From: Asterochloris sp. CNOR1
Taxonomy: Eukaryota; Chlorophyta; Trebouxiophyceae; Trebouxiales; Trebouxiaceae
NCBI GenBank assembly: GCA_963969365.1
Contig: OZ017758.1
Span: 1,612,001-1,676,000 of the forward strand
Length of the DNA: 64,000 nucleotides
Direction of reading: 5' to 3'
A model generated the notes under the pieces. The model saw only the letters and a list, made by a program, of their open reading frames with translations, had not been told where the DNA came from and made no database searches. Shown here piece by piece: positions 1 through 64,000 of the stretch. The position numbers and the translations under genes are program-made. How positions within the stretch are numbered: position 1 is the first letter of the stretch; each line of letters opens with the position of its first letter.

Positions 1-3000
1 GCAGTGGTGCCTCAGGGCAGGCTACATGGTCAAGCTCCTCAAAGCCATGACTGAGCCTCGTGGCTACCCGCTGCCATGTGTTTGCTGCTTTCCCGCATAC
101 CTGGTTCCAGACTTTTGCTCGCAGAGAACGGCCTCCAGCCGTTATCATGCACACCTGTGGCACGTGAATCCTTGACGCATTAGCCTGTATTTGTGTTTCA
201 GATGGATCCCATGACAGAGCCTGACCTGCAGGCGTGCTGCAGTGGTCCAGTGCAGCCATCAGTGTCCCACTGCGCCCGCCCTCAGTGCTTTCCAGGACCT
301 GCACACCACACAAAACATGCTGAGCACCTGCAGCACATGGCACACCAGGCCTGCTGCATATGCATGGCTGCGTAGTCCTTGCCTTCCTGGTCACCAGGAT
401 CAGGAGAGAGAAGAGTGTGTGGCTCCTACATGCTACACCCCCTATCTCTGGTGGCAATTTGCCCGCACCAGCCTGCAAGCATTCTGAGACATACAACCTC
501 CTGCTGCCATTGACAGAGGGCTGGCATTGTCCTGCTGCCTGGCCAGCAGCACAAGGACCGGCCTGACAATCATCTGGCTGACAGCTCTCACTGGTGTCTA
601 TGACCAGCAGCAGCAAGTCACCCCACAGCAGAGTGCAACAAACCTCCAGGTTTTCCAGGGCAGCCCCATCCATGGCCATGAACTCGGGCCCCTGCTGTGC
701 AGCTGACATGTCCTCAGCTGTGGCCATAGCTGCACCGAGGAGATCAGGGCAGCCTGGCAGCGCCTCCAGACGCTTCAGAGGCACCACAGACCTGTATGGC
801 ACAACAAATGACTGCACCCTCGTCTTCAACAATGGGCTTGGTATCTGCTGTGTGTCATGAGGTAGGTTTGAAAGCAACAGCATTCAGCATCAGCTTGCTC
901 AGCGGGCTGCTGCACACCATCGAATGGTGGACAGATGGGGCATCAGATATGATCTGAGCCTGGGACAGGGCACCTTGTGAGTGCACGAAAGGAAGCCTGC
1001 CTAGGTGGCAGGAGCTGCTACAGGGCATGTAGAGCAGGTGTATGCAAGGCTGAGGCAGACATATGTGCAAGCACATGCAGAAGGGAGGCCCCACCTGTCA
1101 AGGAGGAGCTGGCGCAGGTAGCTGATGCAGCCACCCAGCGCACACATCGCTGCTGAGCATGCTTCTCCTGCCTGAGTGACTGCCTGCAGCACAGAGGTGC
1201 AGAGCTGAGTCTGCAAACAGACAGAGAGCAGTTGCGCTTGCATGGCACAAGCATACACAGTCAGCCTGGGCTGCGCGGCCTCCACCATTGCACCAGGTCC
1301 CACGCACAGCACCAAGGGGTGCATCATGTTCCAAGGCTGCGGCATTCCTACACTGAGCATACCAGCCCAGATGCACCAGAAGGGTAGCTGGGCACAGCAG
1401 AAGGGCTCCATGACCAGGCACTAACCTGCAGCATGGCAGGCTACTTGCTGGCACTGTGCTTAGCCATGGTCTTGCAACTGTTTACCTTCAGGAAGCAGAC
1501 AGAGCGCCAACAGAACAGCTTACCTGCAACACCGCAAGTGATTTGCTGGTGTCCCGCTGACCCACCAGACCTGCCAAGAATTGCGTAGATATCAAGCTCG
1601 AAACCTGCAAAGCGACCCAGACAGTCACCTGCAGCACCGCTGGCCAGGTGCTGGTGTCCCGCTCATCCACCATTTCTGCATCCTCGCTGCCGCCAGCAGG
1701 CTCCGCAGAGCGCACAAAGTACCTGGAGCCAAACACAGTGGGGACTGCTGTCAAGTGCCCCTCTCTCAAGCATCTAAGATATGTTAAGGACCTCCCTGAG
1801 CTGCAAGTCTCACCAAGGTGTATCCAGCCCGACGGGATAAGATCCTGTTGGAGCAGCACTGCAGCTGGGACCCCGGGAAGGAGCCCTTCTGCCCTAGGGA
1901 CTCCAAGGGAGGCCATTCTTAGCACTGTGACTGCCACACCTCACCAAAACAGTCTGCCCGCATACAAGTACTGAATTGCATGCTCTGCGTCAGACATATG
2001 GAGGGGCGGCGGCCAACTCGACCTACTGCACCTAGCAGCACAGATCTCCTCAAAGGCCTGCTCTGCATCCCAGAACCCGCCCTTCCCAGGGACAAGCTCA
2101 TTGATACGGGGGCTGCGCAGGCTGGCCCGCAGCAGCTTGTGCGTGACAGCGCTGAGGCGCCCGCGGGGCAGGATCAACTCGGCCGGCATGAGGGCAGTGA
2201 TGTGCGCACGCAGCTGGGTGCGCAGATCGTCATCGTCCCTGCACGGGGAGATCAGCAGCAGCCATCGCAGCCTGACTTTGTGGCCAGGCAGAGTGATGAC
2301 ATCTGCAAGCAGCCAAATAAAGAGTGCATGTCCCACCAGCCAGAGCGTTGCAGTGGCGCCTGGGAGGCAACCCCATGGCATGCACTAGCCCATTGAGTAA
2401 GCGATCATTGCCTTGCCAAACAGGACTGGTAGGGTGTGTCGTGGCATTCATGCTGTTTCTACGAGTGAAGCCGTATCAGTGTGTTTTGTTCCCGCAGACG
2501 ACCCCAGAGGACCTTGACTGTGCATGTGATGCCCCATATTCCTGCAGCACCCAATGCCTGAACAAGATTGTCATTCCCCCCCCACAAGCAGTGCACGATC
2601 TGCTGCACAGCGGCTGGCAGGCAGCAGCAGCTCACCACTGGCCCAGCAGCATTCTGCCGGTTGCCACGTCTACAGCACATGCCCCAAAGCGGATGCGCTT
2701 GGCGCTGTGCCCAGGCTGAGGGGCACCAGCAGCGCCACTGTCCTCAACTAGCTCCTCTGTGACTGCAGGGGTGGGCAGGCATGGGCCATGAGGGAGCCTG
2801 ATCCAAACAATACTGTGCAACTGCACCACTGATGTGCACAGACCGGCATGAGGCACCCTTGCCAAACATGCAGCAGACATACGTAACCCTGCCGAATAGG
2901 TAGGCCTTGTTCATGCTAAAACCAAGGGCTCAGCAACCCTGCTCACCTGCCAGAAGGTAAGAAGCGTCTGGGGTGGTCTGCAGCATCTCGGCATCTGTGA

Positions 3001-6000
3001 GGGTGCCCTTAGTTAGGATGGCCACCAACTCCCTGTTGACCACTTTCACCTGCACAACCATGGCATACCCCACTTCATGGAAATTGAGGGCATCTGGTTG
3101 CCAGCAGCAAGGGCCAGCCTCGCCATGGCCACCCCAGCAGCAGGGGCCAGCGTCGCCTGGGCCGCGCAGCTGCTGAGGCCATTGTCAGGGGCTGCTGTGT
3201 AGCTCCTGTATCAGGGCCCTGATTCATTAGACTGCTGCCCTGCTGAGCTGAGCTGCACTGCGGTGCCTGCCGGCACTGCTCCAATCAGTGGCATTTATGC
3301 TGGCGGCCTTCTCCAGACCTTCTGCCCCTGCAGACTGTGGGAACCTAGCTACTGCCACACAAGCTTGTATCTTACAGCCTGTTCCTCAGCAGCGTCTGGA
3401 TTCCCTCAGCAGCCTCTGCGTCCCTTGCCACCCACCATATTTAGCTTGTTGGCCTTTCGCTCCTCGTTCCTGATCTTAAGTTGATCCGGGGTCTCCGTCT
3501 GCTCCACAACCACTACCTTGTACCCTGCCCGGGCCAGCCTTTCCGCATTGCTGTGGTAGTTCTTCTCAGGGAAGCCACAGTGGGGTTGGTCACCCTGCAG
3601 CCACTGTGACTGAAGTGAAGCTCAGAATGTTGGGGAGCAACAGTGGGGCTGGTGACCCGGCGACAAATGTTGTTGGCTTGATGATTAGGGACCACACAGC
3701 TGATGCTCAAGCACCCCAGCAGCCTGCTTGGAGGACCTGCAATGAAACTGAATGCCAACTGCAAGTTCTGAAGATGAGTGCAGATTGCCTGTGGTCGTTC
3801 CTGCTTTGATGCTGTGGTGCTTCACTTTGAGAAAGCCACCATGTGGCTGGTCACCCTGCAGCCACGCAATGTTACGTAGGGATGTCGACTAGTCAGTATC
3901 TGCAGTGAAGCTGTGCTTCTGCAGACAGCACTGCTGGGCTAAGGGAATCGCCTGCCTTGGCGAGACAACCCAAGTGAGCAGTCAGCAGCTGAGAAGCTGT
4001 GCTTGCAGCCTGTGGGGCAAGCAGCCCAACAGTCCTGAAGCAGCCGAGCAGCATCGCTGCGTCTGCAATGCATTTTGTGGTGCCAGAACGCTGTCTGCAG
4101 GGCAGTGACAGTAGCAGTAGCAGCAGCACAGACAAGGTCTACCTGAACACCACCCACCTTCATGTAGATCAGCCCAAGCACCTCGGCACCAATGTGGGAG
4201 TCCATCTCAAACATCTCATAGAACTTCCCCTGCAGGCATGAGATATGGTGGCTCATGCAGAGCCCTGCAGGCAATGATGACCTGTGCAACCACTTGGAGA
4301 TTCCTCAGTGCATAAGCTATGCACCGTGTGGTCCCTGACGAGATGCCCACCCACTTGCTGACAGTGAAGCAAAAGGTCATAGGCAGGAATTTCAAGCAGA
4401 TTCAGCCATCAGGATGTCATGCTGATCCCACAGCGCCTCACCATCTTGAAGAGCATGACGGCATCAAAGTGCCTGGCTTTGAACTCCCACCTGCAGAGGG
4501 ATGCAGGACGATCTTTCTTGTGCCAGGTCAGCAAGTCACAGCCAGCAAACTGCGCGATTGACAGGCTTCTCATGCCTCACACTCAGCAGCAACCCAGGTT
4601 GGAGGAAGCATGGTGAGCAGACACCAGAGTGCAGCCTGGACCAGAGTCCTTCCTCTTAACAGCTCGCAACTCTCACACAGCATGTCGGGGCAGCAATGCT
4701 TCTGATGAGGACTCACCACTGGCGCTGCCCATCTGAGATCTTCTCCTGCTTGAACCACCCCTCAGGGATGTGCAGGGTTCCAGGATCATAGTCAGGGTGG
4801 TCTGGGCGCCGCCTACTGCCATCCCTGCAGGCAACAGTAACCCGCCTGATGCAATGAGTAGGCTGACTGCAGACCAGAAAGCTTATGCGATCTGGCAGCC
4901 TTGCAGGCAGCAGCAGTGTGCACGTGAGGTGCTTATGTATGCCATGTCACCTAGCGATACAGGGAAAGCTGTGCCAGCTCTGTTGCATTTGAGCAGGCTG
5001 CAGTTTCCAGACTGATGGTGTCCTGGCATGGAAGCCACAGCCGGACCCAATGCTTCAGGAAGCTTTGCTAGGTGACGAGGTCAGGATGCCACAGGCGAAG
5101 TTCAGTCACCTGATCTTTGCTGGGTGCAGGAAAGGGAATTTGCTGGCGGCACGTGCAGCAAAGCGATCAGCATCTGTGTTCAAGGTGGCCTTGCTGCCTC
5201 CTGCAGGGGCAAATAGCGCTGCCTGAGCAGCCAGCACTCTGTGTCTCACAGCTGACACCCTTTGCCTGCCTGGCAATGAAGAACCCCTGGAAACCTGAGG
5301 AGCTCATGCCGTACAGCATGGTGGAGCTCCCCAGATGACTCTGTACCTGACAAGCTGGCAGCTGGGGCACCGTCACCTGCCTGGTATAAGGCACAGTCAC
5401 AGTCAGACGCCAACCCATTGCTTATGCTGCCCTAAACACAAGAGCTGCCCCTGAACAAAGTGATGTTAGACAGACTTGTCTGACCTGTGCCACAAAAGTT
5501 GGCTGCCAGTCATGCAGCAGGCAAGTCTCACCTGCCCCCAGGGGCCGTCTGCCCATCAAAGGAGCAGGCCTGTCTCACCTGCCACTTCGTCCACCAGAGT
5601 GGGCTGCTCGAGGTTGCTCTGCAGGCGCCCACGCTCGGCCACAGACAGCGATCGCCTGGCACTGCTGGCAGGCGTGCTTGTTGCAAGCGGCCTGGATGCT
5701 GGGGTCTTTGTTGCAGGCGTCTTTCCCTTTACGCTGGCCTGCAGTGGCCAAGGCCCAGCTTTGCAGCTGAACAAGCTACTTGTATAGATCCACTCCTGAG
5801 AGCTGATGGAGCCCTCTGCAGGTCTAGTGTCTGTTGGCGTCACAGGCAGTGCTTACATCCAAACAATTGCCCTGGCCCACAGTGTCAATGATGCCTTCTG
5901 GCGGCTTGCAGGATGGTGGCACACCCTGTTGCTGGCAGAGCTCTTTTCAGGCCTGCTTCTCTGTGCCAAAGCTGACATCAAGTAGCAAGTATGCAGTCCA

Positions 6001-7678
6001 CTTTGTAGCTTGCAATGCACCTTCCAGCAAGCCTTGCTTGCGCCAAAGAATGGTTGAGTGAGCAGCATGGCAGCGCACCATGCGGCCAGGAGCGCCCTTC
6101 TTGGCCCCCTTTGTGGTGGCAGGGGACTCCTCGTCACTATCTGTCTTCCCACTGCCCTCAGACCCCTCAGCCTCCACGCTCACATCATCGTCATCTGTGG
6201 CTACAGCTGCGGCCAAGCAGAAAGGCCATGCATTCTGGGCAGGCTGTTGCAGGCCCAGCACTCAGCGATGCTGATAGCCTGGGGTGCCAGGGCCAACCTA
6301 AAAACTACACTCCCAGCCACCGGCACCACCTGAGCAAACTCACTGCTGCACCACAGAAGCCAGGGCCATGGGAGTTTTCTTCATGGCTTTTACCTCTACA
6401 TGGGAAGCGCGAACAGCCGGCAGCACACCTTGCCTGGGTCTCAAGTGCATCCCCGCTTGAAGCGTGAACGCAAGCGGCGCACCTGCAGCCTCTGCTTGCC
6501 CCTCCTTGCCCCAGTCGCTGCCGCTGTCATTGCTCTCTGACTCTGCTGCGCCGTCCTCTTCGTCGTCTGACAGCACAACAGACTTGCGCTTCAGCTTCCT
6601 ATTAGGGCCTGCAACAAGCGCCGCAATCAAGACTGCGCTCTCACAGGGATGCTGGTGCCCAGCATGCCAGCTGATGCAAACAGGCTGCCTTTATATCATA
6701 AATGTGAGTGAAGCCAGCATGCCTTTTGCGCTCGTGGCCAGCACGGCTGTACAGTCATGCGAGCTCGTACTGCAAAGCACGCGGAGTGCTTGAGGAACCA
6801 GAGCGAGGTGCAGTCAATGCCATCAGGCTGCGACAGCAATTGGCTTGCAGGGCGTGTCACACTGTCGTGAGCGTTCCTGACAAACAGCGTCTCTTGGAAC
6901 GCACTTCTGCTCGCTTAGCAGTCACCTGGCCCGCTTTGTGATGATAGGCCTGTCCAACCCACCTGCGCTGCTCAGCAGCTCAAACTTTTCCTTAGACAGA
7001 TGCAGCCACTCCTCATCACCGTCGTCATAGGCTACAAGGTGCTGCCCATTGGCACGCTGCTGCAGCACCTCTCCCTCAAACCTGCAGCCAGGCATGTGTT
7101 TCACTTCAGCACAGGATGGGCAGGCAGTGACTCTCAGACTTGTAGCATGGGATTCAGTCGCAATCATCCACCTTTGCCACTGCTGAGGTGACCAGCATAC
7201 AAAAGCAGATTGGACTGCCCCAGGCATGTGGTGCAGCCATCAGCTCACCAGTCCTTCTCGTCTGGCCACCAGACGTTGATCCTGCGGCCAACAGCCTCCT
7301 GCCCAACTGCGGTGCTGCCCTGCTTTTGATCAGATGGGACACTACCAGATGCATGCTGCGCTTGCCGGCCGCCTTGCCCAGACGATTTGGCTTGGGGAGG
7401 GGTCTTGGAAGGGCCTTTGCTCACTGGCTTGGTGGCACCAGCTGCATTAGATGGCTCCGCCATTTGCTTCTTGGCAGGAGGGTCCTGCAGGGGCGGCCAG
7501 CATAGTAGCAGGGGTGAAGCATGCTCCTACTGCAAGAGTCCAGACCACTCACAGCATCTGCTTGCTCTGCTTCCTGCTTTGGCTTGGTCACAAAGAAGGA
7601 GCTGATGGACTTCTGCCCAGCTCCAAGACTCGAAGAACGTTTGCCATTGACATCTCCAGAGTTTCGCCTGGCAGCCAT
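1..7678 (-). CDS. MSH6: DNA mismatch repair protein MSH6, partial (3' end off the left edge)
   Basis: MSH6 is the partner of MSH2 in MutS-alpha, which binds base mismatches and short loops in the nucleus. The first exon (7553-7678, 42 codons) carries a PCNA-binding PIP box, QKSISSFF, at about residues 22-29. Exons 2-3 (7249-7484, 6963-7081) encode a Tudor-like domain (GRRINVWWPDEKDW, then HLVAYDDGDEEWLHL), as in plant MSH6. An acidic linker follows (exon 6483-6608 and more near 6100-6200). The mismatch-binding domain is clear: WEFKARHFDAVMLFK near 4470, GKFYEMFEMDSHIGAEV near 4200 (with the Phe-x-Glu of the mismatch wedge region), and GDQPHCGFPEKNYHSNAERL near 3590. Connector and lever exons lie at about 3170-2957, 2770-2640, 2290-2060, 1735-1633, 1170-1090, 860-640 and 298-229 (EGGRSGTLMAALDHCSTP). 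The clamp and ATPase domains would lie beyond the left edge. Exons between 5800 and 4800 are uncertain. Two introns hold decayed copies of exon edges. Confidence 0.93.
1520..1669 (-). repeat. MSH6 exon-end/donor copy
   Basis: The exon end and donor at 1669-1625 (ERDTSTWPAVLQ, then GTGAC) has a second version downstream at 1564-1520 (QRDTSKSLAVLQ, then GTAAGC). By eye the two 45-base segments align without gaps at about 35 of 45 positions. The copy keeps its own donor, so alternative donor use would insert in-frame sequence. Confidence 0.75.
3567..3866 (-). repeat. MSH6 acceptor/exon-start copies
   Basis: The real acceptor and exon start (3604-3567, GGCTGCAGGGTGACCA) has two decayed copies upstream in the intron, at about 3668-3631 and 3866-3829. 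The far one keeps GGCTGCAGGGTGACCA exactly. Confidence 0.75.
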
Positions 7679-7767
7679 CTGACCCTGAGACCCAGTGGAG
7701 TTGGGTCTTGCAAAGGCTGTTTTGTGCAGATCCAGGACTGCAGCAAAGCTACTGCTGTCAGCTCAAG

Positions 7768-8382
7768 TCAAGCATTGCCAGATGCTGAGGCCAATGTGGA
7801 TATCAGAGGGGAATTTGGCGCTATAGCATTTGACTTTGACTTTGTGAGCCAGGAGCAAGTGTTCGATGCATTATGGCGACTGATCACTGCAGCTTTAGTT
7901 GGTTGCGCCTGTAACATGCTGCCCCTCACCCACCAGCAGGCTGTCAGAGCTTCAGGAAGCTCAGATCTGGAGGTGATTGTGATTAGGTCCAGCGTCGCAT
8001 CAAGCAAATGCACAGCACTGTTGATTGCCTCCAGAGCAATGCTGCATTGTGCAGGAGGGGGCTCACAGCCAGTCCTCCAGTGCTCCGCGGCAGCAGTTCT
8101 ATGCATCGCCACAGGGATTTGGGAGCGTGGTATGTCTCTCTACAGCCGATTGCCATGTCCTGCTGGAAGCCAGCAAGACGCTTTTGCAATCTCAATCATT
8201 AACTTACTTCCTGTCTTACCACCAGCCTGGTGTCCTTGACTGCAGCTCCACCTGCCGGTACGGAGCTCCACAGACTCTCCATCTGCTGCCACTCCAGCAG
8301 CACCAGTTGCAGCTGCTAGCTCTGAAGCTGCAGCTGCCAGCATCCTCAACCTGCCATCTTCAGCTGTGAGGCCTTGCATTGC
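7768..8382 (-). CDS. Possible small gene, unrecognised
   Basis: This lies between the start of MSH6 and the start of the SEC23-like gene. On the minus strand an ATG at about 8380 opens an alanine-rich segment (AEDGRLRMLAAAASELAAAT). Past a possible intron, a segment near 8065-7935 reads ALEAINSAVHLLDATLDL and then SRSELPEALTAC, which could be an amphipathic helix with a CAG acceptor before it and GTGGGTGAG after it. A stop follows soon in any splice phase. I recognise no family, and conserved residues cannot be judged from one sequence. The plus strand also has a 262-codon open frame (7451-8239), which argues that open frames are cheap here. This may be only the shared promoter region. Confidence 0.22.
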
Positions 8383-8412
8383 CAAGGGGGTCAACTCTAC
8401 TAGATTGCTGCA

Positions 8413-11400
8413 GTGGTTACAAAAGCTGCTGATGGCTCAAAAGTGTTTGGCCAGCCTGCTCCTGCCCTGAGCAGCAGCAGGTTGTGCTTTGACTGCAGAC
8501 TAACCAGCCTCCGCAGATCCTCGTTTAGTTCACTGGCCCTGCAGATCCTGCGAGACCGCGCTGGCCTGCGAAAGAGTGGCTGGCCTTTAGGTGCATTGGT
8601 CACTCCTGTGCCCCAGGCAGCCACTGCTCTGCCAGTAGTACAGGGCACTCCACTCAGCTGTGTCCACTGCCACTCTGTTCTCAACCCGTACTGCAAGGTG
8701 AAGCTGCGGGGCCTGCAAGTCAAGGTTGGTTGTGTTAGTCATGCCCTTCCACATTGTTGAGTTCCAGGCCTGAAGCAGACGTTGTATGCTGCGGGGTACT
8801 GCCATTGACATTCTTGATGAAACTCCTGCAGCCTGTGCTGTTGACACGGCAGCATCCACCCTCATAGATAACATTGACTCGCATGCCCGGCATGCGACAG
8901 GTTGTTTGCTTGACATGCAGGTGGAGCCCAGCAACGGACAGTGGTCATGCATCTTCTGTGGGCACAGGAACGACCCTGTTGGTGCCCTGGCCACCCAAGC
9001 CGTGCAGGTGAAGGCAACTGGTGCCCAGTTGACTTCACACAGCCCGATGCGTGGTCATAAGGGGCCAAGCAGCTGCTTCCCTCTGTGTAACCGCACCTGA
9101 ATGGCATCTCAGCAGCACTGTGTCCCCGCATGAGATGTGCCACACTGGCAGCTGAGGGATGCATTCCACTGCCATGACAGTGCTGTTGGCAGAGTTGGCC
9201 CTTGTAATGCTGCCTTCACCAGTGGCTGTGCAGCACTCCGCTGTTTTCCCTACGTGGCCTGCAGTCCCTCACCAGTGGCTGTGCAGCACCCTGATGTCCA
9301 TCCTGCGTGGTCTGCAGTCCCTCATTGGTGACTGGGGCAGCACTCTGACCCTTCTGCTGTGTATAACCTGCAGTCCCTCCCAGCGCTGCATGCCGATGGC
9401 ATCGACTATGTGCAGCGCACAGAGAGTAGCACCAATGGACATGCCAGCGTTGTCATCGTTGCAGACGTCACTGGGGAGCCTGCAGAGCTAGCATCACTGC
9501 AACATTCTTTGGAGCAGGTGTGCGGCGTTCCTTTGACCTTACAGAGCTGGCTGTACACGCCCTGGTGACCTGCAGAGTGTGAACCTGAGGTGGCGGCTGC
9601 AGACAGCTAGGCTGACATGCAACATGCATTTGCTACAGCTCAGGTATGACGCGCATGCCATTCATAGCGTTGCTGCAACGACCATTAGTTAGCTGCTAGC
9701 CCTGCTGCTCTGCGGAGGCAGCCAGCATGGTTGTGCAGCAACGACTACCCTGGAGGGCTTGATTCGCACGATGCAGGCGCTGGCTCTTATGCCCCAGTCT
9801 GCCCATGTGGCTCTTCTGGCATGCAGCGGCGCGGTGGCAGTGCACCGCCTGCACACCGCCGGCGCGGTCACAGCTGACATGGTGGCGGGGGACAGCGCCG
9901 AGGCAGCCCTGCAGGCCACCACACAGCTGCAGCGCGGCAGCCAGGCAGGGCAGCACCTGCTGCCACTGGGCACCTGCCAGAAGGCGCTAGCTGAGGCTGT
10001 TCAGTCCTGGAGGTGATGTTGGCACTGCTTGCTGTCAGCGGGCTTGTGGGTGGATGCGCCACAACATGTTACACAGCTGCTGGCCGACTCTGCGCTGCAC
10101 CTCACCTGCCAGGTCAGGCTGTTGGGTTCCAGACGGCATTCTTTGGGTTTGCAATCTGCAAAGGGCGTGCATTCTGTCATATGGACTGGTCAGCAGGGCT
10201 GGCTCAGCAGCACATTCAAGGCGCTGTGGAACAAGATGGGCATGGACGTCTGCTGATGGCAGCACAGTATGTCCTTTTGAGTGTCCGGCAGGGTAGCAGG
10301 CGGCTCCTCTCACCTGTTCTGACTGGGCAACCCCGCCCTGCAATTCCTGTGCAGGCCCATGAGGGGGACAGGGTCGCGCAGGGAGCTGCCGCGCTGCCTG
10401 GGTGCTGCCCTCCTAGCTGCCCTCCAGATGCTCAATGATGCAGAGCAGCAGGTGCCAAATGGTGAGTGCTGTGCAGTCGTATATCGCTTTGTGCTAGCTG
10501 CTCCCGCTGGAGCTGCTGCTTGGTGCGCCCAGCCGATCATGCAGCGCTCAGGTTTTTTGTTTCTCACACCCCTGCCACTGCAAATGCCTGCACCTGACAG
10601 CTCAAGCCATGGCTTCACCATCTGCTGCATGCACTTTGTGGCTCATGGGCCAGCTGCCAACCCCAGTGTGAACACCTTGCCTGCTGCCTCAGCAGACGCA
10701 CCTTGCTGGCTGCATGTTTGGCCCATGGATCAGCAGCAGCTTGTGTGCAGCAGCAGCCTGTGCACCGTGCCAGCCTGCTAAACACCTCGCTGCCAGCAGG
10801 TGTTGCTCGTGGACCAGCAGCACATGGACGCTGCCCGTCTGCTGCCTCAGCAGACACATCCTGCTGCACGCTGGCATGCCTCTTGGACCAGCAGCATTTG
10901 CGCTGTATCCGCTTGCTGATGCAGTAAGCCGCACTTTGCTGCCTGCAGGTGTGACTGAATCATGGGCAGCCAGCCACCTGGTGTATTGTCATTTTCACCT
11001 GCTGCCTCAGCAGACTTACTTTGCTGCATGCAGGTGTGGCTCATGGGCCAGCAGCCACTCCTGTACATCAGTACGCAGATTGCACCCCACGCGTGCAGGG
11101 GCGCAAGCACATTCTCATGCTGACATCTGGCCCCATCAGCAAGGTGTGCCAGCTGAGACGTGACAACTGCTGACTCAGCTCCTTTGGTGCTGTCAGTGTG
11201 TACACTGCGAACTGTCAGATGCTGGTCACTCGGTCTCATGCCGGCAGAAGGCCGCGCCCAGGACGCCGGTGCGCTGCAGGGCGCAGGCTTTATGCACAGG
11301 CTTGCCATCTGTCTCTCACCCAGCAGTTGCCTGCAAGGCCCGAGCTGTGGAACACAACAGCCCAGGCCAGGAACACTTTCGTGCCGGGCAGCAATGATAG

Positions 11401-14400
11401 GGCTGCTATGCCAGCCTTGTTTTATCCAGCAGTTGTTCTGCAGGGCCCAGGGTTTGTGCCCTTTGCGGGCATAGACGGTCAGCTGGGGGCAGAAGATGCT
11501 TACACAGCAGAGCAGGGGCAGACCTTCTTTGAGCAGCTTACCAGCCAGGCAGGCAGGGCAGGAGTCACGGTCGATGTGATTGCCGCCGGCGTGGCAGCCA
11601 TCAACATCCCCCTGCTGGCCCCGCTGGCCCACCAGACTGGCGGGATGCTGCTGATGCATGAGAGTGAGCTTCCTGTAAGACCTGCGATTTGTCTTTGTTT
11701 GCGCGGCTTGCTCTAACCAAAGTATGCTTGGGAGGGCTGCATAGTTCTACAGGCCATGCTGAAGCAGGGGCAGCTTGACCTTTCTGAAAGCTGCTTGGGG
11801 ACATCTGGCCGCCCCAAAGGATGCCACTCTGCCCATGCATCACCAGGCTTTGCAGTTTCAACATTCCTACTTTTAGCCCACACAATATGCCCTGCAACTG
11901 CTGGCTTCTCAGAGCTGCAGGCCCAGGCGCCTCAATCGCGGCACCTTTCAGCTCTTGCAGCAAATGCGATGTGTGACCCCTGCACACTGGCGCAGGGCAG
12001 CAAGTGGTTCTGGCCGACCCTCTCCCCTTGGCCAACAGCAGTCTGTCCTGCCGCTGCAGGCATCTGCAAGGTGGCCTTGCGGCGTCCCTGCAGCGCCTGA
12101 TGGCCCCACAGCGTACTGCCCTGCTGCTACAGGCTTCTCGGAGGTGCACAGCAGGTCACTCAGCCACCCCTGCAGCGCTTGCTGCAACAATGAATTCTAG
12201 TACCTGCAAAGCAGCGCCAGGCAGCACATGATTGTGGCTGACGTACAATACTTGGCTGACAATAATTACAGCCCTGCCACTGCAGGCTTCTCAGAGGTGC
12301 AAGCAGCGGGCCTCGCGGCCCCCCTGCAGCGTCACATAGGCACGGACGGGACGCTGGAAATTCATGTGTCTCGTGACCTGAAGGTCACAGAAATCATTGG
12401 GCCAGTTGCCCTGCTGGAGGCATCAGCAGCTGAGGTGCATAGCCAGGTCCTGGGGCGCCGGCTGACCCGGAGGGCATGCCGCCTGAGTGCAATTGTGCGT
12501 GGTCAGGCAGCCGCCGTTGCCTGGGAGGCGCTCCGCGACTTGCAGGGGGATGCGGTGCACGTCCAGGTGAGGTAGGGACCTGCTTGGGGCAGAATGAGAG
12601 AGGGGTTGCATGGTGCCTGGGGGATGCAATGCTGTGCGCTGCCTGAGCCCGAGGCTGTGCCCGCCTGAGTGCAATCGTGCCGGGCAGGGGGCTGCCGCTG
12701 CATGGGAGGCTGTCCTGCAGGTCAATGCAATGCACTTTTAGGGAAGGCAGGGGCAGCATGGCACCCTGCTTTCCCCGGCAGATTGCTGCTGTGGCCATAA
12801 TGCAGGCTGCTGTGTGCATCCGGCCTTCAAATTGCCTGCATAAGGTGCTATTGCTCTGCTGACTCATTGGCTTGGCCATAGCCAGGTGCCTGGGAAACGG
12901 CAGTCTGACTGCACCTTGCAGGACATGAAGGAGCCCGGGACATTGGTTTTCCAGGGGCTGCATCAGCTTGGAATATCGTCCCTGCAGGTAGCCCTGTCCT
13001 GGAGGGCGCATGACGGCAGCATCGTGCAGCGTGTGGTGACCCGCCAGATGAGGACAACTGCCAGCCTGGCGGGGGTGGTGCGGGATACTCAGGTACGGCC
13101 TGTCCCCAAAAGCCAAGCGGGGGTGGTGCGGTCTGTCTTGTGCAGGCAAGTGGTGACCTGCCAGCTGAGGGTGGCTGCCACCCTGTCAAAGCTGGTGCAG
13201 ACACCCCAGGCAAGGCTGATTTTGCAGCCCCATCCCTGTGCGGCTTGAGGTCGCTGCAATACCCACTCTGGCTGAGGTGGCGAAGGCAAGCTGCTGATGC
13301 CACACGCTTTTCTGCAGCCATTGTTCCTCTGAGCTGTGGCCTGTTGATTAGAAGCATGCTGACGGTTGGAAGGTGCTTGCTGCATACTGGGTGTTCCTCA
13401 GCCTGGACCAGTCTGGCCATGTGCAGATGGGGGACCTGGCTGTGCTCTATGGCAAGCAGCTGATGGCTGAGGCACAGCGTAGTGGCGCAGCATCAGGGCG
13501 GCATGTCGCGGACACCTTGCGGCAGCAGACAGGTCAGACAGGCTTGGTCAATCTACATGTTGGCGTTACTCACCTGCCGTCCTACCTGGAACTCAAACCT
13601 TACGCCCGTCCCATGGTATGACACCTGCACGCACCAGCTGCCTGCAAGCCATGTGATGCACATGTGCACCGTATCGACTGTGCACCTTAACTGCACCAGT
13701 GCTGGCCGGTGCTTCAGCGCTATCTTGAGTTGCAAGCCCTGCACATGCTGCAGGGACTCACCTGGCAAAGCTGATATCCCACCTGTCCCAAGGGGCTGGG
13801 CAGCCCGGGCCAGCAGGCGGGTGGCTACGCCGCCGAAGCCTCACGCCACTGCCTCCTGAGCTGCGCCTATATGCCCAGGTATGCTCATAGGCCAGTACTG
13901 TGCAGAAGAGTTGCCTCGTCCTCATGCCAGCTCGCAACATGTTGACGCCACCCATGTTGCAACAGGCGGCTATGTGCCCTGCAGCGGCAAGTGTGGTTTC
14001 AGGCCTGGGCGTGCTGGCCAAGTGGCCTCTGCATTGCTCTTTGTGGGGCTCCCAATGGATGCTGTGCCCAACTCTGAAATGCCTGTACCAATTGCGTCAG
14101 CAATCCATTGAAATTCAATCTCTGCGATCTGAAGATGCTGCTTGCCGTGCAGTCGCATACCGCGTGCACTCAACCCCCTCATGCTGCAAGCAATGGCAGT
14201 CATGCCCTGCCATACATGACCTACAACGTGACTACTGGCTGGCTGGTGCACCTAACATTCAAGTGCAGCCCAGAATTTACTATCCCCTGCCCTGCCGGGC
14301 AGGCCCCTTCCGACCTGCAGTGGGGTCCTGCATCTGTCATGCAGCTGCAGTCACATGCCCGTGCTGCAGACATGTGCAGGCTCTGTCTCACCTGCAGCAT

Positions 14401-15801
14401 GCCCTGTGCTGGGCCACACAGGACGCTTTGCACTGCCCACTGCCCTGCCCTGCAGGCTCTGTACCATCTGCAGCGTGGCCCCATGCTGGGCCACATCCTG
14501 GGGCACCCAGACGAGCGCGCTTTGCTGCACGTGGCCTTCCTGTCTGCTGGAGGTGACATGGCCTGGCGCATGCTGCTGCCGGACACCTATGCGCTGGACC
14601 TGGACAGCGCCCATGCAGAGCACATCCCGCCTGTGACAATGGCACTGGCCACGAGTGAGCATCTGTCAGGCTCAGCATGAGTGGCAACCAGCCCATGGCT
14701 GATACTGCATGCGTGCCCATGCTGCACACATGTCCCTGTGAGCCAGATGCCTGGGGCCATGCTGAGCGTGTCACACCTGTGGCCGTACCGAGTGTGTCGC
14801 ATCTGTGACCTTGCACTTCAGCTTGTGCCAGCAGTGAGAGCCTGCTTTGCCTTTGACTTGCTGGAGACTGTCCAACCTGCAAGGATGCCCATGCTGTCCC
14901 ACTGTTGGAGCAGCCGTGCAGACCGCGTCCTGCATGGGATGCTGATCGCCAGTGAGAGGCTGTCAACAACTGGGCCACATGTCTGTTGCTGCTTCACGGA
15001 TGCACTTCTGTGCCCTTGCTGCTGTCCCTGTGGCGATCATGTGAGGAGAGGTGTGACCACACTCCATACCTGGGCCAGCTTGCTATGTGTGACGTGCAAT
15101 GGCACCGACACAGACCCAGCCCGCACTGGACAAAGCACGACTCCCTTGGCGGCACCCCTGCCTGCAGGTGCTGCCCTTGTGCTGGACAATGGGACCCACA
15201 TCTTCACCTGGTTCAAGCCCACACCGGCTGGCAGGGACCCAGATCCCCAGCATCAGGAGCAGTGCAACCAGGTGGTCCAGAGGTTGTTGGCAGACCGCGT
15301 CCCGGTGCCAGCAGTGCGCCACATCCAGGCGGTGGGTGCTCTGTGGTGCACAGTGCACACCCAGCCCCATGCCTTGGACTGAAGCCTCTCTCTGTGCAGG
15401 CAGCCTTTCCAATGTCTCAGGTGTATGCAGCTCTACGATCAGCAGCCGGCTTTCGATTGCTGCCAGTCCATGTGGTTGCACCTGAGCTCGCCCAGGTGCA
15501 AGTCTTTGCTGTCTGTACTCTGTCTGCTGATCAGCGTTACCTACCCTCTCGCTTGCAGGGCTCTAGCGATATGCGCTACATCACATGTAGGCTGGCCCCG
15601 CTGCACAACGACTCCCTGGAGGACCAGCAGGCTCAGTTCTACCCCCTCCAGGAGCTTCAGCCTTGGCAACTGGCAGCTCTGCAGGCTGCCATGCCCCCCT
15701 CTTCTGAGCTCAGCTTCCTTCAGTGGTGCCAGAAATTGGGGTTGCAGGGTGACCATAATGCCTTGATGGCCGCCTTGCACCAGCCGGCTCTGACCAGATG
15801 A
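8413..15801 (+). CDS. Divergent SEC23-like COPII coat protein
   Basis: SEC23 forms the inner COPII coat with SEC24 at ER exit sites and acts as GAP for SAR1. The N-terminal segment (WPLGALVTP, then the zinc finger CVHCHSVLNPYCK near 8655-8697 and WSCIFCGHRN from the next exon, which begins near 8922) is the SEC23 zinc finger. Trunk-like exons follow near 9370-9520 and 9760-10020. Further exons encode LMLTSGPISK near 11110, GQTFFEQLTSQAGRAGVTVD near 11520-11580 and PLAHQTGGMLLMHESE near 11625-11670. The beta-sandwich part lies at 12284-12570 and 12988-13092, and the helical part near 13430-13530. The gelsolin-like end (YHLQRGPMLGHILGHPDERA near 14460-14515, then DMRYITCRLAPLHNDSLEDQ near 15570) runs to the stop at 15799-15801. 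Identity to canonical SEC23 looks low, closer to the divergent plant SEC23 paralogues. The start is uncertain: the first safe exon begins near 8550. At least five introns contain copies of neighbouring exon edges. Confidence 0.82.
9216..9381 (+). repeat. SEC23 intron array, units of about 55 bp
   Basis: Three units each contain CAGTGGCTGTGCAGCAC or a close variant and end CCTGCAGTCCCTC or TCTGCAGTCCCTC. The last such acceptor leads into the real exon near 9371 (SLPALHADGIDY). Confidence 0.75.
10615..11060 (+). repeat. SEC23 intron array of acceptor/exon-start copies
   Basis: The real exon begins near 11035 after TGCATGCAG with GTGTGGCTCATGGGCCAGCAG. Decayed copies of this edge lie near 10636, 10712, 10802 and 10949, most followed or preceded by CTGCTGCCTCAGCAGAC. 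Spacing is irregular, 75-150 bp. Confidence 0.7.
11889..12330 (+). repeat. SEC23 intron, four copies of one exon start
   Basis: The real edge near 12284 (CTGCAG then GCTTCTCAGAGGTGCA) is preceded by decayed copies near 11900, 12050 and 12135, each with a C-rich tract, a CAG and a GCTTCTC/GCATCTG-like start; three end in CCCTGCAGCG. Confidence 0.75.
12481..12735 (+). repeat. SEC23 exon end copied into the next intron
   Basis: Exon sequence 12481-12560 (GCCTGAGTGCAAT, ... GGTGCAC) recurs at 12663-12735 past the donor, starting with the same 13 bases and ending ATGCAC after small gaps. It lies wholly in the intron. Confidence 0.8.
13033..13209 (+). repeat. SEC23 60-bp exon duplication, in frame
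   Basis: 13033-13092 (real exon end) and 13150-13209 align without gaps; I count 41 of 60 identical bases. The encoded pair is VVTRQMRTTASLAGVVRDTQ and VVTCQLRVAATLSKLVQTPQ. The copy has GTGCAG before it and CAG/GCAAGG (a GC-type donor) after it, and the 117-base offset is a multiple of three. Confidence 0.85.
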
Positions 15802-15837
15802 AGGACCCCATGCTCTTATCTTCTTTTGCTTGAGCCT

Positions 15838-15842
15838 TTACA
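15838..15842 (-). terminator. Possible UGUAA poly(A) signal of nucleolin
   Basis: Minus-strand TGTAA about 220 bp past the nucleolin stop at 16064. If used, the nucleolin 3' UTR overlaps that of the convergent SEC23-like gene. A five-base match is weak on its own. Confidence 0.3.
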
Positions 15843-15940
15843 GTACTTTTAAGTCATCTGACATCAAACTCACTATCAAATGCATCTGGGCGGAGATACT
15901 GCTCATCTCACTGAAGTCATGCCTTGCAATCATGGTGGCT

Positions 15941-15945
15941 TGTAA
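15941..15945 (+). terminator. UGUAA poly(A) signal of the SEC23-like gene
   Basis: TGTAA lies about 140 bp past the stop at 15801, a normal 3' UTR distance in green algae. It is inside the 262-bp gap to the nucleolin stop. Confidence 0.45.
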
Positions 15946-16063
15946 AGGTGGACAAGCTGTCTGTACGAGGTCTGTGCATCGTGTTCATTGCTCGCCCACA
16001 CAAATGCCTGCTGTAATCAGGTGTTGGTGCTGGCATGTGCTTGCTGATCTGGTGCTCCATGAA

Positions 16064-19000
16064 TCAATCAAATGTGACCTTGCTACCGCTGCCAGCGCCG
16101 GCATCGATTCTCATCTTGGGCTTGAAGTCACCTCCACGGCCCCTGCCACGCCCACGGCCTCCGTCACGGCCACCGCGACCACGACCACCTGCAAAATTGG
16201 ATTAGGAACAGCTCCTCGCAAGGCTCTAGTAAGCGGTCATGTGCAATTGATGGAAGCATCCCAGCTAGAAGGCTGTAGAGCAGCCCCACCCCCCACCCAG
16301 TTCCAAAATTCTACACCCCACCCTTGTCAGCAACCGTGCTATCAGGACAGCAAGACTTGTCAAGATTGAGATCTGGTGTGGATGTGGTCTGCTGGGCAAG
16401 TTCGAAAGGGTAATGGCGCCGACGGTGCTCCCCACGAAAATGGAATCAGCATACCCAGCCCCAGGAACCCCGAAACGGGGGGCTCGACTGGGGCTGTCAA
16501 TGTGCGGCGTTTCTGCAGGGCTATGCACCAACTGGGGAGGTGCCCCAAAGCAGAAGGCTGGATGTGGGGGCTAACCCACAAGCTGCCCCGCCGCGTGCGC
16601 AGTGCATTAGTCAACATGATGCAGTTGAAAATCGCTGGACAGCTCATTGCAGGAACGTGACAAGGCCTTGAAACCCACGCAGGAACAGCAGCTGGATGTC
16701 CTGAGGACCTCTGAGCGACATCACCGATGAAAGCATCAAGACTATCTAAGGTGTTTCTGCCTCAGCAGTGGTTACCAGCAGCCTGCCCACGCAAACTGGG
16801 CAGACGCTTTGAGAAAGAGCAGGAGAGATATGCCACAAGCAGTGCTTAAGCTGAAATGCTGTCCCTAGCCCTCCGTGCTGGCGCAGTGGCAGCAAAATGA
16901 GCTGCATGTCCTGAAAGCAGCCTGCAAGAGCAGGCTGCCTGAGGCCCTGGCTCTCCTGCTGCCCATGTTCACAAAAGTAAGAAGTGAAAAATGATGCAGC
17001 TCAAGAAGCTGTGAGTGGTGTGCGGTACAGGGTCGAGCTCTATCAGAGGCTGGCTCTTGCAGACATGCGGCTGGAATGGCCTCATCAGAAGGGAAGAAAC
17101 AGGACATGCAGCCTTCCTGTGCGGATTGAGCAGATCCACGGCTTCCCTGCTTCCACATGGCGACATTGGAGCGCAACGCAGGTCCCATAGAGAACCAAGT
17201 TCCGCTCCAAGGCGACAGGGCGCCAAGCATGCGCAGCAGACCAACACACGCAGGCACCATGCGGCCCACACAGCGCCACGTGCAGGCCGCAGGCCTCACC
17301 TCCACGGCCCCCATCGCGGCCCCCGAACCCGCGGCCACCACCACGGCCACCCCCAAAGCCACGGCCTCCCCCGCGGCCACCACCAAAGCCGCCCCGGCCT
17401 CCACCCCGGCCACCACCGCCACCAGCGCTGCGGCTGCCAGGGTTCACGTCGACTTTCAGGTACCCGCCAGCAGCCTCTGTGCCGTCATACTCGCCGGCAG
17501 CATTCTGCAGGACACCATTGGGCCAACTGTCAAAAAAGAGGCTGAGACCTGCACCCAGCACAGTCAGGTTACAACAGGGAGCTGGGGCGCACTATGCGCT
17601 TGCCAGCAGGGTCTGCAGGGCAACGGGGGCCGGAGCTGGCTGCAGGCACTTTGACCAACAGCAGGAGCCATAAAAGATGGAGGACTGCACTCAAATCAGC
17701 CATGAGCATTTTTAAGGGCAGAAGAGGGTTGAGAGGCAGTGTGGTGTGCACACTTGCAATGGGGCATAGGCAGAAATCTCCATGCTTCAAAGCAGTACTA
17801 GCATCAAACCCAGCAGACTTTGCACGCACAGCCAGCATAGGACCAGGCATTGCTGTTCAAGCAAAGCTCGAGTCACAGCCCAACTGGCCAATGCATGCAG
17901 TTTGAACCATGGGCCTTCAATGGCCGCTGAGCCCAGGTGTGAACAACAGCCTGGGAAGTACAATGCACAAAACATGACGCATCTTCACTACTGAGTAAGC
18001 CAGTGCCTGGAGGAACCCACCTTGGCCTCATTGGAGGCAAACTCGATGAAGCCAAACCCCTTGAGGGACCCAGTCTCCCTGTCGGTTGGCAGGCGCACAG
18101 AGTTGATCTCGCCGCAGGCCTGGAAGGTCTCTGTCAATGCGGCGCGCACATCGTCCTCGCCCATGGAGCTGTCAAAGCCCTTGACAAAAATGCTGGTGCC
18201 ACCATCGTCAGCACCACCGCCGCCGCCGCCGCCGCCTGCAGTGCGGGTGTCTTGGGTGCTTCAGCAGATGGAGGTACTGCTGCGCAAGGTGACAACGTGA
18301 AGGATGCCTGAGGTGAGGTCGCTTCCAACCACCTGTGTTGCTGCCAAGGATTGACAGCTGTGATCGAGAGCCAGATCAACACCCCATCACATTAGGTCGA
18401 TAACAGCAATGAGTTTGGCCCAACATGAGCAACCCACCAGGCTAAGCGCCAGGAGATCACATCAGGCAAGCAGCATCAGCTGCTGTGATAGCTGAAAACA
18501 CATGCGGCTGACTGTGCAACAAGGTACGCGCGAGTCGGCCCAAGCCAAGACTCACCACGGCCACCGCTGCCGCCACCACCACCAGGGGCACGCTCCTGAG
18601 CAGTGTCACAGTAGATCTCACGGCCAGCAAACTCGCTGCCACTGAGGGCAATGGCCTTCGCTGCGCCCTCCACAGTCTCAAATTGAAGGTGACCAAAGCC
18701 CTTGGCACGGCCAGTCTCGCGGTCGGTGGCTGCACAGCAGGAATAAGTTGTCTAAGCAAAGGTGTGTCTTGCAGACCAGACAAAAGCCCGTGGGAGGCAT
18801 GCGCTGCCTCTTGCACCTGCCCTGACAAACATTTTAGGGTGAGTACCTCCTGCGAGCAGGGCAAAGTAACTCTGCCCCTAGCATGCAAAACATACTTGAT
18901 GGCAGTCCTCAGGTGCTGGACCCAGGGACGTGACTAACCTGCCTTGAGCGCTTGTACTCGACGCATGAGTGTCCATGCAAGAAGTCTAATGCTTCACATG

Positions 19001-21955
19001 TGGGGGTGCAGGCAGGGCATATGCCAACAGGTACACAACCACAGCACCAGCACAGCCAGTTGATAGTCTGCCAGGGCAGGTATTTGCACAGCATGGGATC
19101 TCTCAAGGAAAGGCACTCACCCAGGCGCACTTCCACCACGGTGCCACAGTCAGCAAAGAACCCTGCCAGGTCATCCTCTGTCGCGCTCCAGGGAAGGTTC
19201 TTGCAGAAGATGGTGCGGCTGCCCTGGGCGGCGCTGGCATCCACATTGGCTGCAGAGCCATCAGCCTGCTTGGCCTTCTTGGGGGTGGCTGCAGCATCAC
19301 TGTCTGCCTTGCGCTTCTTGCCTGCTGGCTCTGCAGCAGCAGTACAAAGTGAAGTAAGATATGGGGCCAGCGCTGATGCCACCAGAGCAGCTGTGGTCAC
19401 TCCACCCTGACAGGGTATGCTGGAGTCTTACTGTTGATGTCCCTAGTATGACAAGCAGACAGTCCAGCTCGAGTACTCTCCACATGTGGCAGATTGGCTG
19501 AATAGGGTGCCTGGCTGGGAGCCCAGCTGTGGACCTGCTAGTTCTGATGCTGAGATGAAGTTGGACAAGGCACCAAGGTGAAGGCAAGCCAGCAAAACCC
19601 CCAAAGTCAGAAAGTGTCCAGCAGCACGCTGCTGAGGAGCTGGATGCTCTGCTGAGGTGACACAGAGGGCAAGACTGATGCACAAGGCAGCTGATCTAGA
19701 TATCTAGATATCTAGAGAGGAACCGGGTGGCAAAGTCCAGAATGCGGCACTCCAGCAACTGCTGCTGTACCTGGCTTGGCAGCCTCCATCTCCTCATCCT
19801 CATCATCATCAGATTCCTCCTCTGAGGACTCCTCTGCGGCAACAGCTGGCTTGGCCTGAGCCTGCAGCAGACAGCAGAGAGGTCAGTCAGGCTGCAGCGC
19901 CACCTTTGGGTAAGCCCACATGGGGAGCTGCCCACCCCCAGGTACAAAATGAGCATTTAAATAGGCATGAGAGAACTACACACACTATTATCAGCAGCTG
20001 CAGCAGCCAGCATGTGGCTGCCCGGCCAAGCTGGCAACGCCACAGTAAATCAGGCCCCAGACACATCAGTGGAATGAGATGAGATCCCCACATTGCACCA
20101 CCTCGTTGATCTGCCCACAGCAAACTTAGGCATGATTGTGCTCACCATCTCGGTATCATCATCGTCTTCCTCGTCACTGCTTTCCTCATCACTGCTCTCC
20201 TCAGCCTTGGCAGCAGCCTTAGTCTTGGCAGGAGCAGCCTTGGCAGCAGCCTTAGGGGTTGGCTCTTCATCGTCAGATGACTCCTCTGCAGCAGCAAATC
20301 GGCCTGTCAGCCGTGGGATCAGGGGCCAGAGCGTGCTGCGTCAAGGGCAGCTCAGCAATGCTGCCAGGCAACAGGCTACCGCAACCCCTACAAACCTGTC
20401 ATGGCTAAGCAGCTCTCCTCTGGCCAGATGAAGGCAGCTAAGTGCCTGTGCAGGTCAGGCAGACACACCTGCTGAAATGTGTCGCTGCCATCGCAGCTGC
20501 AGCCCAGCATCAGAAGCTGCCCAACATGCGCACATGGCTACAGCAGCATGCGCAGCAGAGCTCACCCTCAGAGCTGGACTCCTCCTCCTTGGCTGCTGCC
20601 TTCTTGGCAGCAGCAGGCTTGGCAGGCTCCTCATCGTCTGAAGACTCTTCAGATGAGCTGTCATCCTCATCAGCAGCTGCTGCAGCATCAGGGCAAAGTG
20701 TTCAGGGAGGAGGGGATCGGTCAGGAACAAACCAGCACAGTGATCAACAAGGCATGGGCCTGTCCCCAAAAGCAGCCGCTGCGCTCCGTGGGGCCAACCT
20801 CACTCAGCAAACAAAAGGGTCCATGGGTCAGCACAGGAAATGAATAGGGTAGCCCCTGCTCTGCACTGAGCGCACGACATACAAAACTTACATACAGCAC
20901 AGTGGACAAGTCCTCAAAAGCAAGCAGGCATCTTGGAGGGTCTGATTCATGCAGCGGCTAGGCAAAGCAGTGTGATGCTGACACACCTGCTGCCTGGCGG
21001 GCCTTGGCTGCAGCTGCAGGGGCTGGCTTGCCCTTAGCGGCTGGGGCAGCTTCGTCATCTGAGGACTCCTCTGAAGACTCCTCGTCATCGCTGCTCTCAA
21101 CAGCTGCGGCAGCAGTTGTGGGGGCTGCCTTCACCTCGGCCTGCAGCAGCCAGAGAGATGTGTCTACCACTTGCATGTAAGCTCTGTACACAGTCTGCCA
21201 GCGGGTAGTTGTGCCAAGCATGGGGGCTTGAACGTCCGGATATGCAGCAGGCAAGACGGAAACGCTGGCACATGCCAGGCACCTCGTTAGGCAGAGTCAC
21301 CAGCAAGCAGCACAGGGCCTCCGACAAGCAGCACACAACAACAACTTGCCCGCGAGGGAGTGGTCACTGCTGCACGGACCTCTTCCTCATCTGAGCTTTC
21401 TTCGTCTGAGCTCTCCTCCTCAGACTCTACCTTCTTTGCGGGAGCCGCCTGCAGGAGCGCAGCACGCAGACAATGAGTACAGTTTGCCAGATGAAGGCAG
21501 GGAGTGGCAACCAACGGCAGCCGCCGCCTTTTTGACCTGTGACTGCCCAATCCCAGATCGCTGCGCAGCAGCAAGTCTGCATGGGAGCACTGAGGCAGCA
21601 TGACAACAGTCAAGAGGTGATGCAGAGCACTTGTCCTGCTAAACTTTTCACAACACATGAATTGCTGCTGCACTGCCTATTGAGCAGGACTCCTCTGCTG
21701 CTACCTTCTTGCCCGCTGCAGCGGTCACCTTCACTGCCGGCTGCTCATCGTCAGAGCTCTCCTCCTCACTAGACTCCTCAACCTGAAGGGGAGACAGTAT
21801 GTAAGCCCATCACTGCTGGCATCGCGCTGGAAGCGCGGAGCCGCCGTCCCAAGGCTCACCTGTTTTGGGGGTGGGGCTTTCTTCTTGGGCTCGGCCTGGA
21901 CTGCCTTCTTGGCCTTGGCCCCCTTCTGCGGTATGACTTGCTTTGTCTTGGCCAT
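16064..21955 (-). CDS. Nucleolin-like protein (acidic stretches, two RRMs, GAR tail)
   Basis: Nucleolin acts in the nucleolus in rDNA chromatin and pre-rRNA processing. The start MAKTKQVIPQKGAKAKK is at 21955 (an in-frame ATG also lies at 21964). About six exons from 21880 to 19760 encode Lys/Ala-rich segments alternating with acidic serine blocks such as ESSDDEESSEESSDDE, which are probable CK2 targets. RRM1 begins near 19230 with RNP2 IFCKNL and continues past an intron with RNP1 KGFGHLQF near 18700. RRM2 lies at 18225-18022 with RNP2 IFVKGF and RNP1 KGFGFIEF. The Gly/Arg-rich tail (FGGGRGGGRGFGGGRGGGR) is at about 17430-17298 and ends in an exon at 16195-16064 with SGSKVTFD and a stop. Domain order and the VTF-D ending fit plant nucleolin. 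The last large intron (16196 to about 17290) holds an unexplained structured block. Confidence 0.93.
16456..16496. other. Strong nested stem-loop in the last nucleolin intron
   Basis: CAGCCCCAG at 16456-16464 pairs perfectly with CTGGGGCTG at 16488-16496, and inside it CCCCG (16468-16472) pairs with CGGGG (16476-16480) around a AAA loop. The flanking 16376-16660 is open on both strands. It could be part of an intron-encoded RNA, but it lacks clear C/D boxes and I recognise no family. Confidence 0.55.
17298..17440 (-). repeat. GAR-coding repeat in nucleolin
   Basis: Tandem GGCCGCGG-type units encoding repeated FGGGRGGGR and GRGGGR blocks. The Arg-Gly-Gly tail of nucleolin binds RNA and ribosomal proteins and is a known arginine-methylation site. 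A second short GAR block lies in the last exon (16195-16130). Confidence 0.85.
19695..19716. repeat. 22-bp perfect palindrome of TCTAGATA units
   Basis: Three overlapping TCTAGA(TA) units form a perfect inverted repeat in a nucleolin intron, just 5' of the exon block at about 19700-19860. It is AT-rich against the GC-rich surroundings and could form a cruciform or RNA hairpin. Confidence 0.8.
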
Positions 21956-22069
21956 GATGTGCAAAAGTGTCAGCGAAGAACGGGAGTTCTCTGACCTACT
22001 CGACCATCAGGTTAAGATGCCCATCTGACAGTTGGTCATCTTGGACTGTACACCCGAATTGCTGCTCCA

Positions 22070-25000
22070 TTGCAGGAGCCAACAGGCATGAAGCTTCATG
22101 CATCACATGGGAATGTTGATTTCGAGAGTTACAGACTCAGCAGGACCTTGGCAGATGATCCTGGGCACATCCTAAGCCTGCCTGGCCATGTGGCAGCACT
22201 GCCTGGCACAGGCTTTGACTACCTGCACACCCGCGCTGCAGCCTTGCACAATCACCTCTGGTGCCAGGGCAGCAGCATGCTGTGCATTGTGCGGGCCCAA
22301 CTGCCAGAGAGGTTGCTGGTCCTGTCCTTTGACGGCCTTTGCTCCAGGGATGGCGGTGCATTCAGGCAACTTGCAGGTGAGACCATGCAGGACGCTCTCT
22401 GAACATTTTGCGCTGTCACCACAATGCAGTCAGATTCCCAGCTACTTTGGACCCTGCTATGCAGAACTTCCTGATGAGGACTCAGATGTCAGCATGCCTG
22501 CTCTTTGCAGCGCTGCACTGGATCCCTCTGCTGTGCTGGTTGAGAGCGGCAGGAGTCAGCAGCAGGTGCTGCTGGTCACAACCGGCAAGGGAGACCTCAG
22601 TGTGTTCAGGGATGGACAGCAGGCAGGTGCGCATATGCTCTCAGCTGCTTGGCTGGGCTGGCCCATCAGGCGACCTGCTGGGGATGCTGTGCTGTGGTGC
22701 GCATACAGGGCCCCGACCTGGCAAGCTCATACAGCCCGAAAGTGCTTTACTGCAGATGTGGTTGAGCTGCCAGCAGCTAGCTGTGTTGAATTGCTGTGCC
22801 TGCATGCAGGGCTGACTTTGTTTCCCCTGCGACCAGCACCCCCACTGGAAGGAGTGAGGCCCTTCATGTGCGCAGCAGCGTACTCACCCTCCCCTGGTGA
22901 GCCTCAAAGCAAGGCAAGCAATTTTGGTGTGAGGGGGCTGCCTCCTGTAAGCACAGGCTATCATTGGTGCCGCCTTCTGCTGTTTGTGGCGGCTGCATGC
23001 CCTCAATACAGGCTGATGTGTGTGCAGCTCAGACATTTATGTGTGAAGGCTGCATCCTGTAGCACAGGCGCTGTGAGCGCAACACAGGCCTGTTGCTGCA
23101 CTGAGCGGTGGAGCCTGCTGCTTGGCCCTAGAGCTGCTGCTGACTGGCGCTGTCCAGTAACGACATGCACACAGCAGGCGTCAGAGACGCAATGCCAGCA
23201 GGGAGGGCTGGAGGTGCCTGCCTGGCAGCCAGAAGCATGGGTCAGCTTCACAGAGACAGACGGGAAGGTCCTGCATGCCACTGCTGCCTGCCGACCTGTG
23301 GTGCAGCGTTGCCCCGTCCTGCCAAGGCTCCCAAGAAGGGCCGTATGAGTCAGCACTCTGTCATGCTTCGCAGCCACTTGCAGGACTAGTGAGAGCAGTA
23401 TGCTGGAGCATCAGGGACAAGAGCGAGGCCAGGGCAGCCTGCTGCGAGGTGCACCTTGTCAGCCTAGCTCTGCCAGACAGCAGCTCAGGCCCCTGCCAGG
23501 TCACAGGAGTGGAGGTGCTTCAGGTGGGGGCACAGCATGCACGGTGTGCATTGGCAGCACCGTTTTTGCCCAAACTACATCGGCCTACAGATGCGCACTA
23601 CATAGGCCCATGTACTGCAGACACTCTGGTGTCAATCAGTGTCTGTTGCCAACTGGATGACTGCAAGTGTGTCTCTGCCCCCTCACCTGAGGACGCTGCC
23701 CTGCAGACCAGCGCCCTGCCACCCTTTGCAACATTGGTGGAGCCTGCACATGATGCTGTGGTGCTGGCGCTGCAACCTGAGCAGGCTGTTGCAGATGTCA
23801 GCAGCCACTCAGCACTGGGTGAGGCAGCTCGCATGTACGCCTGCAGTGCGTTCTGGGGACAGCGCCAGCCCAGATGCCTCGTCACTGTGCTGGTAGCCTG
23901 CACTGCCTTGCACACCTTCACTGCCTGACCCTTGTGATCCCAACCCAAATGCCAGCATTTGCTTGGCACTTGGTGAGGCAGCCTGCATAGTCCTGTACAC
24001 CTTCACTGCCTGCCCTTAAGATTGCTAGTCCAGTTGCCAGTAGCCGCTCAGCTCTGGGTGGCGCAGCTTTCCTGTGCGTCAGCACTGCTTGGCTGCAGCC
24101 AGCAGTTGCTCAACCCGTTTTGCCCATGCACTGCCCACTCTGTCACCTGGCAGGAGATGTCTCTTCTTGCACTCCAACCAGAGACATCAGCCTGCCTGTG
24201 ACTGGTGAAGGGCATGGTGTGGCTGCAGGAGTCAAGCCAGGAACTGAAGAGGAGGAAGCCAGCCCGCACACTCTGGGGGAGGCTGCAGCCCGCCTGGCAC
24301 AGTACACATCTGAGCAGGAGGCAGGCGAGCTGCTATTCACCCATGCTTCTACCGCGCCTGCTGCGGCCACAGCTGGCGCTGGCCGCCACAGCTGAGCAGC
24401 ATGGCATGTGAAAACCCGTACTGCTCTGTGTAGCCAGTGCATGAGTGTCGGACACATCTGTCTGCTTCAGGCTCAGCTCAGAATGTGCACTGCAGACGGC
24501 TGCCGCCCATGAGGTGCTGGCTGCTCCCGGCTCAGACCAGGCTATGCACTGCAGAGGCCCTGCCCCAGACGCAGTACGTCGACATGTGGCATGAGACAGG
24601 GCCTGACAACGTGGGAGGCATGGGCTCTGAGCCTGGCGTCGCTGTGTACGGCTACGTCTGCCAGGCAACCAGACAGCCTCTAGGGAGCAACTCGGCTGCC
24701 CAGCCTGAGGCATGGTCGCCCGGCATGGCTGCGCCAAACAGTGCAGCGGCTCAGCCAGCCAGCGATGTGGTCGGGCCTGGAGAGAGTGAGCAGGCCCCTG
24801 CACAGCAGGTCAGGCAGGACCAACAGCCCAGGGCCCTGTCTGCTCCCACTGGTCAGGCCAGTGGGCCGGATCAGCAGCCCCAGTCTTTGGTTGGCGGTGC
24901 TGCCATGCCTCGGCAGACTGCTGTTGCGAGTAGGCAGCCTGGGTCCCTCCCTGGTCAGACCAAGGGCCTGTACGAGCAGTCTGGGGCCAGCACTCCGCCT

Positions 25001-25681
25001 GATCAGCTGGATCAACAGCCTGAGACCGGCACTCTGGCTCCTTTACCTCGGCAGACAAACGTTGTACGGTGTGAGCCACACCGCCTGGCAGCGCTGCAGG
25101 CCTGCGAGCCTCAACAGTGCCTCCTGGGTCTCACAGATGACGTGGACTGCGCTGTGGTGGCTGCTGCCTGGGATGCACAGTCCTGCCAGGCCAGCCTGGA
25201 GCACATCAGCACTGTTCCAGCGCTGGCTTATGTTGCAGCAGGTGGGGCACAGCCTGAGCAGCGAATGCTCTACACACTTTGTTTCTGCCGTGCATGTGGC
25301 AAAGCCTTGGTGAGAAGCTTGATACTGTGCATTGTGTTGCAGGCAAGGTCCAACGCAAGTTTGTGCTCCTTGGGCACCCTGGGAGCAGCATTGCAGCAGC
25401 TGTGGTAGAGTCTCACAAATTCATCTACCTATACAGACGCACAGTCCAGCGACAGCCTTATGGCGAGTCTCAGGTGTCATAATCCTGCTGGCGTGCAATT
25501 TAATGCCACGCTCCTGCCAGTGTCCAGCTTTTCACCTTTTGCCTGTTGGCTGCAGATCATTGATCTGGCACTGTCAGAGAAGTCTCCAGGAGTGCTGGGC
25601 GCTGTCCTCTTTCACGACAAGCAAGGAGATGTGCTTCTGGTATTGACACATACACAACTGCTGCAGTTTCCCCTGCATTAG
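22070..25681 (+). CDS. Unrecognised multi-exon gene
   Basis: I do not recognise the family. The first likely exon (about 22070-22377) reads MKLHASHGNVDFESYRLSRT and continues open to a GTGAGA donor. The next (about 22430-22625) includes FGPCYAELPDEDSDVS and VLLVTTGKGDLSVFRDGQQ. Segments near 22730-22910 (VVELPAASCVELLCLHAG) and 23650-23920 look coding. A Gln/Pro-rich stretch lies at about 24780-25070. The end is clearer: VQRKFVLLGHPGSSIAAAVV at about 25350-25420, then IIDLALSEKSPGVLGAVLFH and GDVLLVLTHTQLLQFPLH to the stop at 25679-25681. Alternating hydrophobic strands with GD turns (GKGDLSVF, GDVLLVL) resemble beta-propeller blades, but I see no WD dipeptides. Exon limits are approximate. 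It converges on the V-ATPase D gene with 66 bp between the stops. Confidence 0.55.
23797..24085 (+). repeat. Three related segments in the unrecognised gene
   Basis: Segments near 23797-23850, 23955-24005 and 24040-24085 share GCA-CTGGGTGAGGCAG-like cores followed by TGTACRCC-like ends. They follow the exon-edge copy pattern seen in the neighbouring genes, but I cannot say which is the true exon edge. Confidence 0.55.
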
Positions 25682-25702
25682 ACCATTATTTGAGGTGCAT
25701 CC

Positions 25703-25707
25703 TGTAA
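25703..25707 (+). terminator. UGUAA poly(A) signal of the unrecognised gene
   Basis: TGTAA lies 22 bp past the stop at 25681. TGTAA is the usual green-algal polyadenylation signal. It sits 5' of the opposite-strand signal at 25739-25743, so the two convergent transcripts probably overlap at their 3' ends. Confidence 0.5.
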
Positions 25708-25738
25708 AGCATGAGTGTCCAGAAGGGGCCTTTTGTCA

Positions 25739-25743
25739 TTACA
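25739..25743 (-). terminator. UGUAA poly(A) signal of the V-ATPase D gene
   Basis: On the minus strand TGTAA starts 4 bp after the TGA stop at 25748. It is very close to the stop, and the transcript cleaved after it would run towards the facing gene. Confidence 0.45.
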
Positions 25744-25747
25744 GCCC

Positions 25748-27939
25748 TCAGAAAAGGACGTCTTCATCATCCCCCCCTGCTTTGAGGAGATCACCCTGGG
25801 AGTGCCCATTGCCATTGCCATTTGAGGGGCTGCTGTCCTGCAGCCAGCGAGAGTAAAGCTGTCAGTGAACGGCATCAAGAGGGTGAATTGGGGAACCTGC
25901 ACGTGTACTGCTAAGGTGCACAGCCTGGAGTCGGTCCATGCAGGTGAGTGGCTGACGGCCGCAGCCTTCAAGCAGGCAGGTGCAGGCTGATGCTGGAGTG
26001 CACAGCATGCTTTCAGCACTTAAGCAGATAGTGACCAACTGTCCCCTTACCTCCAATGCTGCCTTGTCCCTCAAGGCCTGCTGCACCTTCTTCTTGGCCT
26101 GCACCTTTTTGAGCCTGAAGAACTCCTCGCGCTCCAGCTCATCCATCTCACCCTGCACAGTGAACAGGCAGGAGTCAGCACATGGCTGCATGCTGACCGC
26201 CACAGCAGCTGCTGTGGGGCAGATGTGGCCTGTCTGATGCGCTCACCACGCACACGGATGCTCTTCAGAGGGGGCAGGCTGCGTTTGTTGCAGCAGCAGC
26301 TGCAGCTTGCAGGGAGGCTGCTCACGACTCACCTGTCTTATGGACCGCTGCACAGCACAGCCCTGCTGATGGGGCTTCAGTTCCGCTCTTAAAGTGCTAC
26401 ATATTGGCAGGCAGGCACAGACCACCCAGGTGCGTACCTTGATGTACGCAATGGTGTTTTCAAGCCTGGGACGGACGACATTGTCGAGTGCATTGACACG
26501 CCTGTTGGTCTGCTTGATGGCAATGTCCAGCGTGAGAAAAGCAGTCTGCAGGGAGGCCAGCTCCACCAGCAGCTCCACAGATGTAATGAAGGCCTTGCGG
26601 CAGTTTGCAACGGGCTGGCCACCAGCACCCAGACCTGCAGACAGAACAGAAGCAGAAGTCACGGGGGCCTTGCGGCAGCTGGCAGCCTTCAGGGGAGGCC
26701 AGCTCCACCACCAGCTCCATAAATGTGACCTTGGGGCAATTTGGGGTGATGTGCTGGCCAGACCTGCAGACCTTCGAGGATTCTGCAGTGGGAAGTGCCT
26801 GAGCAGTGCTGAATGCGGTGCTGGCTCCCAGTCTGCACACGGATGGCCTCCGTGGACCAATAATCACAAGCCCAGTGTGAGCTGCGTTTCTTCAGCCAAG
26901 CAATATGTGCCGTCATTGAAGCCTTGGGGCAGCTGCTCAGGGCGTTGGCACGCGCCAACTGAAGTTTCAGAGGCAGTAGACAGGCTCAGGGTCCACCTGC
27001 TTCACCTGTCAAATTCATTTTGTTCTCGGTGCCCTTGCTCTCCTGCAGCTTCTCAAACTTGGGGATCTTTACACCTGCAGGCAGTTGGGGGTAGCACAAG
27101 ACCGCAGGACAGATCTATGTTTGCCATGACCGGCACCAGCTCTGATTGCGGTGCTGCCGTGAGACAGCTCAGGGGCACAGGGCATGGGCAGATCAGCCTC
27201 AGCTGCTGTCATCGCTGCCACTTTGGCGGCTGCATCAGCCCAGGGGAGTCATTTGGATTCGCGAACCATGTTCCCACCTGCTACGTTGTCCTGCTGAGCA
27301 TGAACCTTGACGGAGGCCTGCTCCACATTTTCGAGCACAGTGTGCTTGAAGTCGCCGGCCGCATAGTGAGCCTCTGTCAGCGCAAAGGCTGACTGCCTCA
27401 TGTTCTTGCCCATGTCCTTCTTTGTCTGCACAATCTTCTTCAGTATCTGCCTGCAGTAAGGGAGTGGACAAAGGTCCCTTATTCCTCAGAGGCTGGCCAT
27501 CTTTGAGCTTGATGCTCAGCTCAGCAGTGCAGGACAGAAGGCAGCCTCTGCAGTCCTGCAAGGTTGGGATGGACAGATCTCCGATTCCACCTAGCAAGCC
27601 AATTGAGGCTGTGCCCAGGGGAAGCAGCCTTGAAGGGGCATAGCATAAGCAGGAGTCTAGCAAGCAAGCCAGAAGCAGCTGCAAGGTATCTTGCAGAGCC
27701 CCACAATGCCTTTTGAAGCCTAGCCTGTGTTGGCGGCACTGGCCCTTGCAGTGCGCCACTCAACCACATTGAGCCTGTCGTTGCGTCTCTGTTACTGAGA
27801 CTTGCCTGAAGCGCATGGTGAGCGCGTCTGCCTTCTTCTTGAGCAGGGCATGCCCCTTAACCGCGCCCGTCAGGCGGCCCTTCATGACAGCCAGCACTGT
27901 GACTGTAGGGACCACATTGTACCTATTCTGCGTCGACAT
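25748..27939 (-). CDS. V-type H+-ATPase subunit D (central stalk)
   Basis: Subunit D is the rotor shaft of the V1 sector, turning inside the catalytic A3B3 head of the vacuolar and endomembrane proton pump. The start at 27939 gives MSTQNRYNVVPTVTVLAVMK followed by GRLTGAVKGHALLKKKADAL, the conserved N terminus. Later exons give ILKKIVQTKKDMGKNMRQSA (near 27440), FEKLQESKGTENKMNL (near 27050), ITSVELLVELASLQTAFLTL and IKQTNRRVNALDNVVRPRLE (26600-26440), and GEMDELEREEFFRLKKVQAK (near 26150). The last exon (25836-25748) encodes a Ser/Gly/Asn-rich linker and an acidic end, GGDDEDVLF and stop, comparable to the acidic ends of known subunit D proteins. Length is about 250 residues, normal for the family. 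The intron upstream of the exon at about 26635 contains two decayed copies of that exon. Confidence 0.95.
26536..26960 (-). repeat. V-ATPase D exon with two decayed upstream copies
   Basis: The exon at 26617-26536 contains GAGCTGCTGGTGGAGCTGGC. A copy at about 26757-26691 keeps a 17-base identical core and a readable SPKVTFMELVVELASP-like frame. A weaker third copy lies at about 26960-26898. All are in transcription order ahead of the real exon. Confidence 0.75.
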
Positions 27940-29372
27940 GGTGAGCCTCCCCTAGCAAATGCGCCTGCAAAGCAATCATTGCACTTAGTACACATTCTGC
28001 AGTCTGGGAAGCCTCTGCATTGCAATGAATTGCCTGATCAACAAGCTAACCTTTGAGTGACCCTAAAGGCCCTGACCCTGCCTCTATGAACGCAGCAGAT
28101 GCTCTGATGGCTCTATCAGTCGCAGGCTGCAACCATGCTTTGTGGCAGGGGTACCCAAGACAGTATTGGCCAGCAGGCCAAAGCCCTGAAGGCCTGTCTT
28201 GTTGGGTCTATTCGCAACCAAGTAGTGAAGCTATCCTTCGTGTCAGTGTTCGAAATGACCAGCAAGGATTTAGCCAAGATCAATGCTAGGCCAGTGGGAA
28301 TCTGGGGCGTTTCAGCTTCTCCTTCTTACAAGCTGTCAGGGGCGGCTGTTGCAGGGCTTGCCCAGCTAGCACCAGGCATTGCGAACGATGCAGCAGCCAC
28401 CAGCAATAAGGTCGGCACGCATGCGGTGAAATCATGTACAGCATCACAACAGTCATCACAACAGCCATTGATCAGGCATAGGTCTTCAGATCATGCTTGA
28501 TGAGTTGAATGGAACATTGGTGATCTGAGCAATGATGTCAAGCTGTGTGAGCATGTGCCCCATGGGTGGCTGCAGTGCATGCTGATATCTGGCTTGATCT
28601 GTTCTGAAAGAGCGCGCTTGCACACATTGGAAATGCTCATGATGCAACCTTCAGCTGAACAGGCCAAATGCCAGCTGCACCCCATGCTCTCAGCAGAGTA
28701 TCACATTTGTTACGCGTTTGATTCAGCAATACAGAAGCAGAAGCCTTTGCAGCAAACTTGATGATGTCAGCCAGGGAGGCGCTTAAGCTTACATGCAACC
28801 CAACTCACTCAATGCATGCTCTACCAAGTTTGTCTGCCCTGGCCAACAAGAGTTCAACGATGATCCGAACCCAGCCAATGCAGCTGTCGCCGCACCTGCA
28901 GCACAGCGTGCTCCCAGAGGAGTCATGTAATGCAATGAAGTGCTCTCCAGGGACGCTATTTTGTCAAGGCACTGCAATTTGAAGTGCACTGCCAACCATT
29001 ATGTCCCTGTGTGGCTCTGCCTATGACTGACAAGCTCGGGGGCATCTCTGGCTTGTTGGCGATTGCAGCTGCCATTCCCTTTGCAAACACATAGCTTCCA
29101 AAGCCAGGACAGCATGACCATACGCCTGCTGGTGTGCCCCATCCATGTTTTGTTTGAAGGTCATTTACTGGCAAAAGAACCTGTCGATGTGCATGTACTG
29201 CGATTGAACAGCCACACAGAGCTCACAGCAGGGTAGTGCTTCATGTTCAAAGCCAACAGCATGGGGTTGTTCAGTAAGAGCGCAGGCGATGGTCTGGGGG
29301 CAGCCCGCCAGCTCAGTGGCTGATGGGCACTGAGTCAAGATCCTTTCTTTCTACAGGCAGCAACGCCCTTGC
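27940..29372. other. 1.4-kb gap between V-ATPase D start and CUL3 stop
   Basis: Both flanking genes are on the minus strand, so this should hold the CUL3 3' UTR and the promoter of the V-ATPase D gene. It looks more AT-rich than its neighbours. Open frames up to 121 codons exist (for example 28135-28500 plus), but none has recognisable motifs, splice-linked partners or a coherent exon chain. I see no gene here that I can support. Confidence 0.6.
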
Positions 29373-32300
29373 TTAGGCCAGGTAACGATACAGCTTGCGG
29401 TCGCTGCTATCCCGCTCCAAAAATTCCCGCTCAATCAGCGATTCTATGCGCTTCTTGATGACTGTGGGGTTAGGGGCGAAGCGGGGCATTAGCTGGCGGG
29501 TGACTTCAGCCACAATGCTGTTATGGTCCAGCACCCGCCGCGACTTCATGATGCGCACTATTGCAGCCTCAATCTGAGGCTTGCGGTCCTCCTCCACCTG
29601 CACGGACACCCGATCACAAGTCAGATACTACTTTGGTCTCTGTAAACACTGCTGGCAGCAGAAGCCACTGATGACTTTGTGAATTTGTTTGGATTACATG
29701 CCATATTACTAGGCTTGCAAAGTGATCACCTTGGCCCCACAGCTAAATGTCATTTCTGGGTCCCCAGAGGCGCCCAACTGAGGCCCTGGAGGTGTCTATC
29801 TTATCACTCAAACATATGTGGCTGCACCTCCTTGGCGCACAACGTCAGCTTTTGGCTCACAGCCTCAGCCCAGCAGCCGAACCCTGCTCAAAGGAAAACT
29901 CCCAACACCTTCCAGCATCCCAGCCCACCTTTTGCCACGACATCAAGCTCTGTGGCCCCGTCAGCAGACAACGACCTGGCCGCAAACAACCATCCCACGG
30001 CAGCCTCAGCCCATGCTGTCAACCTGACGCACCTTATGTCGTGTCTCCAAGTTTTCTGGCTCTGACTCCCTGCTGGCAGACACAGTGCCAATCTTGATCT
30101 TGTACAGCTTGCTGCGGAAGTCCTCATTGATGCGGAAGACATCCGTGTCGTTGATGTCCTTGCCCATGGGCTCCTTTCTCAGCACATTCTTTCCCTGCAG
30201 CCACACACTGCTGTACTGCAACCTGAGCAGACACTCTCGCTCCCCTTCGGCAAGACATTCTGCGTCCCCTGCAGGCGCACTGCTGCCTCATCCAGGGCTG
30301 ATTGCAAGCTCTCTCAGGCAGAGAAGCCCAGCCTGCATGCCTGCACAATAGTGCTGGGCAGGCAGGCGCGCGCTTCGGCCTGTGCAAGTAGCTGCCCCAT
30401 GCCGATCGTGGACACAAGACCAGAGTTGCGGGCTACATGCCACCCTTGCACACAGGAGACGCGGGTGGCTGAGCCGCCTTGTATCAACTGGCGCTGGCCC
30501 CCACACAGTAGTGCAATGAGCTCTCTTTGAAGGCTGCGACCCTTGGCAGCCTGGATCAGCAGCGTGCACCGCTGCTGGCCCTTGCAACATGTGACCCAAT
30601 CCGCGCCACACGGTGATGGCTGCAACGGAGCACGCTTGAGGCGCCCAGTGCAAACTGGTGCATTCAGCCCTCCCCTCCTGTCCAGCTCAGATGCGGCATC
30701 TCACCCTTGCAGAAAGCCACAGGAAACATGAGCCCATTTCTGGCCAGGATCTCACCTTTACCAGCGCCAGTGACTGCATGGTCCGCTTGAAGTCAGCAGC
30801 AGGGATGCCTGTCGCCAACTGGAGGGTCTTGGCCGTGTGGGCCTGCCCCTCCTCGTTAAACAGCAGGAGCACCATCATGTGGTACGTGGACACACTGAGC
30901 TCATGTCGCCGCTCCCCGCCCTCCCCAAAGCAGGCCTTGAGGTCTGCAGGGTGAGCAGGACAGCAAGGTGTCAGGGCGCTAGCTGAGCAGATTTGCATTC
31001 AGACTGCAGAGCCAACCGTGCGGAGCGTGGGGCATACATGCAACGGCCACTGGCTAAGCAGCATCTGGGGTCCCCAGTGACAGACCTTACAATGCAACCA
31101 GCAGACATTACACGAAGTGGCCATGGTGTGCCGCAGATCTTCAGGCTTGTCATCTGTGAGGTTGGACTATTCCCTGAACAGCTAGATGCTGCGCGCTGCC
31201 AGCAGCCTGTGCATGCGCCCAGTGCTGCAGCCCACACCCACCTGCGCTGCCCATGTTGGACTGCCACGTGAGCTTGCGCCCGCTGTGGGTCCCCAGGTAG
31301 AACTGCTTGAAGCGGTCCAGCTCAGCCACACACTCCCGGGGGAAGTCAGGCATCTCAGCAGTCTGGGTGGGCCAAGACCCAGTCGTCAGCACCTGCAGCA
31401 CAGCGGCGAAGCTGACTTCTGTACTTGCAGGGGAAGCCAAGGACGCTCAGCTGCTTGGTGAACGATGGCCCAGTCATTCACACCTGCAGCACACAGCAGA
31501 ACATTCCACGAGGACCTGGCTGCTTGCGATGGCTTTGTGCATTCACAGGGGCGCAGCTGTGGTGCACTGATACTACTTTGGCGCAGGACACCTCTGAGTT
31601 GGGAGGCAAACAGGACGAGTCCAGATAGTGGCTGATAGACACAGCAAATCAATGCAGACAGCAACGGGGCGAAACTGGAGCGCACCTGTACAGAGAGCTC
31701 AAAGTCCGCCTGGCTGGATGAGCTGCCTGCGTGCTTCTTGTATTCCGCCATCAGATCCCTGCAGGCAGTGATGGTGATTGTCAGGCTGCAGCCATGGCCA
31801 GGTGAGGTCCCATGGCACGCAGCACAGCTGCACACATGCACCTGGGTGCCCACCTCACAGCAGCACACCAGGACACCTGGCCAAAGGTAAGCACATTGGG
31901 CCCAGCCGTGCACCTTGTCAATGCAGCAAAGACGCTGCCTTCCCAAAGCCTCTATGTGATGCCCAGCAGCAGGAGCACCTCATGTCTGCCCAGCCAATAC
32001 TTGAGCAAGAGACTCTCTGCGCGCCTTGACTCCTGACCTATGCTCAGAAGCCTCACTAAGGACCAAGAGGACTATCATACATGCCTAAGTCTGACCCAGG
32101 ACAGATTGGTCCCAGCCCACCTGCTGGTCTTCACATCATTAAACATGCTCTCCAGCTTGCTGGTGAACTGGTACCCGCACTCCGTCTTGAGTTTGACCAG
32201 CATTGCCCGCTCAGCATCGTCGGACACCACCTTGCCTGACAGCAGGCGCTTGGCCAGGTGCTGCTTGTAGTACTTCTCAAAAATGTCCTTCTCCTGGAGG

Positions 32301-35300
32301 TATCTGAACAGCATCATCACCTGCAGCACACGATGGATTGAGGCTTGAGGGGCTGATGCAGATCCACAGGGGTGCACAAAGCTGTCGTGCCAAGGCAAGG
32401 CGTCGCAACCTGCAGAAGGGGCAGAAGGCTGTCAGTGGCAGCAGCACCTTGCCCCTTTAGTGCATCTGAGGGCACAGATCAGGCCTGAGCAGCCTACAAC
32501 AAGCTGATTTCAATGACAGGCAGCCCCCCTCTGCGACCACATGTTGCCTGTCCACAGTGATGACTGCAATGGCTTCTGCATGACAGGCTTCATGATGTGG
32601 CAAGCCATGTGCCCCACTACAGCCAGTGTGAACAGCCAGCTTTTCCCTGCCAGCTGCCACGCAAGATGCTCAGCATGCCATGCATGGTGTCCCGCATGCC
32701 CAGAGTTGTCCCTGTTGCGATGTTGGTAGCACATGCAAGCACTGTGTGCAAGGCTGCCGCCTGCCCCATGCAGGCAGCTCTTGTTGTAGCCTGGGCTCTA
32801 GGCTATCTGCCAGCCTTCAGTGTATGAAAGACAAGAGGCGCTGTGCCACCATCACAGCCACAGCCAGGCCCAGAATCCCAGGTCCAAACCCCACCTTGTC
32901 CAGAACATCCTCTGTTTCATCTTCGTTCATGCCCTTGGGCCCCCGGCGCAGGCGGTCATCCATGAACAGGCTGATGTACTCGGGGCTGCGCTGGTTCAGA
33001 TTGATGAAGTGCTCGAAGCTGTTGTTGAGCACATTCTGGAACAGCTTATCGCTGCTGAAAGCCTCTGAGATGATCCTGCAGGGCCAGGGGTGATGTGTTC
33101 AGCCATTGCTGTGGAGGGGTGCCCAGTCTCCCATGAGAGCGTGCAGCATCCTGATGCAGCATCTGGGTTGCTGGCAGAAAACAAGTGGGCGACGCACATG
33201 CGGTGTGTCCAGCCATTGCTGAGGTGGGAAGCCTTTTGATCCCACGAGCAACACGTAGCTTTGAAGCTCTAGGCTGGCAGACAGTAGAGAGTGGCGAGCA
33301 TGAGGTCCAGGGCCCCCCGCAGGCACCCAGGGTTGCATGAGTGGGGGACAGCGCCCCCAGGAGGGAGGTGGGAAGCCCAGGCTGCTCTTGCCATGTGCCT
33401 GCCAGCTGGCAGTGCGGTCGCCCTACTGGCTCAAGAGCTGAGGCCAGCAGGGCGTGGACGGGTAGAGTGTTTTCTCACACGTATCAGGGAAAACAATCAG
33501 TGCAGCTGGGGCCCACCATGGGTAGTCAAAATCCAGCGTGCACCAGGCACCTCTTGCACCGTGGCGTGTGGTGTCCTAGTGAGCCCAATCCTGCTGCGCT
33601 TGCAGACTCAGCTGGTCTCTACCCCTTCTGGTGCCAGCACCACCCTGGACAAGCTGGCATCCGGGTTGCAGGGGACTGTGCAGCAGCTGTGCTAAGCCGT
33701 CCCTCCCCAGCCGGCAAGCGGTTCACCCCTCCAGACCATGCCAGCTGTAAAGCCGACACCCATGGTGCGTGAGTTTGGGAGGGCACCTGTCTGTTGTTGC
33801 CCATCGGCAGCCAGCAGGCATTGCGCCCCTAGCTTCAAACATCTTACGGCGCCGTCACTAGTAAACTGTACTGTGGTGTCCCCACTCCACTGCCAGCTCC
33901 TCCAGCCTGGCAGCGTTCACTGAGTCTCTCCGCTCCTCCAGGAGACCCTGCACCCCTCTCAGCTAAGCTTACGCAACCAGCAGGCTGCCTTGTCGCTCCC
34001 ACCTGTCATACTTGTCCTTCTCGGCCAGCAGGCGGTGCACCCACTCCACAGGCTCCTTGCTCAGCTCAGGCCCCTGCACCAGCGCCGCTCCCATGCCCTT
34101 CAGGTGGCTTCCCAGGACCTGGCGCATCAGCTCCAAGGAGGCATCCGTCCGCCGGAACAGTTCGTACATGCGCTTCAGGTCCTGGTTGCGATCGGCCAGC
34201 AGGAGGGGCACCATTCCGCTGCCGTCCATCTCCACCAGTGTCCTCATCTGCAAAGAAGTGATGCAGGCTGAGGGTTCAGATGCAAAGAGCAGCTCAAGAA
34301 TGGAACGCAGGACGATACCCATCTTCACCAGCATTGTCCTCATCTGCGGAGTACAGAAGTATTCAGACTAAGTGGGAAAGGTATAAGAGTGCACCCAATA
34401 CATGGCAGGCAACTGGCAGTGCACCACCCTGCCAACCTCCACCACCATTCTCACCTGCAGGCACCATGGGGCTGACACTGGTGCTGTGCATTGTGCTTCG
34501 AAGGCTGCATCTTACATTTGCCGGGGCGTGCCTTGAGCAACGACCCCTTGCAGCCCCAGAGTCCAAGGCAGAGCTGGGTTTCTTCGACTGTGCTACTCCT
34601 GTTGCGATACAGGGATGCAATCTGCACCAGTGAATTGCTAGCGCAGCGGTGGAAGTTGCTGGTGAAGTGTGCAGAGCAGCAGCCGACCTCACAGGCACCG
34701 GCAGTGAAGCCCGGACAGATCATTCCCGGTGACCGGCCACCCACTGCTTGGCCTGACCAGGCACAATGCCGCCAGCTGTTCTCAGCGCTGCCTTCTCAGC
34801 GCTGCCAGTGCCCACCTGCTTGCCAATGAGCTCTGTCTCCACCACCCGCGTGATCTTGGCCTCGCTGGTGGGGTCCAGGTAGTTTTGCACCCGCGCAATC
34901 TCCTCACTCAGCCGCCGCTCAGCCTTCAGCAGGTACTGAGGGCAGTCCGAGGAGGCAATGAACACTTGGGCCTCTGCCTGCAGCGCACACGGAGGTCATC
35001 AGGGGACAGACCTGGGCAGGCTGTGGGTGTTTTACAGCTTTTCCAGTGTCAGCCACTGGCCTCCCTGCGAAGTGGTTGACAGGCATGCTTTCTGAGGACC
35101 AGCACAGCTTACAGGCCTCTGTGGCAAACTGGCAACACACGAGTACTGTCCTGGGGATGTGGCACTAAACACTCTACCAGCAGCTGATCTTCCACTGCCA
35201 GAACGCAGGCTCTGCCCAGACATCTGTGTGCAGTCTACGGAGCCTGGGCGACCTGCTGCTGCACCCTTCAGGACTGCTCCTCAGTTGTCCCCACCTGATA

Positions 35301-37294
35301 GAACTCTGCTGCCTGAGTCAAAAAACTCCTCTCAAAGTCCTCTGTATACACCGCGGGCCCCAGGTCCATCAGCATCTGCAGAGGCAGCAATGTTCAGTGT
35401 CAGCAGGCAAATCAGTACAGCCACATAAGCTGTTGGCAAAAGCCCAGGCACTGTCCTGCTGCCTGTCTTCAACAAATGCTATGAGGAGACTGGCAGCACC
35501 CAGCATGAGCTCAGCATGCTGCCCTGGGTCCCCTGCAGCAGCAATCAGCTGGTCCAGGCCCAGAGCACAAGCATGACCTCTGCCTGGACACTTTACAGAC
35601 AAAGAATTTACTTAGCAAGCCTGCAGTCGCAAGAGAGGCTGCCTCTCAGCAGCTGGTGGTTGGCCTCTGCCAGCCGTCCTGGGCAGGCTGCCGCCCGCAA
35701 GCTACAGCCCTGCTAGCCCTGTGCAGCCCTGCAGGCCTCTGTCGCCTCAGCGTGGCCTACCTGCGTGATGGAGCGCATAAGGTTGCGGTCTATGAGCTCC
35801 CCCGTGCGCTCGCGTTGCACGTGCTCCAGCAGCAGCTTGAGCAGGCGCTCCTTGATGCGCCTGTCGCGCACCACCACATCGCGCCACTTGTTCAGGCCCA
35901 GCTGGTGCACCGGCGTCTTGTTCTGGTGCTTGACGTACACGCGATCCATGTACTACATGGCAGAGGAGCAGCGGTGCGACCTTGCATGGACTTGTGAGGC
36001 TGTGAGCACTGCTCAGGCATTGGCCTCCTGCTCTGGTGCCTCAGATGCCTGACGCGGTACATGTACCGCTGCAAAGCACTGGCAAGTGAGCTCAGATAGG
36101 CCTCAAGAGCCTGCGTGAAGACACTCATCACAGGCGTTCTTTCAGCAGACGTGCCGTGTGACGGAGACACCAGCGCGTGCAGCCCGGGCTGGGGCAAGAT
36201 GCGCCGCCTGCACACATGTGCCCAGCCAGCGCAAAGGAGCCTGCCATACAAGGAGCTGCAGCAGGCGAGCGGGATGCCTTCAGATGCATGCCCATGCTCC
36301 TCCAGAGCAGCAAGCTGGTGCCCCCCTGTCAGCATGCTGTCCATCCTGTGTCGCTGATCTGCCACTGCTCTGACTCACCATCAGGATGTCCCTGATCATC
36401 TGCATGGACTTGTTGTGGTGCTCCCAGCGCAGCTTGAGCTCGCGCAGGAAGCTCTCCCCCTGGGCGGCATCGATCTTGCGCGCGATCGTGCTGAGGTGCT
36501 GCTCAATCACGTTCTCCAGGCCCATGTACAAGCGCTCCCCAAACTTGTTGATGACCATGTTGTACGCATTCCTGCACAGTGCACCGCGGTTTGTGGGTCA
36601 GCGTGCCAGGATGCCAGACCTATTGGTGGCGTGGGACAAGCTGGCACAGACTGCACTCTGCACGCATTCCTGCACAACGGGTGCATCTGGTGGGTGGGCT
36701 GCTGTGCATCTGCAAACCCTGCGCAGAGATGCGTGGGACGTGCTGGGACCACAGCCCAGCATGCCCCAGCATGCTGACCACACGCCGACAGGGGAAGGCG
36801 GCCGGCGCTGGGCAGCTTCACACAGAGTCCACTTCAGCACCATGCTGGCACTGAACAGGTTCTGAGCCGGCTGGACAAGTACAACATCCTGACATCACCA
36901 GCAAACAGCAATGGTGACCTGTACAGCTCCTCAAAGCTGAGCCCGCTGGCATTGTGGTTGTTGATCTCATGAATGGCGTCCTCCAGCACCTTCCATGTCT
37001 TCTCTGCAGCAACGGGACAGCAGGCTGACAGGCGAGGCGACTGCGGGAAGCTTTGCATGATGCAAACAGGTTGGCTGGAGGCCTTATCTGGCAGCAAACA
37101 GCAGGCTATGGTGACTTGGTACAGCTATAGGCATGCTAGTACATCTGCCGACAGGACGCAGCACGCGAGCTGCAGAGAAAGCTGGAAGGCATTCATCCAG
37201 GCATGCTGCTGAGGAGCACTCGACTATCCCATTCACCTCCATAGTTGGGATCCATTTTCACGGGGTGCTTGAATGGCTCAATCTTGAACTGCAT
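29373..37294 (-). CDS. CUL3: Cullin-3
   Basis: CUL3 is the scaffold of CRL3 ubiquitin ligases, holding a BTB substrate adaptor at its N terminus and RBX1-E2 at its C terminus. About 14 exons can be chained. Exon 1 (37294-37237) gives [19 protein letters not shown]; exon 2 (about 37006-36905) gives [20 protein letters not shown] and FEELYR. The rest lie near 36571-36394 ([20 protein letters not shown]), 35950-35758 ([20 protein letters not shown]), 35375-35304, 34977-34813, 34252-33999, 33075-32885, 32320-32121 ([19 protein letters not shown], the cullin signature), 31756-31689, 31394-31244, 30944-30751, 30194-30037 and 29597-29373. The last exon is the winged-helix neddylation domain with the acceptor lysine in [14 protein letters not shown] and the canonical end YRYLA. 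Length (about 700-730 residues) is normal. The BTB-binding N terminus marks it as CUL3 rather than CUL1 or CUL4. Three introns contain copies of adjacent exon edges. Confidence 0.97.
31339..31492 (-). repeat. CUL3 exon start and its upstream copy
   Basis: 31401-31339 (GTGCTGCAG, then exon [17 protein letters not shown]) and 31492-31430 (GTGCTGCAG, then [17 protein letters not shown]-like) have the same length and order of features. The copy sits in the preceding intron with its acceptor intact. Confidence 0.75.
34231..34346 (-). repeat. CUL3 exon start and its upstream copy
   Basis: The real start ([27 protein letters not shown]) is preceded by CAGATGAGGACAATGCTG (MRTMLVKMG) about 90 bp upstream. 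Both have a usable CAG acceptor, and one open frame of the minus strand runs through both. Confidence 0.75.
36549..36680 (-). repeat. CUL3 exon start and its upstream copy
   Basis: The acceptor and exon start TGCAGGAATGCGTACAAC (36576-36549) recurs as TGCAGGAATGCGTGCAGA about 105 bp upstream in the intron. Confidence 0.65.
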
Positions 37295-38278
37295 GGCAGG
37301 TGTGGGCGTGATGATGGTGTGCACCCTTTGGCCAGCCAGTCCTGCACGCTCAAGAGCAGCACCATGCTCTCAGAGCCAGCGGCAAGGACCATACCCCACT
37401 TGTCATGGCCGTTGCATTGCATTTTCCGGTACTGCACCTGTGTACATTTAGCAAGCAGGATGTCCCTCCAAGCAGCTCTGGCAGGAAGGTCTGTCAAGCG
37501 GTGGGCAGTCTTTGCCCAGCTCATGTATGCAGCCCTCTCACCGGCTTCCCCTGCCTGCTCTGCCTGATTTGGGCCATCCTGCTCTGCGCAGGGCCCCACC
37601 CTGGGGCTGCCAAGTCAGAAGGCTAGCAGCTGCTTGCCTTGTTAGCGGTTTCTCGGGCAGGCTTGAAGTGATCTGCCAATATCGCTCTTGAACAGGCTGA
37701 GCAGTTTACTTTGTTGATATCGGGAGCAAACAAGTCAGCCCAGTAATTTCATGCAAAGGGGACACTGAGGCCCTCTGAGGGTGAAGCTGAGACAGTCAGG
37801 GAGCTGAACTTGTTGGGTATATAATATAATTCTGCAATCAACCGGTCAATTGACTCTGCAAAGGCCACAAGTCCATGCTTTTGAGGTTCATTTGTCACAA
37901 CTTGCGCCTTATATACATCTGCCCCTTGAACATCTTAAAATCCAGCCCTCTGCTGCCAGGGCAGGCAGTGCCCAGGGCAGGCCTTGCCCTTTACCAGCTT
38001 GCTTATGCCCTGCACGCCATGCGCCAAGCAAATGAATTGAGTGCCTCACTGCCATCAAGATTGGCCATTGTGACCGACTGAACGTGGCAACTGAGGCGCA
38101 CATGGGGGCTGTAGAGCCGATGGCATAAACCAGACACTGCCCTGCCTCCAGAGATAGGCTGCTGCAGTGTGCTGGTGGTGGGCAGTGCGCTGAGTCCTAG
38201 GTGAGGACCGGAATATGGCCATTGTTAAGAGAGATTGCTGCCTGGCTCGTGCAGGGGCAGGCAGCCAGCCTTTTGAGC
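37295..38278. promoter_or_regulatory. Divergent intergenic region between CUL3 and XRP2
   Basis: About 1 kb between the two start codons, which point away from each other. It should contain both promoters and 5' UTRs. An AT-rich run at about 37817-37830 (TATATAATATAAT) stands out in otherwise GC-rich DNA and could be a TATA-like element, although it is more than 400 bp from either ATG. Several open frames up to 113 codons cross the region without recognisable content. Confidence 0.4.
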
Positions 38279-40226
38279 ATGGGCTGCTCATGGTCAAGGA
38301 CACACGACAGGGCTGCAGCTTATCGTGTAAAGGCGGGTATTTGCTGAGCTTGCCTTCAGTCAGCATTGCAGTCGACTGAAGCTGCACCACTGTGCAGGAG
38401 GGCAAGCACATTGGCAAGGCAGCCAACAGGCAGCCGTACTCCTGGGAGCGGGCTGATCGCCCTGATCCAGCTGACTTTCAGTTCAGCAAGCTCAAAGGCC
38501 AGACATGTGTCAAGCTGCCTGGGTGAGGCTACGCTTGCTGTGGCCTGCCTGACTGCGCTGCAGCTCGCACTTGACGCCAATGCTCAGCTCTGCAATTGCA
38601 GGAGCATCAGTGGGCAGCAATTCATCATAGCAGACTGCGAGGTGTGCACCGCAAGGCCTGACAGAAGCATCTCAGGCAGTGTCAGGAGGCATGTCAATTC
38701 ATGCAGGACTGCACATTCTGGCTGCTGGACCACTCAGCTGCAGTCAGTATAGATGACTGCACTAACTGCAAGATCTATGTTGGCCCTGTGGAGAGCAGGT
38801 GTGGCAATGCTGCTCACCCTGTGTAGCCAGCTGCTTTGCACGAGGGTTCCCAGCCTTCCTGCGCGCTGCAGCGTTTTTGTCAGGGACTGCCGCGGCTGCC
38901 GCTGCAGCGTCATCTGTAGGCAATTCAGGTGTGGTCTTGCTGGCACATGCCCATGGCAGGCCTGCGCTGGCCAGGCAGCTCACGTGGTGTCTGTAGCTGC
39001 AGGACACGAGACTGTTCTGACTGCGAGTTCATGCTGTTCTGTCGCACCAAGCCCATCATAGAGTCCTCCAGTGGGCTGGGCATTGGGTGTCATAACTTTG
39101 CCTATGCTGGCCTGGCAGGTCAGTGTGCTTCTGGACTGTGGCACAGCAGGCAGCAGCCAAGATGCAGCAGACTTGCCAGTATCAGGGCCCACCTGCAGCT
39201 GGCCTGCCTGGTTGCCAACTATGCTGCTGCCACTCATCTGCTGCAGCATGCATGTGTTTCTACAGGGCAGTTGGATGCTGTGCATCTGTCCCCCTTCCAG
39301 AACTTTTGGAGCAGGGTGCATGACTTTACTCCAGCGCCAGGGAACTGGCACCTGCTGCCTGAGGTGAGAGTCTGCACAGGTTTGTGCTGTTGCTTACCCC
39401 TGTTGCCAGCCACCTCTGCAGCATGTGTCTGCAAAAAACTTGTCTGCACCCTGTCCATGCTGCTGCTGGCCATGGGAGGGCATGACACTGTTTGTTGCCT
39501 GACTAAGGCCTTGATGGGCTGTGACAACATTTGTTTGTGTTTTGAGCTGCACACTCTAAGGCTCGTCCACTGTTTGGCCAGGACAGAGATGCAAAAGCTC
39601 TGCTGGGGGGGCTTCCTCAGGAGGCTGCAGAGTTGCAAGCAGGCTCAGGGCAGGGCTGCCTGCCTGTCACAAGGGGGAATCGCCCACGCGGGGATTTGAT
39701 CTGGTGCTGGGTGCTTTTCCCCAAGGCTGACCGCAGACAGCAGCTGAGCTGGCTGCACAGCCTGCCACCAGAGGTGAAGGGGTGTCAGTCATGATCTGCA
39801 TTTGTGTGATATACTGCCTGCCTATCGTGCAACAATGCCTATGTGAGGGCTTTGGGGCCACCACCCTACAGTTTTAGCTAGAAAGCACCAAGACATTGTA
39901 TGGCATGCACAGGTCACGTTACTGCACGCCAATGAAGCTCAGCTGGATGCAGCAGCTGCTGGTGTGTTGGCCAGCAAGGCAGGGCAAGATGAGAGATATG
40001 CCAAGCAGCTGCACAAAGGTGATGAGCAGCTCTGGTTCCCTTGGGAGCTGTGCAGAGCCCCAATGACCCTGCTCTGGCTTGAAATTCAGGACCTTGCATT
40101 GGCCTGGAGCTGGGATGCCAGGGCAGCACCGCAGCAGTGCAGCAGCTCGCAGAGGAGAGTGGTGCCCTCTTTAGCCTGTCAGCTGCTGCAGCAGAGCAAT
40201 TTGAAAGCCATGGCATTGATGGATGA
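38279..40226 (+). CDS. XRP2/RP2 homologue, ARL3 GTPase-activating protein
   Basis: RP2 is a dually acylated membrane protein whose TBCC-type beta-helix is the GAP for ARL3, releasing lipidated cargo at the ciliary base. Exon 1 (38279-38326) starts MGCSWSRTHDR, the Met-Gly-Cys signal for myristoylation plus palmitoylation. Exon 2 (38398-38522) gives QPYSWERADRPDPADFQFSK, with the YSW..R...DP..F typical of RP2. Exons at 38602-38641, 38707-38798, 38872-38928, 39003-39118 and 39266-39363 give the beta-helix: SIDDCTNCKIYVGPV, ICRQFRTRDCSDCEFMLFC (with the catalytic arginine after QF), TKPIIESSSGLGIGC and FQNFWSRVHDFTPAPGNW. All these junctions keep phase. C-terminal exons end at 39773, then about 39912-40018, then about 40091-40226 (GPCIGLELGCQGSTAAVQQL and a TGA stop), matching the NDK-like domain of RP2. 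A longer open frame to 40278 is another frame. Confidence 0.93.
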
Positions 40227-40306
40227 TCAGCATTGCAGATTACAAATAAGAAGGGACAAACATTCATCATGCAACTAGCCAGAAATTATCACAATTTGGT
40301 GGCCAA

Positions 40307-42460
40307 CTACACACCCAGAGACTGTGACCTTGGGGGTTTTATGATGCGGTCAATGATGCCATACTCTAGTGCCTCATTGGCATCAAAGTAAAAGTTCCTG
40401 TTGAAGTCGTGCTGCACCTGCAATGGAGAACAGTTTCGACCTCTTTAGCGCTTGGCGCAAGTCGCTGCAAATACCTCCAATGAGACAAAAACAGGCAACA
40501 ACATCCCAAGTCAGTCCAGACTCCTGTTCACTGAGCAGGGCATCCCTCAGAGACCAGCTTTCTCAGGGATTTCGAGTACACACTCAGCAGCACCATCTGC
40601 ACAGGCAGCCATGTTGCAGCAACTCTGCAGGCCAGGTCTGAGCACACAGTCTGAAGTCATAGCTTGCTTGATACTCAAATTGAGGTGTTGGTCATAGATC
40701 AACAGCTGGGCATGGCAAGCCCCAAGGCCAGAGTTTGCACTGGGCATTCCAGGCACCCAGCCAAGTGCACTGCCTGCTTAGCCTGACCCTCCAAAACCTG
40801 GCGCATTGGCAAGGCTCCACTGGCTCAACAACACACAGTGCTGTGACGGGAGCCAGATGCACACATTTCTTAGCCTACCTTCCAGAGCCAGCCATATCGC
40901 CAGGGCTCCGCTGGGCACCTGAAGCATCCAGTCAAAAGCACAGCTCACCTTTTCAATGGGCTTGCCGGTTGCCTCTGAGAGGACCTTGTTGATGTAACCC
41001 CTGATGCGCATGAGCTCTCTGGCCTCGTTCTGAATGTCTGAGGCCTGCCCCCGCGCTGTCCCTGACGGGTGGTGCAGCATGATGCGGGTGTTGGGCAGCA
41101 CATACCGCTTGCCCTGCACAGACACCACACAAGAGTAAGGGCTGTCTGTGGCTCCAGCTGCAGGCATGCAGCAGCTCTGCAGCCAGACAGACAACAAGAA
41201 GCACAGGAGAGAAGGCTAGCTGAGCCTGCAGCTCAGGCATGCTCAAGCTGCTGGGATGACAGCAAGCGCCGCTCAACCAACACTTACCTTCTTCCCCACA
41301 GCCAGCAGGAAGCCTGCCATGCCCATGCAGCCACCGAACCCCACAGAGGCCACATCTGACTTGACGTGGCGCATTGTGTCATGCAGTGCCAAACAAGGCA
41401 CAACCTGCAGCATGAGTTGAACATTGGATGACTGCCCAGATGGTGCAGCAATGAGTTTGGGCACTACCCATCGGGCTCTGTTCTTGAGCCTGCAGTGCAG
41501 CATGGCGAGCTTGCTACTTGAGCCCAGCACAGGCCCATGCTGGCCGCAAGGCACAAAAGAATGACTCTTGCAGGGTGACAGGTCAGATGAAGCAGCAGTG
41601 GGGGCAGGCTGTAAAGCTTTGAGAGAAGTGCTCAGCACCAGCGAAAGTGCAAGGACAGGCAGAACAGGACTGCTCATGAGGCAGCACTGGAGCTTGTAGG
41701 CAAAGGCTCTGCCCTTGAGCCAGCGAGGAGCACACACAGCTTCCCTCAACCCCGCAGCACATGGACAGCACTCAGGTCGGCTCTGCCCATCCAGCAGGGG
41801 CGGGCACAGCAGGCACGCTTCCAAACAGGGGCATGCAGGCAATGTCTGCCCCACGATACGCCAGCAAGATGCTCACGCCGCCGCCAGAGGTGTTGATGTA
41901 CAGGTTGAGGTCCTTGTGGTTCTCGCTGTCAAGGTACAGCATGGTGGCCACTAGTTGGTTGCCCAGTGACTCATCTACTGGCTTGCTCAGGAAGATAATC
42001 CGTTCCCGATACTGCAGGCAGTAGCAGAGTGTGTTGGGCAGGATTTGACTGCGGGAGCTCGCAGCCTGCTCGCTATGCAGTTCAGAATCAGGTGCATGCT
42101 CAGAAGGCTCAGAAGGTCTGTTTCTGGGCACAGCAGATCTGGGCAGTGCTGCCGAAGTTGCAGAGCAGCAGGCTGCACACAAGCTCACAATGAGCGCGCA
42201 CCCCCGAAGTGAAGGGACAGCAGCAGCTTCAGGCCAAGCGCAGAGAATCATGAGCATGCGGCCAGAGGCTGAATGCACCAATTCCCCTGCAGCTGCAGCC
42301 ACTTGCTTGTCACCAAGGCAGTCCTGCCGGGGCTCACCAAGCAGTTCCAGATGTCCACCCACTGCCAGGTGCCCTCCTTGGGTGTCCTGTACGGCACTTT
42401 GGGCACGCTGACAGGCATCATGCGCGTCACCTGCCTCCGTGGCCCACAAGAGTGCCTGCA
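40307..42460 (-). CDS. CLPR2: ClpR2, non-catalytic subunit of the plastid Clp protease
   Basis: ClpR subunits take places in the plastid ClpPR rings without a working serine protease site. The exon at about 42455-42330 encodes [20 protein letters not shown], diagnostic of ClpR2. The next (about 42013-41860) gives [20 protein letters not shown] and [20 protein letters not shown]. The next (about 41405-41290) gives [20 protein letters not shown]: where ClpP has the catalytic Ser (ASMGAFLLA) this protein has Gly. The exon at about 41115-40950 gives [20 protein letters not shown], with the His retained. The last exon (about 40418-40307) gives [20 protein letters not shown] and a stop. The plastid transit peptide should lie upstream, in 42460-43020, but I could not place its exon. 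The facing XRP2 stop is only about 80 bp away. Confidence 0.9.
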
Positions 42461-43078
42461 AGATTGTCAAACAGGGACCTTGGATGTCTGCGTGACATGC
42501 AGGAGCAATGGCAAGCAGGCACAATGCTGCAAACGAGGACTCACCCATTTCTGTTCACACTGGCATGCACTTTGCCATGGAAGGAGGTGGCAGGCTGCTG
42601 AGCTAGGGGGAACTGATCTGCACAGTACAGCGTGGAGGGTGAGAGCCTGCCCGTGCAAGCTAAACGCAGGGATCTGAGGACTGACCTGCTGGCTTAGCGC
42701 CGATGTATGCTGCTGGTCTGCGAGCCTGCCAGGCAACCCTGCAGCATAGTATCATGGGCAGGTGGTCCAGAGCCAGCAGAACTATACAGGGCATGCTAAA
42801 CAACGGTGCTATTCCTACCTGGGTTGGTGGCAGCATGTTGGTGCCGAAAGTGGGGCACCCATGCTGCTCCTCGGCCAGCTTACTGCTCAAAGCAGGTTGC
42901 TTTTACTGACTCACTAGAGCCGTGTTGCTCTGAAAAACAGATACGCTCAGTCTAAACACCAGGTCTGGAGATCTAGCCACGCAACCGCAATTGCGTACTT
43001 ACAATGTTGAGCACCATCTGAGAACCTAGGCCTGCTCAACAGCTTTCATTGAGTCTTTGGCTGCGGCCTTGAGCCAGC
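42461..43078. other. ClpR2 5' end and shared promoter with IF-2
   Basis: The ClpR2 reading frame must begin here, since the conserved part starts at about 42455 with no transit peptide. A minus-strand segment at about 42890-42835 (KLAEEQHGCPTFGTNMLPP) before a GTAGG donor could be an exon but lacks an ATG. A short ATG exon near 43020-43007 (MVLNI before GTAAGT) is another option. Neither is secure. IF-2 starts in the other direction at 43079, so the two plastid-protein genes share this short divergent region. Confidence 0.4.
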
Positions 43079-46000
43079 ATGCAGGGAGTCAAAGGCCTCT
43101 GCCCCGCATTGGGCCAGACAGGGCATTCGACATCCTCCCGAAACAGATGCCGAGGTCCTGTGAGCGTGAGAGCTGAAGACAAACCTGAGCTGTTGCCCAA
43201 GCCTACCCTGTCGCCCAAGCCACAGCGCAGGCCTGCCCCTCAGCAGCAGAGGCAGACTCCTGCAAGGGATGTGCAACAGTACAAGCAGCCGCCCCAGGAT
43301 AGCAATGGCAATGGCGTCGGGCGCCAGCAGGGGCAGCAGGGCCGCGGCTTCAGTCAGCAGCAGAGCTTCAATGATGGCAGAGGCAGCAATGGGGCAGGCA
43401 GGGGTCTCAAAAGGACCGACACCTTCCAGCGCCAGCCCAACAGCAGTGGCAGAGGGAGGAATTTTGACTCTCAGCAGCAGCAGCAACGACCATATGATGG
43501 TGCTGCAAATGGCGGTCAGCACCGGAATGGTCCAGGTGAGCCACCCTGGCAGGCCAGCACGTGCTGTCAGTGTGGCGTGATGAGGCTGTTTGCAAACGTT
43601 ACTGCTGTAGCGCCTGTTCTTGGGTGCACAGTCTGCACTTATCTTCCACCTGAGGCTGCCAGTAGCCAGCTGTGGGCAGGGCGTCCAAGCTGTTCACAGG
43701 GCATGCACTGTTGTTGACAGGGACCGCAGGAGCGTGAGGTCACCTTCAGAGCCAGCCTGTTTCAGCAAGCACCTGCGCTCAACCCTGCCCCCTGCCCTGC
43801 AGTGTCGGGGGAGCCAGAGCGCCCCCAGTGGCGGGGGAGTCAGGACCGCCCAGGGGCTGCCAGCATGAGCAACGCTGTGGGTCAGCCTGCAGGGCGCGGG
43901 GGCCAGATGGGGTCCCCGGAGGCCATCGCCCAGGGGCCAGCACCCACCTCCCACAGGGAGCCAGCGCCTGCACCCCCACAGGCAGCCTCCCCTGCCCAGG
44001 CATCAGCCCAGGCTCGGCCTGCACCCCCACAGGCAGCCTCCCCTGCCCAGGCCCCAGTCCAGGCTCTGCCTGCGCTGGAGGCCAAGCCCATGCGGCGGAA
44101 GGAGCCCATGCCGACGCTGGAGCGCCCGCCGCAGCGCCGCCTGCAGGTGGGGCTGTCTCCGTCTGGGACTTCGACTGCACAGCCAGTTCAGAGAGTCATG
44201 TCCAGGCAGACGGGGCAGGTTGCTGGGGAAGCCAGGCCTTCATGCTTGGGCAGCACAGAACTGGGTCCAGGACTCTCAGTGGAAGTCCCACAAGCCTTGC
44301 CTTGCTGCCTGTGGGCAGAGTGATGTTGCCTACCACCGTCAGCGTGCCAGCTTTCGCCCAGGCTCCCGTCTGGAGGATCACAGAAGTGTGCCTGATGTAC
44401 TGCTGCGCTTTACTTTGGGCAGCTGTATGCTCAGCTTGCAGAGGTTGGAACCCGCGCGCATCCTATGCTGCAGGAGCAAGTCGACCAGCAGCGGCTGCAG
44501 GAGCACCAGCACCCAAATAGGAAGCCGCAGGAGCAGCAGCAGCGCTCTGGCCAAGGCGGCCCCGGGGGCCCCGGGCAGCCGCAGCAAGGGCAGCAGCGGT
44601 GGCAAGGTGGGAGAGTGCTGATTGTGCTGTCAGCATGGAGCTGCATTTTTCTACCTACTGAAAGCCTGTTTGGTGCATGGCCTTGCATCAGCAGCTTGCC
44701 TCCCTACCAGCTAATGTCTCTGCTAGAACTGGCTGCACTCTCAGACTGTAAGCGCAGCCTTGTCAGCAGCACATGAAGGTTGCTAAACCACAAACAGGGT
44801 GCCCACTTGCCTGCGCTGTGCTTCCTCATTGGACAAATCATTTCTCTGCAGCTTTGGCTGCCTTCATTTGGGCTACAAGTCGCCCAAGCCCACAGAATCG
44901 CGCAGATTGGCTTCCCCTGATGTGCAGATAACAGGGGCAGGGGCCCCCAGGGTCAGAATGGGCAGATGCCTCAGGATGGCGGCAGGGGCGGCCGCGGGCA
45001 GAAGCAGCCCAGCAGGCATGACATGGCCACCGCCGAGGGGCTGGATGTATTCAGGCGGTCCAAGGGTGAGCTTTACTGGCTTATTCGTTCCCTTTGCAGT
45101 GCAGCAGGGTTCCAAAACCCCACAGGCACAGCGTGACTACTGCACACGGGCTTGATGCTTTCAGGCGTTGAAGTCGGTAGGCTTGTTGGCAGATGCTGTG
45201 ACAAAGGGGCCTTGCTCAAGAAGTACTGCTGTATACACCTTCGGCCTCAGCATTCACGTTTGTGAGCGCTTGAAGGTGTGTAGGGCACCACGCCAGCCTC
45301 GCTGGCATCTGCTGCTTGTGTGCTGTGCTGCAACCTGCAGCATGTCACCTCAATGTCAACATGTGACATCTCCTGTGCACAGGGCTCCCCATGAAGGCGG
45401 CAACCCTGGATGACGCTAAAAGGGGAGTGGTGGACATCAATGCCAGGCGCAGTGCCAGGTGACCATATCACTTGTAACACCCTGTTAAGTCGATGCGTAC
45501 CCAAACAGCCACGCCTCTCCCTGACTGTTGACCCCCTGCTCCGTCAAGAAGGCACCCATAGCGCAGTGTCAGGTGCAGACGGTGAGTAATCTGCAGCGCC
45601 TGGCGTGGAGAGGCAGCATTGTGGGCGGTAGGAAATACAAAGCACTTTGTCGCCAGCAGCACCAGTGCCATGAATCCTCTGTTGGGTCCCTCGCGTTTGG
45701 CACAGCCAGGGGCCATGCTGGTGCCCCAGGGCAACGCCAATCAAAGCACTCAACTGGTGTTGCCACCAGCAGCTGCCATAGCACAGCGCTGGCTTCCTAT
45801 CTGCAGCTGTCGCCATCCCAGTGAGAGAAGAGGCGCCATGTGGACCTCCAGCTATGGTTGACTCTCGTCGAGCTGGTGTTGTTGCTGAATTTGCACGCTG
45901 TGCTTGGTGCCGCTCGGGTGGTGTCTGCTGTGCAAGATGTCTTCATAAGGGCTCATGTTCAGCACCTCATTCAGTGTATTGCTGGTGAGCATTGATCATG

Positions 46001-49000
46001 CAGGGCTTTGCTGACACCTTGCTGTGCTGCTGCAGGGTACAGCCACCCTCTGCCCAATGCATCGTGTACAGCGCAGCAGTGCTTCCACCTCTACATCTAT
46101 AATATGCTCTGCTGCAGGGCACAGCGGCGCCAGCAGCGCCAGGAGGGGCGTGACATGGGCCCCGGGAAGGAGGAGATCTTTGAGGTCGGGAATGAGGGGC
46201 TGTCTGTGGCAGACGTGGCCGCCAACCTGGCGCTCAGCCCTGAGCAGGTTATTGCTGACCTCTTCATGGTCGGGATCATGGCCAACGTCAACCAGGTGAG
46301 TTGCACATCGAGCAGTCCCGCCACGAGCAGCCGCACATGCAGCGCACACCAGCGGGACCGGCAGTACAGATCGCCACCCAGCAGAGCTCAGGCATGATTT
46401 GGCTGCTGGCCCCAGCTGTGTCAATATTGTAGAAAGGGTCTCCTGCTCCATAGAGCACAAATGTGCTTCTATGCCCTGCTGGCTGCCCTTGGGTGCACTC
46501 ACTGCTCCTTCAATTGCATTTCACAACATCAGCTTGCCTGGGCATATCAAGCATGGCATCTCAACGCAGTTGCTGCTGGGGTATGTCAAGTGATACTACA
46601 GCGGGCCACCTCCCTCCCCTTCCGTGGCAGACACTAGAGTCACACTTTTGAGGCCCTGGCACTGTGCCTGCAGGTGCTGGACCGCGAAACTATTGCCACC
46701 ATTGCTGAGAAGTACGAGGTGGAGGTGGTGGAGAAGGATGCTGATGCAGTGGACACAGCTGCCAAAAAGGACAGAGCCTGGATTGACCAGAAAGACTTGC
46801 AGCACCTGCAGCCGCGGCCCCCAGTGGTCACTGTCATGGGGCATGTGGACCATGGAAAAACCTCCCTGCTCGACTACATTCGCAAGGCTAAGGTGGGACG
46901 CTGCGCCTTTATGTGAGGAGTGCTTGGGGTTGTGTGTTGGCTAGTAAGGACTGAGGAGCCCTTACATGAGACGTCCCTGCAGGACTACATGTTTTGCAGA
47001 CCATGCTGGGGCCAGCTTGTTTCTGAGGGCCTGGCACTGGCGGTGAGCAGGGCCGCTGCTGATGCTAGATGCAGCGGCATGCATGCATGCACGCAGGCGT
47101 CAGTCCTGTGGCTGGGAGATGAGGGAACGTTTCAGTTGCTGGGCCGTTGCCCTCTAGCCTTAAAATGAGCTGAGTCATATTGCGGGATGACTAATGTTGC
47201 AAGCTGCATTTCGTTTTGCCGTCCGTCTCCAGTCAGCTCAGCCAGATTGTCGCAGCTCAACGCTTGCGTCCAGCCTTTGTGGGCACCTCTTCTTGCCTTG
47301 AGCCCACACTTGCTGCCACTCCTGCAGGTTGCTGCAGGGGAGGCTGGCGGCATCACGCAGGCCATTGGCGCCTACACCTGCGATGTTGCGGTGGATGGAG
47401 GAATGAGCCAGGTCACATTCCTGGATACGCCAGGGCACGAGGTGGGAGCCTGCCTGGCCCCGGGAACTTGACCTGTCACAGGCCACAGTGGTGGGGCTGT
47501 GATCTCCACCAGGCCATGCATGCCCCTATGGCCCCATGCCCCTGTTTGGTTTGAGGTGTTTTCTGGAGACTGTAGGTAGCTGAGTCTGGTGCCGGCCACA
47601 TGGGCCACTACCTGTGGGGGCTATTCAGTCACACCTAGACAGGCCCCATGTGGTTAGATTTAGACGGGGCCCATCCCGTGAACCCAGACAGCCGTCGTCT
47701 TGCAGGAGCTGTGAGGCTGACATGAAATTGTATAGTGCAATGTCAAGGTCCTGAGCTGCCAGCCTCAGATACTCAGTGAGATCTTCCCCTGTCAAAGTGC
47801 AGTGTCAAGTCTGTGCTGCCAGCCTTATATTCTCAGCACCGTTTATCTCTGGTCCTGCAGGCATTCAGCGCCATGCGTGCGCGTGGCACTCGCGTCACTG
47901 ACATTGCAGTCATCGTGGTCGCTGCTGATGATGGCGTCCGGCCCCAGACAATAGAGGCCATCAGCCATGCTAAAGCTGCTGGTGTGCCCCTGGTCGTGGC
48001 CATCAACAAGGTTAGCTGACCCTGCCACCAGAGTTAACAATTGGTTGAAGCTTGCAACCTGCTTGCTGTCCCCCAGCAGAATGCAGCGTGGGTTTGAGAC
48101 ACTGCCAGCGCTGCTACTGTGTGCACGAGTATGTCTTACTTGCACAGGGGTGCTACAGAGAATCACCTTTTACAAAGCTGCTGACCCCAGCCTCCCCGCC
48201 TGCCTGCCACAGAAGAAGCTTTGAGAGGCGTTGCTTGGTGAATTTGAGGGCATTGCCAGCCTTGAAGGTGGCAGCAAGGGCTATGCTATATAAGTTTCAG
48301 GGTCTTCAGTCTCAGCTGATCTACCCCTGTGTGCAGATTGACAAGGAAGGTGCCAACATTGAGCGAGTGCGCAATGAGCTTTCAGAGCAGGGGCTGGTCT
48401 GGGACCAGTGGGGAGGCGACACCGCCATGCTACCAGTGAGTGTCAAAGGCAATTACGACATGAAGCTTTTGCTTTGCTGCGTGCTGCCATTTGTTGATGC
48501 AGAGGGTGCTTCCCACCTGTGGCTGCTGTCCTGCACGCGTCACGTTTCAGCACAGTGCTTCACCTTGGAGGTTGCCGGCAAGCTTGACAGGCCTGGCAGC
48601 ATCACCAGCCTGCCTTCAGATGCCCTTGCAGCTGGGCGTCTTGACCTCAGCATCCATTCCTGCCTGCCTTGCCGAACATGCTGGGGCATGCCCGCCCTGC
48701 CCCCGCTGCAGATCAGCGCCAAGAAGGGCACTGGAGTGGATGAGCTGCTGGAGACCCTGGCCCTCACGGCAGAGGTGGAGGACCTGCAGGCCAACCCTGA
48801 GAGGGCAGCCGCAGGCACAGTCATTGAGGCCCACCTGGACAAGCGCATGGGGGCGGTCACCACGCTGCTGGTGCAGACAGGGACCCTGAGGGTTGGGGAC
48901 GTGATCCAGACTGGGAGCTGCTATGGCAAGGTGATGTACGGTGCCACTGTGTTGGGATTGCAGTAGTCGTGCTGCTGGTGCGGTTGGGGCTTGTCAGGTG

Positions 49001-52000
49001 TGGTGACCTGGTCTGGATAGCGGAAGCCATGGCAATGTGAGAGCACCTGTGTGTTTTGGAAGGCCAGCAGGCAGCTGCTGGGTCATATCCGCAGACTTGG
49101 CAGTGCAGTCCAGACTGGTGGCTGCTATGGCAAGGTGAGGCGGGGCGTCCCTTTGTTTTTGAGGCTCTGCAGGCAGCTGCTGCGTGCTGCCTTCCTCTTC
49201 TGGCAAAGGTCTGCAGGGGTTCCTCTGCAGCAGCAATGGGTGCAGGGGCTCTTCAAAGGATGCAGGGAGCGACATGGCATGCTGATCAACAGGTGATGTC
49301 TGTCAGAGCATCTGGGGCCACCTCTTAGTGCTGCATTGTGAGCCTCCGTCAGTGCCATGATGCTGCAGGGCGTTGAAGAAAAGCAGCACAAGCCTCACTC
49401 AAGTTCGGGCCCTGCAGCAACCAAAAGTCTACGTTGCTCGTGCAGGCTCGCAGCATGCAGGACAATATTGGCGACTGTACAGAGGCTGGCCCCTCCCGCG
49501 CAGTTCAGATGATTGGCCTCAACAATGTGCCAGTTGCTGGTGACGAGTTCATTGTGTTGCCAAGCATTGACGAGGTGAGCTGTCATTGCTGTGCAGCGTG
49601 TACGTGGGGCTCATGGACCACCGCGTGCCATGTAAGCTTGTCACCTATGTGGGACCATGGCACATTATCAAGCTAAACTTTCAGAACATGTGCCAGCAGC
49701 CTGTTGCTGCCGAGCATACCTGAATTCCAGAGCCCTGCACACACCTCGCCATAGCGTGAGGCAACACTGCCAGCATTGGGGATTCCCTAACCTGGCCAGC
49801 ATTTTCAGTGCTCTCCAGGGCAGGGCGCTTGCACGAGATGCAGTGCAATTGTTAGGCAACCTGTGATGTGAGCAGCCAGGCAGCTGACAGACACTTAAAC
49901 AGCAGGCGGCACCAGCATGAGCTGTTGACGCCTCAGACTGTCCAGCTGCTGACCTGGTGTAGGCTCTTCAGCTTGCAGTCACGATACTTGAAGATTACCT
50001 GCAGGCCAGCAAGATTGGTTGACCGCTGCAACAGTGCTGCGAGAGCACTTTCATGGTCCCAGCAGGCTTGCAGAATCGCAGGGGCTGCCTCGGATGCCTG
50101 GTGCCTGACACTTTGACTGCTGTGGGAACACTGCAATGGCGCTGCAGGCTCGCAAAACTGCTGGAGCAGCCTCAGACGCCCAGCGCCTGGATCGTTTGAC
50201 GGAGCAGTCCTCAGGCACCATGATCACCACACGCTCCATGGCCAGCATGGACGATGAGGAGGAAGCTGTGCAGCGCATCAATGTCATTCTGAAGGTGAGC
50301 TGGCTGATGCTTGCACAGCCTGGTCTTGGGCCATGCCATGCTATCCCGAAGTTGTGAGGCGACAAAGCAGCGCATCAACCTTATGCTGCTAAGCCTCTAG
50401 GTTGGATTGATATGAAGGGCACACCTTCACTGTGAAGTCATGCCATGCTGTCATGAGGAGTGAGCAGGCAATGCCACCCGTGATGATGTCGTTCTAGAGG
50501 GTGGGTCTCATGGTAGCACACTCAGTGCTACATGGGCAGCACCACTACCTAGAGGCTGGCCTGGTGGGCTGTCCGTAGACAGTATCTACTTTGCTGGTAG
50601 GCTGGGTCGCCCAGCTGCAGTCTGTCCCCTTGGGTCCTTGCCAGGCCTTGGAGCTGAGCAGCCTACCGCCTGTTGCTGACGTGCTGACTGGTCGAGGGGG
50701 CCGCTGTGAGGAGAAGGCTGCGCAGTAAGGCGAATTGCCTTGGTCAGTGGCCAGCAGATACAGCCACCTTTGTTGTGGGCGGCACAGGTGGCACGCAGGG
50801 CAGCGGCCTTTGGCCCTGCATTGTCCAGTCATGCTGTACTTGGAGCCCACACTCAAGCATGGAAGAGGGCTGCCCTGGAGGTCAGAGCCAGGGCCCCTGT
50901 GCTGCTCACATTCACTGGTAGATGGCAGCACCTGCTCGCTGGTGCCAACGCACCATCAGGAGCTGCCTGGGCTGCTTCAAATCTCTTGGGACCCGTCTGG
51001 GCCCCTGGACACCTCATACCACCATGCTGCAGCCTGTTGACCTCATCTGCCTTCAGACTGAGCACCCGTGAGGCTGGCAAGGACGCCCTGACACCCCTGC
51101 TCCAGGAAGCTGTGACCTTCCACACAGGCTGGCACCAGCCATTGACGTAACCCTTTCAATGGCCCCACCCATGCAGGCAAACCCCTCCAGCACCCGGGAG
51201 GTTGTCAGAGGCTGTCAGAGGTGCCTGTCAGCCCTGCCTCATGAGGCTGTATCGCTGCCAGGCTCCCTGCCTCAGCCAACACCACGACCTCTATGTTTGC
51301 TCCCCCGTGCAGGCCGATGCCTCTGGCACTTTGGAGGCAGTCAAAGGCGCCCTGGCAGCCCTTCCCCAGGAGGCTGTGGCTCTGCGCTTCCTGCTCGCAT
51401 CAGCCAATGATATGACGGAGTCTGACATTGACCTGGCAGACGTCAGCGATGCCATGATCATCGGGTTCAACATGGAGCCCTCTGAGAGCGTCATTGCTGC
51501 TGCCAAGAGCAGAGGTGGGGCACTGCTGGGGTGCTCTGCTGCATGCCTCAGTTCCCTACCGGAACGGCTGCTGCCTGAGATGATGCATCTGCTTGGTTCA
51601 ATCTGCGTGCAAGATGTGGCTACGCCCGATAGTGCTGCACCTAGCAAAGCCCCCCGATCTGCTGCGCATGCCCATATCTGCTTGTCTTAGACGAGTGCTG
51701 CTTTGCCGGGTCTTCTTTGTCTGTCTCTTGTCGTGAAGGGCTAAAGGTAAGTGCTGGACTGCAGCAACTCAAGGAGGTACTCTCGTAATGTACCCTGCTG
51801 CAGGAGAGGCCATGAACAGAAAGCAAGTTGCTGGACAATCTGTGGGCCGTCATTACTACATTCTCAGAGGTGCTGCACCTAGATCAGGCACCAAGTCGGT
51901 GACTGCACTCGACACTGTGCTGCAGGTGTGACTGTGAAGAGCTACAACATCATCTATGAGCTGCTGGATGACATGAGGGCAGCCATGGAGGGTCGTCTGG

Positions 52001-52984
52001 CACCCTCAGAGGAGAGGGTGCCCCTGGGCAAGGCGGAGGTTCGCGCCGTCTTCGGCAAGGGCAGCAAGCTTGTGGCAGGTTGCATGGTCACTGATGGCCA
52101 GCTGCGCAGCGAGAGTTTCATCACGGTGAGTGGAGGCAAGGCAGTCATGAGTGTGCTGCTGTGGCATGCGCATGGGGTTATTTGCCAGGGGCGGGGACAT
52201 GGCAGAGGTGGTGTTGTGAGGCCGGCGCGTGATGCATTGCTCTGCTGCTGTGGCACATCTTCTCTCCTTGCAGTCCAGGCTGCCACTTTGCCATGGGCTG
52301 GGGCATGGTCGAGCGAGTTGCGTCCAGCGCCTGAGGCAGTCTCCTGCTGTTGTTGCACGCCTTCGAACCCTGCATTCCAGATCACGCAGCCAGGAGCTGC
52401 AACCCCATGGCAGGGCAGGCAAGACAGTTCTTGCCCTGCCGGCTCTTTAGAAGGGGACATCCAGACATGTCTATCGAATGGTGTAGATGTATCAGTAGAT
52501 GCAAGTTTGCCATTTCATCAAGCTGAGCTCAGCTGGCAGTGAGCTGTGCTGTGCTTGCACAGGTCAAACGCGTGCCCAGGTGTGGTATTTACCGTGTCAC
52601 CGTGGCCTTGACCTGCTTCCAAAGCTCAGGCCAGCGCTGGAACCCTTCTGCAGATCAGGTGGAAACACACCACTGGGGGTTGGCACTGCAGTCTTGATGC
52701 ACTTCCTGAACAACAGTATCACAGCATCACTTGATAGTGATGATGTCACCCCATTGCTGCAGGTCAAGCGCAAACGCAAGATTGTGTGGGAGGGCAATGT
52801 GACCTCGCTGCGTCGCGTGAAGGAGACTGTCGAAACAGTTGAGCAGGGCAACGAGTGCGGTGTGGGCTGCAAGGAGTTCAATGGCTGGCAAGAGGGTGAT
52901 AGCGTCGAGGCCTTCAGGCTCGTGGAGAAGAAGAGAACCCTGGAGGACGCTGCTGTGCCTGCCAGCGCTGCTGCACAAGAATAA
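43079..52984 (+). CDS. Organellar translation initiation factor IF-2, plastid type
   Basis: IF-2 is the GTPase that places initiator fMet-tRNA on the ribosome. The start at 43079 gives a basic, acid-poor leader ending [10 protein letters not shown], like a chloroplast transit peptide with a VRA cleavage site. A long Gln/Gly/Pro/Ala-rich N region follows (exon 1 to about 43535, then exons near 43815-44160, 44470-44610, 44935-45066, 45383-45460). IF2_N-like sequence lies at 46110-46293 ([20 protein letters not shown]). The G domain has G1 [14 protein letters not shown] (about 46840), G2 [13 protein letters not shown] (47340), G3 DTPGHE (47430), G4 NK/ID split by an intron (48010/48336) and G5 [11 protein letters not shown] (48716). 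Domains II-IV follow: QTGSCYGK (48910), [16 protein letters not shown] (49505), a linker exon at 50145-50294, an exon near 51313-51510, [15 protein letters not shown] (51932) and [20 protein letters not shown] to the stop at 52984. At least three introns hold exon-edge copies. Confidence 0.95.
43966..44067 (+). repeat. 51-bp in-frame tandem repeat in IF-2
   Basis: Two adjacent copies (43966-44016 and 44017-44067) encode the 17-residue unit [10 protein letters not shown] followed by a variable AS/AP-x-QA-x-P end. It lies in the disordered Pro/Ala-rich N region of IF-2 and expands it without breaking the frame. Confidence 0.85.
48893..49139 (+). repeat. IF-2 exon end/donor and two downstream copies
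   Basis: The exon end GGGAGCTGCTATGGCAAG before GTGATG (to 48931) recurs nearly unchanged at about 49101-49135 (GGTGGCTGCTATGGCAAG before GTGAGG), and in a weaker form at about 49001-49044. Confidence 0.8.
50066..50199 (+). repeat. IF-2 exon start and its upstream copy
   Basis: The exon opening with CAGGCTCGCAAAACTGCTGG (50143 on) has an earlier copy opening CAGGCTTGCAGAATCGCAGG at about 50066-50121, both ending in a TTTGAC motif. Confidence 0.75.
51171..51395 (+). repeat. IF-2 exon start and its upstream copy
   Basis: The exon near 51313-51395 ([20 protein letters not shown]) is preceded by a decayed copy at about 51174-51280 that keeps the GCAG acceptor, GAGG-TGTCAGAGG and GAGGCTGT blocks in the same order. 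Confidence 0.7.
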
Positions 52985-53449
52985 ATCTCTTGTTTCCCTA
53001 TCCCAAACGCTGTGCCAGAGTGGATGCTGGGTCTGCTATGTGTCTGCTCAATAGGCAGACAGTTCCAGCCGCGGCCGCTGTGCATCTGCACAATAACCTG
53101 AGCTGGTTTGTTCAGCAGCACCCCCCCGGCAGGCATGTGCATGCCTGGTGACTCCTTATCTGAGGGGTCAGGATACTTGCGACCCTGCCCTCCCTGGCTC
53201 CCATCAGCAGATGTTGCTGATCCTCACAGCAAGCTCTGTCTGATCTGCAGCATTGAGTGTTCTGTTGGATCTGCTGCTTTTCTGCCCGCCCCAGGTCTGG
53301 ACCAGACCTGTCTGTCTGTTTCATTGAATGACCAACATAATCAATTGATGGCAGTGTAGGGAAGTATGTACGTATGTGAAAGCTCAATATGCACTTGAGC
53401 CGCATGCAGCTTTGAGGCTCTGTTCATTTCATGGCTGAACAGTCATCCG
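52985..53449. other. Convergent gap between IF-2 and the coiled-coil gene
   Basis: About 465 bp between facing stops. It should hold both 3' UTRs. I see no gene, no clear repeat and no convincing TGTAA on the IF-2 side. Confidence 0.6.
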
Positions 53450-54604
53450 CTATCTCTGACCAGACAGACCATCGATGATTGCCTTGTACCTGTCAAGCTC
53501 CTCATTTTTGGCCACCAGTTCCTTGTAGTGCAGCTGGAACACCACTGCAAGCAGCATGCCAATCGTCGCAGGAAACTCCGCAGGGCTGAATTCATGCTGA
53601 AAACAGGAGGCTACTTTGCTATGCCTGCAAGGCTCATCAGCCAACAAACAACTGGGCAGGTGCTGCGCCGCCTCGAAGCCCCAATGCAGTGTGGTGCTAC
53701 CGGAACAGACATGCAATTCTGCTCTGTGCTTCCCCATGCGTGTCTGGCCCAGCTCGGCAGCCAATGGTGGGACTTGCACTGTCCTGCAAACAGGCTGCAG
53801 GCATCATCACCCAGATACAGCAGTGCGGCCACAATGCAGTGGCATTTTGCTCGAGCTCAGCACTCAGTTCCTGCATGCGTCTGTGATTCAGCGTTAATAC
53901 ACCACAAGTCACTCTTGCGGCGAAGCACACCCTTCGCACTGGCATTGTTCTCAAGCTCGACCGTCAGCTCCTGCACACGCTGCTCGGCTGCCAGGCGCAC
54001 TGCGTCGCTGGCCTGCAGATGCGTTGAGGTCTCCTGCAACTGGTGCTCTAATTCCATGATGCGCTGCTGATGGGCCTGCAGTTGGGAAGCACTCATTGTC
54101 ATAAGGTGCATGTGTATATCAGAGATATTTTGGCAAAAGAGGATATGTTTGCAGCTTCTAATGGGTATAATATGGAAGCTGTCAGGGGGCTGCTCAAGCC
54201 TGTTGACGCTGAGGGTGACTCACAGCGAGCTTCAAGGTGCATTTGTCAGTGGCCGGCAAGCCACACGGCTGTCGCGTATCACGCCAGACAAGCCATGGGG
54301 CAAGCTACAGGTCATGCATGCTGGAAGAAGCGCCATGCATGCTGCTGGTTTTCGTGGAAGCAGATGCCACCAGAATGTGACTGGGAAGCTCCTGTGATTT
54401 GATGGCAGCCAGACAGTTTACGGGCTGGCTCCTTGCCTGCGTGGTGCGCTGGAATTGTGCCACAGGCTGCATCTGGGTGAATGCATCCTCATCAAGATAC
54501 ACTGCGTCCTCTATCGCATGGGCCAGCGTGGCCAACGAGACCTTGGCATCCTCTAGGTTGCCGATGGCTGTGCCCCAGCGGTCTGGCGGACTGCTGTTGC
54601 TAGC
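53450..54604 (-). CDS. Coiled-coil protein, family unknown
   Basis: At least three exons on the minus strand. One at about 54604-54400 follows a TTGCAG acceptor and reads PPDRWGTAIGNLEDAKVSLA then DAVYLDEDAFTQMQPVAQFQ. One at about 54090-53930 is heptad-like (QQRIMELEHQLQETSTHLQA, then AAEQRVQELTVELENNASAK). The last, ending at 53450, reads LHYKELVAKNEELDRYKAII and DGLSGQR before the stop. The helices are rich in Glu, Gln, Leu and Lys, as in centrosomal, Golgi or ciliary coiled-coil proteins, but nothing identifies which. The 5' end is not placed: exons may extend to about 54800 towards the divergent TPR gene at 55044. Just 3' of the heptad exon is an in-frame second version of its end (53883-53838, MQELSAELEQNATAL). 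Confidence 0.5.
53838..53980 (-). repeat. Coiled-coil exon end and its downstream copy
   Basis: VQELTVELENNASAK (53980-53931) is followed about 100 bp downstream by MQELSAELEQNATAL (53883-53838). Both frames are open. Confidence 0.75.
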
Positions 54605-55043
54605 TAGCCTTGCCTGCAACAAAACACAGCTCGAGCATCTTGCAGGTCAAAATGGTTGCGCACTGTCAATCAGCAATTCATTGCCTGAAGAGCTGCTGCT
54701 GCTGCTGCTTCCTGGCCCTGTGCAGCCTCCCTGCCAGGGCCAGGTGGGGGCTTGACTCGCCCAGGCTTCAGACTATGAGATCCAGGTCTGTTGCTGGAGT
54801 CAATAGTCTCCTGTGATCGGTCCTGATGGAAAAGATGGCCAGGATGGAGCCATTACTGGATCAAGACTGTTGTCAGATCGCATTTCCTTCTTGTGCAACC
54901 AAGCCTCTCCCCCTCCCACGACCCCTGGCCTTCCACATGACTGGAGCAGCTGAAGCTATGTGGTGGCCAGTGCAGCCGACTGCTGTGAAGACCAGGGCTG
55001 CCGGGCAGCCATTGCTCCTCGTCAACACAGATCGCTGCAGACC

Positions 55044-56405
55044 ATGGCACCTGGAGCTGGTCCTTCCGGGTCCACAACAGAACAGTTGGCGTAAGTAGAG
55101 CCAATGACTTGGAGAGGGCCGCTTTCAGGCTGCAGGGTCTGCAGTCAAGCTGCCTTCCTGCAGGTCGCTCAATGATGCCTTGAAAGGCAGGCCAAGGGAT
55201 GCTGGCAAAGCCGACCTCTACATGCAGCGTGCACGGTGCCACATGGAGTTGAGGCATTTCCATGATGCAATGGACGATGCACTGGACAGCGTCAAACTAG
55301 ATGAAAACAGGTTGGTTCTGGTGGCAGTTAGTTCCCTGGTTGGCAGGTAGCCTCCAGTCATTCCTGCAGCCGTTCATTGGCAAGCAGCATTTGGGGCCTG
55401 GCCTCCTTTTGTGCAGACATAGTGCATGGATGCAGGCACACTGTGGCAGACGGAAGTCGGATCAGCTGCATACAAGCAAGGGTGGGGCTAAGGCAGTGCC
55501 AGATCAGAGCAGCATTTTTGCATCCATTGATCCTACATAGCTATGGGTTCATCTGGTATCACTGTCAGGTCTGTCAGCTGCCGCAGCCTGAGACTGCTTG
55601 TCTCAGCCGGCCAGCATCTTGGTTGGAACATCTCAAAGAAACACATCCAATCACTTGAGCACCTCTTGGCTGAGAACGTGCTGCTGCTGTGTGTCACCTT
55701 CCTGCAGTACCAAGGGCTGGTCCGACGCTGGGGTCTCACTGCAGTGTGCATGTTCAGGCTGCAATGTAATTCTGCTGCAAGTCTGTGTCTGCAGTGCTGG
55801 GGGCTGCTTAATAGAGGGGGATGCCTGGGGGTAGATCAAGCACTGCAAGGGGAGCCTGCCAACACCCTCACCTGCTATGCGCTGCCAGCAGCGCTGAAGG
55901 CTGGCTGATGTTTGGGTCCCTCTTTGTCACACGGCGGAGCCTCACAACTGCTCTCTGGCACCTCCCTGCGGTGCTGAGGGCTGGCTGACACTGACAAGTG
56001 CCTGTTCGTCAGAGAACATTAGCACCGAATGTGATTGGGCTGCCCTAGACTTGCTGCTGTATTCCCTGCCTGCAGTGCTGACAGCTGGCTGAACCTCAGG
56101 CAGGCTCGGGAAAAGACTGCCAGCACTACACAGGAGGCCCTTTAGAGACTCAGCATTGGCTGCATGCTGCCTGCAGTGCTGAGGGTTGGCTGACGCTGGG
56201 GGATGCCTGGATGAAGACCAAGCACTACAAGGGAGCCCTGTCAGCCTGGGTGCGGGCGGCAGAGCTGGACCCCGGGAACCCTCGCATCAACCCCCGGATA
56301 GCAGAGGCGGAGATGAAGCTGAATGAGAGCAACAGGCAAAAGTATGCAGCCCCTCAGGAGAAGGCTGGCAGCAACGGCGCTTCCAGGAACACAGCCCCTG
56401 CTTAG
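55044..56405 (+). CDS. Small TPR-repeat protein
   Basis: Three exons splice in phase to a protein of about 145 residues. Exon 1 (55044 to about 55090) gives MAPGAGPSGSTTEQLA. Exon 2 (about 55164-55312) gives SLNDALKGRPRDAGKADLYM and RARCHMELRHFHDAMDDALD, one TPR with a conserved Ala/Gly spacing. Exon 3 (about 56177-56405) gives EGWLTLGDAWMKTKHYKGAL and SAWVRAAELDPGNPRINPRI, a second TPR, then a charged helix with ESNRQKYAAPQEKAG and a stop. Two TPRs are too few to name a partner; it resembles co-chaperone fragments of the STI1 type, but that is a guess. The 0.86-kb intron 2 is notable: it contains four decayed copies of the start of exon 3. Confidence 0.75.
55791..56245 (+). repeat. TPR gene intron: four copies of the exon 3 start
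   Basis: The real edge (CTGCAGTGCTGAGGGTTGGC, 56171 on) has copies at about 55791-55862 (the longest, matching about 70 bp including GGGGGATGCCTGG and TCAAGCACT), 55870-55907, 55950-55987 and 56066-56100 (the shorter ones ending at GGCTGGCTGA). Confidence 0.85.
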
Positions 56406-56902
56406 CCCTCAGCTGATGCAGCACAACCTTCAAGGTTGCCAGCCATTTGAGATGCAGCACAACCTTCAAAGTTGCCAGCCATTTGATTTGTACTCGTGCC
56501 TACCTGAAGTGCAGCACAGCACAGGCATGAGGATTGACAGCCACCTGGTCTGTGCTTGTAGGCCCTGCCCTGACTTCTGGACAGGCTTGAAGCTTGGCAG
56601 CAGTCCTTGTGATTCAAGGGCACGTCACTGTCAGGCCCATATTCTGTGCTGTTACTAGACAATGTGTCCAGTGAATGAGCTCCTGTCGCTCTAAGATGGT
56701 ATGTGCTGCTGGGGTGGTTCAAGCAGCCCCAAACTCATAAGGGCTGGCTGCTGTCACTGCAATGGCTGCTGGGCTGGGATGTACAGGTCGGGAGTCTGGT
56801 GAGCTGACGGTTTGTTCAAGGCTGCAAGGCTGCGAGGGCTAAGCTGCAAATCTGCGTGTACTGGTGGACATGGGTGAGCGCTGCTAAAGGCAGCCAGAGC
56901 AG
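56406..56902. other. Convergent gap between the TPR and ciliary-type genes
   Basis: About 500 bp between facing stops, including the 36-bp tandem repeat. No other gene or motif is evident. Confidence 0.6.
56415..56486 (+). repeat. 36-bp tandem repeat, two copies
   Basis: Copies at 56415-56450 and 56451-56486 differ at one base. They start 10 bp after the TPR gene stop and so lie in its 3' UTR. The near identity means the duplication is recent. Confidence 0.9.
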
Positions 56903-59900
56903 TCATCTCCCGCCGCCCTTGCGCTTCCGGAAGAACTTCTGAGCCTCAGCCAGCCCATTCTCACTGGCAAAGGGGCTGCTGCCGGCGTTGAAGAAGCTCA
57001 TGGTGCCCTTGTTGCTACTGATGAAGCTGCTGGTGTCCACAGCAGTGACTGGGCGCCTGGTTGCCAGGTAGTTAGCGTGCCCCTGCAGGTTCAATCATGA
57101 AGCTGTTGCAACTAAGGCTGTGGGCACTCATGCTTCAGGATTGCCATGGCCAGTGTGGTTCTTAAGGCTGCATGTGAGATCGACAAGGCTGTCTGCACAA
57201 GCTCAAGCTTTGTAAGTCACTTTACATGATGCATGAGGGTGGCAAGACGTCTCTTTGACTGAAGTCCTACCACCAGCTCCCTTGACGGGCTGGCGCCAAC
57301 AGGGATGTCTCACGCAGCTCTGCAGCACTCGGCCACGGCAGCTGGGCTGCCTCCTTGCCTGTGTGGTCAGCCTGGTGGGCACGTCCGGGGTGACCTTGAC
57401 GTCTGCTGGCCCGTGCGCCTTGTGCCCGGTGTAGAGGGGCACACGCTGGCGGCTGTACTGATCCAGGCTGTGCAGCAGGTAGTCAGCCTTCTGCGCCCTG
57501 GGCTGAGGCAGCGTGCCTGACGCCTGGAGGCAGGCTCGCTCGTTGGTCTGGCTGCTGGGCACAAAACCGCAGTACCCTGCAGACAGTGGCAGGACACAGC
57601 TTTGCGTACAGAAACCACACTGAGGTGAGGTTGGCCTGATGCATTTAGCCCATAAAGGCAAGGCAGGGCACTCAGCACATGTGATGCATTGTCACAAACC
57701 TGTGCTGTCCAAACCCTGTCACACTTAATTGGGACAAAGCGCTTGACCTCTGCAAATCACTGCCTGACAGCTAGGCCCAGCTGTGCCTGCACCTTAAAAG
57801 ATCATTCAAAAAGGGCTGAGCCAGCAGCTGGCAGGTTGGATGCACTCAAAAGATCAGTCAGGAGGGCTGAAGGAGCAGCTGGCAGGTGGGATCCAGTGCG
57901 CCGCGCTGTCGCGCAGACAGTCGCTGCCGGCCTTGCGGCTGTGCAACCCCATGCATGTGGCGCTGACCTGGCAACTGGCGGGTGGCCCGCACTGTGCCAG
58001 CATTCATGCCATAGGTGGTGCTGCAGGGGGTCATGTCCACTGCGCGGGCAGCATCATGGTCCAGGGGGTCTGAGTTGTACACCCCATAGTCATCTGTGTA
58101 AGTGGACGCAGCATTGAAGCGCGGCGAGACGGTGCCCTGCACCATCTGCAAGGCAGCAGCAGCAGCAGCTGAAGGCTGTGAGAGGCCTGTCGGCATCAAG
58201 GAACAGGCAGACTAGATTGGTGAGAATTGCTGCAGCATGCCAATCTTGATGCAGAGGCTTGTCAACAGCTCAGCCAATGCAGGGTGGTCCTTAATGTTGT
58301 AAAGGTAATTCTGACATTGACCCTAGTTCAGCACAAGCCCAGGTGCAGCAACTGTGGTGCATGCCGGCACAGCTCTGGATCTCACCTGGTGCTGCTCCTG
58401 CGCAGGCTGGCCAGCCCCTCCACTGGTGGTGGTGCTGGCCATGATGCTGCTGCGTGCCAGAGGGGAGTCTGGCATGGCCATGCTGCTATAGGTGGTTGAG
58501 AACCCCAAAGGCGTGCCGCTAAGACCCTGCTGCTGACGCCTGCCGTGCAGTGTCCCAGTCTCCAAGCCCCTGCATTTTGAGGGAAGAACTTTTTTTGCAA
58601 ACAGCTTGTGTGCACAGATACATGCTCACAGCCTTCCCACTTGTCAGACGCTGCGGCCTCACAGGTTCTCCAAAGGCAGAGCCGTCCTTGGCAAGAGCTG
58701 CATGGGAGATACCACTCTCAATGTGCTGCTGGCTTGTATGCTGGCTGTGCTGCAGGCACTGCCCTCTGCCTGTAATATCAGTCGGTCCAGGCACTAGTCC
58801 ATGGAGGAAGCCTGCCCCTATCCTCAGGCCATGAGCCACAAGCGTATCTCCAGCCCACTTGCGCACTCTCTCACAAGCAACTCACTTGTTGCGCAGCCCC
58901 ACAGTGTGGCTGAGGTGGCCGTGGACAAATGCAAGCAAGTGCAACCAGTTATCAGGCTGCCATTGTCATCTCATCTGCATGTCAAGCACACCTTATCACA
59001 CCCTTGTCCGCCCAGCCTGCCGCTCAGCTTCACGATGCAGCTCAGCGGCCACAGCCCACAGGCAGAGCAGCTGGCAGGGTGAGACCCCTGTCAAACCTGC
59101 TCGCAAGGCCTGCCTGCGCTGACCCCCCTCACTGTGTCAGGCTCACCTGCGTGCCCCCTCGTATCCACCCAACGTGCTGCGCAGCCCCACAGTACGGCTG
59201 AGCTGCCCCTCAGCGCTGGGCCCCCCCTCCAACAGCTCTGCCTGGTAGGTGGTCCCAGCAGTGAAGGGGCGTGCAGGGGCAGGGGGTCGCTGTGTGAACC
59301 AGTACCCCCCACTGCTCTTGTCTGGCCGGTGATAGTCGGCTGGGTTGGCTTCAAACTGCTTGCGGTACCTGCAGCAGTGAGGGTTTGTAGGCGACTCAGC
59401 TCTTGTGGGGCTTGCGCCACTGTGCTGGATCAGTCTCAACCTGCTTGCAGTACCTGCAGCATTACTCTGTCTGCTTCTGCGTCCCTAACAACTGCTTCCA
59501 GGGCAGGTTGCAGAGGCCACCTAAGCCAAGTGCTGGTGCATGTCACCAGGCTGCTGTTGGACGCAATCTCCTCAGTGCACATGATGCCTGGGCTGTGTGA
59601 GCGTGGCAGACACAGATGCAGTGGTCACTGCGCCAAGCATCGAGACAGAGCGGCCCAGGGCCTCTTGCTCACAGCCAGAGCTTTGTAGAAGCATTGGACA
59701 GCTGCCACTGACCCACCAGCAAGGGTAGCAGCAGAAGGCTTGAGAAGGGGCCAGCGCCCACCAGCAGTACACAGCAGCAGAACATGCCAAGCAGCTCACC
59801 AGCTGGTGGTGTGGGAGTCGGCGCCTTCCACCAAAGCTGCCTGGCGGTGCACGCTGTCAGCTGGGCGCCCAGTGTACTCTGCGTTCTTGGGCTGCAGAGG

Positions 59901-60101
59901 CAGCGCTGCTGTCTGGGGAATGAAGCCTGCAGCCAGCACAAGGCATGGACACAGGGCCGATAAGCATGAGGCAGGTGAGAACCTTTTGAGAGCAGTGTCT
60001 AGGACTGGCTGTGGCATATAGGCTGTCTGCGCGGTAGCCAGACCTGTGTATCCTGGCACTCCAATATCGCTGCGGTAGCTCAGAAGGCTCTTATTGCCTG
60101 C
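56903..60101 (-). CDS. Putative ciliary microtubule-inner-type protein
   Basis: Exons chain on the minus strand from 60101 to the stop at 56903. The first placed (60101 to about 60000) reads SYRSDIGVPGYTGLATAQTA. The next (about 59930-59815) begins GFIPQTAALPLQPKNAEYTG. Then come YRKQFEANPADYHRPDKSSG with YWFTQRPPAPARPFTAGTTY (about 59370-59160), SMAMPDSPLARSSIMASTTT (about 58520-58385), SPRFNAASTYTDDYGVYNSD (about 58145-58030), GYCGFVPSSQTNERA with QRVPLYTGHKAHG (about 57580-57370), and ATRRPVTAVDTSSFISSNKG to KFFRKRKGGGR (about 57085-56903). Repeated GYTG/GYCGFVP/GFIP/YTG motifs among Pro- and Tyr-rich linkers are typical of proteins that line the lumen of axonemal doublets. The initiator exon, upstream of 60101, is not placed. 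Function is inferred from motif style only. Confidence 0.6.
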
Positions 60102-60432
60102 CTGCAGCAGGGAAGCTCAAGGTGGGTATTGCTGGCAAAGTGCCATGCAGCTCTTTGGAATGCCTGTTGCCTGTCGGGGCCCCATATGGACGTGACTACC
60201 CATGGTGCTTCCCACAGGGGCATCGTACAGTTTCAGAACCATATTGCAGAAAGCCTGTTGATATACAGGAGCAGATTTTGTGGTCCGTCAGACGTTCCTT
60301 TGAAAGAAGCAGAGCTGCTGGCCTGGGACAGACGAGAATGCAGCCGCTCAAGTTTGAACAGTGCACTGACTAGTCGTGACCTACCTGCATCTGCACCCTG
60401 CTGGGCAGGCCTTATGCCGCTGGATTGGTCCA
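60102..60432. promoter_or_regulatory. Divergent promoter region, ciliary-type gene and NTAN1
   Basis: About 330 bp between the first placed exon of the minus-strand gene and the NTAN1 ATG. It probably also holds the short first exon of the minus-strand gene; a minus-strand ATG near 60205 (MGSHVHMGPRQATGIPK) is one candidate. No clear promoter motif seen. Confidence 0.35.
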
Positions 60433-61994
60433 ATGCCCCTGTATGCTGGGGGCAAGCCGTTGGTGATCGGCAACCCACATGCAGCAGGCAGCTTCCTGAA
60501 GCAGGTGAGGATGTGAGTGACACAGCTTGATTGATGTCAATCAGAAATGAGCGCTGTGCCTGATGCAGGTGTTGAGCCATCCTGACATCCAGGCTGAGGC
60601 TCAGGCCTTCCTCGACAGCAGGAGGGGTTGGCCTGCTAGCCAGCGAAGGAAAATATGCGTCCTCCAGAGGGAGTTTGCTGTCCTGGACTGCCAGCGCGAA
60701 CCAGACAGCATCCTGTACTCCATACAGGCAACCACCTGCCTCATAGTGGCAGCCATCCAGGGCAGCCGAGCAGTCCTGACTCACATAGATGACTATCGGC
60801 AACTCCCAGACCTGCTGCAGTCAATGCAGCAGCCCAGCATCTGGCTGCTGGGAGCCTTCAGCGACCCCAAGGGCCAGGGGCCATTGTTGGCTGGCCAGGT
60901 GCTGAAGGTGATGCCTGGTGTCCTGTGCCTTGCTACCTGACTGGGCCAGACATCTGGGTGAACTGCAGTGTGACCATGCTGTGCCGCCATGCAGCCTTGC
61001 CACCACCAGCAGCCTGTTGCGAGACTCTTCCATGCTCTGAATCACATCCCCGCTGCCTGCTAGGCCAGTCTGCCTGGTGTGTGCAGCAGGCACTGCAAGT
61101 TGTGCCCCCGGCAGTGGCCCCCCGCAAGCGTGGGACCTTGTTTGCCTCATAGATACCCTTGCCGGCCTGCTATAGCTGTGCCAAGCTTCTTTGCTCCACC
61201 CATCATGCCTGTGCTGAGGTGCGTGCCCCTCTGTCTGCTTGCAACCTGATTCTGCCTGCAGTACCTCCACACCGGCCTGGGCGACCTGCCTGTGGACCTG
61301 CGTCTCTGCTGCGTGGCCGAGCTCAACACAGCAGCCGATGGAAGCCCTGCCAGCCAAAGCCTGGCCCTGCACCCCGCCTCTGAGACTGTGGCGGCCCAAG
61401 CCCCGGACTGCGCCTGCCCGCTCAAAACTGAGCGCCTGGCCCGACTCCAGTCAGGATGCGGCATGCAGAGCATCTACGACTCTGCCACCGGGTGCCTGTG
61501 CGTGGAACCCCTGAGAATGGAGTCGTCCCTCAGAGACTGGCTGCAGTGGCAGCTTAGCCTGCCAGATGACCTGCTGATGTCGTATGCCTCGACCTCCCCT
61601 GAGCACGAGCATGCTGATTTTGCACAAGGTGAGGCTCAGCTTTGCCAGTGCCTCTTCACAGGCAGTACTATGCTGGAGAGGTGGTCCTGGCAACACCAGC
61701 TGCAGCATCGGCAGTGCAGCCCATGCAACGGAATCTGCCTCGCTGAGTGGGTCCCGCTTAGCCCACTGAGGGCCAAACAGCTTGCAGCACATGATGCATG
61801 GCAAGTATTAGGGAGCTTTCTGCAGAATGCCACGTGTTGCATGCTGACATGCAGAACAGCGGGAAGCAATGCGCTGGATCCTTAAACACGAGCCGCTTGG
61901 CAAGCAGCGGCCCTGGAAGCTTGTGTGGCAGGATGGGGACTGGGCACTGTGCAATGAACCAGAAGATGGCCTTGAGACTTCGACGTCAATGTAG
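60433..61994 (+). CDS. NTAN1: Protein N-terminal asparagine amidohydrolase
   Basis: NTAN1 deamidates N-terminal Asn to Asp in the Asn branch of the Arg/N-degron pathway, making the protein a substrate for arginylation and ubiquitination. Four exons splice in phase: 60433-60504 (MPLYAGGKPLVIGNPHAAGS), 60569-60907 (ICVLQREFAVLDCQREPDSI, then SIQATTCLIVAAIQGSRAVL), 61262-61628 (YLHTGLGDLPVDLRLCCVAE, later SIYDSATGCLCVEPLRM) and 61855-61994 (REAMRWILKHEPLGKQRPWK to the stop). The sum is 305 residues, against about 310 in animals. The cysteine in ATTC matches the catalytic Cys of the family, and the CCV.ELN and SIYD motifs are in place. No transit peptide. The start is supported by the MPL...G.P opening shared with animal NTAN1. 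Confidence 0.94.
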
Positions 61995-62306
61995 GCAGCG
62001 GCATCACGGAGCAGGAGAGATGTCCCTCATGCCTCCAGGCAGCGCCACGGCCAGCAGATCGCTGATCCCCCTCTGATCTAGGCATCTGCATTACCTCAGT
62101 GAGAGGAGCTGGCGGCGTCATGAACCACCAGCGATTGCATGACCAACCAACCCTCCTCTTAGCAGCTGCTTCCTTGCCGACACAACTGCCCTGGCTGCTC
62201 ACATGAAGCCTCACAAAATTATGAACATTGAGTTGACCCTTTCCTGGGTTTAACTTGTGCAGTCCATCGCTGTAGCTGCCCAGGACGATCCAAGCCGGCA
62301 CCGGCG
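61995..62306. other. Gap between NTAN1 and the phosphate carrier
   Basis: About 310 bp between two plus-strand genes. It should contain the NTAN1 3' UTR and the phosphate carrier promoter and 5' UTR. Nothing distinctive seen. Confidence 0.6.
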
Positions 62307-63543
62307 ATGGCCCCCATCGCCAGCATGCTGCCTAGCAGCCTGTACTTCCAGGGAGGGCTGCCAACCTCTTTTGCATCAGGGGCGTTCGGGCAATGCACCG
62401 ATGTGCACGCCGGCCCCAGCAGCAGCTTGCTAAGCGCCTCAGCCAGCACCTTGGCCCAGAAGTTCAGGCAGGGCTGTGGCATCAGTGCCCCTGCAGCGGG
62501 CGGTGGAAACAGCATCACCATCCCTGCTCCTGCTGAGGGCAAGAAGAAGATTGCCCTCTACTCTCCAGAGTTTTACAGGGCCTGCACAATTGGTAAGCAC
62601 TGGCATGAGGATCGCTCTGATGCACGCCGGATACCTTTCAGGCACAGTTCTTGGAAAGTCGGCGCCTCTGACCTGCCGGCAATCTCCTGGGCCTCTGCAT
62701 GCTTCCAGGCTCTGCCTAGTCTGAGGTGCCCGCATGCTGCGCCAGCCTCCCACCTGCATGACATGTGCGCTTGGTGCCCAGGCCGTCACAGTGCAGTCCA
62801 TCATGCCGTCATGCAGCTGAGCGCCTCTCTGCTCCCCACCTGCAGGCGGCATTTTGTCATGTGGATTGACACACACAGCGGTGGGGCATCTGCGCATCCT
62901 GCTTCAGCATGCTAGTCTGGCTGCTGCTCGGCATGTGAGTATGGGGGACCCCACCCCAAGTCTGAATGCTGACAGCTAGCCTCTCTGTGCTGCAGGTGAC
63001 GCCCATGGATGTTGTGAAGTGCAACATGCAGGTAAGTCTTGGCCTGCCTGTGCTGGCTGGGCTTCTGTGTTGAACCTGCAGCGACTTAGAGGTGCCAGCC
63101 AGAGAGCTGCTGCTTGCTGTTGGCCCAGAAGCTGGCAGTGGGCCTGTCCAGCTTGCCGGCACGTCCCTGCCATTGAGGTCCCAGCCAGGTGCAGTGAGTC
63201 CAGATGGGCTGTGTCAGCTTGCCTTGTGCAGCAGGCCAGCTTGCAGCAGCCCTATCCACTGCACGGCAGCACTCTCCACAGTGATGTGGGTCACCTGGGA
63301 CAGCCTGGAGCAGGTCCCTCCATGGCAGGCTCGCCACCAGACAGGAGGCAGCTGCACCCTGCTGCTGAGTCGCCCGCTCCTCCTGCAGACCAACCCCGGC
63401 AAGTACAAGAGCATTGCCACAGGGTTTGGCATCACCTACAGCGAGGGTGGCCTCAAAGGGCTGGTGCGTGGCTGGGCGCCCACGCTGTGTGGCTACTCCA
63501 TCCAGGGCGCGGGCAAGTTTGGGCTGTACGAGTACTTCAAGCA
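62307..63543 (+). CDS. Mitochondrial phosphate carrier, partial (continues off the right edge)
   Basis: A mitochondrial carrier (SLC25) family protein that imports phosphate with protons across the inner mitochondrial membrane for ATP synthesis. Exon 1 (62307-62592) has a Ser/Ala-rich leader and then IALYSPEFYRACTIG. Exon 2 (62846-62880) gives GGILSCGLTHTA; exon 3 (62996-63031) gives VTPMDVVKCNMQ, the family PMDVVK signature (P-x-D/E-x-x-K/R); exon 4 (63389-63543) gives TNPGKYKSIATGFGITYSEG and GWAPTLCGYSIQGAGKFGLY. All junctions keep phase. SPEFY...C.GG and the YK...G....EG...GWAPT..GYS.QG block are specific for the phosphate carrier among mitochondrial carriers. Exon 4 ends in phase 2 at GTAAGT, and I could not place the next exon before 64000. 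The last two of three repeats lie beyond the window. Confidence 0.93.
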
Positions 63544-64000
63544 GTAAGTGCCCCTCTGCACAGCAACAAGCAGTGTTGCATGCATGTGCAGGGGTCAGGG
63601 GTTCTGCGTCCCACATCGTGGGCCACCCTGGGAAATGGAAGCCTTGCAGTGAGCCCCCTTTGTGTGCACAGCACCAAGCTCCTGCTGGCTGCATGGCCTG
63701 TGGGCTGTCTGACTTTGGCAGCCTTCTGCACATGCTCGCCCTACCTTCAGGGTCCGAGGGTCTGGCTGCACGCCCTGTGGGCTGTCTGCAAATTATGCAG
63801 CAAGCGCTCTGCTGCTCAGCAGCCTGGCTATCCAGTCACAGATGGGCTGTGCATGCAACGACTGCCCTTTGCCAAGACCAAGTCTGGTGCCCATGGTGCC
63901 CACTGATGCCTACAGGTTGCTTCATCAAAGTGAGCTGCTGCCGCTCGTCACCTTGTGACCTGGCGCTGCCTAGACGGCACTAAACGCAGCTTTCCCCTTT

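Follow-up and report, generated by a model that had tools for sequence, protein, structure and literature searches.

About 7% of the exon edges predicted in the green alga Asterochloris sp. CNOR1 carry a detectable copy in the sequence beside them. The best explanation, to which we give a probability of roughly 0.8, is ordinary short tandem duplication, with copies that cross an exon-intron junction surviving on the intron side and decaying there. The pattern is real, yet no new mechanism seems to be needed. This reading is directly supported by local repeats that are direct only, by repeats that extend over the full period at short spacings, by the bias of the copies toward the intron side, by preservation of frame within exons, and by the confinement of the four arrays tested to single loci.

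Sample and Gene Models

The window is the whole 64-kb stretch analysed here; it lies on contig 13 of a genome of 56.4 Mb in 21 contigs. The main sample of 264 kb consists of the window and 20 random 10-kb loci from the same genome (L001-L020), and a fresh 40 kb, kept out of gene-finder training, serves as holdout. For the lichen alga Asterochloris glomerata, an excerpt of the published description gives 56 Mb, a GC content of 56-62% and 9 introns per gene (PMC6652019), values with which the size, GC content and intron density found here agree. One random locus (L018) has a GC content of 0.52, below that of the others; its predicted intergenic DNA contains several tandem repeats of recent origin.

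Gene models come from our own hidden Markov gene finder, trained without labels on the same 264 kb. It predicts about 586-587 introns there, with a mean length of 246 bp, a donor of the form cAG/GTGAG and an acceptor of the form CTGCAG/G (the slash marks the splice junction). In the predicted introns of the window and the 20 loci, the TGCAG/G acceptor is almost invariant (T 92%, G 94%, C 98%), and CTGCAG is very frequent (361 occurrences). Pfam backs eight of the 15 window models, five via the joined protein and three via an open stretch (IF-2, TBCC and Clp protease; 4 of 20 stretches matched). The joined CUL3 protein matches the full Cullin profile (1-620 of 620), V-ATPase D matches its profile from 2 to 196 of 196, MSH6 has MutS domains I and II, the TPR gene has TPR, and the SEC23-like protein has the Sec23 trunk, with the Sec23/24 beta-sandwich slightly below the cut-off. 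The window model at 24401-25681 has a stop within the joined frame.

Copies of Exon Edges in the Window

Counting by eye from the repeat and exon lists, we find 18 introns in eight genes with a copy of exon sequence from within approximately 90 nt of the edge: two in MSH6, five in the SEC23-like gene, one in the gene at 22277, one in V-ATPase D, three in CUL3, three in IF-2, one in the TPR gene and two in the gene at 56903. The original prediction, some 17 introns in eight or more genes, agrees with this count. The coiled-coil gene listed there is weak, with one match of score 17. The individual copies are as follows (window positions).

1414..1451, minus strand: MSH6, further copy of the exon end copied at 1522..1574 (original 1617-1654, spacing 203, 76% identical)
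1522..1574, minus strand: MSH6, copy of exon end and donor (original 1627-1679, spacing 105, 77% identical)
3549..3604, minus strand: MSH6, true acceptor and start of exon 3436-3594, with copies at 3632-3670 and 3810-3865
3632..3670, minus strand: MSH6, second copy of the edge of exon 3436-3594 (spacing 63, 77% identical)
3810..3865, minus strand: MSH6, copy of acceptor and exon start (spacing 261, 77% identical, signal intact; 3826-3855 called exon)
9213..9334, plus strand: SEC23-like gene, tandem array in intron, 53-bp unit with the end CTGCAGTCCCTC (80% identical)
10637..11071, plus strand: SEC23-like gene, decayed multi-copy array in intron 10452-11098 (spacings 74-398)
11889..11922, plus strand: SEC23-like gene, copy of acceptor and start of exon 12286-12566 (spacing 382, 88% identical)
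12114..12148, plus strand: SEC23-like gene, second copy of acceptor and start of exon 12286-12566 (spacing 153, 86% identical)
13150..13216, plus strand: SEC23-like gene, exon-end copy (original 13033-13099, spacing 117, 70% identical)
14375..14404, plus strand: SEC23-like gene, copy of the acceptor region of exon 14456-14654 (spacing 76, 83% identical)
23946..23988, plus strand: gene at 22277, copy of exon end and donor (original 23792-23834, spacing 154, 74% identical)
26693..26726, minus strand: V-ATPase D, intron copy of exon 26551-26584 (spacing 142, 91% identical)
31454..31493, minus strand: CUL3, edge copy of exon 31242-31392 (original 31363-31402, spacing 91, 75% identical)
49109..49157, plus strand: IF-2, copy of exon end and donor (original 48905-48953, spacing 204, 80% identical; 49109-49134 called exon)
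55786..55861, plus strand: TPR gene, copy of acceptor and start of exon 56177-56405 (original 56168-56243, spacing 382, 75% identical)
55962-56004 and 56066-56117, plus strand: TPR gene, weaker copies of the same edge of exon 56177-56405
58853..58920, minus strand: gene at 56903, donor-side copy of exon 59147-59368 (original 59141-59208, spacing 288, 72% identical)
59399..59461, minus strand: gene at 56903, acceptor-side copy of exon 59147-59368 (original 59314-59376, spacing 85, 73% identical)

The true acceptor before the SEC23-like exon at 9374 is worded like the end of the array unit, CTGCAGTCCCTC. As the list indicates, the gene finder itself called exon-edge copies exons at 3826-3855 and 49109-49134.

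Exon Edges Matched against Neighbouring Sequence

In the edge test, exon-only probes are compared with the 450 bp beside each edge regardless of annotation (score at least 14; exons shorter than 45 nt left out). On the intron side 61 of 894 edges match, made up of 28 of 453 acceptors and of 33 of 441 donors. The coding side has significantly fewer, 22 of 894 (11 acceptors, 11 donors; p-value 1.4e-5). Shuffled pairs match at 0.37% of acceptors and 0.38% of donors, and the reverse complement at 3 of 894 edges (one acceptor, two donors). Seven of the 61 intron-side matches are exon-to-exon matches in a nucleolin-like gene rather than intron copies; this gene (16064-21955) has acidic Ser/Glu repeats and a Gly/Arg-rich tail. 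A companion test sets 40-nt exon-only probes against the exon's own introns (score at least 14; introns shorter than 80 nt left out). Here matches are seen for 13 of 444 exon starts and for 26 of 433 exon ends, while the rate against introns of other genes is 0.2%; reverse complements give 0 and 2, and probes from exon middles 2 of 290 and 7 of 281.

Would similarity persist once the common splice-site words are removed? With CTGCAG-like words masked (264 kb, score at least 14, exons shorter than 45 nt left out), 36 of 894 edges remain (20 of 453 acceptors, 16 of 441 donors), with 4 and 5 on the coding side and shuffled rates of 0.07% for acceptors and 0.00% for donors. This masked comparison with shuffled pairs had been proposed as a refutation for the whole genome; run on the 264 kb, it leaves the claim standing (36/894 against at most 0.07%). 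The holdout behaves similarly: at a score of at least 14, 10 of 125 edges match (4/62 and 6/63), with none on the coding side or in reverse, and at a score of at least 12 the count rises to 19 of 125, the coding side giving 8 and the reversed probes 2. Edges are matched 1.9 times as often as intron interiors (61/894 versus 12/326, p-value 0.04; shuffled interiors 4/326), and the exon-exon background accounts for part of this excess.

Local Direct Repeats throughout the Genome

The repeat scan compares the sequence with itself and is independent of the gene models. In the window, direct matches with a score of at least 18 per million cells number 1.9 at spacings of 1-50, 4.4 at 50-100, 2.2 at 100-200 and 0.94 at 200-400, and then 0.04 at 400-800, 0.16 at 800-1600 and less than 0.01 above 3200; the listed pairs at 800-1600 fall inside the nucleolin-like gene. 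The same self-comparison finds no inverted matches at spacings below 800. The 20 random loci show a similar curve, with 120 direct versus 4 inverted repeats within 400 bp, which indicates a process that extends beyond the window. At least one local direct repeat is present in 18 of the 20 loci, so the idea of a regional property is not supported, although the window is somewhat richer in edge matches (23/223 edges versus 38/671, Fisher p-value 0.02). At a score of at least 16 and spacings of 12-450, there are 73 direct pairs in the window and 246 in the 264 kb, against 5 at spacings of 2000-2450.

Local repeats (score at least 16) account for 6.7% of the bases in introns, 6.4% of those in exons and 3.4% of those between genes. 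Coverage peaks at exon edges (8.6% in the first 10 nt, 9.4% in the last 10 nt), is roughly 5-6% in the adjacent intron, and is 3-5% deeper than 60 nt into exons. Within exons the spacing keeps frame, being divisible by 3 in 39 of 45 exon-exon pairs; intron-intron spacings do not (36 of 92; 36, 27, 29). This combination of coverage and frame is what one expects when selection on the protein filters tandem duplications. An apparent deficit of in-frame spacings among intron and junction pairs (8/22/19) was discarded, as it vanishes once pairs called exonic by the gene finder are added (EJ 9/1/1, JJ 6/5/3). Introns with a local repeat have a median length of 370 bp (n = 81) and those without of 184 bp (n = 506), a difference that is no proof of growth by repeats, because long introns have more room. 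Two further duplications may be noted: predicted intergenic DNA holds a tandem duplication of 36 bp that is nearly perfect (56415-56486, 97% identical), and the Pro/Ala-rich N-terminal part of IF-2 holds a recent in-frame one of 51 bp (43966-44073, 93% identical).

How completely do the repeats fill their period? At least 80% of the period is spanned by 95% of 37 pairs at spacings of 12-40, 85% of 40 pairs at 40-80, 47% of 70 at 80-150, 19% of 78 at 150-300, and 0 of 21 at 300-450. Since the long-spacing pairs fall short of the full period, some of them may represent dispersed copies of short length or array members that lie far apart.

Splice Signals in the Copies

The splice signal is not preferentially retained over the exon part of the copies. 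In the edge test on 264 kb, 10 of 28 acceptor copies retain AG and 14 of 33 donor copies retain GT; the full five-base signal persists in 7 of 28 (25%) and 5 of 33 (15%), respectively. With probes that omit the 10 nt nearest the junction (score at least 13; 19 acceptor and 23 donor cases), acceptor-signal identity is 0.37, versus 0.41-0.46 in the adjoining exon, and donor-signal identity 0.49, versus 0.48-0.52. Neutral simulations under three full-tolerance parameter sets keep AG at 0.48-0.59 and GT at 0.50-0.65, and the observed retention is not higher; the suggestion that the copies keep their splice signal better than their coding part is not supported. Single copies with an intact signal do exist (e.g., 3810-3865 and 49109-49157). 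Beyond 10 nt into the intron flank of acceptor copies, identity falls to nearly the chance level (0.23-0.29), which may reflect faster two-sided decay and the ends of the duplicated units. The motif AGGTGAG occurs in introns 4 times in sense and 30 times in antisense; by our own estimate the pyrimidine bias of introns accounts for the imbalance, and we draw nothing from these counts.

A Proposed Filter on Tandem Duplication

We propose that head-to-tail duplications of tens to a few hundred bp would arise throughout genes, and that exonic ones would mostly be purged unless they keep frame, with intronic ones tolerated. A unit spanning an exon border would present the junction twice. The copy that leaves the mRNA unchanged (the downstream acceptor or the upstream donor) would probably stay in use, and the spare would become intron and presumably decay neutrally. 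The DNA event itself may be slippage at microhomology or the patch repair of nicks that lie close together; 15 clean duplications examined do not decide between the two. Duplication seems to strike the whole gene, with selection on the protein clearing most copies from exons and sparing junctions and introns. The original prediction of a repeated process is supported: the copies have the look of tandem duplication that recurred, and most of them lie on the intron side.

The exon member of an exon-intron pair is constrained, so divergence should be slower in such pairs than between two intron copies, and they should remain recognisable for a longer time. Mismatches in exon-intron pairs are 0.217 at each of codon positions 1 and 2 and 0.274 at position 3, a pattern that free decay of the intron copy, together with mainly silent changes in the exon copy, should leave. 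Comparison of identities among the pair classes is uninformative about age. The copies continue into intron sequence in 16 of 61 cases versus 2 of 61 into the neighbouring exon, and an origin from spliced mRNA was set aside on this ground.

We simulated 1200 units under four parameter sets with hand-chosen rates. The three full-tolerance sets give edge matches of 2.4-4.7%, close to the observed 6.8% minus a coding-side background of 2.5%; a tolerance of 0.3 gives too few (1.5% and 0.7%). Slower exon-intron divergence should lift the edge rate, yet with it included, simulated edge coverage lies slightly under intron coverage, unlike the observed 1.9-fold ratio. This gap, the incomplete periods at long spacings and the near-chance identity in the intron flank of acceptor copies count against our reading. 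It is conceivable, though unlikely, that exon borders are themselves duplication hot spots, e.g., by nicks or microhomology clustering at the near-invariant CTGCAG/G and CAG/GTGAG. Introns would then grow preferentially from their ends, and a lasting supply of spare splice sites would feed alternative splicing and intron sliding.

Alternative Origins

Templated insertion during end joining (polymerase-theta type), copying short nearby pieces into introns, would suit the long-spacing pairs, which are short relative to their spacing. This type of repair also yields inverted copies, however, and these are nearly absent (4 versus 120 direct), so that we regard it as quite improbable. A richness in CTGCAG, CAG and CTG, including the almost invariant acceptor and the 361 occurrences of CTGCAG, might produce look-alike edges by chance. 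Yet the probes consist of exon sequence only, shuffled pairs reach approximately 0.4%, and masking leaves 36 of 894 edges against at most 0.07%; chance is refuted as a general cause and has almost no weight, although single weak matches may be due to it. Retention of the copied splice sites for use as alternative exons or acceptors would agree with the perfect signals in 7 of 28 acceptors and 5 of 33 donors and with the few copies that the gene finder accepted as exons. Against such use, which we think very unlikely, AG and GT retention does not exceed the neutral simulation, and the spacings of exon-intron pairs (EI 21/14/20) show no bias to multiples of 3.

Could the introns owe their birth to the tandem duplication of exon sequence with AGGT in it, with the copies as remnants? 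The mechanism is documented (PMC3443670), and CAG/G is common to donor and acceptor here. A comparison of donor with acceptor surroundings at a spacing equal to intron length nevertheless gives 0 of 587 introns at a score of at least 14 (0.2 expected), 1 at a score of at least 12 (1.1 expected) and 6 at a score of at least 10 (3.0 expected), no better than shuffled; the test covers introns young enough for recognition, and old births would be invisible. We therefore hold intron birth to be highly improbable as the source of the copies, and the result accords with the claim that existing introns are enlarged rather than created. Mobile elements or introners carrying splice sites would be another source, and introners are reported, in the part of the survey cited here, from 5% of the species searched (PMC9860276). 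But all four arrays used in a whole-genome search (which skips very common words) matched only themselves, and the repeats resemble the adjoining exon, not one another, which makes such elements an extremely unlikely source.

Relation to Known Systems

Short tandem duplication, our preferred reading, has relatives elsewhere. Vaughn and Bennetzen, in 2014, reportedly described short tandem duplications in rice arising via patch repair of nearby nicks. Gao and Lynch, in 2009, are said to have treated internal gene duplication and splice-site duplication; going by description only, the likeness to our case lies in duplications that include exon-intron borders. In rice, according to excerpts of a study of varieties, tandem duplications are the commonest insertions, with an enrichment at 50-200 bp, and the repair of adjacent nicks is given as their source (PMC7971508). 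In both cases local insertions consist chiefly of direct tandem duplications, tens to hundreds of bp in length. The difference is that the rice events are polarised between varieties and drop to 5% of events by 200 bp, while ours are inferred from decayed repeats within a single genome, where spacings reach about 400. In flies and primates, again from excerpts, tandem duplication is the main source of short insertions, most of which have a tandem template as here; the events are shorter, however, and a minority are templated by the reverse strand, a kind almost missing from our data (PMC2374710). Intron gain by AGGT duplication, as excerpted, shares with our case a tandem duplication that includes splice-like sequence (PMC3443670, PMC2891723), but here existing introns lengthen and the new-intron signature is absent (0/587). 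Among the matches listed for intron gain by tandem duplication, the excerpts hold no genome-wide account of decayed exon-edge copies in existing introns; we make no claim that the pattern is unpublished.

Implications

This is a known kind of process and a new example of it, with a rate attached: in a compact genome, junction duplication has left a recognisable copy at about 7% of edges. A simple filter can leave junction copies in introns. The gene finder took some of the copies for exons, so the annotation of such genomes deserves a check. The copies also form a natural series for studying the decay of decoy splice sites.
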